DNA of 64,000 nt from Heterotrichella gracilis. Taxonomy: Eukaryota > Sar > Xanthophyceae > Tribonematales > Xanthonemataceae. Below are positions 1 through 64,000 of this stretch, piece after piece. The stretch is taken from assembly GCA_032358255.1 (NCBI GenBank), contig JAULBX010026496.1:166214-230213 (forward strand), in the 5' to 3' direction. A program made the position numbers and the translations under genes. The stretch's first letter is position 1. The number at the start of each line of letters is the position of its first letter. A model generated the notes under the pieces. It saw only the letters and a list, made by a program, of their open reading frames with translations, was not told the DNA's origin and did no database searches.

Positions 1-89
1 CAGGTGGACTAGAACAGTGAACAATGCAGTTCATAGTTATACCACACAGTACCCTATCACGCGCAAGCAACTTTGCAAGGCAGTCCTAC

Positions 90-170
90 CTGTGCCAGGG
101 CGTCATCAGGCAGGCTGTGGATGTGCCCTCGAGCAGACTGCGATCCCCTTTCAGAAGGGTTTAGGGCCAT
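90..170 (-). CDS. F-box family gene A, first exon only (rest lies off the left edge)
   Basis: On the minus strand the ATG at 170 opens a 27-codon exon ending in the F-box start SLPDDALAQ, followed by a GT donor at 89-88. It is a close copy of the first exons of the three other F-box genes here (3348-3262, 59807-59893, 62969-63052), including the conserved 5' UTR just before the ATG. The matching intron start is present at 1-89. The body of the gene would lie at lower coordinates, outside the window. F-box proteins act as substrate adaptors of SCF ubiquitin ligases; that role is inferred from the family. Confidence 0.7.
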
Positions 171-1437
171 GGCGGGCTGCTGCAGATGTTGGCTGCGAAG
201 CTAGGCTGCCGGAGGAAATAGCAGGCTGTATCCTAGTTAATTACATATTGAGTTTCGAGTCAGCTGGGCTGCGTTTTGCATGCATGCATGTGCATGTGGA
301 CAGGGTTGTGGTACCTTTTGCTTTGGACTTAACGCGATATAACATGCACCTTTGGGTTAGAGAGCAAAGTGTGCCAACGTTTGGTAAAGCTGAGGTGTCA
401 GTGGGGTTTGTAAGCCTAACAATAGGCAAGTGGGTGTTCAGAACGCTGTGTCCCAAAGGGGGGTTGTGTATGAGAAATGGTATTTGAAGAGGACAACCAG
501 ATTAATCCTGCCAATTGGGTGGGTTATTGGGGGCCCGTTGCCGCAACAGGCTGTTGTTGCACACTCGGTGTCATTAAAGAGCTTCCTCAGGACACTGGCC
601 ATACGAGTCGAAAAACTTAAAAAAAGGTTGAAAATAAAGCCTCAAGTGCCCTGCCAGGTTCTTGATGAGTCCATTGGATTCACTCCAGCTGGATGGCAAC
701 CCTCTGTGTCCACATCCCTCTTTAATTCAGGGACAACGGTTACCCGCACCCGCAAAAGCATTGGCACCATACTGCGCGTCGAGGGGCTGGCTCCCTGACT
801 GGGTGAACAACCTGATCTTGGCGTGTAATGTACGTATTTATTGCAGTTGTGCCATCACATTGGCACACTTGCTTCTCCCGCACCGCCCGCTGTAGGATTT
901 CAAAACATGACAAAGCACAAACTGTAGCAATAATATTTGGTCGACTTGTACTGAATGAATGGTGTTTATAGTACTGGTCAGCACAGGCCACAGGCAAAAT
1001 CAATCATGGTGCCAAATTCAATGCTGAGCACACTTTGTGGCTAAGCAGCAACTGTGAGGGTGGGTACAACCTGAAATCTACCCACCATGCTGATCACCCT
1101 GATACGCGCTGACACGCACAGTCCCCGTTCAAACACCTTCCCACATCCCTGTGCGTCGCAAATTGCAGGCACAGTGCCAGCATCATGAGGTAACCAGCAT
1201 GCTCACCCCCGTGACTCCCCATACAACGAAATTGAAATTGAATTGTTGTGCCTTTTCATCTTAATTGAATTTGATTGTGCGGAAAGCTGGCAGAAAGCAC
1301 TGGTGAACAACGCACTGGCAGAACCTGGCAGAAACTGGCAAAGCTACCGCACAAAACTTGGTCAGCAACCACCACCACTGAGGCAGCTGCGGCATGTGAA
1401 AAAAACACGCCAGGATCAGGTCTTGCTACGCCGTAGG
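171..1437. other. Intergenic: promoter of F-box gene A and 3' flank of F-box gene B
   Basis: No gene is recognised here. It holds an alternating ATGC run near 277-296, upstream of gene A. The part next to gene B (about 640-1437) is similar, in reverse orientation, to the 3' flank of the F-box pseudogene at the right edge (about 61500-62170). Matching blocks include 1090-1140 with 61795-61835 and 770-800 with 62125-62165. The 3' flank was therefore copied together with the gene. Confidence 0.6.
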
Positions 1438-3348
1438 CTAGGATGGCGTATCGTAACATACTATATCATATTCATGCATGACGTCGTTGGCCATGGCCTG
1501 AGACTCAGTCGTGATCCCTGCATCCACATGCGCCTTGGCTTCAAGCCCACGCAGCTGCGCCACATGGCCATGCACCCACCGCACGGCAGCCAGCCTGCCA
1601 CCGTCATCCACCTCCGCACCACCCGCCTGCCCCACTATTTCCTCCATGCTCATGCGCCTCCCCTGGGGCTGTCTCTCTGGTGGCCGGTCGCTGCCGCTCT
1701 CCACCGCTATCTCCCACCCCTGCCCAACCACCCGCACCTGCTGATCGTGCTCCGTGAGGCGAAATCCAGGGTGCAGGGGGGCGGTGAGGGTCACGCCAGG
1801 GCACCGGGGAGCATGCAGACGGGTGAGTTTGGGCAACGCCGGGAGCTGAATGTAACCCTGGTCCGTGCATTGCTCGTGTGAATCATTTTTTGTCACACTC
1901 AAGTGCTGCAGCGTAGTTGGCGCGTGGGGCAGCAGCAGTGGCGCTACAATCCGAGAACCGCTCCACCACAGGCATAAGCTGCGCAGGGGTGGCAGGAGGC
2001 GAGCCCAGTCATCCTTCACAAGTAAAGGTGTCTCGAGCATGTATGAATACTGGGAATCGACGTGGAGCTGGAGTTTCTCTAGGCCATCGGGCCACCAGGG
2101 TGATGCGCCATGTGGCAGCTTCAGTGTGGCGTCGCTGACATACAGTGTCAAGCTGGTCAGCGCGGCTGCAGGGCGCAGGTCCAATGCAAACTGCGTATTC
2201 ATCACTGAGAGAGTCAGGCTGCGCAGCTGGGGAAGGCTGCTGAGGGGAAGGCACCGCATAAGTGGAATTAGGAGGTTGACGTGCATCATCGCACCCACGC
2301 TGAAATGGGCGTCAAGCACCGATGGCAAGTGTGGAAGAGGGCGCAGGGTGATGTAAGCTGGGTCAGGCCCGGAGAGGTGCACCAGGTTCAAAGAAAGGCT
2401 GGTGAGCGCTGTTAGGTGGCTGAGGGGTGCATATACCGCTCCCCATCCCTCATTCTCCGCTGTAGAATTGCTACGTTGTTTGCTACCATATGCGACCCCG
2501 GATAGATCCAACACCTGCAGTTGATGGAGGCGTGCGACCGCCGCAAAGAGCTCTTCAAAACACTGCAATGGCGCTGTATCCGAGACACAGCGCACTCCAA
2601 GCTGCAACACCTGCGCGTGTGCCGGCGCCATAGCTGTCACCATGCGCAAACCCTGCTCAAAGCTGCACTGAAAACGAAGGCAAAGCTCTCTTGTGTGGTG
2701 CAGGTACTTGTGCAGGCTGTCAATCGGGCACAAGTCATCCCGCCTCTTGCCCACCAACTCCCACAGCACGCCTTGGTTGTGCAGCAGGTTGTGCCAGCGC
2801 TTGCACACCGTGGTGGCGCGGGTGCGTTCAGGCATACCCAGGCACAACAGCACCTGCGGCGACAAGAACAACGCTGTTATTGCTGTGCCACTGTCTTAGT
2901 GTGTGGCGTTGGTACCACTGTCAGAAAGGTAGCACTTTCCCAGGAGAAAGAGCGGCGCATGACCACCGCAGCACAAGGCACAGTACATTCGCATACATGT
3001 ATTGATGCCACCTGGTCGCAGCAATTGTGGCATCTCCACTCCTTATCTACTGTGGCAGAAACTAGTGCGACAAATAGCTTGCTACCTTCAATGTGAGTAG
3101 TCACTGGGGGCTTGGTTCCCCACTAGACAGTGCAGGGTCTAATAAGTCGCTGGAAAGTGTCCTGAACCATGAGGGCAGGTGGACTAGAACAGTGAACAGC
3201 AGTTCATAGTTATACCACACAGTACCCTATCACGCGCAAGCACCTTGCAAGGCAGCCCTACCTGTGCCAAGGCGTCATCAGGCAGGCTGTGAATGTGTTT
3301 TTCTGGGACAGGCTGCGATGCCTCCTCCTGTGGGTTCACAGAGCCCAT
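1438..3348 (-). CDS. F-box protein with leucine-rich C-terminal region (gene B, complete)
   Basis: Two exons: 3348-3262 (29 codons) and 2853-1438, joined in phase 0 by a GT-AG intron of about 400 bp, giving about 500 residues. The join falls inside the F-box: exon 1 ends LPDDALAQ and exon 2 starts VLLCLGMPERTRATTVCKRW, a good F-box match near residues 21-60. The rest is rich in Leu with LTSLSL and LRSLTL type segments, resembling degenerate leucine-rich repeats for substrate binding. The start was chosen because ATG-Gly-Ser is conserved in three family copies, although the frame stays open further upstream. This is the only intact full-length member in the window. Its target is unknown; the SCF adaptor role is inferred from the family. 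Confidence 0.82.
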
Positions 3349-4184
3349 GGCTCGGGCTGCTGCAGTTGTTGGCTGCAGGTTTAAGCTATCGAAGGAACCA
3401 GCTAGCTGCATCAACAAGTATTTTGGGCTGACCTAGTTACATCGTGGCAGTTGTATTTGTGCTGACTCTCGGGACGCACAAAACTGTACTGGAAAGGACC
3501 CACGTTCCAAATGTCACACACAGAGGACCACTTGCCGACAAGTCGTCGTGCATAGCTTTTGTGATACTTGAGCTCAGACGTCAAAGGCTGTGCGGGGCCC
3601 AACCTTCAACAGCCATATGCATGCATGCATGTTTACTGTATCCCTTGTACCTACAGGGGTTTGTGGAGAACCCTTGTCTTTGGGCACGCGGTTCTACGAA
3701 CTGTGGGTTGAAGTTTATAGAGAGTAATTCAGTTTAGGTGGAGGGCTCGGTACTATTTGCAAGGAGCATCAGGGTCGCCTGGGTGGGTGTAACAGGGCAC
3801 TGCTGAAACCCTTAGCTAGGGTTCTGGTAAGGTTCCTCAGGTTATCCAGTCCAGGGATGCACCTGCAGCTACCTGCTTGGCTGAAGAGATTAGCTAGGGG
3901 TGAAGACGGGATCCATCCATGGTCATTGTAACTGTTGTAGTTGCACACTAAGGAAGAAAGAAAGAATGAGAATGCACAAAGGCGGAGTTAGGAGGTCGGC
4001 TCGCACCATAACCAGAACCAGCCAAAACTGAGGTCATTAAATAACCTATGCCATGACGGAAAATGGGCATATGTACACCTAGTGCTTGTTTAACCCCCAC
4101 ATTGAAAAGTAAAAGGATATGCACCTTCCCTGACTGATATTGAACTCTATATCTTTGAAACACCTCGCCCTGCACAGCGCCCCC
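3349..4184. promoter_or_regulatory. Upstream region of F-box gene B, then the 3' flank of the methyltransferase gene
   Basis: About 250 bp upstream of gene B (roughly 3420-3640) is recognisably shared with the regions upstream of the right-edge F-box copies. Conserved blocks include GCCCGCACAG, TATGCACGAC and GGGTCCTTTCC on the minus strand. An alternating ATGC run (CATGCATGCATG, about 3616-3631) sits about 270 bp before the start codon, as in the other copies. From about 3700 to 4184 nothing recognisable is seen. Confidence 0.5.
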
Positions 4185-6826
4185 CTACGCCTTCCACGCA
4201 AAAACGTCCACCACATCCTCTGCCAGACCCGACATGGGAGCATCCCTGTCCAACACAAAGTCAGGCCCGCTGAAATCGTTCTTGCTCACGTGGTACCCCG
4301 CTAGGGTAAACAGCTGCAGGGTGCGCGCAGCCTTTGCCCGCTCAGTCAGCCACAGCTTGACCACAAAGTAGGGTATCCCCGAGTGCAGCAGGGTGTGGTT
4401 CCCCCCCTCCAGGATCTGTGATTCGTACCCCTCTGTGTCCATCTTCACCATCCCGATGTTCATGGTGTCCAAGGGGGCCACGTTATCCAGGGGGAGGACC
4501 TCGTCCAAGCGGCTGGTCTGCACGTGGTTCTTGACTCGGAAACCATCCGGGATGTGGCCTGTCATCTGGTCCACGCAAAGAGAAATAAGATGAGAAAACA
4601 CGCAAATGATTGGATGGATGGCGTCAGTAAATAGGGTTGCAAGTGGAGCCTGTCCTAGGACATGCACGTTACTCCTTATGTGGCGCCTACATTATTACTA
4701 ATGTAAGTCCGGGACATTATACACAACTGCTATCATGTTTATTACTGTCCAAATACAAGGTACCAGCAGGAGGACTTTAATACATCACGTGTGATTTTAA
4801 AGCCCTCCTGGTATCAGCAACCCATTGGCAACAATCACTTGCGAAACATTTCTGCCTCAAAAGAGAGGATGCTTGACGGGCAAACAATCCAAAATAGAAT
4901 TTAAAAATAACCAAGCCAGAACAGGTTGTAGGCAGTCCCCATCTCCCCCACCTGGTCATCGCAGGCTGTGCGCGCGTCCGCGTGCTTGTTGGTGTGTGAG
5001 TACATAACGCACTCTGCACTGCGGTCGCCCAGCGCCTTGTTGACCAGCACGATGTGGTGCGCAAAGTCTGGGTTGAGGCACAGCGAGGAGCGGAACATCA
5101 TCTCGTTGTCCACCATGGGCTCAAAGGCTATCACCTGCAGGGCGACCATCGAACCGATGTCGGAAACCGCGTAAGCAGAGCCGGGAGGCAAACAAATGGC
5201 GCGCGTTTGTACGCCAGAATGTATTGGGTTGCGTTGCATGCGCTCCAGCTTCACAATCTGTAAGCTAGATGTACTGCTGGAATGCACTGCTAGAATGCAC
5301 TGCACTGCGTTGCATTACATTAAATGCGCAGAAAAAAAGAGTCTGGGTTGAGGCACAGCAAGGAGTGGAACATCGTCTTATTGTCAACCATGCGCTCAAA
5401 GGCAATGAGCCTAGGGGAGGGAAACACATTCAAAAGTGCCGGACCGCCAAGGGCATTGCCTGGTGGTGGCGTAGGCTTGTGAAAGGCTGCAGAATGCAGT
5501 GTCACTGATGAATACATTACTTAATAACCCCAAAATATTTTACCTTGTATCCCACACTGGCCATGGACAGCGAGAACCAGCCCGTGCTTGCGCCAATGTC
5601 GAAAAAGGTGACGTGCTGCGGGGGCAGGCTGTGCGCGGCCGCATACTTGGCCAGGGCCCCCTGCATCTTGTGCAGCAGCGGCACCTCTGAGCTCCCTTGG
5701 AGGAGGATGTCTGATGAGGTGGCGTCGTTGGAGTCGTACACATACATGGTGAAGGGCTGGCTGACGTTGGGTATGAGGATGGGGTGGCGGTCCAGGACCA
5801 GCTTGTAGTAGGGCGGGGGGCGGCGCTTCACCTCGGGGAACACGCTGCGGCAGAAGAGAACAAACGAGAACCAATTGAACTTAACATATTTAGAATGTTT
5901 ATTTTATTATTATGATATAATTGTAGAGCCTGTCTTTGATTGTGCTTCATTTGAGTACAAATATACGCAGAAATAGCTAAACAGTTACACTACGGAACTG
6001 TTCTCAAACAGGCGCGCAAGACATTAAAACGAAGATGAAGGTGGTGCCCCTCGCTCACACTACCCCTAATGCCCATTACCTGTGGCAGCAAACAGTTGCA
6101 CCTTAAAGCCTACACCTTAGACCCTAGACCCTTACCTGTGGCAGTAGAAGTTGGGCTGCGTGAGCGCGTCCCTGAACAGCTCGGTGTGGCAGTTGACGTT
6201 ACACCCTAAACCTAAAACCTAAACCCTGTTAACCTACCCCCTCGACCGTTACCTGTGGCAGTAGAAGTTGAGCTGCGTGAGCGCGTCCCTGAACAGCTCG
6301 GTGTGGCGCAGCACGCTCAGCCATTCGTGCTGCTTGGCCACATGCCGGTGCACAACGTGCTGCGCGGCTGCGTCCCGAATGCTGATGGCCGCCTTGGTGG
6401 CGTTCACGTGGCGCTTCTGCAGGGAAAAATAAATTAGTTGATGATTATTTCAATACATATATTATCAAATATAATGTAGTTGCGCAGCCTGTCCTTGAAC
6501 AGGCGCATTTGTTGAGGAAATGGGGATAGCGAAGGAAGGGGAGTTTCCCTCCCCACCACCACCATCACCCAGAAGGGGCATCGCCCTCGTGTCCATTACT
6601 TTCCCACCTGGAGAGACAGGCCCTGAGCTGCCGCGGTCTCTCGATCCTTGGTCAGCTTGTCGATCTGCGTGCGGTTCCCCGCCAGCATCTGGTCATGTGC
6701 GCGCGCAAGGTCTTCGATGGTCTGCGCCAACCTGCGCCCCCGGTGGGGCAGGTGTGCTGCGCTGCCAGCTGTCAGCAGGCATGTGAGGAGGAGGTGGGCG
6801 AGGAGGGCGGTGGTGGCGGCTGGCAT
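4185..6826 (-). CDS. FkbM-family SAM-dependent methyltransferase with N-terminal signal or anchor
   Basis: Five exons: 6826-6608, 6416-6253, 5844-5544, 5134-4952 and 4565-4185. All phases agree and give 415 residues. Residues 1-24 are hydrophobic (MPAATTALLAHLLLTCLLTA), a signal peptide or anchor. A helical spacer follows. The methyltransferase core begins near residue 200 with VTFFDIGASTGWFSLS (SAM-binding glycine loop), then VIAFEPM (motif II acidic residue). The last exon has MVKMDTEGYESQILEGG, typical of Methyltransf_21 (FkbM). These enzymes usually O-methylate sugars or lipids. With an N-terminal signal a Golgi or secreted glycan substrate is plausible, but this is inference. Two introns contain decayed partial copies of the adjacent exon (see repeats). 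Confidence 0.85.
5338..5410 (-). repeat. Echo of methyltransferase exon 4 within intron 3
   Basis: The minus-strand sequence reads IAFERMVDNKTMFHSLLCLN. It parallels the start of the real exon 4 (5134-5060), IAFEPMVDNEMMFRSSLCLN, with several base changes. There is no continuing exon after it. It is a partial duplication rather than a used exon. Confidence 0.8.
6131..6192 (-). repeat. Echo of the 3' end of methyltransferase exon 2 with its splice donor
   Basis: This matches 6251-6307, the end of exon 2 (TELFRDALTQLNFYCH), almost base for base, including the following GTAA donor. CCCTAAAC-like repeats separate the two copies. The exon end and donor are therefore present twice in tandem. Confidence 0.85.
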
Positions 6827-8764
6827 GCTGCCGGGCTTTGGAGGGGGTGGGTGGATGGTGTGGTGGGGTCGGAGGGGTGCACTGGTGGGGGGTGGGTGGG
6901 GTTGCCGCATGGCTGTGGGTCTCCCTGAGGTGGCGGATGGTGGTTGTGGTGCACGGGTGGGGAGTGGGGGCAACCCTCGGTGACCTGGAGGTGGGTATGC
7001 ACAATTCCCTGGTCGTAACTGTCCAACCTTGGGGATTATTGTCCACTACTGGTGACCTGTGGGAGGGACAGTGGACCCTTAAATGCAACGCACTTGGCAT
7101 GGCACGGTGTGCGGGAGTTGGAAATACGTGCTGTGGTGTTCTCAAAGGAATATGCACACAGGAGTACACATGCTTGCACAGCGTGCTGGTGAGACTCAAG
7201 GCTTGGGCCCTATATGAGGGTCAGCGGTGCACTGGGAGGCATCCCACAAGTCTGGTTGATGGTGCAAAATGTGCAGGAATGCATTCACGAGAAACGAGCG
7301 CGCTTTTTGGTTCAAGATTTCTTTGCAAACGGACGGAGGGGTGACCGAGCAGACAGTGGCCCAACTTGGCACGGGTACTGGCAAACGATCCGGGGGCAAG
7401 TTCGCCGATTCTGTGTGATACCGTGGATTTAAGGCAACGTATAAAGACAAGAGACGCAACATAAATCAGTAAAACATTGGACACTGCCTTTCAGACCGTT
7501 GCTGCCGAAGGATCGCGCGTGATCTTGGGCTAGGTTATGCATGCATGCATCTGTATTGCATGCATATGCCACGAGCCTCACCAAAGCCAGTTAAACTCCA
7601 AACCATATTGCGCCTCGGCTTTTCCTTATTAATAACTGTAGCTTGTAGGTGGCTGTCGACAGGTGCTGCGTTGGCACTGAAGCCCTGCTATCGTACAATG
7701 TACATACATCTTACTATCCGAAGCCCAGTCACACCAAACCACGACCGCACAAGTGGTTTAAAAGGCAGTTTAGGGGGTTTGAATTGGGCCTGCGGTAAAG
7801 GTCTTTGCGTGCTTTTGACCATGGAAGGCGAAGTGTCCACTCCCCCGCACATCATTGACGCGCGGGAGGTGGGGGTTGCGCCATCGTCCGCCTACACAGC
7901 CGCCGTGAGGGTGCCTGTCGTGGACTGCTTTCGAACAAGCGCTCACGCCTGTTTGCATATTGGTAGCAGCACCGTGCGCGGATGCTATCAAGAAGCAGGC
8001 AAAAAGCTTGGGCTGGTGGCATATACGTCCGCTCTTTGCATCGCCCACGTTCGTGACCACACATCTATACATGCCCTGAGGCCTAGCAACCACTAAGCAA
8101 ACCCCGGTGCGCGTGTGTTCAGTGTGCTGCGGTGCATTGCTAGCAGATTTTACCATCGTTTCCGGTGAAGAGCCAAATCAAAGGCCTAACAGGCAGACAA
8201 GCAGCTCCAAAGCTTGTTTCCTTTGTGCATGCATGCATCCCATCGTACATCTGTCATAGCAGCTGTCACCCGAGTCACCCAACACCGCCGTCCCAGCTAC
8301 CTAAGGCATGCACAGAAATTCTCTCTTGCCGTATCAGTTACTCAAATGGGTGCCCATTCAGAACCCTTGCACTCGCATGTACTCTCCTTTGAACCCCAGC
8401 CTGTGTGGCTGCACAGCTTACGGCTGCCCTTGGAGTGGCAGCTGCCTGACTGTCTATGCTGCACATATGCCCCCCCTGCACCCAACAGGGTCTGTGTGCT
8501 TCTGGCACAAGCAGCGCCCCCTCACTGTTAAAGCATCCCTCACCCACCACAATGGGATGTCAACCACCACCACATGTACCACATTGGTATACCAACCACC
8601 ACCGCGTGCGCCACCATTGCTCACCAGCACGTGCCACCGTGGGTCATCATCATCCACCACCACATGCACCATTCACCACCACGCACCACCCCACACCACC
8701 AATCGCCACCAACAACCCCACCCAGGGATACCCACCTTCTTTCGAGGAGCGTAGCGGCGCCAGC
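6827..8764. other. Divergent intergenic region between the methyltransferase and UQCC1 genes
   Basis: The promoters of both divergent genes must lie here. No convincing exon is seen. Two alternating ATGC runs occur (7537-7552, 8227-8240). From about 8545 to 8730 the sequence is a CCACCA/CACCAC-rich low-complexity tract. Confidence 0.5.
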
Positions 8765-11664
8765 ATGCGGCGCGCAGCCCAAGCAGCGCACAGGTGCCTG
8801 GCCGCCACCTGGCAGGCGCACCACCACCCCGCCCTCCCCTTCACAATACCCACCGTATCACCCCCTGTAGCGGCGCTCGCCTGCTGCCCCCACCTGGCGC
8901 ATGGCTTCGCCACAGATTTCAAGGTACCATACCTCTTGTGCAAACCGCTTGGCAAGGGTTTGTTTGCTGTGCAAAAATCCTTCCCATTCTTTTGAAGCAC
9001 TTGTGACCGTTGCACACCCCACGTACAGCCCTTCTTGGCCCTGTGAACCCTCTGTGAAACCCTCACCCTTGTGCATCCAACCCTCTGGAAACCCTGGCGG
9101 AACCCTCTGGAAACCCTGGCGCGACCCTTGTGAACCCCTTGGCTGCAGTCTGCGCTCTTCAGCGCCCCTGCCCACTCCCTTGCCACCAGCGTGCCGGTTG
9201 AGGTGCCCACCCAACAAGCCGCTTCCAGCTTATGGCAAAGGGGGCTGCTGTACGTGGCTGGCTACTACAGCAAGGAGAGCAGGCTACTGAGAGGTGGGTT
9301 TAGGGTTTCTGCGTGGCTATAAGGGTTTGTAAAGGTAGAGCAGGCTGCAGACAAAACCCTAGACAACAGGCTGCTACAGCAAAGGAGAGCAGGCTACTGA
9401 GGGGTGGGGTGTTGCATGGCTGGGGTTTTCGGTATGGTTGTGGGGTTTTGCATGGCTGCAAGGGTTTGCGTAGCTTCTGGTAGGGTTTTGCATGGTTGCA
9501 GGGTTGTGCCAGCATCATCTCATTGAGTTTCACACGTGCTGTTAGTACACCGTCAGGCATGAATGTTGACTGGCACATTCTTGCACAGTGCTTGAACTTT
9601 GAGTTTTTGTAATGCTATTTGTAACGTAGGACTTTCATGGCATGGCCCACCGATGACCTTCAATGTGTACTGTCGCCTGCACTCAAGTGCCAAGAGCCTC
9701 TACGTAAACCCTACACCCAAAAGCTAAACCCTAAACCCTAAACCCCATTGCTGTCCAGGTGCCAGGAGCCTCTACGCTTAGACCCTAAATCCTAAAGCAA
9801 AACCCTAAACCCTGATCCGCATTGCTGTCCAGGTGCCAAGAGCCTCTACGCTTAGACCCTACATCCCAAAGCTAAACCCTAAACCCTAAACCCCATTGCT
9901 GTCCAGGTGCCAAGAGCCTCTACGCTGGGGTCACAGACCAAGCCACAGACCCTAGGTTGTGCGAAGGTGAGGACAACATACACTGTAACCAGGGGAGGAA
10001 CAAAATGTTCACCAAAACGGCATGCGCACCCATTTCATTACCAGCTGACCCCCCATCCCCCACTTCCCAACCCTCGCCCAGCCCTCGCCCAACCCCCATC
10101 CCCCACCTCTCGCCGCGCTGCACCCGCCTGCCCCTTCCCTCCACCCCCACCCCCATTCCTATCTCATCCCCATTACCATCCCCCTATTCTCCCCCTTGCA
10201 GCACTGCACCTGCCCGCCACCTTCCCCTCCACGCACGCCCTGCTTGTGCTGCACCTGTGGCTGCTGCTGGTGAGGCTGCGGGAGGAGGGGAGCGAGGGGA
10301 AGGAGATGGGCCAAATGATGTATGAGATGTTCACGGATGATCTGGAGCTGAGAGTGCGCGCTGCGGGGGTGAAGGTAGGGTTTCTGGCGAAGGTGTTCGC
10401 ATATCTCGCGGTGGAAATCCCATGTGCATATTCCGGGGTGGTTACCAAAGTGCATATCTCCTTACCCACTACCCTCTCACCATGCATGACCCTGACCCTG
10501 CTGTGTGCAGGTACGCATCAACAAGCAGCTCACTGAGCTTGAGAAGATGTTCTACGGGAGCTGCATGGCGTACGACAAGGTGCGTGGTGCAACCCTAAAC
10601 CCTGAACCATAGACCCTAAACAAGTTGCGCGGTGCAACCCCTCTTTACCTCCTTGGGTGCACTTGTGACACAGCCCCTTGGCATGCTGGGCGACCTTGTA
10701 TGTGCCTCACTGGCATGCACACTCACCTATTCACAACACCCAGCTGCGACGCTTTACAATACTGGGAAGTGAGTTGGCAACATGGCATTCACACAGCCCA
10801 GCACAGCACAGCAGCATCTGGCGTGACATGGCATGCGTTAGTCAAGTCACATACAGTCAACACAGCCACATGGCATTGCTCCGCATGGCAGTTACACCAA
10901 TTGCATCGCAGGACATGCGCAATATGCCCTCACTTGAATCCACATGGCGCGTTAAGGGGGATACATGTGGTGCAGGGTTTGCGCGGGGTGGAGAAACTAT
11001 GCGAGGCCCTTAAACGCAACTTGTACATAGCTTAAATGCTGCTGGCGCCACATGCCATGCACATGGCGCATCAGGCGGAATACTCGATTTGATGTAATTG
11101 GTATACTATTAGGTATTGGGATATTTGGTTATGATTACTATGATTTTTGCCGCAGGGTTTGCGCGGTGAGGAGGACCTGTGCGAGGCCCTGTATCGCAAT
11201 GTGTACACAACCGACAGCGGTCCGGAGGGGAAGGCGGCGGCCAAGGTGCTAGAGCGATACGTGCGCAGGTGGGAAATACTATCAAAAGCAGACATTTAGG
11301 TCTGTATGTAACAATGGGGAGGTGTGGGTAATACATACCTAGGGTTTGTGCAACGAGTTTCCGGGTAGGATATAAGCAAACCAATGACGTTTTAGGGTTT
11401 TGTGTTGCCTGTGCACATGGGCGCGGCTTTACTGTCCCTCTTCAAGCGCATCCTGCCTTGACTTTGTATTGCCTCCCCTGCATTCACATAATGCTCCCCC
11501 CTTCCCCCATCAATACCCACCCATCCGGGGCCATTTCAGCTCCCTGTGATTCCCTCGGTTCTTGATTCCCTTCCCTGTGCAGGGAGCTAGCCTGTTTGGC
11601 CAAGACCGACTCCCGGGCGGTGATGGAGGGAGCGCTGCGGTTCTCAGCGCTGCATGCGCAGTGA
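8765..11664 (+). CDS. UQCC1: Ubiquinol-cytochrome c reductase assembly chaperone (UQCC1/CBP3 family)
   Basis: Seven exons: 8765-8923, 9149-9293, 9907-9966, 10202-10374, 10511-10579, 11156-11268 and 11583-11664. They join in phase to give 266 residues. The N-terminus (MRRAAQAAHRCLAATW...) is Arg/Ala-rich with no acidic residue for about 50 positions, as in a mitochondrial presequence. The chaperone domain contains GYYSKESRLLRGAKSLY, then LHLPATFPSTHALLVLHLWL, a long helix through MMYEMFTDDLELRVRAAGVK, and KQLTELEKMFYGS. These fit PF03981 proteins, which bind newly made cytochrome b and help assemble complex III in the mitochondrion. Exons 2, 3, 5 and 6 and the 3' end each have nearby partial duplicates. 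Confidence 0.88.
9335..9408 (+). repeat. Echo of the UQCC1 exon 2 end
   Basis: Positions 9371-9408 repeat the end of exon 2 and its donor (GCTACTACAGCAAGGAGAGC onward, 9268-9300) with a few changes. A shorter fragment of the same sequence lies near 9335-9348. The surrounding intron is rich in AGGGTTT-type repeats. Confidence 0.8.
9687..9923 (+). repeat. Tandem array of ~74 bp units: splice acceptor + UQCC1 exon 3 start + telomere-like repeat
   Basis: The motif GTGCCAAGAGCCTCTACG starts at 9687, 9759 (one change), 9833 and 9907, so the spacing is 72, 74 and 74 bp. The last three copies are preceded by CATTGCTGTCCAG, a good splice acceptor. The first 17-18 bases equal the start of exon 3. The rest of each unit is CCCTAAA-like repeat. 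Only the last copy continues into the coding exon (9907-9966). Confidence 0.93.
10970..11032 (+). repeat. Echo of UQCC1 exon 6
   Basis: The sequence starting GGTTTGCGCGGGGTGGAGA reads GLRGVEKLCEALKRNLYIA and then a stop. It parallels the real exon 6 (11156 onward), GLRGEEDLCEALYRNVYTT, and is preceded by a GTGCAG acceptor. The stop makes it a poor exon, so it is a decaying duplicate. Confidence 0.82.
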
Positions 11665-13377
11665 GCCACCTACCGTAGGCGATATGGTCCAGCCCATTCT
11701 GGTCCCTCGCAGCGATGAATTTGCAACACATGTCACAGCTGCCAGTGGCCCACATGGGTGCCATAGCAGGGGGCTCTTACTATCCGGACACCCCTCAAGT
11801 CTGCTAGCTTCAGGGCATTCCACCGCGGCCAACCCCCCTTGATGATGGATGGGACTCCAGGCATATTCAGCGCTCCATGCGCAGCGACCCACCTCAGACA
11901 ATATGGTCCACTGGAGCTGGCAGCCCACGTTGGCGCTCATGCCACCCCTGCCAGTGACCCACAGTCGGGGCCATCGGGTGTGTGCCAGTGGCCCCTCGCT
12001 GGCCAGACAACCTTATCCTGAGCGCTCACGGTGTTCCACCATGATCATCCCATTTTGCCATTGTTGTGAATTTGGTATCCCAAGGTCTTACACCAAGGCT
12101 CAAACCCTGGTGGTACAGTGTTTTGCTTGTCTGCTTGACCAACTAGCGACCAGCCTCTCAGGCTGGGTGCGGTGGCTCTGCCCTGGTGTTGACGTCAGCC
12201 CTTTGGCTTGCACTGCAAGGCTTGCGCCCCATAGCTCGGTGCTTGTGTGTTCCCTTTGCTCAGCAGAAGAGTCTTCCTTCGTAAGGGCCCCTGCACCTTT
12301 GATGGTGCATGACCCCAGTCTGCGACCCGCTCCACACCTTGCACAAGCCACTGGCGCTGTCACTCCAAGTTGGGTCCGAGATCACAGCCTAGGCATTTGT
12401 AACATCCTTTGCCTGTCGGACGGTTTTTCCGCCTAACGTTGGTCAGTTCGCCATTGTAAACAGTAACAGCTTGGGCAAGTTGCGCAACATAATTTCTTCA
12501 AGCCAATTCAATCGGCAGTGCCAACGGGCAGTGTAGCTTCACCTGTGACAGGGACTCCCCGTGCAGCACAATGTGCGCGTGCGTGTTCAACATGTCATGG
12601 CACATCATTGATGGCTGGCACCCTATAGCTAACTTAGGGATGCATGAGTCATTGCAATAACTACAGGTCACTTGAGTGAAGGGAAAAGAACATATTGGTG
12701 TTTAACAACCTGGATCAATATCCATGATGGTTGTTTATTTGCTGTTAAACACATGAACATTGTATGCAACTTAAATTGTGGTGGGTAATTTAAAATGTAC
12801 CGCATGTCTTGTATCCACACGACAGCTGCAAGGAATGCCAAGTATCAGCAGGGATTTCAAAGAGTCCGGATCAGATGCGTGCCTAAATGGTTGCCCAATG
12901 GGTAGCCCGGCTTCGGGTTCCCAAAAAGCCAAATCATAAATAGAAGTGCGCAAACGTTCTATGCAGTATAGAATAAGCAGCTAAAATGGGTCTCAATTGT
13001 CATTCTTAGAGAGAGAAAATTGAACAAGACCACTTTGCTCCTGTGGCCCCGTAATTACTGGTGTGCGCTCAGAGTTCAGGGTTTAGGGTTTTCGGCTTGG
13101 CAGCCGCTGCCTTGAGCACTGCTGCCATTGCCTTGGCTGCCCCCCCCTTGGCCGCCACACCCTCTTTAGAGTTCACCGTAACAACACCTGCAGGAACTAC
13201 CGCCACACCCTCTGTATCGTCTACCGCCATACCCTCTTTAGGGTCTACGGCCACACCCGCTGTAGGCTTTACCGCTACACCCGCTGTAGGCTTTACCGCT
13301 ACACCCGCTGTAGGCTTGACCGCCACACCCGCTGTACGCTTTACCACCACATCTTCTCTAGAGCCTACCGCCACGCC
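11665..13377. other. Convergent 3' flanks of UQCC1 and the GT34 gene
   Basis: No gene is recognised. Near 11869-11905 lies a diverged copy of the UQCC1 3' end (compare 11655-11692, GCGCTGCATGCGCAGTGAGC...ATATGGTCCA). The stretch 12000-13050 shows no recognisable exon. From 13060 to 13377 the sequence is the repeat tail described separately. Confidence 0.5.
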
Positions 13378-13405
13378 TTATTTAGGGTCTACCGCCACAC
13401 CCCCT
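13178..13405 (-). repeat. 24 bp tandem repeat encoding GVAVxPxx, crossing the GT34 stop codon
   Basis: On the minus strand about ten units of 24 bp encode GVAVDPK, GVAVGSRE, GVAVKPTA (three near-identical copies), GVAVDPKE, GMAVDDTE, GVAVVPAG and so on. The first unit is the end of the GT34 protein and contains the TAA stop at 13380-13378. The remaining units stay in the same open frame downstream of it until about 13069. Several units contain CCTAAA, like the telomere heptamer. Confidence 0.85.
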
Positions 13406-16400
13406 GCTGCACCCTTCTCAGCTCCCGCTGGCCCACCTTCCCTCCCCTCTGGCATTGGCCGTTGCCTGCCATCGCCCCCCTTGAGGGTTTCCCCTTCCAT
13501 AGCTGATGCGCTCCCCTTTCCGTCAACTGCCACGACCACTGCAGCGATATTTGCTTTCTTGTTGGGCCGTCCCTGTACGACTGGGGTGGCCTCCTGGCCT
13601 TTGGACATTGCTGCAGGCATTGAAGCTGCCTCCTTGAGATGCCCACCCCCACCCTCATCCCCATCCCCATCCCCATCGCCGTCCCTAGCTTGCGGCGGCG
13701 GTGGGGATTTTGGCGGCGGTTGGGATTCCGGCGGCGGCGGGGGCCACGTCACATACACATGCTCGGTCCTGTTCCACTCCCTTGTGTACCGATCATCCTT
13801 CACCCCCACCTTGCCATCCACCACGTGCATGACAAAGTCCCCCGGCTGCCACACGTAGCCGCAGTGGCCAATGGCGTCGTCGTATGCGTTGATCAGGCGC
13901 TGGGGGATGACCTTCACGCGGTTCCTGTGAGCAACAAATTACGGATATAACCAGTGTTGTCATACTGCCAAAAGTCGTTTCACTGTGAAGGGGCCAAGCG
14001 CTTCCAAGTGCTCAGATTGATTGAGTTCCATAAGATGTAGCTTTTTCCATAGCCTTCAACATGCGAGTTGATTACGGATGAGAATGGCATTGCCCACTTC
14101 CCCTGTCATTCACCTGATGGCAGTGACAGGACAAGGCTGCCTGGCTGGCACAAAGCACACACGGCTGATTGGTAGCCTGGCTAAATTGCTGAAGTGCATG
14201 TAACAACACAACCTAATCTAGCGCTACCTAGTGGTCCAGAACATGTTGGTAAGGTCAAGAATATCCAAGTTCTTGCCCAGCCCTAACATTGAATAGGGAG
14301 ATTTGTCGGCAAAGGGTCACGCTCCTGCCTCCGGAGCCATACCCCCAACAACCCCCATGCAAAACCCTAAACCCTACGCAGTTTACCTGATGGTGGGGAC
14401 GTTTGTCCAGAACATGAGCGAGGCTTGCTCCCACCACTCCTCGGTCATGGGCGCATCGGTTTTGGTCCAGATGGCGGCCAGCAGGTGCACCACCCAGTCG
14501 GAGCCGCGCAGCACCAGGCTGCCTGCGTTGATGCCGTTGCAGTCGCTGGCCAGGATGACGTCATAGCGCGGGTCCAGAACCTTATCCAAGGGTAAGGAGG
14601 GCGTCATGATGATGGTGTCCAGGTCCACCTGCAACAAATTACAGACATATAATAAACAAATATAATGAAAGTAATAATAAAATGCAGCAAACCATTGAAT
14701 GCGCAGTGGAATCAATATACAAATGATGAAACAATAAAAACAATAAGCAGTAAGTAGATAGCAGCCTGTCCTTGAAGGGGGCGATGGGGAGTCAGCAAAG
14801 ATCAGGGTAAGGGTTTAGGGTATACAAATTAGGGTTTCAGGCTGCCCACCTGCCACACCCAGTCATGGCGATACACCTTGTCCATTAGGGCCAGGATTTT
14901 GTGCCAGCTGGGATGGCGGTCAATCCCCAAGTACTGCTCCTCCACATAGAAGTGGTAGCCGTGCAGCGTCGCGTAATCCCGCTTGTTCTTGATCGACATG
15001 ATTGCCATCTCGGAGGTCAGATCGGATGAGATCACCATGATGGCGATGCCCCCAATCCTGCCCTTTGGCTTTGGGGGAGGGCGGAGGAAGCGCACGTGCT
15101 CTCCCCCCGCTGATACAGCCAAATCAGCTTGTTAGTATTATTTGCATAGTCAACATGCATTCCATTATTGCTTAGTTTACCTGCATGCCAGCATTACAGC
15201 CAGATCGACAGGCAGCCATGCACATGCGGCGCCAAGCACTTCCTAGCAAGTTGATCACTTCCGTTTCCCCAAAGCGTACTAATAAGACAAGCAGTCCATT
15301 CTGCAGGTGCATGAGGCAGGTCCCTTATTCCCCCTACAAAGTTTAGTTTAGGGTTTAGGGTTCAAGGGTTTACCTGAGTCAGCCAGGTACTCATCCACAT
15401 TAAGCTGGGAGCCAGGCAGATCCATCCAGGCCTTGACCCCATCTTGGATCACATCCAGGGCGCCGAGGGGGAGGGGGGAGGCGCTGGCGGCGGCCGCCGC
15501 TGAACCCTTGTGTAGGGTTTTGAGCGCCGAGAGCAGGGGCATCATCTGGGGCTTGTGCTTGTTTGCGATGAAGTTTGATGAGGTGAGGTCGGCTGCAAGG
15601 GTGGTGATGAAATGCGCCACGCTAGCCTGCAAGTGGGGAGGGAAGATTTGCTGATGGGGACTTTTGTACTTTTGTACTTTTATGCCCAGACTACAGTGCG
15701 CCCAAAGTGTTAAGATGAGGAAGGGACAGGGGGGAGGGGTGATGAAAATGAGTTGTGTGGCACCATAGGCACCTGCCACAGCCATCACCAATCCCAGAGA
15801 GGTATGCACCCCACATGCGATGGACAAGGAAGAACAAGCATGTTCTGCTCAAAATGCATGCAACCCCTCGCTTACCCCACCCCAAAAACCCTACCCGCAG
15901 CGTGTCGCTTCCCCCCTCCAGCCCCTGCACTTGCCCCTTTAGCTCCTCCCGCTGCCTGGCGCATGTCTCGGGTGAGGTGGCCAAAGCTGACACTGACTCC
16001 CGCACCTGGGGAGGGGGATATGACAGAATATGTTGCAACAAAACATGATGGAATAAATCAGTAATTGTGGGGGAGGGGGTCGAGGAGCTGGAGAGGCACC
16101 TGAGGCAAGAGGGCTACTCTGAAACTGCTCAACAATCTCCCTCGCATCCAAGTTTGTGGGACCCGAATGATCTTTGTCCTTGCCAGCGTATTCAAGCCAC
16201 CATTTTCATTCACCGGTGCATGCATGAAAGAAACGGGTACAGTTCAATAATGCACTGTACCCATTACTTCCGCTGAATTACTCTTCCCGGCCCCCACGCA
16301 CCGTCTCCCTCAGCCGCTCCTGCGCAGGCTCAAACTTTGCCTCAATTGCCTGAGTCACATGCGCCGCCACCCCGCCACGTGTCGCCTCCAGGTGTCCCGC

Positions 16401-17607
16401 CACCTGTTCCGCCACCTTGGCTTGGCTGGCGGCCAGGGCCAGTGAGGCGGCCTCAAGGGATGCGCGCATGGCAGACAGGCGGGCAGTGAGGCCCTGGTGG
16501 TGGCGCTGGGAGGCGGTCACCTGGAGAATAAGGAGAATCAAGGTGGATTCTGTTCATAAGCTGTTGGTATTAGGAAGTTTTCCAAATGAACTTCCGTCTG
16601 GGAAGTTAATCAGAGTAGGTTGCAAATGCAGGTGCTGGCAAATGACCTCAATGGTAGCAAATTACCATAATTAGCAATTGCCAGGGGTATTGAGGCGGGC
16701 GATTGGCCCAATTAATAAGGTACAGGGTGCAATCAATTCTCAGTCAACATGCACTGGTGTCAACATGCACTGTTGTAAGGGAGGTGCATCCAGCATGAAA
16801 GCAAGGGGGAAACCTGGTGCCACCAGCTCACCAGTTCTGTGCCGTCTACCGATAGTTTGGCATGCGCAGCCTGCAGGAGCTCCTGCAAAGGGGAGTAAAA
16901 ACCATCACACAAATGCAAACAAGTAAATTAGCCATGTATACTCCAAAAGATATCATCCGAGAGCGGGGTGAATAGACACATAGCTGGCACATCATGCACA
17001 GCCGCATTCCGCGGATGAGGAATCGGCGCATGGAGTGCTGTAAATGAAGCGGCATCCTACACCCACTGACAAGTGGGTGCACGGCCTTGCAGTGGGTGTG
17101 CAACGGAACACAGAATGCAAACGCAAACCCTAGTCCCTAAACTCACATTTTCTGCCTGCGCCCTGCGCAGCTCAGCGGCTGCATGGTCCAGAGACACACG
17201 CAGAACCTCCTCCTGCAGAGGGGGGAGAGAGTGGGGGGTAAAATGCCAAGGGATGTAACGAGAAGGGAACCACCCGGGTGTGAGCATAGAAGAGGCATTG
17301 GCAAGCATCTAGCCATTTGCTCAAAGCATGAGTAGCTAGTAGGGTGTGAGGCACGCTCGTGGTTTTCAAGGGGTAAAGCGGCGGTCACAAAACCCTGAAC
17401 ATACTCTAAACCCTACACGCACCCTCTCCAGGACCTTGGACAGCAGCCCCGCAGTGGCCAAAAAGCCCTTCACATACCCTAACCATAGAAACCCTATCCA
17501 TACCCTACACTTACCCTCTCCAGGACCTTGGACAGCAGCCCCGCAGTGGCCAGCATGCACACCAGCAGGGTACCCAGTACCGCAGGCGCAGCGGAAGACC
17601 ACGCCAT
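13378..17607 (-). CDS. GT34-family glycosyltransferase (GMA12/MNN10 type), type II membrane protein
   Basis: Nine exons are supported: 17607-17515, 17212-17147, 16882-16832, 16520-16302, 16005-15895, 15626-15374, 15109-14850, 14628-14387 and 13924-13378. They give about 613 residues. A small extra exon near 16140-16098 is possible. Residues 8-27 are one membrane segment. Residues 28-190 are Ala/Glu/Gln-rich and probably coiled coil. The catalytic part runs from IAIMVISSDL through NKRDYATLHGYHFYVEEQ, WHKILAL and the DxD motif VDLDTIIM, then DCNGINAGSLVLR, EQASLMFW, PQRLINAY and QPGDFVMH. These are GT34 hallmarks; the family includes xyloglucan xylosyltransferases and yeast MNN10. A Golgi wall-polysaccharide role is inferred. 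The tail is Pro- then Gly/Asp-rich and ends within a 24 bp repeat. Confidence 0.88.
17412..17463 (-). repeat. Echo of the GT34 exon 1 end with donor
   Basis: This is nearly identical to 17510-17555, the codons for ATAGLLSKVLER plus the splice donor and a GTAGGG tail. The real donor is GTAAGT; the echo has GTGCGT. CCCTAAAC and ACCCTA repeats lie between and beside the copies. Confidence 0.9.
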
Positions 17608-19266
17608 GGGTGCTAGCTAGGGTTTTGACAGCTCGAAAACCCTCCTGAGGGTAAATTTGGTCCCGCTCTAGGCTACTCTAGGGATGGGCGGACGGCGAGG
17701 GGAGTGCTGTTGATGCTGTATGGCCATGATGGTGCTGATGTGGTGTTATGTGCTTTGCGCTGAGTGTGGGCAGCCGCGCTGTGTCACATGATACCCTATT
17801 GGAGGGTATCCACAGCCCCCTGGCTGACCCAGGTCCTCTCAAGTGTGTTGCCAAGTGATGGTCCCACACAGCCCACACCAGCACAGTGGTTAATCAACAG
17901 CTACAAAGTCGGTGCAATTGGCCTTGCCAGCTCAGCAAGGCCTGGTGGGGGCTGTCTCCTGTGAGTGACCACAGAGAGTCACTTGCTGTAGCGAGGATGC
18001 CACGCCACGCCATGTGGTGGGAATGCCACCAGGAAGGAATGATCCGCAAGTGCCAGTGGTGTAAACAGTCTAAAAGCGGCCCAGAGCTGTGCGCCTCACA
18101 GTGCAACAAGCTCAGTGCACGACAAAGACCAACGGAATGCTGCCGTGCAAGGGTGGGTACCGGGGCAATTGCAGGCGCACTTGCAGCTGGGTAATAATCA
18201 AGAGACTGCATACCTTAACGCTGCGAGCACTCGTGTGTTGACACTGCTTAACTCCCCACGCCTGGTACCGCGCATATGCATGCATACATGCCCTGGCGCA
18301 CCTTTTGGGGTATCATATGCACGTAGGACTCGCCCTCCGCTTGTGTACAGTTCTATAGCGTTGTTCAGCTGTCACTGTATCACTTGACGTAACCCTTTGC
18401 AGGACAGGCATGTCCCCAAAGGAGTTGCGAAAGGGTGCACAGCAGCATGCGCATATTGCATCGGCATGTGCGTGCGTTACGGTGCCGCCAGATAGCAGGC
18501 GTGTGTGGGATCTTTTATGGAAAGCAACCCGTGCATTGACGTGCGTCAGACCCTGTAAACACTTTTAGTACTGACTGTTAGCCACATTTGTTGGTAATGG
18601 GGGAGTTTCTGGAAAATACATTTGTATTTTGGTAGAGGGATGGGCTGTTTCAAATAGGCTGTTTAAGCCTATTTGGAGGGCCCAAGCCCTGTGTTTTTGG
18701 AGTCACAAATGGGGAGTCACAAACAGTAGAATGACTACTTTCATGGATTGGAAGCAGTCACAGGGACTGAGCTTGAGTAAGAAAGTCGATTGCAGGGGAG
18801 TGCGCACATGCATACCGACCACTTGATCAACGGTGTTGGGTCCTAGTGCGTACTGGCCCAGTGTCAAAGCACAACAGCAGCTGCTTTGGTGTTATCAGTG
18901 TTACAGGAAGTTGTGTGCAACAAGTAACCACGGGTCAAGAGCACCAAAAACTCAGGGGGCCTGGATTGTTTGTGCACTCAAAACATGGTACCATCAGCAG
19001 CGCCCAGGGCAGTAACCTTGTCAAGTGGACACTGTCAGCAACTGTTCAGTATACGCTCAACTTTTAAAAAACCTGGCAAGTCCCCTGGTATGCATTCCCC
19101 CATAATAAGGAATAGAAACAAATGGATGTTTGCAATGTGTGGCCAGTGGCAGTCAACGGTCACATTGGTCAAAAAAGAAAATAAATAGCAATACCACTCA
19201 ACTGGGTAATCAGTACCAAAGTGTCAACCCTGGCAATGTGCTATTCTACCGGCCCAGGAAACACCT
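17608..19266. other. Intergenic between GT34 and GST-1
   Basis: The first part is the GT34 upstream region. No promoter motif is clear. No exon, RNA gene or repeat of note is seen in the rest. Confidence 0.45.
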
Positions 19267-20812
19267 TCATGCCCTCTTGCTGTGCGCCGCCACCCACCCA
19301 GCCACCTTTGGCTGCTGCGCATACGCGCGGTAGAACGCCCGCAGCTTGGGACTGGCCTCCAGATGAGCATCCCCATACACCTCCAGGTCATCGTACAGCA
19401 GACCAAACAGCAGCGCATCCGCAAAGGCGGGCGCATCCCCCACCGCATGCGCACCGCTGGCCCCATACCGCTCCAGCAGGGTCTCGTAGATCTTGTACAT
19501 TGAGGGCCTGGTGATGTCTAGGTACTCTGCCTTTGCTGCCTCCCCATTGAACAATGAGGCGACCCACTTTTTGGCCCACTCAACACTGTTGTCGGACAGC
19601 TGCGTGGGGGGAGGAAAGGGGGCGTGAGTGGTGGTAGGTATCAGGGACATGGTTGCTTTTGCAGGCAGACATGTGGGCACAGACTGGTGAGAGTGCTGGA
19701 ATGGGGTATGCGTAGTGTGCGTGAGAAAGGAATGGCAACCAGAGTAGAGAGCGTCTACCCTAAACCCTGCACCCTAAACCCTGAGCCATGAAATGGGCTT
19801 GAAGTAAGCAGCAATGGTCTCGTGTGTGGCAACGGTTTCACGGCAATGATACATAGGGACGGATTTAACCATGTACATGCACGAATGCTGCGCTTGCCTG
19901 CGCATGCAAGGATCCTCAAGGACAACGCAACGGAAGTGCATCAGATAGACCCAGCTAGGCTTCGTGCTGAGTGACTCATTCCAGGCATGTAGGCACAGCG
20001 ATCAACTCACCACGTCTGCCTGGTAGTCCCTCTCCAGGTCCTTCCCGTACAGCCCCAGCTGGCGGGCAAAGCGGCGCAGGATGGCGTGGTGCTCCGTCAA
20101 CACCTGACCCGAATACATGTACACCACGGGGAGGTGGCCAGAGGGGTTGGTGCCGGTGGCCACCATCTGCTCCTTGAAGCCGGAGGGGCCGTGCCAGGTG
20201 TCGTCGAGGGCGAGGAGCTCCTGGGAACAAGGGGGGAGGGGTGCTGTGAGGGGAGGGGATTTCAGTGGAAGGGTTTCAGTGGGTTGCAACTGACAGCTGA
20301 ACCAGTGGCAGAGGTGAGTGGTGAGGCTGCACTGGGCAGTACACCTCGAGGAGGGGGAAACCAAACAATCCAGGGGATGTTATCTGTGCATGTGTACGTG
20401 TGTGTGTTTACCAGTGCAGCGAAGGCAGGCGGAATGCACAGCATGTCATGGTGAAACATGCGGCCCCGGCTACGAGGGTGCACAACCACTGAATAAGGCA
20501 CGGAACCTCGACAATGAAACAACCACTCCATTGAAAATAAAACGAATTGGTTCCACCAGGTCAATTGCCCACAACTTCGTCAAACAGGAGAAATACAGGC
20601 CTAGCCATGCAAGCGCCACATGCATGCATGCATCCGTGGCAAGCCCTGTGAACGCTGCAAGACAGGTTTTCGTACGAATAACCCACCTCATCGTGCTCCA
20701 CCCCGTTTGAAAGCCAGAAAAAGCGAATGGCCCCCCCAGTGCCAACCAGGTTGCCCAACTTGAAGTACTTGAGCCGGAGCTTCCCGCCAAGCTTGTCTGT
20801 GGGCGATGCCAT
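19267..20812 (-). CDS. Glutathione S-transferase, sigma/prostaglandin-synthase-like (GST-1)
   Basis: Three exons: 20812-20687, 20220-20011 and 19599-19267, all phase 0, giving 222 residues. The N-terminal thioredoxin-like domain has LKYFKLGNL (probable catalytic Tyr), then GHLPVVYMYSGQ and the glutathione site region VLTEHHAILRRFA. The helical C-terminal domain runs from WAKKWVASLF to PKVAGWVAAHSKRA. GSTs conjugate glutathione to electrophiles in the cytosol and are often stress-induced. At the usual Gln-Ser pair that binds the glutamyl part of glutathione the protein has Glu-His, shared with GST-2. The frame is open upstream of the ATG, but the start matches GST-2. GST-1 lacks the intron that splits GST-2 after SGQ. 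Confidence 0.87.
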
Positions 20813-21015
20813 GGCGGAGGAAACGGTCGACACGCGTGCGGGGCGGAAGCAGGCGCAGATGTGTGCGGGCAAGGAACGTACGGTGGGCACCATGTAGCGG
20901 GTTGTGGGTGGGCGTATACGCTGGTGGAGGCTCGGGAACGGGGCTGGGGAGGCGAAAGTGTGTAAGTAGAGAGCAGCAGGCAAAAAGTGATGGTTGAAAG
21001 AGCGTTGTCGGCTGG

Positions 21016-21023
21016 TTTATATA
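21016..21023 (-). promoter_or_regulatory. TATA box of GST-1
   Basis: TATATAAA on the minus strand, about 200 bp before the GST-1 start codon. GST-2 has a TATATAA at a comparable distance. Confidence 0.6.
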
Positions 21024-21128
21024 CCATTCTGAAAACGGCTGAGACTCTGCAGGCCACAAACCGTCTACTCACTGACCGCCTTCCAGCACAAACGCACCAG
21101 GCACCCTTGTAGAGGCGCTGTCTCCATG

Positions 21129-21177
21129 TTTGTAGACTCGACAAAGCCCTCGCGGGGTTTGTAGACTAATGACGTCA
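21129..21177 (-). promoter_or_regulatory. TGACGTCA (CRE/as-1-like) element and two CTACAAA motifs upstream of GST-1
   Basis: The palindrome TGACGTCA lies at 21170-21177, 146 bp upstream of the TATA box. CTACAAA follows 5 bp later (21164-21158) and again at 21135-21129. The same arrangement occurs upstream of GST-2. TGACG motifs bind bZIP factors and drive stress-inducible GST genes in plants; that function is inferred here. Confidence 0.55.
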
Positions 21178-21179
21178 TA

Positions 21180-21833
21180 ATTTGTCCCAGAAAAGTGGCC
21201 CTTTTCACAGTGCCAAAACTGAGGTCTCCCAACGTATGCAGCCAGTGGATGCGAGGCCAGAAGCGCATTAACTTGTTGCAGGGTCGCACTGACACCTTAC
21301 GTGAGACACGTACAACTCTTCGCGAGGCAAGGACAGTGCCTGCAGGAGGAGGCGGTCCCTAAGTGGAGTGCACTGCACTGATTACAATGTGGGGTCACAA
21401 GCCTGTTCCAAAGGGTGGTGTTTACAACCTGCAGCTAAACAACTTTGACTTTTGTAACCATAGAAAGTTGTGCCATGGGGTTACAGGGCCTGGCAGCAGG
21501 TCAGCCCACTGCACTTGACATGCAACGGCATGCCGTAGATTCAAAATGGGCATTACCCAAAAAAAATGTAATTACGTAGTAGAGATGGCCTCCCCACCCA
21601 GCAGCAGCAACCCAACAAAAACCAAATAGTAGTGCATTGATAAAGCATGCCAAGCAAATTAACCAAGTCCAAAACAAAAGCCAAAACATGAACAGTGCGT
21701 CACTAGAAAGTTGCAGTAAAGCCCAGATAGCACAAAACCAGCCAAGGAAGGGGGGAGTGGTATCAGCAGGACCAAGAAAAATAGTGTATTTTGGGGACAA
21801 GTCCCTACCAGGCCCGCCACTGGTAGGTGCGCA
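21180..21833. other. Intergenic between GST-1 promoter and XRCC2 3' end
   Basis: No gene or clear repeat is recognised. It holds the distal upstream sequence of GST-1 and the 3' untranslated sequence of XRCC2. Confidence 0.45.
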
Positions 21834-24492
21834 TCATGCAGGCACGATGTAGGCCTCTGTGATGTGGCAAGCCCTCACCACCTGCTCCTCGTCATCAGCA
21901 GCAGGCGCCTGACCAAGGGGGGAGAGCGGAAGGCAGGGTGACATGCTGAGTAAACAAGCAGGGAAGGTGATACTACCCTTGACAGAGGGGATTATACATG
22001 CAACTATGGTTGCTTCATTTTTGGTCCCCCTGCCCACGAGGGCCATGTTTGCATTGACGGGCGGCTGCCAAATCAAAAGGTGGCATGCCCTACAAAGGTT
22101 GATCATGTCCCCTAGAAGGGTTTGCCACGCACAGCAGGCCGACAAACCCTAGAGGTTCCCTGTGCCTTTGTGTGAATGCATAAAACCCTTGCATGGCCTG
22201 CTCCAACTCTAGTGATCGACCCGGCCATGGGCAGCTATGCTAGGCATTGCAGGTAGGCAGGGGAGCGCACACAGTAAAGCACAGCAACAGGGGAGAGAGA
22301 GCGTACATGCCACTTGGTGAGGATCGTGGTTGCCCCACGCTGCGGTGGCACCAGCCCCTGTGGCGCGCGGCGAAGCAAAACCCTGTGGCTCACCACCTCC
22401 TGCGCCAGTGCAGGCACACAAAGTGGCCAACCACAGTACACACACACACCCGCACCCACACTCCCACACACCACACCCACACACATATGTTTGCGGATGC
22501 AACATCTGTGCATGCATAGAGGACACGCACACACACACACGTTAACACATATTTGCATCTGCTGAAGCCCATACTCGATCACATGCACACGCCCAATCAC
22601 ACCTGATCACACGTACCCCCCCACTCCACCACATCACATGGAAACACTTCGTCACACGCAAATCATCCGGCGTGATCACTTGCGCGTGCCCCGCCACAAC
22701 CCCAGCACGCACCTGCCAAGCGGGTGGCAGGAAGTCCTTGTGCCCCCACTCCTCCACCCCCTCCCCCTCCCTGGGCCCCCCTATCACGGTGTGCTTGGTG
22801 GCTATGGCTGTCAGGCGCAGCTGGCGCAGCAGACGGGATAGGGCGGTGGCGGCCGCGGTGTGAACCCTATGTAGGGTCAAGGGAGGCCCCAACCTGGGGG
22901 GGAAGAAGGAAGGGGGAGTTAGATCAGCCTTTGGGTCTGTGCATTTGGTTTTGTGGGCAGGGGGTTCTTTGCTGCTGGCAGGGTTGAGAAGGCGGCACTT
23001 CAAAGCCTGTGTCCCATCTCACGAGCAGGGTGGTTTACAGGATGGAAGGGAGGGATAACAGGAGGAAGGGAGAAGGGGAATGTACATGTCCCTGGGAATC
23101 ATGTGCATTTATACCTGGTAGCGGGGGCATACCTGAAATGCGCCTGCAATGTGGGGTTCCCCGGCCTCTCCTGCCCCCCTGATTGAGGCCCCTGCTTCAC
23201 CGCCCTATCCAGCCAATAGAACGCCGCCACATTGTCAATGAGCAGCAGGCGCAGGGGCTGGCTAGGGTTTCCTGGCTGAACCCTAGTGAGCAGCGCCAAA
23301 ACCCTAGGGGCAGTGGCCAGGAAGGCCAGGAGGTCAAAGCTGCTGTGGCACTGCACCTGCAGAAACCCCGGGCAAGGGTTTTGGCAGGGTTTTGATGGGC
23401 CGTTGATGAGTATCACGTGTTTATTTGCTGACAAACTTGCTGGTCTGCCCACTCAGGGCTCTAGATCGTGCGGATTGATGTGGATGATTCAACAACCTTT
23501 AGGTGTAGGGTTTGTAGTGCAATGCAACCCAACTGGTTCACACTTGCAGATGTTGCAGGCAGCGGCCAATTTGTATGAAGCAATTGTCTCACGGTGCAGG
23601 AAAGCGACAGGTGGCATGCTCCATGCGAAACAGTGCCACATGTAACCAAAGGATACATGCAATCTCATGCGCCAAAGATTAAAGGTCCTGACGCACCACG
23701 TGGAACCTCTCCAGGCACTCACTCACTACCGCCTCTGCTTGCTCGGGGCTGGGGATGCCGCTGCGGGCAGATAGAAAAGGTTTTGGATTGTGTGGCAGCC
23801 TCAAAGTGGCCAAAGGAGTAATACATGCAACGAAAGGGATGTTCATGCATCGTGCATTGCAGGGGTGGTGGCATGCAGCAGCGTTCGTTTTTTATGCAGC
23901 GGCTTGTCCATATGTCAGCCATAAAAAGGTGAGCTATGTCATTCCAGATGCAATAGAAAGATGATTGGGTTGCAGAAACCCTAGCTGGCACGTACCCTCG
24001 CTGCTCTTGCCATGTGACGTGCAGCCGTGCATTCAGGATCTGTGGGAGCATGGGGGTATATCAGGGACCAACCATCTTTGCAGGACCGATAAATCAAAAC
24101 ATTTGATCCAATTGCAGCCCACATCACCACTGACCAGTGTTCATGCTCAACCAACATGTGGTTCGTAATCAGCGGTTAGAATAGTATAATTATATTTTAT
24201 CAATTGCATGTGTGTGGTCAGTAGTGGCATTGGGCCTGCACATAGCTGCACTTACTCCTACACTGGCATAGCTGACGTCCAGCTGTTGAAATTGAGTAGA
24301 GGTGGTAAGAATTCAGGTAGCCTGGTGCAAGGCAAACATTTCACAGGCAGTTGAGGGTTCATGTGCTAACCTGGACCAATCGTAGGGTGTCAAACTTGGC
24401 ATCCAGGTCTAGCAGCACCACATGCTCTGCGCGGGGGGGGGGGGGGGGGGGGGGGGGNNNNNNNNNNCCCCCCCCCGCCCCCCCCCCCCCCG

Positions 24493-24566
<74 letters not shown>

Positions 24567-25753
24567 ATGTCAATTAGCTTGGCTCCCATTCGACAGTGGC
24601 TGAGGGCCATGTGGTGCTATGCAACGGTGCATGTGAGTCCATGTCGCAGTGGCAGGTGCGTGTGGTGCCATGTGGCAGTGGCAGGCGCATGTGTGCTACG
24701 TGGCAGTGGCAGGCGCATGTGGTGCCATGTGGCAGGGGCTGGATGCATGTTGGCACAGACGATGGCAATGTCATGGTACCCGGTGTGTTTTGGCCATGTG
24801 CCAATGAGAGGAATTCAGTGCCCACATAAAAACCCCTTTATCGCGTGACATGATCACGCTACATGGGCAGTGCCACATGATGAGTGGTTTCCGGCATGTG
24901 CTCTGCAGCTCCGCACCTGCATAGCCCCCCAGCCTGACCCCCCCTGCCTCCAAGGGGAGGATTCGAGTGGCAGCCACCTGTAGCGATAGAGAAGGCTGAA
25001 AACAACCATGGCAAGTTTTGACATGCACAGCGCAACCTCAAATACGCATCAGATACCCAGATCAGGATTTATTATGGGCTCCAACGTGCAACCAGAATAA
25101 CAACCGGACTTTGATCAGATTGCAACACCACAGAGCTGCTCAGTGTGGGTCTGGATTTCCAACACCAAATTCCCAGCAACCAATTCCAGTGTTCCTGATG
25201 GCACTAGGCTTGGGCCCCCCTCCTACCTGAATCAACACCTCTGACTTGCCCCCTCCGCTGGGCCCCGCCACCTCCAGCACGTGCCCGGGCCTGAGTGTGA
25301 TGTGTGGGGGCAGCAGGGGCACACCCAGCACCAGGGGTGCCACACAGGTGCGAGACAACAGGGAGGCTGCAGACAAGAGGGGAAATTTGTGTCGGTGGGC
25401 CTGAAAACGGTCCTGGTCCTTGCCAAGAATAGTGGTACACAGCCTGGCCTCCTGTGGTCTACCCAGGAGAAGCAAAGCAGGGGGTGGCAGATGTAGAGGG
25501 TCACAGGTATGGTGATTCAAATAAATAGTTATGCATAGGCTAGAAGTAATGCCGTCGTGTGAGAGGACGCCAGGGCTACACGCGTTGCCCCCCACAGGAC
25601 GTGTACGCAAGGGACGTGGGGTTCAAGAGGTGCTGCCGCACGTGTTGGAGGTGCAACGGGGGCGTGATGGGGCTCTACAGAGTTTGTGCAAGGGTCAGCA
25701 CCTGCTGTTTCGTCTGGCAGCACAAAGGCACGCAGCTCTGCCTCAGCATCCAT
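21834..25753 (-). CDS. XRCC2: DNA repair protein XRCC2 (RAD51 paralogue)
   Basis: Ten exons: 25753-25702, 25366-25227, 24977-24917, 24426-24371, 24039-23996, 23760-23697, 23356-23133, 22893-22713, 22399-22307 and 21908-21834. All phases match and give 329 residues. The N-terminus (LPDETAASLLSR) resembles plant XRCC2. The Walker A motif is GPSGGGKSE near residue 55. HVVLLDLDAKFDTLRLV corresponds to the XRCC2 segment IDTDYHFDMLRLV. LLLIDNVAAFYWLDR is the Walker B region with the AFYW signature. HKDFLPPAWQEVVSHR is the late conserved block. XRCC2 works with other RAD51 paralogues in homologous recombination in the nucleus. Intron 3 contains a 10 N assembly gap between long G and C runs, right beside the exon 4 acceptor. 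Confidence 0.9.
22438..22548. repeat. CA-rich simple repeat in an XRCC2 intron
   Basis: Imperfect (CA)n and (CACACC)n tract on the + strand within the intron between exons 8 and 9. Confidence 0.8.
24433..24566. repeat. Poly-G / 10 N gap / poly-C tract
   Basis: On the + strand there are about 25 G, then ten N (24458-24467), then about 100 nearly pure C interrupted by a few G. The G block on one side and C block on the other suggest that the assembler joined two homopolymer ends, so the true length and arrangement are unknown. Two reading frames across it are artefacts of the homopolymer. Confidence 0.9.
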
Positions 25754-26772
25754 AGCTGTTCAATCAGGTAGGTGTGGGGCTAGGGATGGTTGTAGCGTCC
25801 TCTAGCAGCACTTGCGCTGGGAGCTTGACCTTGGGTGTGGCCTTGTGATGCTTGCATTGAGTTCATCAGATGCACCGTATGGTTGGTTGCTGCGAGTGGG
25901 CGGTTGTCAACTTCACTACCACATGCGACACGCCATGGTGACACATGAAGAGTGTCGACCGACAAGAGGCTCCCAGGGACCCACAAGCTCGACGCATTGT
26001 AGAGGACCCTCTGAATCTTTACCTATAGTGCCAGGGCTAGTGGGTGGCCAGTTTGAACTGTTGTGTGGGCTGCACAATGCATGCATGCATATCGATTGGC
26101 AGAGCTGCAACCTCCAACTAGTTGCCGAAATAGATTGGTAGAGTGTGCATGCTATAGCACTCTAAAGTCTAAATAGGGCTCCCTTCCTTACCCTATTAGC
26201 TGCCCGGCATGTGTGGCCACGGACTCAAAGATACGTTACAACCCAATGCACAGGCTACAACCCAATGCTTGCCTTCCTTCACGAGGTGTACACGTTGCAT
26301 TAAGTGTTTGTAAAGGCGTGGCTCGTGAAAATGCCAAACTTGGCAAACACACAATGCCTCAGACTTGGCCTTCGCAAGGCGCCTGTTTTGAAAAGGTGGC
26401 ATTGGCTGGCAGAGGTGACTAACATTTGGGGTGATTAAAATACGCTGATGAACCTAGGATTGATTATTGTGGTCGAGTGGTGATTGCACGTGAGGCACCA
26501 GATTTGGCTTGAAATGCGGACTGAAATGTATGCAAACCAACCCTGGGGCCAATTTTCATATGGGCCTGCAGGTATCAAAAATACTCAAAAGGTGCTGGGT
26601 TGCCAACAGGTACACCACTACTCCAGCTATCGCTGCGCTTGTCCGCAACTCTCTGTTGCCCATCTGGAAGCAGACAGCAACTGTCAAGACGTGTCTACCG
26701 GTTGTGGCGAGCGATCAGCGTTGTCGCCGAGTTTCAAAAACCCACTCAAACTTGGTCAAAATCGCTTGAGCC
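25754..26772. other. Divergent intergenic region between XRCC2 and the VAMP7-like gene
   Basis: This must contain both promoters. An alternating ATGC run occurs at 26078-26091. No exon is recognised. Confidence 0.5.
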
Positions 26773-28115
26773 ATGCCTTTAATTTACGCCTTTGTGTCGC
26801 GAGACACGGCAATCCTTGCAGACTACACGGCCTTCTCTGGAAACTTCGCACAGGTTGCTCTCACATGCCTGGAAAAGGCACCTCCCAAAAGCCAGAGGTT
26901 TACGCTAACAGCGGACAAACACACCTTCAACTTCGTGGTGGACGATGGCTACAGTACGTGTTCCCTGCTTCACTTTGTACTGAATGCAGGACGCAGATAA
27001 CTACAAGGCTCACGTCATTTCTCCTTGCAGCGTACCTTGTGGTTGCTGATGAGGGATCTGGCAAGGAGCTGCCTTTTGCTTACCTGGAGAAGATCAAGGA
27101 TGAGTTCAGTTTGAAGTATGCAGAGAAGGCCAGAATTGCTCCTGCGCACACACTCGACAAGGTGTTCGGGTGAGTACTCTTGCCTTCTGGTGTTGCTGCA
27201 CATGCCTGGCCATACAATTTGCTAGTTGGCATGTTGGGTACTGCTAGACTATGAAAGCTACTGGGACTGTAAAATTCTCTTCAGTGACCCTTCTTTAGGC
27301 CCCAGCCAGTGTAGCACTTGCCTCAAGGTTGCTTGATGACTCACTGCAGACCCAGACTGAAGTATTTCATGGAGTACGTGCAAAGCAACCCTGACGAAGT
27401 CAGCAAGATTGCCTCTGTACAAAAGAAGGTGCGGGATGACAGTGAGTAACACCTTGTACAGTGCCACAGTACAGTGGACTTTGCCTATCAACAGGGCACA
27501 CATCATATGTATTCCAGTTCGGTGTGCTTTGCTGGTGCGGGGCAAGCCAGGGAATTGCACAGCTTTGCCCAGTTACTGGCGGGCAGTGGTTGAAGGGGTT
27601 CTGCCATCCTGTTGTGCCCAGGTGGACGACGTCAAGGGGCTCATGGTGAACAACATTGACAAGGTGTTGCAACGCGGCGAGAAAATCGAGCTGCTTGTGG
27701 ACAAGACTGACAACCTGAGGAACCAGGTATGGGCACAGTTGGTTAGCACTTATTGCTAATTTTTGAGTCACAGATTGTGACTCGTAGCTTCCGACTGCTT
27801 ATGGTGGCAGGGGTAGCAGGGTGTGGTGAAGCAGCAATCATTATTGTCCGAAAGGTGTACCTCCTCACTCTTCCTGCTCTTGTGCGGCACCCTGCCTTGA
27901 CAACTAGACTGGGCGTGTACCATGGTTATGTGCCACTAGCAGCTGAAACAGGTGTGTGTGTCCAGGCGGACAAGTTCCACAAGCAAGGCAAGCAGCTGCG
28001 CAGCAAGATGTGGTGGCAGAGCATGAAGATGAAGATCTGCATTGGGGTGTCTCTCCTGATCTTGATCCTGGTCATCGTCATGGTCATCTGCGTGGTGCTG
28101 GGCTGCTTCAAGTAG
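26773..28115 (+). CDS. VAMP7: VAMP7-type R-SNARE (longin domain, plant VAMP72-like)
   Basis: Five exons: 26773-26953, 27031-27169, 27350-27428, 27622-27726 and 27966-28115, giving 217 residues. Residues 1-115 form a longin domain ([19 protein letters not shown] ... [20 protein letters not shown]). The SNARE motif runs from about 122 to 180 and includes [20 protein letters not shown], where the Arg of QRGE is the zero-layer residue, followed by [14 protein letters not shown]. The C-terminal membrane anchor ([20 protein letters not shown]) ends close to the C-terminus. The protein drives vesicle fusion in late secretory or endosomal traffic. Length and domain order are normal, and no exon echo was seen in this gene. 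Confidence 0.93.
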
Positions 28116-29664
28116 GCGCAAGTCAGTGACTCGCCAAATAATCATAACAGGAGCCTTCAGCGTCATCTTCCGAGCTGCCAATTAGGCTTCATTTTGATCA
28201 GCGTGCAAGCGATTTGCTCGCCACAGTACTACTTCAGGCACTGGCAGAGCGGGTACAGCCAACCTCACCTCCCTGTTAGTCCTTGCAGGCCTGGGCAGCT
28301 AACTGGTGGCTTTCAACAACCAGCTGGGGGTTCAGCCTGATCCCGATAATGCCAGCACCGATGCTGGGCATTGCATTCCTGACATGGGTTACACCTCAAG
28401 ATGGATGGGGTTACGAGCATAGCATATGTATGGCACTCTTGTTGCCACGTAATTGGACAAACCAGTGGCATTATGATAGCAGCTTCTTCCTCGTGATGAG
28501 TCAATGTTTACGTTCCATGGAGGTGCCTCCCAAGGGGATTGCTGGGTATGTACTGGTTCTTCTCTTGTATTTATGGTTCTCTAATGACTATCACTGCAGT
28601 TAGGCGTGATTTCAAAGCCGCCGAGTGCTTTGCCAATGGAACCAAGTTCGCAGTGCTGTTGCGTGTAGTGAATTTTAGGTTGCATTTTTAGTATTAGCAA
28701 ACCATTGACGTAAGGCAGTTTTATAACATGTATGTGCATCATTGGTCAATTTTCTGTACACAGGCGTAGGGCAGCATTTCAACAAGTCACCTAGTGCCCA
28801 AAGGTGCGCTGCAAACCTTGATGCAGCGTCATGATGGCCCAACAATTGTTGGTGGCATTGGATAAGCATCATGAACACCAATCTCGCTTTCAAGAAATTT
28901 TTTACATCGATTACAGATCTGGGACATCGTTTGGGACAGTCACATGTGGTCGATCTAAAATTCAATTTCAATTCACCACCACTGGTAAATTCATATTCTA
29001 CAACTGGCAAGGTTTCATTGTGTGTCACATCGTCAAAAAATATGCAAAATAGTGTCTATATTTTGAGGAGGCTATAACCATGGGCAACCACCAGAGAACC
29101 CTGCCCAAAATAATCCTGCAGTCGCTGTGCTGCTAAAAAAATTGGCGCACCACGGTGGCCACCCCTGTGCAAGATCCAAGATGCTCCGGTTCCCACCTGA
29201 ATGCAATACCTACAATGGCCTCACATCGTTGCTCAGCACCCAGCCTGGGCCCTGTGGCTCTAGACTTTGCCTGCTGTTGCCACAGCATCATTGACAACCC
29301 AGTGCGTCACCTAAACCAGCTGCATGTAACACAACGTGCGCGTTTACTCACAGCTTGAAACAGTCTGCCGCAAATGCGATGTCATGATGTTGGCTGCCCC
29401 ATAGCCAGCCAATTCCCGTGACTCTCGGTTTATCCACCAATACCACTACACTACAAAAATACAGTGCTCACATTCAGCGCTTGACAACTCACCAAGCCCA
29501 GCTGAGTTACAATGCGCAGAGGAATTCCCCCTCCTGACCCCCCAAATCCCGTAACATAGCACTGCCAGTAGCGCGCCGCAACAATCCCGCAACCGCCAAG
29601 GTCACCAGTCCCCCTCTGCCCTGCCAGGCCAATCATGGCTTTGCTCGGCCCTTTCCCCACCAGA
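28116..29664. other. Convergent intergenic region after the SNARE gene
   Basis: This contains the 3' flanks of the SNARE and phosphotransferase genes. No exon, RNA gene or repeat array is recognised. Several short reading frames look like noise. Confidence 0.5.
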
Positions 29665-32615
29665 TCAGTCCGCCTGGTGCTTGATTGTGAGGCAGGAGAT
29701 GCCCAGGTAGGCGGTTATCTCGTTCACCACCGAGATGACGTAATGCAGGTATAGCGTCACCGTGAGGGCGTTGGCTGCCCAGGCAGCAACAGCGGGGTCA
29801 ATGAGCATTAACCGCTGGTTGGCAATCTGCGCACAGGAGGGTTCAGGTTTTAGGCTGTGGGTGGGTGGGGCATATAGTCGGGACGGGGAAGGGCTGTGCA
29901 GGGTTTCGGGCATTGGGCGTGACTATCATGGGTTGACTGCCATGGCGTGCAATGCATGGCACGCTACAGGCCGGCAGGCAAGACTTCACTTCTGTATGTG
30001 TGCGCCTGGCTGGCATTGTGCGCCTGGCGAGTGGACACCCCAGGGGAGCAAACGCTTCCTAACAATAAACAAGCCAAACGCCACAGGCTTCCACCCTCTG
30101 ATCGCACCCACTTACATGCACTCAGTGCAATGCCCTGCTCTACTCCAGCCCCCGTATGACCAACCCCTGCGCCGCCATGACCACCACCACATTCACCACC
30201 ACCATCATCACCTGCGCCCCCAAACCACACCAACCGACCGACCCCTCACCTGCTCCGCCATCACCACCACCCAACTCTAGCACCCCCCACCGCCGCACCA
30301 CACCCACCACCCGACCCCTCACCTGCGCCCCCATGACCACCATTGGCCAGCTGAACAGCGTGAATGGCTCCTTGGCCATGTGCGCCATGATGAGCACAGA
30401 GGCCTGCAGCGCAAAGGCAATGCCAAATGTGGCCATCACAGCGCGCGCCTGGCCGGGGGTGCTTATGGGCTGCAGGAGCATGGTGACGCCTGGGGAAAGG
30501 GTGGGGCACAGGTAAGTGCCCTTTGCCCTTTGGCCTTGGCGGTGGGGGGTGGGGGGGGTATAACGGGGGGAGTGAATGGGTGCAGGAGCATGATGACTCC
30601 TAGGAAGGAGAGGGGGCACAGGTAGAAACCATTGGGGCTGGGATGGTGGGGGGATGCGCATGGTGTGTAACAGGATGTGACACCAAGCAATGCTGCTGCA
30701 CGGCCTCCATGTCATGTCCTGCGTGTATCGCATGATGCGCATGCCATTCGGTGTGCATGCCACATGATGAATAGCCACGTCTCGTCAAGACATGCTCGAT
30801 CAGGCATTCACTTTGACACAGGCAATTGGCGCACCTATCGCAATGAAGACCACCATCTGCACCAGGTGCCACACCGCATACCACAGCCCCAGCTGCTTGT
30901 GCCCCGCCTCCTCGGCAGGCAGCTTGCCCCTGTTCTTGACCAGCGTGGAATTGACAACTGTCACAAACTGCACCACCGCTGTCACCCCTAGAGCCAGCTG
31001 CAGGCAGTCGCTGATGGCCAGGCCTTGCAGCTGCGGCAGCAGCAGGAAGTGCCCTATAGGGTACCGCCAGAACCCCGGCCCCAGGGCCGCCGTTATCCAG
31101 TGCAGGGCCACCAGGGTGTAGTTGGCCTCCAGCACACCCCAGTACCCGTTCCCATACAGCATCACCCCTGGATGATTTACCAGAAAAGTCTATAAGTAAT
31201 TCATAAATTGTGATACACATTATAGACCTTTTAAGTCAAGGGTTCCCAACAGCCACCGGGGTTTCTTGTCATAGTACATCATTTAATAATAAAAATAAAT
31301 AATAATGTAGTACATACGCAGACTGTCCTTGGCCGCGGTGGTCAGGAAGAGTAAGCAAAGCCAAGAGCATTACCTGTGTGGTACTCCTCCCAGTGCGCCA
31401 GCATCCATGGCGCCATGGTGAACGAGGTGGTGAGCACGGTCTTCCAGCTGTAGCCCACGTTCACCGAGGCCGCCACAGTGGCGATGATGAGGTGCAGGGA
31501 CAGGGCATCGCAGCCTGCATGGGGTGTGTTGGTGAGGTACTGAGCCATAGCAGGGTAGCAGGTGCAGGCCAGACCTGTCTGGTACCCACCTGTCATGCAA
31601 CCCCCTTGCAAATCAACGCAATTCCCGCTTGTCCATCGGGACACGTTTCGCCATGGCACACCACGCACGCAATGGCCCACCTAGCCCCTTGCACCCTAAA
31701 TCCTGCGATGGGGCACCCAGAAACCTACAACCTGCGATGGAACACCCAAACCCTAGACCCTGCTCCAATGCCCTTGACCCCGCATTCTCCGCCCTCCTCA
31801 AAATCCACATCCCCCTGCACCCACCGTGGTCAAATAGCTGCCCCAGGGGCGAGGAGGTGTTTGTGCGCCGCGCCTGCTTGCCATCTATGCAGTCCAGGTG
31901 CAGGTACACAAGCACTGCCACACCATTGAAGAAGTACAGCCACCGAGGCGCCTCGCCTGCCGGGACACACACAAACTGAGTCGTAGATCAAGCCCCTTTT
32001 AACCTGTAAACTCTGATATGGTAGCTGGTGACCCAGCAATAGTGGCACGGAGACAGACGTTGGCATGGTAGGCATGAGGTGCTACTATTGGGCCCTTGCG
32101 CAATGCCCACTTGCTGGACGACAGGCTGTGCACCGGGTAGTGGTGCGTTGGAGGCAGGCAACGTATGCACGCATGCTGTGGTGTGGGTGCTTACCTTCAA
32201 ACTCTGGCAGATAGAAGGCTGTGGTTATGTAGGCTCCGATGAGCCACATCAGGCCAGTGAGCGTGATGAGGTTGGGTGCCAGCCACATGGGCATCAGGCT
32301 GGTCAGCCCTAGGGAGGCAAGTGGAAGTGGTTAGTGCATGGAAGCATGAAACAGTGAATGGGCAGCATACACACAGTGAAGGGCGCGCTATGATAGAAAA
32401 CTGTATTGAGCACAACTGAAGGCAACGTGGTACAACCAGTTGAGACTGCAGGGGCCTTTGATCTGAGGTGCACCTATGTTTGTGTGCAGTTTGCAATGCA
32501 AAAACAACGTACAGTTCCAGAAGGGCTGGTGTGCGTCGTCCATCCACGTGTAGCCAGCAGGTTTGTACACATACTGCTTGAGCCCTAGCAGGGCCCGTTT
32601 GCTGAGGAAGCCCAT
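29665..32615 (-). CDS. AAPT: CDP-alcohol phosphotransferase (ethanolamine/choline phosphotransferase)
   Basis: Seven exons: 32615-32513, 32308-32195, 31956-31825, 31514-31374, 31167-30820, 30489-30323 and 29826-29665, giving 388 residues, the usual size for plant AAPT. The catalytic signature DGxxAR(x)8GxxxDxxxD is complete: DGKQARRTNTSSPLGQLFD followed by HGCDAL across the exon 3/4 join. MPMWLAPNLITLTG precedes it. Several hydrophobic segments form the membrane body (YWGVLEANYTLVALHW, ALGVTAVVQFVTVV, IAFALQASVLIMAHM, ALTVTLYLHYVISVV). The enzyme makes phosphatidylethanolamine or phosphatidylcholine from CDP-alcohol and diacylglycerol in the ER. The exon 5 donor (T/GTGTCA) is the weakest splice site. 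Confidence 0.9.
30160..30335. repeat. CACCACC-rich low-complexity tract
   Basis: Imperfect ACC/CACC repeats on the + strand within the last intron of the phosphotransferase gene, interleaved with CCGACCCCTCACCTGC-type repeats near the exon 6 donor. Confidence 0.7.
30583..30622 (-). repeat. Echo of the phosphotransferase exon 6 start and acceptor
   Basis: Matches 30471-30513: minus-strand CCTAGGAGTCATCATGCTCC against the real CCAGGCGTCACCATGCTCC, including the acceptor AG and the GGCACAGGTA flank. Confidence 0.82.
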
Positions 32616-33897
32616 TGCAATGACCCTCGTTGTACACCAGTGTACACCAGCAGCCAGTGGTCTGTAGCTGGCGGCAAGTTCAAGCAGCAGACTCAACGAG
32701 CGACGTGACTCTCATACTTGGTTGACAATAAGCCAGCAGCACGATGCTGTGGCAAGGGTCATAGATACAGCAGTGGCCCGTTTGCACAGATGGCAGGCAT
32801 GTGCACAGAAGCTGGTTCAAAGGCAATGGTCAGAGTTGACTTTCACGACACCGACACTGAGCCTTTAGCTTTCAAATATTTGAATAGAGGACAGGAAGGG
32901 CCAACTCTGTGAGTATGTATCGCTTGGTGTTGTCCTTTGAAAGGGTTTGGCGACAAAGATTAAAAAAGTCGGTGCTTTTTCGTTTATTTTACGCTAGGAA
33001 AGTTCCCTATTTATGCCATGGCAATAGTTCATCTGGACACTGTGGTTGAACACGAGGTGTCCACACACAGAATACGGTTGTGTAAGCTGGTGGCTTTGCG
33101 TCGGCCTTGTAAAGTGCACCCATTGCTTCCACTTGTGCAGCTTAGTCCGATGTCTATCCCACAGTTGGGGCTGAGCGTGTACTAGAGGACTCGACAGCGT
33201 ATTTGGAGTCCACTGGCGCCAACGTCTGGGTGTTTGAAACGTTTGAAGATGGTACGACCCGCTTGATACCCCAAGCATTGCAACGCATGCATGCACAATG
33301 GTTTACAATGCATGCATAAGCAAAGCAAATTGGCTTGGCTTCAGAAGGAGACCTTGTCCACTCATTGACACCATCGCATTCCGAACCAAGATGGCGTTAA
33401 TTATGTGCTGCAGGCAAGCAGTTCAGGACCCGAAATCCACTACCACAGGGTTCATGATGGACCAGAGCCTCGTCCAGTAGCCACCACTCTCGAGGTGGGT
33501 AGCACCGTTACCTTAGCCAGCACAGAGATGGAGGGTAAAATCCCCTTCAGGCTGCATTTGGGTGACCTCTCAAGGCCTCAAACCACCCATATGGGAGTGA
33601 GTCAGTCACACACATTCCTGTCATATAGCAAGATTTGCTGTCAGCCTTGTATCCACAGCGCCAGGCAGGCACTGAGGATGGCCCTCACCTGGATAGTATG
33701 TGGCTTAGATAACGGTCGTTTATCATGTGCGGGGGTCAGGGGCTGCCAACTGTGTGCCGATCAGGTTTCGGTTCAAAAACCGACCCCCCGCACCCACTAC
33801 CTGCTTGCACTGCTCCAGTTTACCAGACCAAAAGGAGACAGGTGATGTTGGCATACACGTACAGCTGTAACAGACAAGGTCAAACCTGGTGCTGCAG
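32616..33897 (+). other. Possible exons of an unrecognised small gene (uncertain)
   Basis: Two stretches look protein-like on the + strand. 32790-32908 (MAGMCTEAGSKAMVRVDFHD... to GPT) ends at a GTGAGT donor. About 33165-33251 (ERVLEDSTAYLESTGANVWV FETFED) follows a CCCACAG acceptor. A later piece near 33418-33480 may end the frame. The phases of the first two do not match directly, so the model is incomplete or wrong. No family is recognised. An alternating ATGC pair lies at 33283-33316. Confidence 0.25.
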
Positions 33898-34050
33898 TTG
33901 CCTCCGCCCAACAGCCGCTTCCCTAATGTGGCTCGTGCGGTGGAGAAGGCCTATGCAACCCTGCGTGAAGCCCGCCAACTCATAGATGGCGCTGGGACCC
34001 CTCAAGTGCGCAGCGTGGTACTATACATGTGCAAGCACGCGATGGGGAAG
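33898..34050 (+). CDS. Candidate upstream exon of the MYND gene
   Basis: A phase-0 open exon between a CTGCAG acceptor and a GTGCGC donor encodes 51 residues (LPPPNSRFPNVARAVEKAYA onward), helical and well balanced. It lies 430 bp upstream of the first secure MYND-gene exon on the same strand, but the phase of the join is not resolved. It may be an N-terminal exon of that gene or part of a separate one. Confidence 0.35.
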
Positions 34051-34222
34051 GTGCGCATACGTACCTATGGTACATTCACGTACCTGTGATATATTTATGA
34101 TGGAGTGTTCCCCTACAAGTTCAGGAAACACTTTCTGGAAAATTGGTGTAGAGGTTTATTGTAACTGCTTCTTTTTTTCATAGTTGGGTGGGGGGGAACA
34201 CTCATCCAGCATCATGCACGGC

Positions 34223-34248
34223 CTTAAAACCCTAAACCCTAAACATCA
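34223..34248. repeat. Interstitial telomere-like repeat
   Basis: AAACCCTAAACCCTAAAC flanked by a duplicated CATCATGCACGGCCTT (34211-34226 and 34245-34260). The flanking duplication brackets the repeat exactly. Confidence 0.85.
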
Positions 34249-34489
34249 TGCACGGCCTTGGGCCCGAGGCTCTACTGTTGCCTGACTATTAGACTAACAG
34301 CATAGTTTAGGAATGACCGCTACAGCGCTTATGGGCCATAGGCACCTCCCCGGTGATGCTGATTCTCATACGCATCCCTAAAAGGGCTTGCATGGGGACT
34401 TGCTGCCATGCCGCATCATCCATGCGCCCTCCGGTACACCATCCACAACATGCTAACCTGCCTGCCCCATTCTCAAGGGCGCAGTCGGC

Positions 34490-37400
34490 GTGGGGCGCGC
34501 GCCAGTGCGCGGCGCAGCTCCCTGCTGCTTGACCCCGCTCCCTGGGAGCTGCTGGTGCGCCTCATGGTGGTGGAGCTGATGCAGGAGCCTGACCAGGCCC
34601 TCCTGCTGGCTCGGTCCGACATCGTCACCGCCATGTGCGTGGCTGCGGGCCGAAGGGGCCGTGTGGCCGTGGAGGACCCCGGTAGGTGGTGGGATCAATT
34701 GCATGCATTCCGGCAGTAAAGCCAGATCAGCAATCAGCCTTACATATGCTTGCACCACTCGGCTCTATCCTGGCATTGCTTGTACTCTGTTTTAAGGGGT
34801 GATGTGGCCACGAAGGGCGGGTTAGAGGGAACAGGGTGGTGACAGCGAGGCAAAACGGTGCCCACTGTGCAACCTCCTCCATCTCCTTCCTGGACACCCT
34901 GGCAGCAATGGTAAGGGGGGCTGCATACCAGGACACCCTAGGAGAGCGTACTCTAGGGTTAAGCGTTTCGGGTTGTTGCAGGCGCTGCATGCAAGGACAC
35001 TTTAGGAGAGCGTGTTGCCTTGCCTGGTGCCCGCGAGGCGAAATAGTGCCCACCCTGTGCAGGCTCCTCCACCTCCTTCCTCGACACCCTGACAATGCTG
35101 GTAAGGGGGCCTTCATGCAAGGACACCCTCGATGAGCCCATCTCCCTGCCCGGCACCACGCGCGTCTTGTGGCGCAACGGGTCCATCCGGCTGCTGGCTC
35201 GCTGGCTGTCCACCCTCGCCGCCGCCCTGCAGTCACACCTGCACTGCGCGCATCACACCCCGCACGGCCACATGCTGTGTTGGGTGGCGCATGTGCTGAG
35301 CTGGGCCACTGCGGTGGTGCACCCCTCTGGGAGGCACTGGAACGATCGGTGCCACTTCCCGGGGGGGATCGCGGCCAGGGCGGGGATTGAGCAGGCCCTG
35401 GTGGATGCAGCGATGGGGGACAAGGAGGCTGCGGACATCTGCAGGTGCGTTGCAGGCTGGACAGGGGTATTGAATAGCCGTCCCCTTTGCTGGCTCCCCT
35501 TCCTTGACCTCCCTGTCCACTAAACCATGTTTTGCAGTGCGGTATTCCACAATTGGAAGTTAATGATCTGCATGACCCTCCCATAGGTATCGATGTCACA
35601 AACCCTAATCAAAACCCTAAACCCTTTGTGCAGGTGGCTGTGTCGCGAGGGGGTGATGGACGACTGCGCAGAGTTCATCATCGCTTCAGTCCCTGCTTTG
35701 GACCCTGGAACCCTTGGAGAGCTTGCCAGCTTCCCATCTGTGGGGTGGGCAGTGGAGTACATGGTGGCCATCCTCGCAAACTTTGCCATCGTGGCGCCTG
35801 AGGATGCCTTTGTATTTTTCACAATGACGCAACCACATGTCCTCCCCGTTGTGCTCAAGTACAACGCGTACAATGCAAGCAAGCCCCCTTTGTATTGGGC
35901 CGCGCTGCGCATGGTGTCATCCCTGGTCACCTTTGGCGCCATCCCTGGGGCCGACATGCTGCAGATGCGGGGGTTTGTGGATTTTGTGACGGACCACAAG
36001 GACGCACCCCCTGCCACCAACTACGCGCACTTTGAGGGCGACAGCGCCTCCGCCTATGCAGTCACCACAGTTTCGCGCGTCCTGTGGAGCGTGGCTAATG
36101 ACGTGCGCTCTGGTGCTGGTGACCCAAGGGAAGAGATTGATGCTCAACTGGGGGTGCTGATCCCATGGCTGGCGTCCAAGATTGACTTGCAGGTCGATGC
36201 CTGCATGTATGAACACACTTCCGCGGCAAACAAGGCGCTGGAGGCGCTGTTCCAGATGTATGAGGCGGGCCAGATAGGGGACGCCGCCCTGCAGGTAAGG
36301 GTTGAGGATGAAGGATAAGGCCAGGTGCCGCTTGGGGGGCCGCTGCCAGTGGCATGGCATGTGAAGGGTGTAGGGTTAGAATTTGGTGTTTGGTCTCCTG
36401 CTGTCCATCCCCCTTCTGTTGCCAACTGTAAAGGCAGAATACTTCCAATCTTGGGCCATTTCCAGTCTGGTTACCTGATCCCTCCGTCCTGTGGAACTCT
36501 CACTCTGACGTGCCCACAACCAACCCCTCATAAGTAATGAGGACGGTTTTTCTTGTATGTACATTATAGAAAACCAAAAAATACAATTACAGAGAATGCA
36601 ATGTAACACCTATTTTTCAGTTATCTAGGTATGTAACCACCTGTGGCCGGCTCATTACCTCCCCTCCCACAGGACGCGGCAGTGCTCCCCCTGGTTCAAC
36701 ACTTGGCCAACACGCCACTTGAAGTGCACGAGGGCAACTACTTGGTGGTGGAGACATCGAGGCGCCTGCTGGCCTTCCTCAACTAGGCTCTGGTAGGAGA
36801 GCTGGAGCCGGTGTTGGCGCCCAATCACCACCTGAAGGTGGGTCTCCTTCCCCTTGCTGCTGGGCAACTTCCCTGGATGTTGCAATTGGTGGCTTTCATC
36901 TTGACATGAATAGATAAAAGATCTGCTTTCCACAATTTTGAATACATTCACTGCCATAATTGGCAAGATCCCTAGTCTTACATGTTGGCCGGATTGCATG
37001 TACCCACACACAGATGAATCCACCAGCCTGACAACCACAATGCTGGATGGTGATCACTAGAAAGGGTGGTAATGACAATTTGGATGGGCAAAGATATCTT
37101 TGTTTTCTGTTGTTGTTGGCAGAGCCCTCTCCCTTGCTGTGCAGAGGCGCCTCCCTGCCATGCGCCGCATGCTATGCGCTTGCAGCTTCCACAATGCTGC
37201 GGCGCGGCTGCTGAGGTGCAAAATGGATGGCGTGCGGATGTATGCCACGGACGCCCTGGTGGCGACCATCGGAAAGGATGAGTGGGTTTTGGAATACCTG
37301 CACTTCAACAATACCGACTTCATGCAAAGGCTGTACAGGTGTGCACCCCCAAATTGGAATGCTTTCTTTCTAGTCTTACAATATATGTGTCAACATAGCC

Positions 37401-39012
37401 TTATATATGTATTACTTGGTAAGGGTTGTTACAACCAGTCGATGGCCTTGCCGTAACATATCATTCAAGGTCAAGTACCTATGGACGGTCCACGAGTCTT
37501 GTATGCTCCCGTCCCTCCTTGATTGTGCTGTTTATTGCAAACCTGAACCATTACTGCTTTGATTTGCGTACATTGTGACTGTGTTTGCTGCCTTTGACCT
37601 CAATCAAGCACTGGTTTGAACCCTGGCCCTTGCCCTGCAGCTCAATGCTCCACATGGCACCTGCTGAGTGGCAGTCACCTGGCGGGGGTGGCCTGTGGAC
37701 CCAGCTCTGCAACCTTGACGCCATCTCAAAAGCGCTACGTGACCGAGGTAAACCCTAAACCTGAACCCCAAACCGAAGGAGGCATGTTGCGGGTTGCAGC
37801 CGCTGCGGATGTTGCCATGGCTGTCCTGTCAGGCCTACAATTGCCCTTGTGTAAACCCCTGCTAAGGGTTTAGGAATCCATGGCCACGGCCATACCCCTG
37901 CGTCAGGGGTAGGGTCTAGGGTTTTTGTGAGGCCCATTTTTTTCAAGGACTGAATCTGCACTCACTCCTTTGCAGTGCCGGTGGACCCCAACAACACACC
38001 ATCAGTCCAGGTGGTGCGCAGCTACCCCGCGGGCAAGGTGGACTACTCTCACACCCTGTGCGTGTTCAGGGTGGCTCCAGACCTGAAGGGAAAGGTGAGC
38101 AACGTGTCTAGGGTTTAGGATTTGAGGTTCACCCCTAAATATTAGGGTTGGGGAAAATGGTGAGCAACATGTGTCGGGTTTAGGATTTAAGGTGCAAACC
38201 CTACTGAAAGGGTTGATGGAAAAGGTGAGCAAATTGATGCTCTTGGTGCTATTACAAGGCACGTGCACACCACTCTGTACACATTATTGCTTGCAAGGCA
38301 AATTGTCGCACTTTTCAGGTTCCCAGAGCGCCTCGGAACTCTTGCCTGCCCCCTTGGTGCTCACTTCCAGGCCATGCACACAACCCTAAACCCTAGACCT
38401 TGACCCCTGAATTAAACCCCTTCTCTTCCTTCGTACTTAGGTCCAAGCCATGCATGCATCCAAACTTTGAATTCTTACCCTACACCCTACACCCTCCTCT
38501 CCCTTCGGTACTCAGTTCCAGGGCATGCGCGCAACCCTAGACCATACACCCTAAACCCTAAGCCATGAACCCCCCATGCTCAGGTCCAAGCCATGAACGC
38601 AAGCATGCAACGCCATGTGGCCCTGAGGGGGCAATCCAATGTCGGTCAAACCATTGTCATTGATGAATTAGCCGGATCCTTGGCTGACCAAAGCATATCC
38701 AGTGATGAGCAACACGCACCCGCTGGGGGCCTAAATACATCCGGTGGGGTGCAAAACACATCCGGTGGTGGCCAAATCGCACCTGATGGGGTGCGTGACA
38801 CATCCGGAGCAAGCCCCGCCACTGAAGGAGAAGAGAAGAAGATCAGCAAGAAGGAGAGGGTGTGCAGCATGTGTGGGGTGCCCAAGGGTGGAGACGTCGC
38901 CCTGAAGCTGTGCGCGTGCGGGCTGGTGCGGTACTGCGGGAGCGAGTGCCAGCATGCGCATTGGCCGCAGCACAAGCAGGCCTGCAAGGAGGCGCGTGCT
39001 GCGCAAGCTTAG
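34490..39012 (+). CDS. Large MYND-type zinc-finger protein with one in-frame TAG
   Basis: Secure exons: about 34490-34681, 35063-35444, 35634-36294, 36673-36837, 37145-37338, 37641-37747, 37976-38094 and 38584-39012. From 34681 onward the phases all match. The product is about 750 residues. Most is helical and Leu/Ala-rich with no domain I can name. The C-terminus is a MYND finger: CSMCGVPKGGDVALKLCACG followed by LVRYCGSECQHAHWPQHKQAC, with all zinc ligands present, preceded by a Gly/Ser/Thr repeat linker. MYND fingers mediate protein-protein contacts. The N-terminus is unresolved. Exon 36673-36837 contains an in-frame TAG at 36784-36786 while the flanking codons read on smoothly (LLAFLN, stop, ALVGELEPVLAPNHHLK). 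This may be a nonsense allele, sequence error or readthrough. Confidence 0.72.
34868..35015 (+). repeat. Two echoes of the MYND-gene exon start
   Basis: 34868-34946 parallels 35056-35133 (CTCCTCCACCTCCTTCCT... GACACCCT...GGTAAGGGGG...CAAGGACACCCT) with scattered changes. A second shorter copy at 34977-35013 keeps the GCATGCAAGGACAC part. The flank CCCGCGAGGCGAAAT... near 35030 also repeats 34845. Confidence 0.82.
38094..38235 (+). repeat. Tandem echoes of the MYND-gene splice donor region
   Basis: The string GGAAAAGGTGAGCAA plus a TTTAGGATTTGAGGT tail occurs at 38089, again near 38152-38195 and in short form near 38217-38230. The real donor is the first copy (GTGAGC after 38094). Confidence 0.75.
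38361..38600 (+). repeat. Tandem array of ~74 bp units: acceptor + last MYND-gene exon start + telomere-like repeat
   Basis: Variants of GTCCAAGCCATGCATGC begin at 38365, 38441, 38515 and 38584, a spacing of 76, 74 and 69 bp. Copies two to four follow TTAG or TCAG. The last is the real exon start. The rest of each unit is CCCTAAA/ACCCTACACCCT-like repeat. The design matches the UQCC1 array at 9687-9923, though the exon sequence is unrelated. Confidence 0.85.
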
Positions 39013-39962
39013 CTAGGGAAGGGGGCTGCCCAGCCGCAATCTTAAACCCTAATTTGTTTCAGGTGCAATGGTCAAGGCGTGGGGGAGGCAATTCACATGC
39101 CCTAATAGTATCCAAGACCAGCTGTGTGATGAGTTGTGTGTTTATATGTCTGTACCCACCAATAATCAATTGAGGTTGCCCCTGCAACCCCCGCATGTTC
39201 CCTCCGCGCGATAGTTTGTTTCGCTGACTCAAAAGGAAGTGTATGGGGCGCGTATGCGTTCTTGCTATGCCAAGTTGTGCATGCCTTCAGCATTGTTGGT
39301 CGTGTGCAGTTGTTGCTGATGCAAACTTTAGATTTTAGCTATAGCCTTGGTGATGCATCAAATGGTACATGACGTACACGTGTACTGGTGCAGGGGGCAT
39401 GATCTCGCACAGTGGGTGAATCTGAATCTGAGGAGTGCAGTATTCTGATGCCAATTGTGAGCAATGATTGAACTGGTACTGCGGTTCTCAGACCGCAGAC
39501 TCACCCACAATGCGAATTCAAGCCCCCTGTAATTACATGCTGGCGTTCCTCTCAAGTTTACACTCTAAACTTAGCTATGTTGGTCTTCATTTTGCAATTA
39601 TAGTCCAGCAGCTGAGCGTTGAAAAGATGCTACCTCTTGCAGTTCCCTGATTGGTATTTATCTTCATTTCCTGAAGGAAAAATCTACATTGCATGGCTAG
39701 TGCACTGGGTCGGGTGTGATAATTATGCTTCACACGAAGTCTTCCACGTTCCCCTCTCCGCATGTAGTGCATCTTACAAGGCAATGTCGCATCATGCACG
39801 ATGTAAAGGAATGCAGAGTGCTCACTTGTTCTTTCTTCAACCCGTTCAATGGCATTCCATTGCCTCACATTGCACCCGCCGGGCGCCTGGAAAAACACGC
39901 CGCTATTAACTAGTACCAAACGCCCCCCCCCCCTTCGCTTCCCCTCCCACGCTCCACCCCTT
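39013..39962. other. Convergent intergenic region
   Basis: 3' flanks of the MYND gene and the protease gene. No exon or notable repeat is recognised. Confidence 0.5.
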
Positions 39963-42266
39963 TCACTTCCCCTCTTTGCTCCTCAGCCACAGCGCTATGC
40001 CCCCGAGGTTGGCCAGGCTGTGTGCCACTATGGGCACTGCCAGGTCTTGGGTGGCAAGGTACAGGCCACCATACAGCACACCCACAGCAGTTGCCCATGT
40101 GGCAAATGCCAGGTTCCTGCCCCCGCTGTTGTGGAGGAGCCCGAAGATGACGCCAGCCACCAGTGCGCCCCGCCTGCACACCACACATACGGTGGGACTG
40201 AATGACAGTCACATGTGATGCATCAGGTAAATTACTAATAATTATTAGTTAGACATAAGTGGTGACGCCAGTGCGCCCGGCCTGACAGACACAGGCAGTG
40301 GGGTGCAATCATGGTCACAATCACAATCAGCAATGAAAACTGGGTCCACAAGAAATAAAGACAAAAACAATCACAGTCACATTCAACACTACCGCCACCA
40401 TTATCCACGCCACCGCAATCACAATCACCGCAAACTCTTTCAAACCGGGCGGCGACAAAGACTATGGCATATTTCAAATGACATTTGCGCCGAGTATCTG
40501 GCAGGGCATTATGGGCACCATCGTGGTGGGCGTTTGGACGTGAACGAAATAACTCAATAATATTTTTATTCTTTTAGGACTTCGTAAGTAATAAAGAAAA
40601 AATGGGAAAGTCATTTGGCCACCTACCAGTCAGGGAGCACAGCAGGCATAATCCCTCCCCTGAACAGCGCCTCCTCACTCACGCCGGGCAGGATGGAAAC
40701 CCATAGGTAGTCCACAGGGGAGAGGGGGGAGAGAACCTGCAAGGGAGGAGAGAGCACAATGAATACCGTGCGCACTTTCAGTTTGTTTTTGGTTTGTATA
40801 TGTGATTGTTTTATTTTGTGAAATGCTGCCCCCTGCTCCTGGCTCAGCGTGCTGCCCTTTGTTCGTAACAGTCGTGGCGAAGACAGTACTCAACCTCATA
40901 CATTACAATGTGCAGCAGGACAGCCACGCTGTGGCACAACCTTGCAACCCGCCCCACCCCTCACACACACACACACCACCCTCATCACCTGCCTCCCCCA
41001 CACCCACCTGCTGGTTGGACTTGGTGCTTGCCTCTGCAAAGTCGGGCCACAGGTGTTGGAGCAGGGCGCGTGCTGCTGTGACTGCCCCCGCACTGCCCAC
41101 AGCCACAGCCACATGCCACAGCTCAAAGGAGGGCCCTGCAGGCACATGTAGGGTCACAGGAGGGTTCTACAGGCTTGGTCAGGCTTGCATAGTGTTCTGC
41201 AGGCATTACTAGGGTTTCAAGAGGATTGTACAGGTGGGGTTTTGGGAGGGTCAGGATATTCCTTCTCGGCGCCGCTCATACAGGCATTTGCCAGAATTCA
41301 TGTTCTGGGTTGCGGAACGCATGAAAAAAAAATTGCAGCAAGAATGCCGCCATGCAGAATGCAACTATATTTCACAGAATTGTTCCCTGGCGCACCCACC
41401 TTGCAGCAGCGCCTGCACAGCTTCCTGGTCCGCCCCCAGTGCCCCGCTGATTGGCCCCGCCCCCACCCGCAGCGCCACACCGGCGGCACCCACCAGAAGG
41501 GAGGTCTGGACACAGGCGCGGAATACCTGCAGGGGGTGGGGGGAAGAGGCATGAATGGATGAGTGGGTCCAGTGAGGTCGTATATAAATAAAAATTTAGG
41601 GTTGGGGTTCAGGGGTACACCCATTCAGTAGTTTGCGCCCTGCATGTCAACCACTGAGTGCAATGCCCACAATGAGGATACATGTGTCACAAACAGCCAC
41701 CAGTACATAGGTAGTACAAGCAGTGGCAGGACAGGGCTGGTTGGCAGAAGGCACTTAAGATTGACAGCTTACCTTGCTGTACTGCTGGAACGCATGTAAG
41801 CAGTCAGTACTGTGTCACAAACAACCTCAGCAAAGCCCCTGTGTCCATGGCACAACACACACACACATGCGCACCTGATCCCGGCTGACGGATGGCAGGT
41901 CCCTGCTACCTTGTGGGGATGCCCCGGCTAGCTGCGGGGATCCATTTTCCTGCTGCCCTGCCCCTGCAGTGCCCTTGGCTTTCTTGGGTGGTAGCGCCCC
42001 AAACCCTACACCCCGCAAGCTACTGCTGGCGGGGGCTTCTTTTCCAAGGATATCTGGGGTGCTGCCAGCTGGCCCACGCCCGCCAGGTGTCGCATCCTCA
42101 CTGGTGGCAGCAGACGGCGCACTGGCGGTGGAGGTGGGTGCAGGGGCGTGTGACTTGACAGTGGGTGGCCTAGGGCTCGAGCTGCTGGTGCTGGTGCTGG
42201 TGCTGGTGCTGGTGGCGAGTGGGGAGTCAGCGGCTGGTGGAGAGGAACTGGGCTGGGTGGCACTCC
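39963..42266 (-). CDS. CPBP-family intramembrane metalloprotease (5' end not resolved)
   Basis: Exons 42266-41875, 41526-41400, 41135-41008, 40736-40627 and 40173-39963 join in phase to at least 255 residues. The first is a Ser/Thr/Pro/Ala-rich low-complexity stretch (about 130 residues) that begins at a splice acceptor, so at least one more 5' exon is missing. The protease core has the EExxxR motif in VSEEALFRGG, the first His motif in FGLLHN, and the last conserved motif in PIVAHSLANLGG. These fit the CPBP/Rce1-like family of membrane proteases; some members are plastid proteins in plants. Substrate and location are unknown. A possible upstream exon overlaps 42530-42819 on the minus strand but could not be fixed. 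Confidence 0.75.
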
Positions 42267-43236
42267 CTACAAGGGGGGACAGATATGTAAAGGGGTGCAA
42301 CCTTACGGAGGGTGTCGTGCATGCCTATGCAAGCAGTCTGGCTCCATACCAATGCCACCAGAGTTCAGCTAAGGGCCGAACCCCAGAGCTTAGTGCTGTA
42401 CGTTCCTTTTCCCCAGCAAATCTGGCGTGTTGGGTATTGCAGCGTTGATGGTACCACAGTCAAGTGTTTTGGAAGGGGTGTTTGGTTCAGACACAGGGAA
42501 ACGCAGGCAGATCCCCACTGGGCAACTCCCTGTAGGTGCCGTCCAGGGGGTCAGGGTTAGGATGTCCATTAGGGTTTAGGGTCCACCTTGCGGTTGTGCT
42601 CCTGTCGGTTTCTTCCCCTGTTTCAGGTTTGCCTTCCTCCCCATCATCGGCACCTGGCGGGTGGCTCGGCCCTGCAGGTACGAACCAAACCCTGTGTGAC
42701 TCCGGGACCTGGTTGGAGAGTGCCATCCCTGGAAAGTTTGTGAACCAGCCCACCCACATGCACCCAGTGCCAGTGGTCAGCACTGCCCTGTATTGTCCGC
42801 GGGTATTATCAACCAACAATATACCTTAAGAGCATATAACTGCGACACTGCATATAACTGTGACACTCGTGGCTGAAGGCATGCCATGCATGTACCACAC
42901 CACCCACCCAGCTTTCATCAGCTCACGCAGCTTCGTAATAGGTTAGTTACGCGCAAGCAGTGTTTATAAGTGTTTAGGGGAGTACCGTACCTGCAGCTGT
43001 GCGGGGCAGGGCTGGTGCTTCACATGGCCCACCATATGCATGCATGCCATGGTGTCCGCCTTAGGGAGGGGCGACACTGGCTGTGTGGCAGAAGAAAGTT
43101 GTAAGCCAGAAGTACCCAAATATGCAGGCCTAGCGGTAGCACATCCAGGAGTGTCAAAGCTTTCTCGGTTGAGCTACTGAACGCCTTTAGGTGAAGGCTG
43201 ATCTCGAGGTAGAAGGCGGGAGAGGCAATGGTCCGA
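42267..43236. other. 5' region of the protease gene and distal GST-2 upstream region
   Basis: A minus-strand open stretch at 42530-42819 might hold the missing protease exon. Near 42525-42545 a sequence like the acceptor of the 42266 exon recurs, CCTACAGGGAGTTGCCCAG against the real GTAGGGAGTGCCACCCAG. An alternating ATGC stretch lies at about 43036-43048. Nothing else is recognised. Confidence 0.4.
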
Positions 43237-43277
43237 TGACGTCATAGGCAAGGCTCTACAAAAGCAAGGCTTTGTAG
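43237..43277 (+). promoter_or_regulatory. TGACGTCA (CRE/as-1-like) element and CTACAAA motifs upstream of GST-2
   Basis: TGACGTCA lies at 43237-43244. CTACAAA is at 43256-43262 and its reverse TTTGTAG at 43271-43277. The palindrome is 148 bp before the TATA box, against 146 bp in GST-1. Confidence 0.55.
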
Positions 43278-43392
43278 ACCTCGACGTCGACACAAGAAAG
43301 GACCTTTACGCATGTCAACAAGCACCCGTGGTTCCTTTGCTTCGGAAGCCTGCAGTTGGTAGTGCTCTACAGCCCGCAGCTTGCAACAAGAG

Positions 43393-43399
43393 TATATAA
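43393..43399 (+). promoter_or_regulatory. TATA box of GST-2
   Basis: TATATAA, 175 bp before the GST-2 start codon. Confidence 0.6.
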
Positions 43400-43574
43400 G
43401 GCCTGCTCATACTGGAGATCAAGCCATTCTCGTCTTTGCACCCTCAACCTCACTCTCAGCCACACCTTTCCCCAGGCCTTCTCACCCTCGTTGCGTCCCC
43501 AGCTATCGCACCAACCGTACACGCATCACTCCTCCTTCTTTCACCTGTATCCGTACCCCACTCCTTTCGCAACC

Positions 43575-45421
43575 ATGTCTCCAACGGAACAGGTGGGAGG
43601 CAAGCCCCTCCTGAAGTATTTCGACCTGGGCAACCTGGGTGGGCGGGGAGGAACCGTCAGAAACTTCTTCCTTGCACACGGCGTCGAGTTTGACGAGGTA
43701 CGATGGTAGCCGTGGGTGGATCATGCCCCGATGTGTGTGGGTAGGATGCGACGTTTCACAATTGCTTTGTCAGAGATGCATGCATGCACTGTGTGCCAGT
43801 TGGGCTCGTCCAAGCAATCCTTGTATTTGCGCTGTGAGCAGACTTGTACCTCTACAATATAGATGCGCTGCGGTGTAGCCGTGCTTATGGGCGTCCATTA
43901 GGCCTAGAACGTCGACATCTCACCTGCACAAAGACCACTTAGCCTTCTAGCCACACACAGCCATCTAGCCACACACCCCATCTGGTACAGGCTGATATTG
44001 CAAGTGAGAGCATAGCCATGACAGTGGCTTGTTTTGACTTGAACAGTGCCCTCTATGTCCAGCACTTTGTCCCGCCCACGTGCACCCCTCTGACCCTTGT
44101 CTGTATGTGCCCTCAGGAATTGACCGCCTATGGCGATGGCAGCTGGTTTGGCCCCGAAGGCCTGAAGCAGAAGCTGGCCGCCACTGGAGAGAACCCCACT
44201 GGCCACCTGCCAGTGGTGCACACGGCATCGGGACAGGTATGCATACATGCCAATGAGGGTTGGCATTGCATGCGGCTTCAGCAGTGCAGCCAAATGAGCA
44301 GGCAGTGCTGCACACGCGGCAGCAAGCACTTCTATCCTGGTCCTGACAATGTCTGTGCCTTTGATTGATCTGGATCGACCTGCGGTGTGCGAAGGCACCC
44401 GTAGTGACTGCCTGCCAGTGCTTGCCAGGTGTGGGGTCACTCATATATCCACCACGCCTACCCTGCACTGCCTGGACTTCATAAAGGCAGATAGTGCCGC
44501 AAGCCATGTACGGATGTAGCAGTTCACCTTGCCTATAGTATGGTATTGTGACTTGCCCAGAAGGTGAATGGATTGAGACGGATTCGCATGTCTGTGTCTT
44601 GCCAGATCCTGACCGAGCACCACGCCATCCTGCGCCGCTTTGCCCGCCAGCTGGGGCTGTATGGGAAGGACCTTGAGAGGGACTACCAGGCAGATGTGGT
44701 ACGTGGTGTACCTCAAAGAGAGGGCCAGACTTGTGCTGTACTGTGCAACTTTGCATGGGCTATCTGGTGCCAAGACTGGTCAGGGGTGCATGCGGTTGCA
44801 GTTGGGAAGGGTTTTTAGGATGCAGACTGCTGGCGCTGTTTTTCCCATGACTTTCTGGAGTTGGAGACTAGAAACCCTGCCAGCATGTTATCTTGATTTT
44901 GCCCCCTCCTTGCTGTGCATTTACACAAGAGGTGGCCTGCTGTTTTATGATCTGTGCACACAAGTGCTAATCCATGTGTGCAGAACGCCACTAGCAGTGC
45001 CATATGCAGCACCATCATGCAATCTCCAATTTGGGCAGTCACGATCGTATGTGCTGCAAACATGTCCCCCTGACCTCCCTCCCCTGCCTCCCCCCAGTTG
45101 GCCGACAACACCGTTGAGTGGCGCCGCAAGTGGGTGGCCTCCCTGGACGGAGGGGCAGGCAAGGAGGAGTATGTCACCTACGGACCCTCAGTCTACAAGA
45201 TCTTCGAGCTCTTCCTGGAGAGGTTTGGTGCCACCGGTGCCCATGTGGTGGGGGATGCGCCCAGCTTTGCGGACTCGCTGGTGTTTGGCCAGGTGTACGA
45301 CGACCAGCAGATTGGGTTGGGGGGTGGGTGGCTGGAGGCCAGCCCCAAGCTCAAGGCGTTCTTTGAGGCGTATGGGCAGCAGCCAAAGGTGAAAGAGTGG
45401 GTGGCGGCACACAAGGCGTGA
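43575..45421 (+). CDS. Glutathione S-transferase, sigma/prostaglandin-synthase-like (GST-2)
   Basis: Four exons: 43575-43697, 44117-44236, 44606-44698 and 45098-45421, all phase 0, giving 219 residues. It is a paralogue of GST-1: same start, LKYFDLGNL with the probable catalytic Tyr, GHLPVVHTASGQ, ILTEHHAILRRFARQLG and a C-terminal helical domain ending KVKEWVAAHKA. As in GST-1, Glu-His replaces the usual Gln-Ser at the glutathione site. The intron after SGQ (44237-44605) is absent from GST-1. Exon 3 is almost identical in DNA to GST-1 while the other exons have diverged. It lies on the opposite strand, about 23 kb from GST-1. Confidence 0.88.
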
Positions 45422-46551
45422 GCGAGGATAGTGCGTTGCCCATGGCTGCGCGCAAAGCCTTGGTCACTACTGCTGCGTAAATAGAGCGTTTGTTCAGTTG
45501 TTTACGCTGAAGAGCAGCATGGGGTTTGACAGAGACTGATTGAACATGCAAGTCAGCATCAATGGTGGTGTTCTAGCACCCTTTTTCTTAGGCTGCAGTA
45601 CTTTTGCAGCACGCTGTGTCGGCAATACAAGTTGTATCATCGATGTTTGCAAGCCATTGGATGTCATGCTTGACCAGTTCTGGCTACTTGCTTAATCATT
45701 TGCCTTTGCTACTTTTGAACAATGGAACAGGTTTGATCACTGTCACTGTGTTGATATGTGATGGCCACTTGCATCTGGCACATGTCAATGCGGTGGGACC
45801 ATGTTCTTGAATGTATTTTTGTTTGTAGTCGCACGGTGTACTATGGCTGCCGCAGTATCAACTGCAATTGCGCACTGCAATATTTTGTTGGTTTTATAAT
45901 ACGATTATCATAACACTTTTTGTGAAAAATACGGAACATCACCACTGTAACTCAAGAGTCAACTTAAATCAAGTTGAGTCATGCAGTGCATCTTCGTATG
46001 TGATGCTCAGCAAAATCATAATCATTCATCAACCAGTGATTGCACACGCCGTGAATCAGCTGGAATGCAGCACATGCCGCAGTAGGCTACCCGGTACTAT
46101 GTGGTGACTGCTTCAGAGGATAATCTCATCTTGAACCACTGCACATCAGAATAATTTTGAGCCTGCTGCAGCTATGACGTACAACACTGAACCCTAGCTG
46201 AAAACGTCCAACTTGGTTAAACTACAAATGAAAACCAAATTAAGTGCCTTGAAAATTTAACCGTATTTGTATACAAATGATAGAAGAACAAATAAGGCAG
46301 TGCCGCACATTCCAGTCAACAACAGAAGCAGACTGAAAAGGGTTTAGTACATGTAGGTACTACAGTTACTAACGATACTGTCGCTTGAGCACTGTTCCGG
46401 CGCAATTCCAAGGTCACAGGCAGGCATCATGAATGATGAACATGAGTCTGTGCCATCATATGCTGCCTATGATGTGAGCAGCAGAAAAGCGCACTGCTCA
46501 TGGCCGCAGCATGTACCCAACTGGACCAGTGCGTTGCCCAGGATCGAGCCT
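45422..46551. other. Convergent intergenic region
   Basis: 3' flanks of GST-2 and the expansin-fasciclin gene. AT-rich compared with its surroundings. No exon or repeat is recognised. Confidence 0.5.
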
Positions 46552-49500
46552 TCACAATCCTAGCCCAGGAGGCACCATCACCGCGTTGATGGCCACTGCG
46601 TGTGTATTGCATGGGACCAGGTGCTGCGTCCACAGCACATTCACTGCTGGTTGACCCTCAATGAGCAGGGTGCCCATGCCAGGCTGGGAGTTGGCCGTGC
46701 TGCGCCTCCACGTGAGCGCCATCTCATGCCCATTTAGGGTTGGCACCACCACCTGGCAGAAACAGCAGCAGACACTCTCGTTAAGGTTTGAGTACATTAA
46801 GGGATCATGTGTGTGCGCATCATGATGTTTGGGAACCAGTCTGGCCCCAGTCCTGGCACTGATGCCCCTGAGCAAGGCACACCATTGACGTATTGCGCTG
46901 TGCCATGGATGGGAATGCAAGAGATATCATTTGCAGCAGCAGCATCATTTACAAACATGATCAAAGTGAGTTCAACAGCAGCCTACAATGTGCACAAGCG
47001 CTCTGCAAAAGTATAAGTGGCTGCAGCAGCCTTGCCCCGATGTTGCCAAAGCTTAGACCACTTCCAGGAAAACTTCCAAGCACCATTTCTGGTGCAAATG
47101 CACGGCATGTACACAATGCGCACTGCAACCCATCAGATGTGGAGGTCAAGACGTACCTGGGGAGTAGAGTCGCTGTTGGTCCCGCTTGTCAGCGGCACAG
47201 GACCTTCCAGGATGTGGTACATGAGCAGCGACTGGATGCCAGCTGGGTCAAGGCGCAGGTCCCTTTGGAAGCGCACTTGCACCTCTTTGAAAGCGTCATT
47301 GACAGGCACGAGGATGGTCGTCAGGGGCGGTAGTACCTCCTTGGCTCCCAAGTTGCCAAACATTCCTGCTCATCACAGTATGTAACAATTGTGTCATGAT
47401 GTGCGAATTCAGGTAAAAACATATTGGCATGCATGATGCTGTTGACAAGTTGACAAGCGCGTTGCTGGTAGCCTACCCAGGTACAAGGCTTTTTATCGAA
47501 TTGCATTTATGTATACCGATATCTTCAAACCTTTAAAGCATTTTGCTTTTTGCTCTATTTTATAATCACTGTCTATTCATTCCGGGCAGCAGTGCTACTA
47601 GGTAACGGGTGCGCGTGCATCCTCCCCGTTATTGTTGATTAATGAATGCATCATGAATGCATGTGCACACTAATCAGTGTGCACACCATTACATCATGAA
47701 TGCATGTGCAAATGACTCTGGTGTGCTCTTGCAGCTCACAGGACCTGGTCTGATTACCAGCACCCACATGCAAGCAGCCAATGATTGCCCACCTGGTGCC
47801 TCCAGCAGCTGTGCAAACGTTGACCACCTGCTGTTGCCACCCAGAGCTGCCACTAGCATCTCCCCTGTGCAGTTGCTGCTGTTTACAGACCAGGACGGGG
47901 ATGGAGCGGCCATTGGCGCAACACCAGAAGATGGGGTCTGCATATCTGGCGGGAGGCTTGGCGATGGCGCAGCCGCTGGTGCTTCTTCCGGCTGTACTGC
48001 TGCCTCAGAAGGCCCTGCTCTTAGTGCTGCAAAACTGGAACCCTTGAACAACAATTGCTTCCCGCCTGGTGATTCACTGGTTGCTGATGGACCCATGGCC
48101 ACGGAGGAGGATGTAACAAACAGCCCCACTTCAGCTCGGTGACTGGGATAAGCCAGTAGTGGTGGCGGGGCTGCACCATGTGCGGGGTTGTCTCTAACCC
48201 CCAGCATCCTCAGGATGTCAAGCAATATGCCTGTGGTTGCTGGCGGTGGTGGGGAGGGGCGATTGCAAACGGGTTTTGTGCAGAGGGGGGGGTGCTGTTG
48301 CAGTGGCGTCCTCGCCGTTCTGATGTATCATAGTAGGACTGCTGCAGAGAGAAATGCCGGCCTGTATGGAAGTCTCCAACCTGGCCAGGATGATCTATGA
48401 TGCCCCTGCACATGTGTCGACATGGTCATTCATTACATAAACATTAAAATTATCATTGTGGAAATCTTGTGAAAATAAAAAGTGGGTCAGTAGTGGCGCC
48501 AGTGTTACCTTGCAATGATTGTCTCTCCACTGGCTGGGTTGATGATCCTGAAGTCAAATGGAGGCAAGGGCAACCCATTCAGCTCCCACACGGCACCAAA
48601 GGTGGAGGTCATCATGCGGAACCTCAAGTCATTTAAATCCACACTGCTATTCTGCAAACATGCATGCCATTTGATGTCACTGGTTCCAACCTCCATTTGG
48701 AACGGGCGGGCTCAAGATTGTCTAGCTCGACGCTCACAGGAAAGCATTTCACCAGGGAGGCGAAAAATCACGAGGAGGCAAAAGCTTGACACAATGTGCA
48801 GTTTTCATGCAGGGGGTCTTTACGCCACAAGTATGTTGCATATGCGCTGCGCAGCATTGTATGTTGCGCGCACCACCGCGCAGACCAGTATCTTTAGCTG
48901 GGCCTGAAGCGACGCGCCTTACCGATCGCAGACTGTGTCGGAGCTCCACTGATTTTATTCCTCCCAAGCCCTGAACGTTCACCACAACCAGCCTGATCCA
49001 GCCTCCAAGGCTTGCGCGGTAATCCAGCACCCTGATGATGATGTCGCCAGGAAACACGCAAGGCACCTATAGGCACAGAATCAGGACACAAAACTTGTAT
49101 GCTGTAGCGTGTCATCAACCCAACCCACCTTTATCAGGTTCCTTGTGAAACATACGTTGATTCATTTTGAGCAGAAGTTGCTAAATGGAATCAATCAACA
49201 AATCCATTTTCAGTATCAATCAATCAATTTCATTTCAGTTGCAATCAACGAATCCAACACATTCAACACCTTTTTTTCTCTGAAGGCCTGCATTCACCCA
49301 ATTCAATTCAATCAAACAGCCCTGTCAATTTTCCTACCACTCTATACTTGACAGGGATCTTGCCCAACCCACTGGTGCCAACTTGCCGAATGTGAGCGGA
49401 TCGATGTTCAAATTGGTGGGGTCGCAAGGTATGCAGCTGTCTGCAATCATTGCTCGGACTGGAGTGCTGCTGTGGCAAGTTCCCTGCACAGGGAACGACA

Positions 49501-50782
49501 TTATTAGGTTACCGTAGTATAAGAATAGTATTGCCACAGGCAATGAAGCTGCTGTCTGTGGCGGATTATCCGCTGTGGCAATCCTTGCCTGTGGCCCCAT
49601 GCATTTGCCGGATGAGGTGCGCACTGTGGCATGAAAGAAAAGACATCTTTGCATGGGTGTTTTTATTAGCGTTTCAAGATCTTACGCAAGGCTTGCAGGT
49701 AGCAAAGGTGTGATGGTGGCAATGCTGCACCCAGATATCATCCTGCAGTCATAGGCCATAAACTAGGGTTTAGGGTTTAGTGTTTTTTAAGTCAAGGCTA
49801 AAATCGCATGAGTGCTATTCTGCAGTAGTCTAATTCTAATTGTGCAGTAGTCTTAAAAGGGAAGGAGGGCAATGCTTTTTAACTGCACTGACACACCAGT
49901 GCACATATTGTCAGCCAGCTGGACCGTGGCAGCCATGGGCAGTGTTGCCAAGGTCACCATACCTTCCCATAGCATTGAACCTCCAAACACAGTCCGCATC
50001 CTTCAGGCGGTTGATTTGAACCCAAAGGGCTGTCAAGGGAAATTCCAACAATGCCGATGTCTGGCCATGTTGCAGGTGTGAGTGATCCAAAGCCACAGCT
50101 GCCTTGCTCTATACCAGAGGTAGGCGTGTTGGGTTGCTGCAAGAGCACAACCAGTGACGGCGGTCAGTTGCGAGTCCTGCCTCAAATGCAGTAGGAACTA
50201 CCCATGCCTACGAAAGACGCATGCAATTTTGTGGAAAGTGAATTCAGAATGTTGTGTAACATCCACTTGCAAGATGAAAGGTAGATTGTGACCTGCAGGG
50301 CAACCACATGAGCACATGGCACTGGCCACCAGACCACAGCCTGGCCCAGCCGCTGGCTTGCAAAAACGCAAGCCAATATATACACAGCTTGAAAGCCTTC
50401 TAGAGGATCCCACCACCTGGCAGGGATGAAATGACAGTGGCAATGGGTCCCAAGGGGGATACAAGGGCAACGGCGTAGTACTACCAACCGGGCTGATCCA
50501 TGGCCTGTTGCCACAAGCCCTGCCATGCTAGGTCATCATGAGCAGTGCTATCTAGGGTGTCAAACCAAGCAACATGATGGGTAAAGAAGCATGGCAGAAG
50601 TTCTGGACACCTACCTTGCCATCCCCATAGAAGGTCAAGTTTCCTGTAAAGTATGAGCCCTCAGACTGCGCCTTTACAAAGACAGTGATAGCACCCAGCA
50701 CCCAAACCACCAGCACAGCAGCTATGATAGCTGCTGGTAGGGCACCTGGTGGTACAACCTCTCGCTTGCTAATTGTGAACAT
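46552..50782 (-). CDS. Membrane-anchored expansin followed by a fasciclin (FAS1) domain; frame broken once
   Basis: Exons: 50782-50615, 50136-49963, 49483 to about 49337, 49066-48923, 48651-48509, 48405-47793, 47365-47157 and 46752-46552. Exon 1 has a membrane segment (about residues 15-38), then YFTGNLTFYGDGK. Exon 2 carries GSCGFGSL and CGLCLEVQCYGK of the expansin double-psi barrel. Exon 3 has DSCIPCDPTNLNID. Exons 4-5 are the expansin C-terminal domain (VPCVFPGDIIIRV, SVELRHS, FGAVWELNG, FRIINPASG). Exon 6 closes the expansin part (GRHFSLQ) and, after a C8 run, continues in another frame into a Ser/Pro linker and FAS1 start (MLVAALGGNSRWSTFAQLLE). Exons 7-8 complete FAS1 (TTILVPVNDAFKE, LLMYHILEG, NAVMVPPG). 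Both domains act at the wall or cell surface. The exon 3/4 join is also unresolved. This may be one gene, two genes or a decaying gene. Confidence 0.7.
48286..48293 (-). other. Homopolymer (C8 on the coding strand) at the expansin/FAS1 frame break
   Basis: Before this run the frame encodes the expansin end and would stop at 48212-48210. One base more in the run would carry the frame straight into the linker and FAS1 domain. Confidence 0.7.
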
Positions 50783-53019
50783 GCTACCACTAAGTCACTG
50801 ATTGTGTCTAGCTATGCAAGACTTCAGTACCAAGTGCTGTGTTGCTAATATGCATGCAGCATCAACTGAGCCCGTCAGGTCGTTGTCAGTGTCAGGGGGT
50901 CACACTGGGGTCCTTAAGTAAATGCATGCATACAGTCTGTGCTACAGTAGCAGCAACGTTCAACGTTACAAGCCAACTGGTGGTCCTAGACGTTTTCATG
51001 CATTTTGCAAGAACCTGGCATATAGGTCGGTATAGCACGAGCCATGAACTTCACTGCCTAGGAAACACCGCATGAAACGTGGCGTTATACAGGTTTGTGG
51101 CAGGAACCCCCCGCTAGCCCCTACCAAAGGCTTCACTGATGCAAAATGCACACTGCAACGTGCCACGTTTGCAGATCAATATAGGACTGATAAGGGAAGC
51201 TAAACGGGCACCAGAATAGGCCGTCCTGTCGCAACCTCAATGATTATAGCGCTTGAAAACGTCTCAACCAACAATTGTGGGTGTTGGGCACGAGGGGGCT
51301 TTGCCTTGGCGCTGCAAGGGTACGACAGCAGCCGCCTGTGTAGTAATACCCTGAGGGTTTCCAAATCAGCACTTGTGGCGAAGCAATTTCGAGATAATGT
51401 TTCATATGTGCCCTGTGGAAGGCCTTTAAGCAGGCTGCCCTCTTCCGCTGCCACAAGCTTGTAATTGAGCACCTGTGCCTCCATTTGACTCATTGAATTG
51501 ACAAAGTTCAGACAAGCAAGTTGCCGCAGTTGGGCCAATGGAGGCTTCCTGGCTGGTGGGTGGCAAGCTCTAGGTTTCAAGCACGGGGGTTATGAAGTAG
51601 TCTTAAGGCTAACCACTTCACAGGGTCCAAATGCCCATGTTGTCAGGTTTACCACTCAGTCGAATTGTGCACACAGTGCACAATTGGGTTGAAAGCAGCC
51701 ATTGCCATGCAGCGCCCACACCAATTCATCGCATTTCATTTCCCCATGCAAGTTGCCATAAAAATGAAATGTCGGTAAGTTTCTGCACAGAGTGAGTTGA
51801 CATGTGCTGTTGCATTCAACTAGTTACTTTTTCCTCGCTCAAAGTCCTTGCCAAACCTTGGTTGCTATAACGCATTTCTTGGGCATGTATTGGTCCAAAA
51901 GTGCCACGTCACTGCTGACGTGGCACCCAGTTACCAGGCCTCAGGGGGATGGGGAAATGAAATGCCATGGATTGATCCGCTTTCTGACTCAGTAGTACCA
52001 TGCATGGCCATGCCAGGACCACGCTTGCATCTGACCTTCAGTGGCATTTGAACACCCCCCTATGCGCCACTCATTGACAGCCCGGCCACCGCAGGATTTC
52101 CCTATGCGCCCCCGGCAAGCCACACCAATGGAAAGCAACAGCCAAATGGCCACTGTGACAGGTAACATCAACCAAGGGCCTGGTGACCCTCCCCTGCTTA
52201 CATCACCAGAGCTATACCCCCCTTGGGTGCAACCGTTGTGCTGAGCTGCGCAGCATGCACATGTAGTGCTGGTAGCAACATGTTGGCAGCCTGTCGCAAT
52301 GGATATATGCGTGGTATTGCATTCTGACCAAAACACTGCACTGCCATGTAACGGAGCGCTAGTTAGCAAGCTCTGAAGAGCGCATCCAGGGTCTTACACT
52401 CCACACCATGCTAGTAGGTGTGCTGGAATTTCATGTGGCACTTGAATTAATTGTTTAAATGCTTATAGAGTAACACAGACTGTGCAGAGCGCTCAATGTG
52501 TGCGCGTTTTTTCCCGTTAAAAACAACTGTCTTTATTACCTATTGGGTGCTGCCGTTGCCGTGCACCATGAGTCACTCTGGCAGACTTTGCCTTTGTCAT
52601 GCACTGTGGGCCATTCCATACGACATGTACGCCTGTGCCCCAACCCAATTCAATACACTCAATGCATGGTTACTGCTCCTATCCAACCCCACAGCCCATA
52701 TCCCGGATATTTTACCCATGACTGCATGTATCCATTTTATTTTTTCTCCCCAACCCTATCCACCTCACGGCCCCTATGCCATCCACCATTGTCATCTGAG
52801 ACCCAAATCGTTGTCCCTCTGCAATCTCTGTTCCCCCTGCATCTAAAGTCACGCATGCCGCTTGTGAACAGGTAACCCCTTAAGACTACTACTTTTGTGA
52901 AGTGACGAGGATCCTGGAAGCCATGCGTAACAGTCTGCTGCATGTGGACATGGCCATCCCAGGTTGCCAACGAGGACTAACACCTGGCGAGAACTACCGC
53001 CTAGCGAATACTACCGCTC
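50783..53019. other. Upstream of the expansin gene; no secure gene
   Basis: This includes the expansin promoter. An alternating ATGC run is at about 50922-50931. One minus-strand reading frame (51200-51580) looks partly protein-like and is listed separately. 51600-53000 shows no recognised exon or repeat. Confidence 0.45.
51200..51580 (-). CDS. Hypothetical reading frame (uncertain)
   Basis: An open frame of 126 codons, with internal Met at 51499-51497, encodes MSQMEAQVLNYKLVAAEEG and on to ATGRPILVPV. Composition is balanced and no family is recognised. It could be a single-exon gene or the last exon of an unrecognised gene. It may also be chance. Confidence 0.25.
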   Translation of the reverse strand: MKPRACHPPARKPPLAQLRQLACLNFVNSMSQMEAQVLNYKLVAAEEGSLLKGLPQGTYETLSRNCFATSADLETLRVLLHRRLLSYPCSAKAKPPRAQHPQLLVETFSSAIIIEVATGRPILVPV

Positions 53020-53520
53020 GGAGCCATCACGAGGTGAAGGCAATGCCCATGGGCTTCCTCATGCAGGGGCAATCGCTGGGGAAGGTAGGGCGCAGGGCAT
53101 ATTTTTTCCAACTTACATTGATTTTATGCCTGTTCATAGAATTTAAATGTCCCAGAGTACGGTACACTTTGAGAATGCACCACTAAATGGCACAAGTGGA
53201 CAGGCGCCTGCAGCCGGGGAACGGCATTCTGGGGTACCAAGTTCTGTTTGCAAGCATGCAAGACATGACCGTGCCCTTAACCCGTAAGCTTCTTCTCGGA
53301 GAAGATCACCACCATCGATGACCCCGGCTGCAGCATGTGCGGGGCTGCCCCGGGCGCTGGCGTGGAGCTGCGCAGGTGTGCGGGCTGCGGCACCACGCGC
53401 TACTGGGAAAAAGGGTCGCCAGAGGTACCACTGGGCATATTTTCCGCAGTAGCGGACCACAAGAAGGCGTGCAAGGTGGCACCCGCAAAGCAGGTGGAGG
53501 TCTCCCGGAAGGGCAAGTAG
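53020..53520 (+). pseudogene. Degenerate MYND zinc-finger gene fragment
   Basis: Exon-like pieces occur at 53034-53084 (VKAMPMGFLMQGQSLGK, acceptor and donor intact) and about 53216-53281. The stretch 53298-53520 encodes KITTIDDPGCSMCGAAPGAG and ELRRCAGCGTTRYW, and ends DHKKACKVAPAKQVEVSRKG with a stop. The first zinc pairs (CxxC, CxxC) and the final Cys match MYND. The middle Cys/His ligands after RYW are replaced by an unrelated stretch with a CCGCAG acceptor-like end. No upstream body is recognised. It is probably a truncated copy related to the 38.9 kb MYND end. Confidence 0.5.
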
Positions 53521-53534
53521 AAAGTGCTGCTGTT

Positions 53535-54519
53535 TAGGGTTTAGGGTTTACCGCTCTGCGCCTTGGTCCAGTCGAGCTCTGAGGATGGAGGTCCTTGCAC
53601 TTGGTCCTTGGAATTTCTGACTTGACATCCACATCTAGGCGTATAGATCTGCATCTCTGATGAATGAGGTCCCCCGCTTGATAAGCCCATCCACATGTGC
53701 CCTTGCTGGGAGTCATGTCTAGAGAACCTCAGAGAATCTCAGGCTGTTTGTATGCGACAAGGAAGCATAGCATGTATACGGCATGGACGTTGAATCAGCA
53801 GATGTGTGGCACAGACATGGTGATAACAGCTGAGCACTTGACAACAGTCAGGCACAGCGTAGGGTTTTAGGGTTTTAGGGTTTGAAATACTGATGTGACC
53901 GAGACTCCTAATAGATTTGGTGTGTGGCCACTATGTCTAGATGCATCCCACTGGTACATTAAGGCAGGATTGTACTGATATGCGTGAACAGTTACTAATA
54001 TGCGTGAACAAAAGCCTCTCACCACTGCAATGCTCCAGATTGTGAAGTTTTCTTGCTAGGTACCTGGTCGTTCATCGCAATGGTTCACAAGCAGATATTG
54101 CAACACCACCGGCAACCGAAACAGTTGAAGGACTGCGCTCGCTTGAGGACATGCAAAGGGCATAGCAAGCAGTGAGGAAGGAAGGCATTGAGCAAGGGGA
54201 ATGCTTACAATATCTTACAGGGGGTGTCGCCCAATCCCATGCTGCCACCTGGACCTCAAAAACAGCAAAAATTGTGTCCTTGAAAACATTTCGGGCAAGG
54301 CAAAACTAGGAACGCTCACAGAAATGCACCACAAACCCACCAAAAAGCCCCGCCTGTTGCTATCAACACCACGCTACTTCTGTTCCTGCCTTGCACGTCT
54401 GTTTTTGGCGGGTGTGTTGCTTATAGCAGCGAGGGCGTCGACTCATAAGCACCAGTTGTCTCTCCTGGTGCGAGGTTTGCATCTATACAACAGCCACACC
54501 GTCAGGGGAGGCTGCCAGG
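53535..54519. other. Intergenic with interstitial telomere-like repeats
   Basis: TTTAGGGTTTAGGGTTTA at 53533-53550 and a run of GTTTTAGGG units at 53861-53884. No gene is recognised before the VIPP1 start. Confidence 0.6.
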
Positions 54520-57500
54520 ATGGCTTTTACGTTACAGTCGGCTCGTGGCACTGTTTCGTGCAGCTCTGCACACAGCCGGAGCTCCTCACGGCCCAGCAGT
54601 TCCGTGGGGGCATGGCAGAGCAGCTTCACTCGTGGCCAACTGCAACACACATACCTGCAAGGTGAGCCAGGAACGCAAACCCATACCCAGTTTATCGAAC
54701 CCTTTAAGCTCGGTATATTGCATTAAGAACCTCCTCGGCAGATAATTTGTATGCTGTCAACATGGGTGGGTGGGACCAGGTTACTAAACCCCTGAATACT
54801 GATCCCTAAGCCTGGCCTGCCTAAGGAGTTGCCCACAACTTGTTTTGTGCCACACTCTACAGGATCTGCACTGAAGGTGAATGTGAGGTCTGCAAGGGTG
54901 GCGTGTGGCGCACTCAACGTGCAGAGCAACCTCTTTGAGCGCATGAGCAGGATTGTGCGCTCATATGCCAACTCTGTAGGTAAGAGATTAGCTTAGCTAT
55001 GGTTCACAACCACCTTGAGCAGCTTTCCTGCCGTGGGAGCCAGCGCACCTCTGCCAAGGTGCAGGCATGGTCAGGCATGGCCGTGCCTGGTGGCAGCACA
55101 GCACCTCCTCGTGACCCTGCTTCATGCCATGCCTGACCACCGTAGCTACTTGCGTACTAGCTAAGTAACCGAGTGTCTGGGTTCTTGCTTTCCATCATAT
55201 TGACAACCTGACTGAGCCCAACCATAAACCAACGGCCAAGGTTGGACAACCACTGACGTCCAACGGAACGGGTGGTGGCCGACAACCTGCTGCACAACAG
55301 TGGTTATTGCAAGCAGCTGGTTGTCTCCACCCTAAGCCGTAACTTAGAACCCTGCGGTGTTGTGACACCTGGCTTTTTGTGCTGTGTGCAGTGAGTGCTG
55401 CCGAGGATCCAGAGAAGATCCTGGAGCAGGCAGTAACGGACATGCAGAATGACCTGATCAAGATGCGCCAGGCATCGGCACAGGTGCGTCGCCGGGGGGG
55501 TACTAGGATGACAGGGCTGTGGTAGTGGTGATCACGGCACACCAGACGCAGTGCCGCTGCCAACCTTGTCCACTCCTCCGATGCCCATTTGACAGCATGA
55601 CCCCTGCAAACCATGCATCAGAGCGGTATGAACTTTGTGCTTTCCGGCAGTACCAGCGCACTAAGAGTGTTGACTGTGACTGGTTATTAAATAAGCAAAG
55701 TGAGCTGATGTTGACCCACTCATGCTTACCTTCTCCCCCGCAGGTTATGGCCTCCCTGAAGCAGATGGAGAACAAGTACAACCAGGCGCAGCAAACAGCG
55801 GTACGCAGCCTGCAGGCATTTTCCATTCCATGTATGCAGTAAATATATCTAAGAAAGGCTGAACACAACCCCATGCATAATAACCGTTGGTGGAAGTTCG
55901 TCAGCCAACACCCATGTACTCTCCACCTTAAGGTAAAATGTAATGCTTTTAGCTGTCTGTCTGCTGGCCAACAGCGTAACATGACTCACATAATAGGACT
56001 ATGAGACTGCGGCAGGTCGTTACTGTGTCCGTCAATGTGGTGGGAGTGTTGCTGGTCTATTGCAATGACCCGTCCATGTACATCTGCTGCCTCAGTGCGC
56101 TCAGCAGATCTCCATTCACGTGCCTGCCCATCAGGCATTTCATGTGACCAGTACGTGAGCCAATGGTGGGATGGGGCATGGGGCAGGTCGCTGTACCTCA
56201 ACTCTGGCTTGTCCCTAGACCGTAAACCCTAAAATTCTGAAGCCTAAACCTAAGCCCCGTTGTGCAGGACGACTGGTACCGCCGCGCCGAGCTTGCCCTA
56301 AAGAAGGGTGATGAGGAGCTGGCAAGGGAGGCGCTGTCTAGGAGGAAGGCGTACGAGGTGAGGGGAGAACCCTTGGCTAGGGTCCGAGTGGCAATAGGTT
56401 GTGCCAGATGCTAGAAGGGGCCAGCAATGCATGGCCTGGGGCCATTAATGGTGCATGCATTCCATTTGGGTCACGCATGGGAGTATTTGTGTGAGGAGCT
56501 GGCAAGGGGGAAGCGAGGGACCAGGGGAGAGAAGACATTGAGGCCAGGTAGTCACAGGTGGCAGTCTAGGGTTGAAGGGGCAACCTGGTCACTAGGTAGT
56601 ACCACATGACGAAACAGGTGAGGGGCTACTTTTGCTAGGGTTCAGATGTGGCCGTGAGGATGGTACCACAATTCTGGGATTGGTCTTTAGGGTATGGTGG
56701 GCGCAAGGGATGCACATTGGTGTCGCCCTGGACGCGGGAAACTGGAAAGTGGCAAAATGTTGCTCACCGGAACAGGTGTTAACAACAACTTGCAATGCCA
56801 TCGGCCTGAAGGATCAGGTGGAGGAGCAGGGCAATGCAGTGGACATGCCGATCGGCAATGCGATCCGACACCCATCTCCTATTCCCAGAACATCCCTGGT
56901 ACCCTGTGTACCCCCCCCCCCCCCACACCACCCACATGCACACCCTACCCTACCCCCCACAGGATAAACCACCCACCCACACGCACACCCTCCTCACCCC
57001 CACAGGACAACGCCAACGGCCTCAGGGCCCAGGTAGAGCAGCAGCGCAAGGCTGTTGACACGCTGATCGGCAACACGCGAGCGCTGGAGAACAAGCTGGC
57101 TGAGGCGAAGAGCAAGAAGGACACGCTCAAGGCCAGGGCTATCAGCGCGAAGACGTCCAAGCAGGTGCGCCGATGGTGGTGGGGGTGGGGGTGGTAGTTG
57201 TGGCGGTGGATGGGCCTTGTCGGATGGGCGTGGGGGACCTGGTGGGAGGGTGAAATGGCGTGCGTCTCATCTCATGATAGCAGAAACTTCGCAGGCACGC
57301 GCAATAGTAGTGAAGGCGCGGCTGTGATTGGCGCTCCAGCCGCATCATATAGTGGGCTGCACACGTGTCCCTGAACACCGCCCACATGGTCCTGGATGAG
57401 CGAAAGAGTGGTATGGGCTGGATGCACACCCAAAGATGCGCATTGCCAGGTCAACTTGTCAGGTCCCTACACCCAACCCCAACATGACACATACTGCCTG

Positions 57501-58257
57501 CCTGCCAGGATTAGCATGCACATATGGCTGCACACACTTCGGTACACCACAGTCATTCAATGTAAGCATTTAAACCATGCACCTCATTTCCGCAGATCAA
57601 CGAGATGGTCTCTGGCATCAGCACCGGCGCCAACGCGCTGAGTGCTTTTGAGAAGATGGAGGAGAAGGTGATGGCCATGGAGGCGGAGAGCGAGGCAACG
57701 CAAAAGGTGAGTGGGTGGGAGTGGGTCGGAGGGTGGATGGAAGCGATGGTGCGGAGGGTGAGGCTGTGCATAACTGGGGTTCAAATGCGGACACGCCCCC
57801 GTCTTGTTGTACCCACCCTTTCTGATCCGCTTGGCTCATTACTATCTGCACTCGATGCACATCCTACGGACCCCCTTGTACTCACAAGTACCACCCTCGG
57901 TACCCTCCTGCACACCGCATAATCCGCATTTTTGTATCAAACTTTACTATTGTTTTATTCTTTCTATTGAAATGGAATAGAAAGTTCTTCTGTAAAGTAA
58001 TAAATGAAATTAAAAAAGGCTATATTTCTTGGAATGTACCCTTATTCCCCCCCACACAGATGCTCCCCGGCAGCGATGAGATGGAGGCAAAGTTCCTGGC
58101 CCTGGAGAGCGGCGGCGTGGACGACGAGCTCAGCAAAATGAAGGCGCAGCTTGGGGCGGGGTCCAGGCCAAGGGCCATGCTGCCCGAGGGCCGGCCACTG
58201 CGCGACGCGCTGGATATGGAGATGGAGGACCTCAGGCGCAGGACTGGCAGCAACTGA
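54520..58257 (+). CDS. VIPP1: VIPP1/IM30 (PspA family) plastid membrane-remodelling protein
   Basis: Eight exons: 54520-54661, 54863-54979, 55392-55483, 55744-55800, 56268-56357, 57006-57164, 57596-57706 and 58060-58257, giving 321 residues. Residues 1 to about 60 are Ser/Arg-rich with few acidic residues, like a plastid transit peptide. The mature part starts [17 protein letters not shown] (helix 0 of PspA/VIPP1), then [20 protein letters not shown], and long charged helices through [34 protein letters not shown] and [20 protein letters not shown]1 forms rings and rods and maintains thylakoid and inner-envelope membranes. Exons 5, 6 and 8 have partial duplicates nearby (56490-56640, 56812-56880, 58330-58460). 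Confidence 0.92.
56490..56640 (+). repeat. Echoes of the VIPP1 exon 5 end and donor
   Basis: GAGGAGCTGGCAAGGGGGAAGC near 56493 parallels 56313-56335 of exon 5. Near 56614 CAGGTGAGGGGCTAC...TTGCTAGGGTTC parallels the exon 5 donor and intron start (56355-56385). Confidence 0.7.
56812..56880 (+). repeat. Echo of VIPP1 exon 6
   Basis: This encodes [22 protein letters not shown] against the real exon 6 [22 protein letters not shown] (57021-57086). About 70 bp are alignable, and coding similarity then stops. Confidence 0.85.
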
Positions 58258-59806
58258 GGGGCGGTCGATGGTATAGGGTCATCCAGGCGGCTGGTCCTGG
58301 TGCAGCTTCCTTGAATCCGGTTTCTGATACTGCGTGGCGCAGCCCAAGGAAGCCACAGTAGGGGCCGGGGTCAAAGCCAAGGGCTGTGCTGCCTGACGGG
58401 CTGCCACAGTGCGGTGCGCTGGAGATGGAGGAGCGGAGGCGCAGTGTGGGGGGAGCTGAGCGGGGCGTGGGGTAGTAGAGTGAGGCGGCCGGGGTTGTGT
58501 TGTGGTGGTGGGTGATGATTGGCGCAGGATGGGGGGAGGGTGAGCGAATGAAGTGCAGTTGGGCCCTAGGCAATGCCGTTAGGCAGGGCAGCAGGCGTGA
58601 CTGCGTTTTGCCAGTAGAGGGCAGAATGAGGGACCACTGTGCACCGTAGGGATGTGCGCCAGAGGCAGGTTGGTCAGGCACGGGAACGTATGTTGAGCAG
58701 TCAATTGGCAGTGCAACTGCAGCACAAGGTTTCAGAGACTGTGCATGCTTTGAAAGAGGGGTTGGGATGATTGTGGGTATTCATCTTGGTAGATTGGAAA
58801 AACTTCATTGACTTGGGTGGGTTGCTCTTCTTGAATGCTGGGGGTGCTTTATGTGTTAGTGCCTCAAACTTGTCCAATGTGATGCTCCCGTGTAGTTCGG
58901 GCAGGATGAACTCGTAACGTCTTATCAAAATGATGTGCACTGAGTTTGCTGTAGACTAGGCTCGGATTGACCTCCCAGCGTGTTGGTAAAGGAAGCCAGA
59001 AGGGAACGCTATCATGCCACACTTTGTCTTATAGGCTGAGGCTGCAGCCTGCACCAGTGGCAGTAGATGTCAATTGTCACGACGTGTACTAGCTCACTGC
59101 CTTCCGTTAGAGCACAATTCAAGGTGCTTAGCACAGGACTGCCCAAAGGCATGCAAGCATGCCGGGACCCCCTTTATCAGCCTTGCTCAAAGCATCAACG
59201 ACACTACGCAAACACACAGCGTCACCGCGCGTCGCAAAACACATGTTGCAACCCATCTGCGTATAAACTATCGCAACGCCTTCATAGGCCATACATTCAA
59301 AACTTTTGGCACAGCAAATCATCCTGACGGATGTACTCCCCTTGGGACTCCCAGCCCTGGCCTACCCCGTACGGTCTCACCTTTCAAATACCGCCGAGCA
59401 CTCAACCTGGCAAGTGAATGACGAACTTTGGAGTGCAACCCACTGGGTTGTGTTAGTTCGCGTGCCCAAAACACAAGGTATCTCCACAACCACAAGGAAC
59501 TGCTTTCCAATGCATGCGTGCATGCATGCATGCATATGGACTTTGAGGGGCAAGGTGCCCGCACAGCCCTGAACTTGTGCTGACGTCTTAGCAATAATCA
59601 TATAATAGCTAGTTACGACGGAGTGTAAGCAACTAGCCCTCTGCGTGGCACAGTGTGTGGGTCCCTTCCTAGAAATGTCGCGCCATCAGAGTCAGGACAA
59701 TACAACTGCCACGATACAACAGGACAACCCGAAATCATTCGTGGTGCAGTCTGCTGGTTCCTGCAGTAGCCCACTTTCTCTGCCGCTATCTGCGGCAGCC
59801 CGAGCC
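58258..59806. other. 3' flank of VIPP1 and upstream region of the F-box pseudogene
   Basis: 58330-58460 is a diverged copy of the last VIPP1 exon (GCCAAGGGC..GTGCTGCC..GAGGG and GCGCTGGAGATGGAGGA; compare 58150-58245). A long alternating ATGC run lies at 59510-59535. From about 59555 the sequence resembles the upstream regions of the other F-box genes (GCCCGCACAG, TGGGTCCCTTCC). Confidence 0.65.
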
Positions 59807-61500
59807 ATGGGCTCTGTGAAACCACAGGAGGAGGGATTGCAGCCTGCCCAAGAAGCACACGTCCACAGACTGCCTGATGACGCCCTGGCACAGGTAGGGC
59901 TGCACGTGAGTGCTGTGTTGTAGGCCAAAGAACCAACTGCTCAGATCACAATTGTTTCCATCGCAAAGCTGTGGCTTGTGACAGTGGTCTCAAAAAAGCC
60001 TTTTGACATTGGTCTCAAAACACCGCTTCTCTCACATATCAGAGGCCTCAGAGGCACAACAACAGCGTGCTTTGGTTGCCACAGGTGATGCTGTGCCTGG
60101 TATGCCTGAACGCACCCGCGCTACCACGGTGTGCAAGCGCTGGCACAACCTGCTGCTCAACCAAGGCGTGCTGTGGGAGCAGGTGGGTGAGAATGAGGAT
60201 GAAGTGTTTCCAATCGACAGGCTGCACAAGTACCTGCTCCACACAAGAGAGCTTTGCCTTCGTTTTGGGTGCACTTTCAAGGAGTGCTTGTGTATGGTGA
60301 CAGCTATGGCGCCTGCACGAGCACAACTGCTGCAACTTCAAGTGCAGAGTGACTCGACTACACCGCCGCTGCAGCGTTTTGCAGAGCTCTTCGCGGCGGT
60401 TGGACGTCTGCATAGACTTCAAGAGTTGGACCTTTCTATGACTGCATTTTTGGCCCAACATGGCACATCAGAAAGCAGTGCTGCAGGGGAGAATGAGGGA
60501 TGGGCGGCGGTCTATGCACCCCTAAGCCACCTGACAGCGCTCACCAGCCTTACTTTGGACATTTCGCATAACCTCGGGCCTAGCGCAGGGTTTGCCACCC
60601 TCCACCCATTCCCAGTCCTACCCTTGGTGCTTGACGCCCAATTCGGCGTGGGTGCACTATTGGGCACCAAACGCCCACACGTGTGGCGCCTTCCCCTCAG
60701 CAGCCTGCCCCAGCTGAGCAGCCTGACACTCAAGGTGGTGAACGCAGAGTTTGCATTGGACCTGCGTGCTGCAACAGCGCTCACCGCGCTCACCATGTTT
60801 GTCATCAACACCACCCTGAAGCTGCCTCATGGGTCATCACCCTGGTGGCCAGCTAGGCTAGAGACATTTGCCCTCGCCGCTTCTTCCAAGGTCAAGCCAC
60901 TCCGAGACACCATTGCTGGCGGAGGATGATTGCGCTCGCTTGCTGCCACCCGTGCGCTGCTTGTGCTTGAGGCTTAGCGCTTCTCAGGCCATAAGATCAC
61001 GGCGATGGCCCACGCGCCAGCCACGCTTCAGTACTTGGGTGTGGTGAGCAATGACGATGGGGAATTTACAGATCAGGATTACATTCAGCTCCCGGCCTTG
61101 CCCAACCTCACCCGTCTGTATGCTCCAGAATGCCCTGGCGTGACCCTCACCGCCCCCCTCAATCATGCTTTACATCTTGTGGACCATGACAAAGAGGTGA
61201 GGGTGTGTTGGGCAGGGCTGGGAGATAGCGCTGCAGAGCGACACTGTGCAGCAGCCAGGCATGCAGCCGCAGGGGAGGTGCATCAGCGTGGAGGAACTCG
61301 TGGGACAGGCAGAGGCTGGGGTGGATGATGGTGGCAGGCTGGCCGCCTTGCAGTGGGTGCAGGGCCATGTGGCGCAGCTGCGTGGGCTTGCAGCCAAGGG
61401 CCATGTGGATGCAGGGATCGCGACTGAGCCTCAGGCCATGGCCAGCGACATCCCTGCAGTGCATGCATATGACATAGTATGTTACGATACGCAATCCTAG
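59807..61500 (+). pseudogene. F-box family pseudogene (copy C)
   Basis: Exon 1 (59807-59893) is intact, with its GTAGGG donor. The CCACAG acceptor at 60084 leads into exon 2, but one G is missing near 60100 relative to the other copies (VMLCLV then out of frame). The rest of the F-box (MPERTRATTVCKRWHN) is in another frame. That frame runs to a TGA at 60927. The frame shifts again near 60910, 61000 and about 61210. The final segment, SVEELVGQAE to YDIVCYDTQS, matches the end of intact gene B. At least three or four frameshifts make a functional product unlikely. Confidence 0.85.
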
Positions 61501-62968
61501 CTATAACGTAGCAGGACTTGATGCAGGCATGTGCACATGGCATTTTCACATGGTGCAGCTGCCTCAGTGGCAGTGTGTTTAGTCTGCACCAGTTTGACAA
61601 CCAAACATGTGCAGTAGCATTGCCAATTTCTGCCAGGTTCTGCCAGTGCAGTTTGCATATGCCACCTTTGCGCACAGTCATTCCAGCATTTTTCCTTGGG
61701 TTTCATAGTCGTGGGTCAGCATGCATGCTGGTAGTTGCCACCATAGTGATGGCACAGTGGCTGCCATTTTGTGATGCAGAGGGACGAGGAAAGGTGTTCA
61801 AACGGGGACCGTGCGTGTCAGCGTGTGTAGGGTGATCAGCCTGGGGTGTAAACCCCAGGATATAGCTCACCTCTTAACACTTGCAACTTAGCTACAAATG
61901 GTGTTATGCAGCATTGAACTGGCCACATGTGACAGTGCTGACCGGTCTTGTAAGCACTAATTAATTTATGGCAACCATGTACTATTCTTCCGGTTACTTC
62001 CTTGTCATGAATATCCTTCTGTGGATATTACACAACGCGTGGTGCGGGAATGCAGGTGTGCCAATGTGATATAGCAAAGCTGCATTGACTTCTAGATCAG
62101 CCGCCATGATCAGAATAAATACTCTCCCAGTCAGAGAGCCAGCCCCTCAATGCGCAGCATGGTGGCAGTGCGGATGCAGGTGCCAATAGCCACTGGTGCA
62201 AAAGAGGGGTGTGGGCACAGAGAGATGCCATTCAATGAGAATGGACTAGTCAATGACCTGACACTATTCAGCGTAACTCTCAATGTTTTACGTTGACAGC
62301 TTGAGAGTTTGGACTGAGTTTATTATCTTCCCCGTTTGTCCAATGTCATGCCAGAAATTCTTTAGTGATACTTGGTGGGCAGCAACAGCAAAGACCACTG
62401 GCACGCACTCTCATTGGTTTTTATAACAGGATAACAGAGTAGTGATGAAAAGCGCTAGGGGTCAAGCTCGCTGGGTCAGGGAGGTGATCAGCTGATGGTC
62501 CTTCCCCACTTCACTACACACTCCCCTTTGGGACACACAACCACTGGTCTTGCCTAGGCGTATTCACCTCTTAGCCCTGGCACACGCAGCTTTGGCATAC
62601 TTTGCTCCTCAACCCACGGGTGCTTATTGATGCGCGCCTTTGGCTTTGTTACACCCACAACCAATATCCACATGCATGCCTGCATGTATGCAGTGCCAGC
62701 CCATGTTCAGTTGAAGGCTATGCCCGCACAGCTCTGAATGCCTGCTTTGGTACGAAAATAAGTTCTTCAAAACGTATGCACGACTGGTTGGCCAGTGGCC
62801 CTCGTTGTGGGTCCTTTCCAATAACATTTTTTGGAAAGGAGGCCACTACACTACACTACATTGAACTCAAGCCCCAATATCCAAGGTCAACCCGAAAGAG
62901 TCCGTGATACACCTGCTGGTTTCTCCTGTAAACTACTTTCGCAGCCATCACCTGCAGCAGCCCGAGCT
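61501..62968. other. 3' flank of the F-box pseudogene and upstream region of F-box copy D
   Basis: 61560-62170 aligns in blocks with the 3' flank of gene B (1437 down to about 760). 62640-62880 resembles the upstream region of gene B, including an ATGC-rich run at 62671-62690. No separate gene is recognised. Confidence 0.6.
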
Positions 62969-64000
62969 ATGGGCTCTCTGAACCCTCCTGAAGGGGCATT
63001 GCAGCATGCCCGAGGGGCCATCCACAGCCTGCCTGATGACGCCCTGGCACAGGTAGGGCTGCCTTGCACAGTGCTTGCGCGTGATATGGCACTATGTGGC
63101 AAGTGTACTGTGTGGTAGCCAAAGAAGTCCTTGTGGTCTGGTCCTGATGGTTTTCTGCTGGCCTGTCTTCCCAAAGGAATAAAGCCTTTATTGTTGTTGT
63201 TTATTCTTATTGTCCACCTAGTGGGCACACCTGCTCTAGTCCTTGATGGTTCAGAACACATTCCTGGGTGCTCTAACCAGTGGGGATTCAATCCCCCAGG
63301 AATGCCCACATTTAAGGTAGCAAGCTAATTGTCGCACTGGTTCCTTCCCCCGAAGATACGGAGTGAGTTGCCACAGTTGCTGCCGCCAGGTGGCGTCATT
63401 GCTTCAACGCCAAACATGTGCATATTGTACTTGCAGTGCAGTGGTCCTGGGACAGCGTGCGCACATTGTTGGTATTTGGGCTCCTAAGGAGGCACAACCC
63501 CTTCTGACACTGGTACCAAACCCATCCGCTTCACAGTGACATAATAACAGCGTTGCTCCTGTCCGCAGGTGCTGCTGTGCCTGGATATGCCTGAACGCAC
63601 CCGCGCCACCACGGTGTGCAAGCGCTGGCACAACCTGCTGCTCAACCAAGGCGTGTTGTGGGAGCGGGTGGGCGAGAGGCAGGATGAGATATGCCCAATA
63701 GACAAACTGCTAAAAAAGCTGCACCACTCAAGAGAGCTTTCCCTCCGCTTCCACTGCAGCCTTGAGGAGGGCTTGCGCATTGTGACAGCTATGGCGCCTG
63801 CACGAGCGCAAGTGCTGCGTCTGCAAGTGCACAGTGACTTGGATGAACCGTCTTGGCAGTGTTTTGATGCTCTCTTTGCAGCGGTTGCGCGGCTGCATCA
63901 ACTGCAAGTATTGGACCTACGTGGGGCAGCATTTTCTGGCGCACCACAGAACAGTGCTGCAGCGGGGGACGAGAGCTTGGCAGCGGTGTATGCACCCCTC
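62969..64000 (+). CDS. F-box protein gene copy D, partial (runs off the right edge)
   Basis: Exon 1 is 62969-63052 (28 codons, ending SLPDDALAQ). Exon 2 begins at 63569 after GTCCGCAG and stays open to the window end. It encodes VLLCLDMPERTRATTVCKRW, HNLLLNQGVLWERVGERQDE and then the same Leu-rich region as gene B. The frame is intact through the F-box, unlike copy C. It probably encodes a protein similar to gene B. Confidence 0.8.

Follow-up and report, generated by a model that had tools for sequence, protein, structure and literature searches.

Introduction

Small tandem duplications that arise by fill-in of break overhangs were reportedly described by Vaughn and Bennetzen in 2014. In the excerpts of published work considered here, such fill-in is driven by CST, which also fills telomere ends (Schimmel et al. 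2021, PMC8355091; 2017, PMC5730883). The repair-mediated duplications (RDs) of the human genome, as excerpted from Pace et al. (2009, PMC2671141), are linked copies of up to 619 bp with filler at their junctions; 4 of the 824 had partial exon/intron donors, one duplicated exon was in the opposite orientation, and no constraint was detected on a duplicated exon. In the sections covered of Ma et al. (2016, PMC4974935), a tandem duplication spans an intron-exon boundary of one gene, potato RdRp, with a new intron. Telomere units also occur inside genes as telo boxes, chiefly in 5' UTRs and in the first or second intron; for breaks linked to transcription, the model in the covered part of Gaspin et al. 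(2010, PMC3022908) lets telomerase act on free 3' ends. Finally, in two green algae, tandem repeats reached their highest density in introns and close to intron-exon junctions, according to the passages covered of PMC3887541.

An earlier note on the DNA studied here reported partial, diverged copies of exon ends ("echoes") beside exons of several unrelated genes and knew of no described system of this form. That statement was too strong, since parts of the pattern appear in the covered portions of PMC2671141, PMC8355091, PMC4974935 and PMC3887541. Among the papers listed by searches of a partial literature collection, no title or abstract opening described exon-end echoes of this form.

Results

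We carried out a directed scan for echoes in the window (the whole 64,000-nucleotide stretch of Heterotrichella gracilis DNA analysed here) and in 250 kb elsewhere in the genome, using exons that are model predictions, not transcript-based; each exon end was taken as 90 bp of exon with 25 bp of flank and compared with 700 bp. Loci L001-L008, chosen by telomere motif, served for model training (without L006) and were excluded from later counts. The contigs for L009-L033 were picked from contigs with a telomere run, at arbitrary positions within them, and motif-related rates may be raised.

The echoes are real, with controls that were near empty. In the window, a same-side copy was present at 10/119 exon ends at a score of at least 36 and at 13/119 at a score of at least 34, while inverted and reversed controls gave 0 at every threshold tried, from 32 to 50. 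The earlier count of more than twelve cases thus holds only if weak cases are included. Outside the window at score 36, 50/479 exon ends had a copy in the adjacent flank, compared with 0 in the inverted and 1 in the reversed control; at score 32 the controls for these 479 ends were not empty (direct 57, inverted 3, reversed 2). Overall, 48/520 exon ends (~9%) were echoed, versus 36/952 for intron and 1/249 for exon-next-to-exon windows, so that matches between neighbouring stretches within one exon were nearly absent. Other noncoding DNA gave 49/4382 direct matches, with a control that was not empty (inverted 21/4382). The idea that introns are hotter than other noncoding DNA was not retained, as the bootstrap range of the ratio of 3.6 spans 1 (0.9-12.0).

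Among normal-complexity local matches in 314 kb, 72 were direct and 0 inverted. Low-complexity HSPs had been dropped (8 direct and 26 inverted, 25 of the latter from a poly-G/poly-C tract near 24433-24566). With the 8 motif-chosen loci and without L029-L033, the counts were 81 direct and 1 inverted in 288 kb. Three direct HSPs whose copies were separated by over 500 bp were also dropped (2 in L032, 1 in L012), and the remaining 69/72 collapsed to 54 loci. At least one exon-end copy was present in 18/25 sampled 10-kb loci, indicating that a recurrent local duplication process extends past the window, as the earlier note had proposed.

Outside the window, 26/41 loci lay at exon edges, compared with 8.7±2.6 expected by random placement, a share reached in 0/1000 shuffles. 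In the window itself, using model labels, the excess over random placement did not hold up (5/13 loci versus 2.8±1.5; 0.143 of shuffles reach 5). The significance of the exon-edge excess therefore comes from the 250 kb outside and not from the window.

Within the window, an FkbM methyltransferase gene (PF05050 in the joined gene) on the minus strand has two echoes. The first, at 5340-5416, copies the acceptor (5') end of exon 4952-5134, with 86% identity to 5065-5142 (score 95; 88% over 67 bp by self-BLAST). The second, at 6122-6190, copies the donor (3') end of exon 6253-6416, with 95.7% identity to 6239-6307, and the spacer between this echo and its source contains a telomere-like tract. In the plus-strand UQCC1 gene (PF03981), 10972-11027 echoes the acceptor end of exon 11156-11268 (82% to 11152-11207), and a shorter, weaker echo of the 3' coding end lies at 11867-11894 (89% to 11644-11671, score 41). 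A further UQCC1 match, 10090/10177, is C-rich and was not trusted. On the minus strand, 17410-17460 echoes the donor end of an exon at 17515-17607 that probably encodes a signal anchor (96% to 17502-17552). The exon model missed this exon; its reading, MAWSSAAPAVLGTLLVCMLATAGLLSKVLER, suits a signal-anchor exon, and the echo probably belongs to a GT34 gene, with PF05637 further along.

The acceptor end of exon 30143-30489 of an ethanolaminephosphotransferase-type gene (CDP-alcohol phosphotransferase; PF01066 and homologs) is echoed at 30576-30624 on the minus strand (score 52 to 30465-30514). Among the best 120 of 1488 matches to this protein, the best was 48% and the highest 51% identical, and none evidently came from this organism, so no close relative for comparison was found there. 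Two plus-strand copies lie upstream of a MYND exon. One, at 34837-34947, echoes the acceptor end of exon 35063-35444 (80% to 35025-35137) in a gene without a Pfam hit, and a whole-genome search with this locus gave no match but itself; the other, at 38151-38232, is a tandem copy at the donor side of exon 37976-38094 (77% to 38088-38167, score 42). A weak minus-strand echo at 40268-40302 corresponds to the 5' end of exon 39966-40173 of an Rce1-like protease (PF02517; 81% to 40160-40196, score 35). Finally, in the plus-strand VIPP1/PspA gene (PF04012), 56793-56858 echoes the acceptor end of exon 57006-57164 (79% to 57008-57073), and 58337-58444, in the 3' flank, echoes the last coding exon (73% to 58128-58241); another match, 56489/56308, spans 20 bp and is weak (score 35). 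Of the seven genes originally listed as carrying echoes, the methyltransferase, UQCC1, phosphotransferase, MYND region and VIPP1 cases stand, the protease case is weak (score 35), and the GT34 assignment is the probable one given above.

The copies are direct and lie within about 400 bp of their source. Echoed ends fell from 49/552 at 25-225 bp to 5/549 at 225-425 bp, and in farther shells, to 2.8 kb, none was found (0/534, 0/495 and 0/432 exon ends). Match length had a median of 76 bp, and the offset was below 300 bp in 53/54 loci. All 25 exon-edge copies tested, taken from the first 49 loci (264 kb) as for the codon-position test below, followed the same side rule: donor-side or 3'-end copies lay downstream (14/14) and acceptor-side copies upstream (11/11). 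This geometry is tandem-like, and template switching, which the earlier note gave as an example, is no more than a candidate process. Exon-only copies at 552 ends were on the same side in 34 cases; the opposite-side copies, at 4/552 ends, count against a tandem-type reading. The exon edge was crossed by 42/51 copies, many of which keep a splice-like GT or AG in the alignments. In the alignments the copies contain existing exon ends, which does not suggest AGGT-type intron gain, where a duplicated exonic AGGT would supply both splice sites of a new intron. Contrary to the earlier suggestion, the copies are not tied to splice sites. Stop-codon ends were echoed too (7/40).

Identity ranged from 69.6 to 98.5% over the 54 loci, in agreement with the view that echoes are of many ages. 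In the 25 loci tested, mismatches by codon position were 49/488, 53/488 and 92/491 (0.100/0.109/0.187), which indicates that the exon is under constraint and that its outside copy is free to decay.

At several loci the copies form head-to-tail arrays that are gapless or nearly so. Among gapped loci, the spacer kept homology in tandem register in 13/33 and showed none in 20/33, the spacer was at least 20 bp in 0.76 of 29 pairs with one copy in an exon, and some spacers were unrelated to their flanks even when the copies were highly identical. At L023:7663-7815, the copies are 98.5% identical, with a 21-bp spacer unlike the flanks; both are model-labelled exon, so the pair is outside the 31 exon-edge loci. 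The 20 spacers lacking register homology, together with the L023 spacer, make pure tandem duplication too simple an account.

Echoes tend to lie near telomere-like DNA. Ends with a nearby telomere-like heptamer were echoed in 28/160 cases, versus 19/360 for ends lacking one (odds ratio 3.8, p 2e-5). When the heptamer was scrambled with its composition kept, the counts were 4/88 versus 43/432 (p 0.15). The earlier statement that echoes are often fused to telomere-like repeats survives as this statistical link, but the heptamer is absent from 11/31 exon-edge loci. It is present in both copies at 12/31, where it probably predates the duplication and was not added as filler. Plain telomere filler was only partly supported: 6/23 exon-edge spacers carried the heptamer, no clear excess over random intron segments (p 0.21), though heptamer coverage was higher in the spacers, at 5.1% versus 2.5% (p 0.03). 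The 20-bp flanks of echoes carried it in 15/58 cases versus 4.7±2.0. By echo edge, the counts were 9/27 at the junction and 5/27 and 6/27 on the intron side, versus 7.4% of random intron segments; same-intron segments already reach 14.8%, so the edge excess partly reflects motif-rich introns as a whole.

Genome-wide, telomere-like tracts hug donors. The heptamer lay within 2-40 nt of 51/260 donors versus 189/2415 (overlapping) intron-interior windows, and near 30/286 acceptors, little above the interior rate. The motif occupies 1.9% of noncoding bases versus 0.47% when shuffled. The 903 contigs hold 834 (partly overlapping) exact 21-base telomere-repeat matches, and positions well inside contigs suggest telomere units away from chromosome ends. 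Exons for a telomerase RNA-binding domain, Ku and a family-A polymerase are present in the genome. CTC1 was not found, and the same search gave no match in any control genome either.

Discussion

We conclude that the echoes are probably the remains of recurrent short, local, tandem-type duplications through the genes of this alga, in many cases with a spacer that is unrelated or has eroded. A duplication within an exon would damage the protein and be lost; one that crosses an exon end would be spliced out, or lie past the stop, leaving the message intact, and would survive. Exon-edge echoes would also stay recognisable longer, because only the outside copy decays and the exon hardly changes. 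From established knowledge, the origin may be error-prone repair of staggered breaks, in which overhangs are filled in and the ends then joined, at times with filler, and telomere-like tracts in the same introns may mark or promote such repair. The echo data alone fit repair, slippage or unequal exchange; we infer the repair step.

On the best reading, the echoes come close to two published classes, repair-mediated duplications and fill-in duplications. They resemble the RDs in the covered parts of PMC2671141 in their close linkage (within 425 bp here, against the <5 kb that defines short, closely linked RD copies), their partial exon/intron donors and the lack of detected constraint on a duplicated exon. 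Unlike those human RDs, they are direct, occur at 48/520 exon ends and are linked to telomere-like motifs. With the fill-in duplications excerpted from PMC8355091 they share shortness and direct orientation (72 direct, 0 inverted); their geometry is tandem-like by the side rule (25/25), but only 13/33 gapped loci keep spacer homology in register. Their spacers are often longer than in the excerpts of PMC8355091 and PMC5730883, and a fill-in mechanism for them is a proposal. The potato duplication, in the sections covered of PMC4974935, likewise crosses one exon edge, but here the event is recurrent and without a demonstrated new intron. As with the telo boxes in the covered part of PMC3022908, telomere units lie inside genes, but here they sit near donors and are associated with local duplications. 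PMC3887541 covers tandem repeats generally; its main text lacks "telomer" and "AAACCCT", and its covered passages do not mention exon copies. The echoes look unusually common here, and the 3.8-fold heptamer odds and the telomere-like tracts at donors are unusual as well.

Pure tandem duplication with erosion was rejected as the sole account by the spacer data and by forward simulations. With uniform duplication, survivorship and neutral decay, and with guessed indel and age parameters, the simulated exon-edge share was 0.24-0.26 with placement anywhere and 0.30-0.32 near observed loci; the observed share was 31/47. This shortfall leaves room for exon-intron edges as true hot spots, where breaks form or are repaired more often, so that an excess of exon-end copies would be made and not just kept; proposed causes are transcription R-loops, linker DNA, G-rich donor flanks and telomere-like tracts. 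We regard such hot spots as possible but not likely. The exon-end rate is 2.5x the intron-interior rate (bootstrap 1.6-6.8), a local ±400 bp null gives 13.2±3.0 versus the 26/41 observed, and the heptamer is enriched at donors. However, one-sided decay alone could, by an arithmetic estimate, yield up to about 2-fold, within the bootstrap range; the excess among young pairs (at least 88% identity; 9/17 versus 2.9±1.5) comes from a small sample; and the simulation guesses and the near-interior acceptor rate weigh on the same side.

An ordinary origin at minisatellite-like arrays, by slippage during replication or by unequal exchange, with neither break repair nor telomere enzymes, seems unlikely to us. 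The gapless head-to-tail loci suit it, as do the tandem-repeat-rich introns of green algae, more so near intron-exon junctions (covered passages of PMC3887541), but the spacers of at least 20 bp in most one-copy-in-exon pairs, sometimes unrelated even at high identity, and the telomere link, argue against it. A more speculative and quite unlikely proposal is that machinery of the telomere, either telomerase or a fill-in complex of the CST type, routinely acts on breaks at exon-intron edges, leaving telomere units by splice sites as well as exon-end duplications, with introns growing from their edges as splicing-hidden repair scars.

A functional role for the echoes, as alternative or decoy ends of exons, is very improbable: they commonly cross the exon edge with splice-like GT or AG, but the codon-position pattern reveals no coding constraint on the copy, which disfavours alternative exons, and stop-codon ends are echoed as well. 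Introner-like or other mobile elements, suggested by intronic position and a telomere-like motif common to many introns, are scarcely credible, since introners come as many similar dispersed copies, both echo loci searched genome-wide match only themselves, and the alignments are copies of the neighbouring exon. An assembly artefact is just as implausible despite the draft state of the assembly, seemingly with bacterial contigs among its 903, because the copies are 2-30% divergent and their mismatches follow a codon-position pattern not expected from assembly error.

If the echoes are remnants of local duplication, each is a natural paired experiment in which one copy of a sequence is constrained and the other is free. 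With about 9% of exon ends echoed, they offer a ready way to estimate the rates at which duplications arise and decay, and to gauge how insertions are sheltered by splicing. The telomere-tract link makes two ideas testable: that telomere enzymes take part in ordinary intragenic break repair, and that introns grow from their edges.

Copies of exon ends beside exons

The earlier note had claimed that exons in this window are accompanied by diverged partial copies of their own ends, and such copies proved to be real and more frequent than chance. Self-matches of normal complexity at most 1 kb apart, in the window and the sample, were direct in 72 cases and inverted in 0. When copies within 1 kb were compared with random placement, exactly one copy lay at an exon edge in 26 of 41 non-redundant sample loci, against 8.7±2.6 expected (0/1000 reached 26) or 13.2±3.0 with shifts limited to ≤400 bp (0/500); in the window alone the result was not significant (5/13 against 2.8±1.5). 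A directed scan of each exon end against its own flank found copies, at score 36, at 50/479 ends in the sample and 10/119 in the window, with inverted controls giving 0 in both and reversed controls 1 and 0, respectively; at score 32 the sample yielded 57 direct, 3 inverted and 2 reversed hits. The pattern reaches beyond the window, with at least one copy in 18 of 25 sampled loci, which are 10-kb stretches of the same genome taken by place, on contigs drawn from a list of those with telomere runs, a possible bias.

Exon statements here are predictions of a model trained on the sequence itself, without transcripts. It converged on the donor CAG/GTRAG and on an acceptor with a C/T tract then CAG/G, and 9 of the 10 window gene pieces that it joined matched Pfam families. 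The source is a draft assembly (68.5 Mb, 903 contigs) that is chlorophyte, judged by its proteins: the top named matches of the ethanolaminephosphotransferase, among those listed, are Myrmecia bisecta (48%), Lobosphaera and Coccomyxa. Reading frames for family-A DNA polymerases that lack introns (943 and 948 aa; G000:C442:116638-117765 and G000:C111:216815-217945) and contig C1, which exceeds 893 kb yet has just 42 donor-like words listed, suggest that bacterial contigs are present as well.

Copies lay close to the exon end, at 25-225 bp for 49/552 ends and at 225-425 bp for 5/549, and the distance-shell scan found none beyond 425 bp out to 2.8 kb. Counting only the exon part, 34 were on the side of the copied end and 4 opposite; 42/51 crossed the exon edge, and matches to exon interiors were rare (1/132 tests). 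Acceptors (27/263), donors (17/236) and stop ends (7/40) were copied, and start ends were not (0/13). Since stop ends are included, the process does not depend on splice sites.

Probable origin by duplication

All 25 exon-edge pairs tested had tandem geometry, with 3'-end copies downstream (14/14) and 5'-end copies upstream (11/11). Spacer-flank homology in tandem register was seen in 13 of 33 gapped loci and absent in 20, and one young pair (98.5%; L023:7663-7815) has a 21-bp spacer unlike its own flanks. The event is thus best read as a duplication of tandem type, in some cases with filler. Matches between neighbouring stretches occurred in 1/249 windows within one exon, 36/952 in introns (inverted 2) and 48/520 at exon ends (inverted 0). 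This near-absence within exons fits purging, by which duplications falling inside exons would be lost and those at exon ends and in introns would remain.

Break repair may be the source of the duplications, to judge from the literature. Human repair-mediated duplications carry filler, and a few of their donor sequences are part exon and part intron, as in the echoes (PMC2671141). Small tandem duplications arise when overhangs at breaks are filled in under the guidance of CST (PMC8355091; PMC5730883). A potato gene has one duplication spanning an exon edge, as in the alga (PMC4974935).

Duplication itself may genuinely, if moderately, favour exon edges. In simulations that combined uniform duplication with survivorship and neutral decay (five parameter sets), exon edges accounted for about one quarter to one third of the one-exon and no-exon loci, below the observed 31/47, although the indel and age settings are guesses. 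Likewise, the exon-end rate was 2.5 times the intron-interior rate (bootstrap over loci 1.6-6.8), and one-sided decay should, by our arithmetic, give at most about 2-fold.

The window also contains paired repeats (1-232/3176-3412 and 59721-59903/62884-63062) and three similar reading frames (1441-2853, minus strand; 60085-61497 and 63569-64000, plus strand), whose starts we take to resemble F-box proteins. A hairpin-like tract at 24433-24566, with 25 G and, shortly after them, about 99 C, is possibly an assembly problem.

Telomere-like repeats

Rotations of CCCTAAA take up 1.9% of noncoding bases, and shuffled sequence gives 0.47%. Among 206 introns, the 27 holding copies had about three times the telomere-like coverage of length-matched copy-free introns (0.083 against 0.023 at 200-400 bp; 0.057 against 0.020 at 400-800 bp). 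Echoes occurred at 28/160 exon ends with a flank heptamer and 19/360 without, and a scrambled heptamer in the flank showed no link to echoes. Loci richer in telomere-like sequence tended to have more duplications (rho 0.63, p 0.0008; 25 sampled loci); for exon content, rho was 0.38 (p 0.06).

Of 31 exon-edge loci, 12 carry the motif in both copies, so that it probably preceded duplication there; 10 have it in the spacer, and 11 lack it in the parts examined. From this distribution, the motif is a partner or predisposing feature more than plain filler.

The motif lay 2-40 nt from 51/260 donors, against 189/2415 interior windows, and 30/286 acceptors. In the whole assembly it followed 11,149 CAGGTRAG words 103 times and 7,042 CAGGARTG words 9 times, counts in which tandem runs yield some double matches and bacterial contigs may inflate both denominators. 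Along introns, G-strand motifs fell from 12.8 per kb in the first fifth to 1.4 in the last, and permuted-composition heptamers only from 15.7 to 6.9. The donor-proximal heptamers and strand gradient could be a splicing element, G-rich tracts near donors serving splicing being the alternative, or a repair scar. A donor word, CAGGTAAG, occurs three times at 53-bp spacing at G000:C2:4698-4811, in one of the loci chosen by telomere motif (L001), possibly a small exon-edge array.

Plant telo boxes, telomere-like units within genes as in the alga, have been ascribed to telomerase at transcription-linked breaks (PMC3022908), and two green algae reportedly have their densest tandem repeats in introns, with more near junctions (PMC3887541).

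Decay of the copies

Mismatches between copy and real exon over 25 loci were 49/488, 53/488 and 92/491 at codon positions 1, 2 and 3, a pattern that argues against both functional alternative exons and assembly error. A neutral copy (~0.10 everywhere) with synonymous change in the real exon (~0.08 extra at position 3) would yield it, and the copies decay freely.

The explanation is mostly of an ordinary kind, namely local duplication, purging and one-sided decay. The density of echoes is apparently unusual, measured against printed human counts from another method, and their telomere link is an unusual feature beside it.
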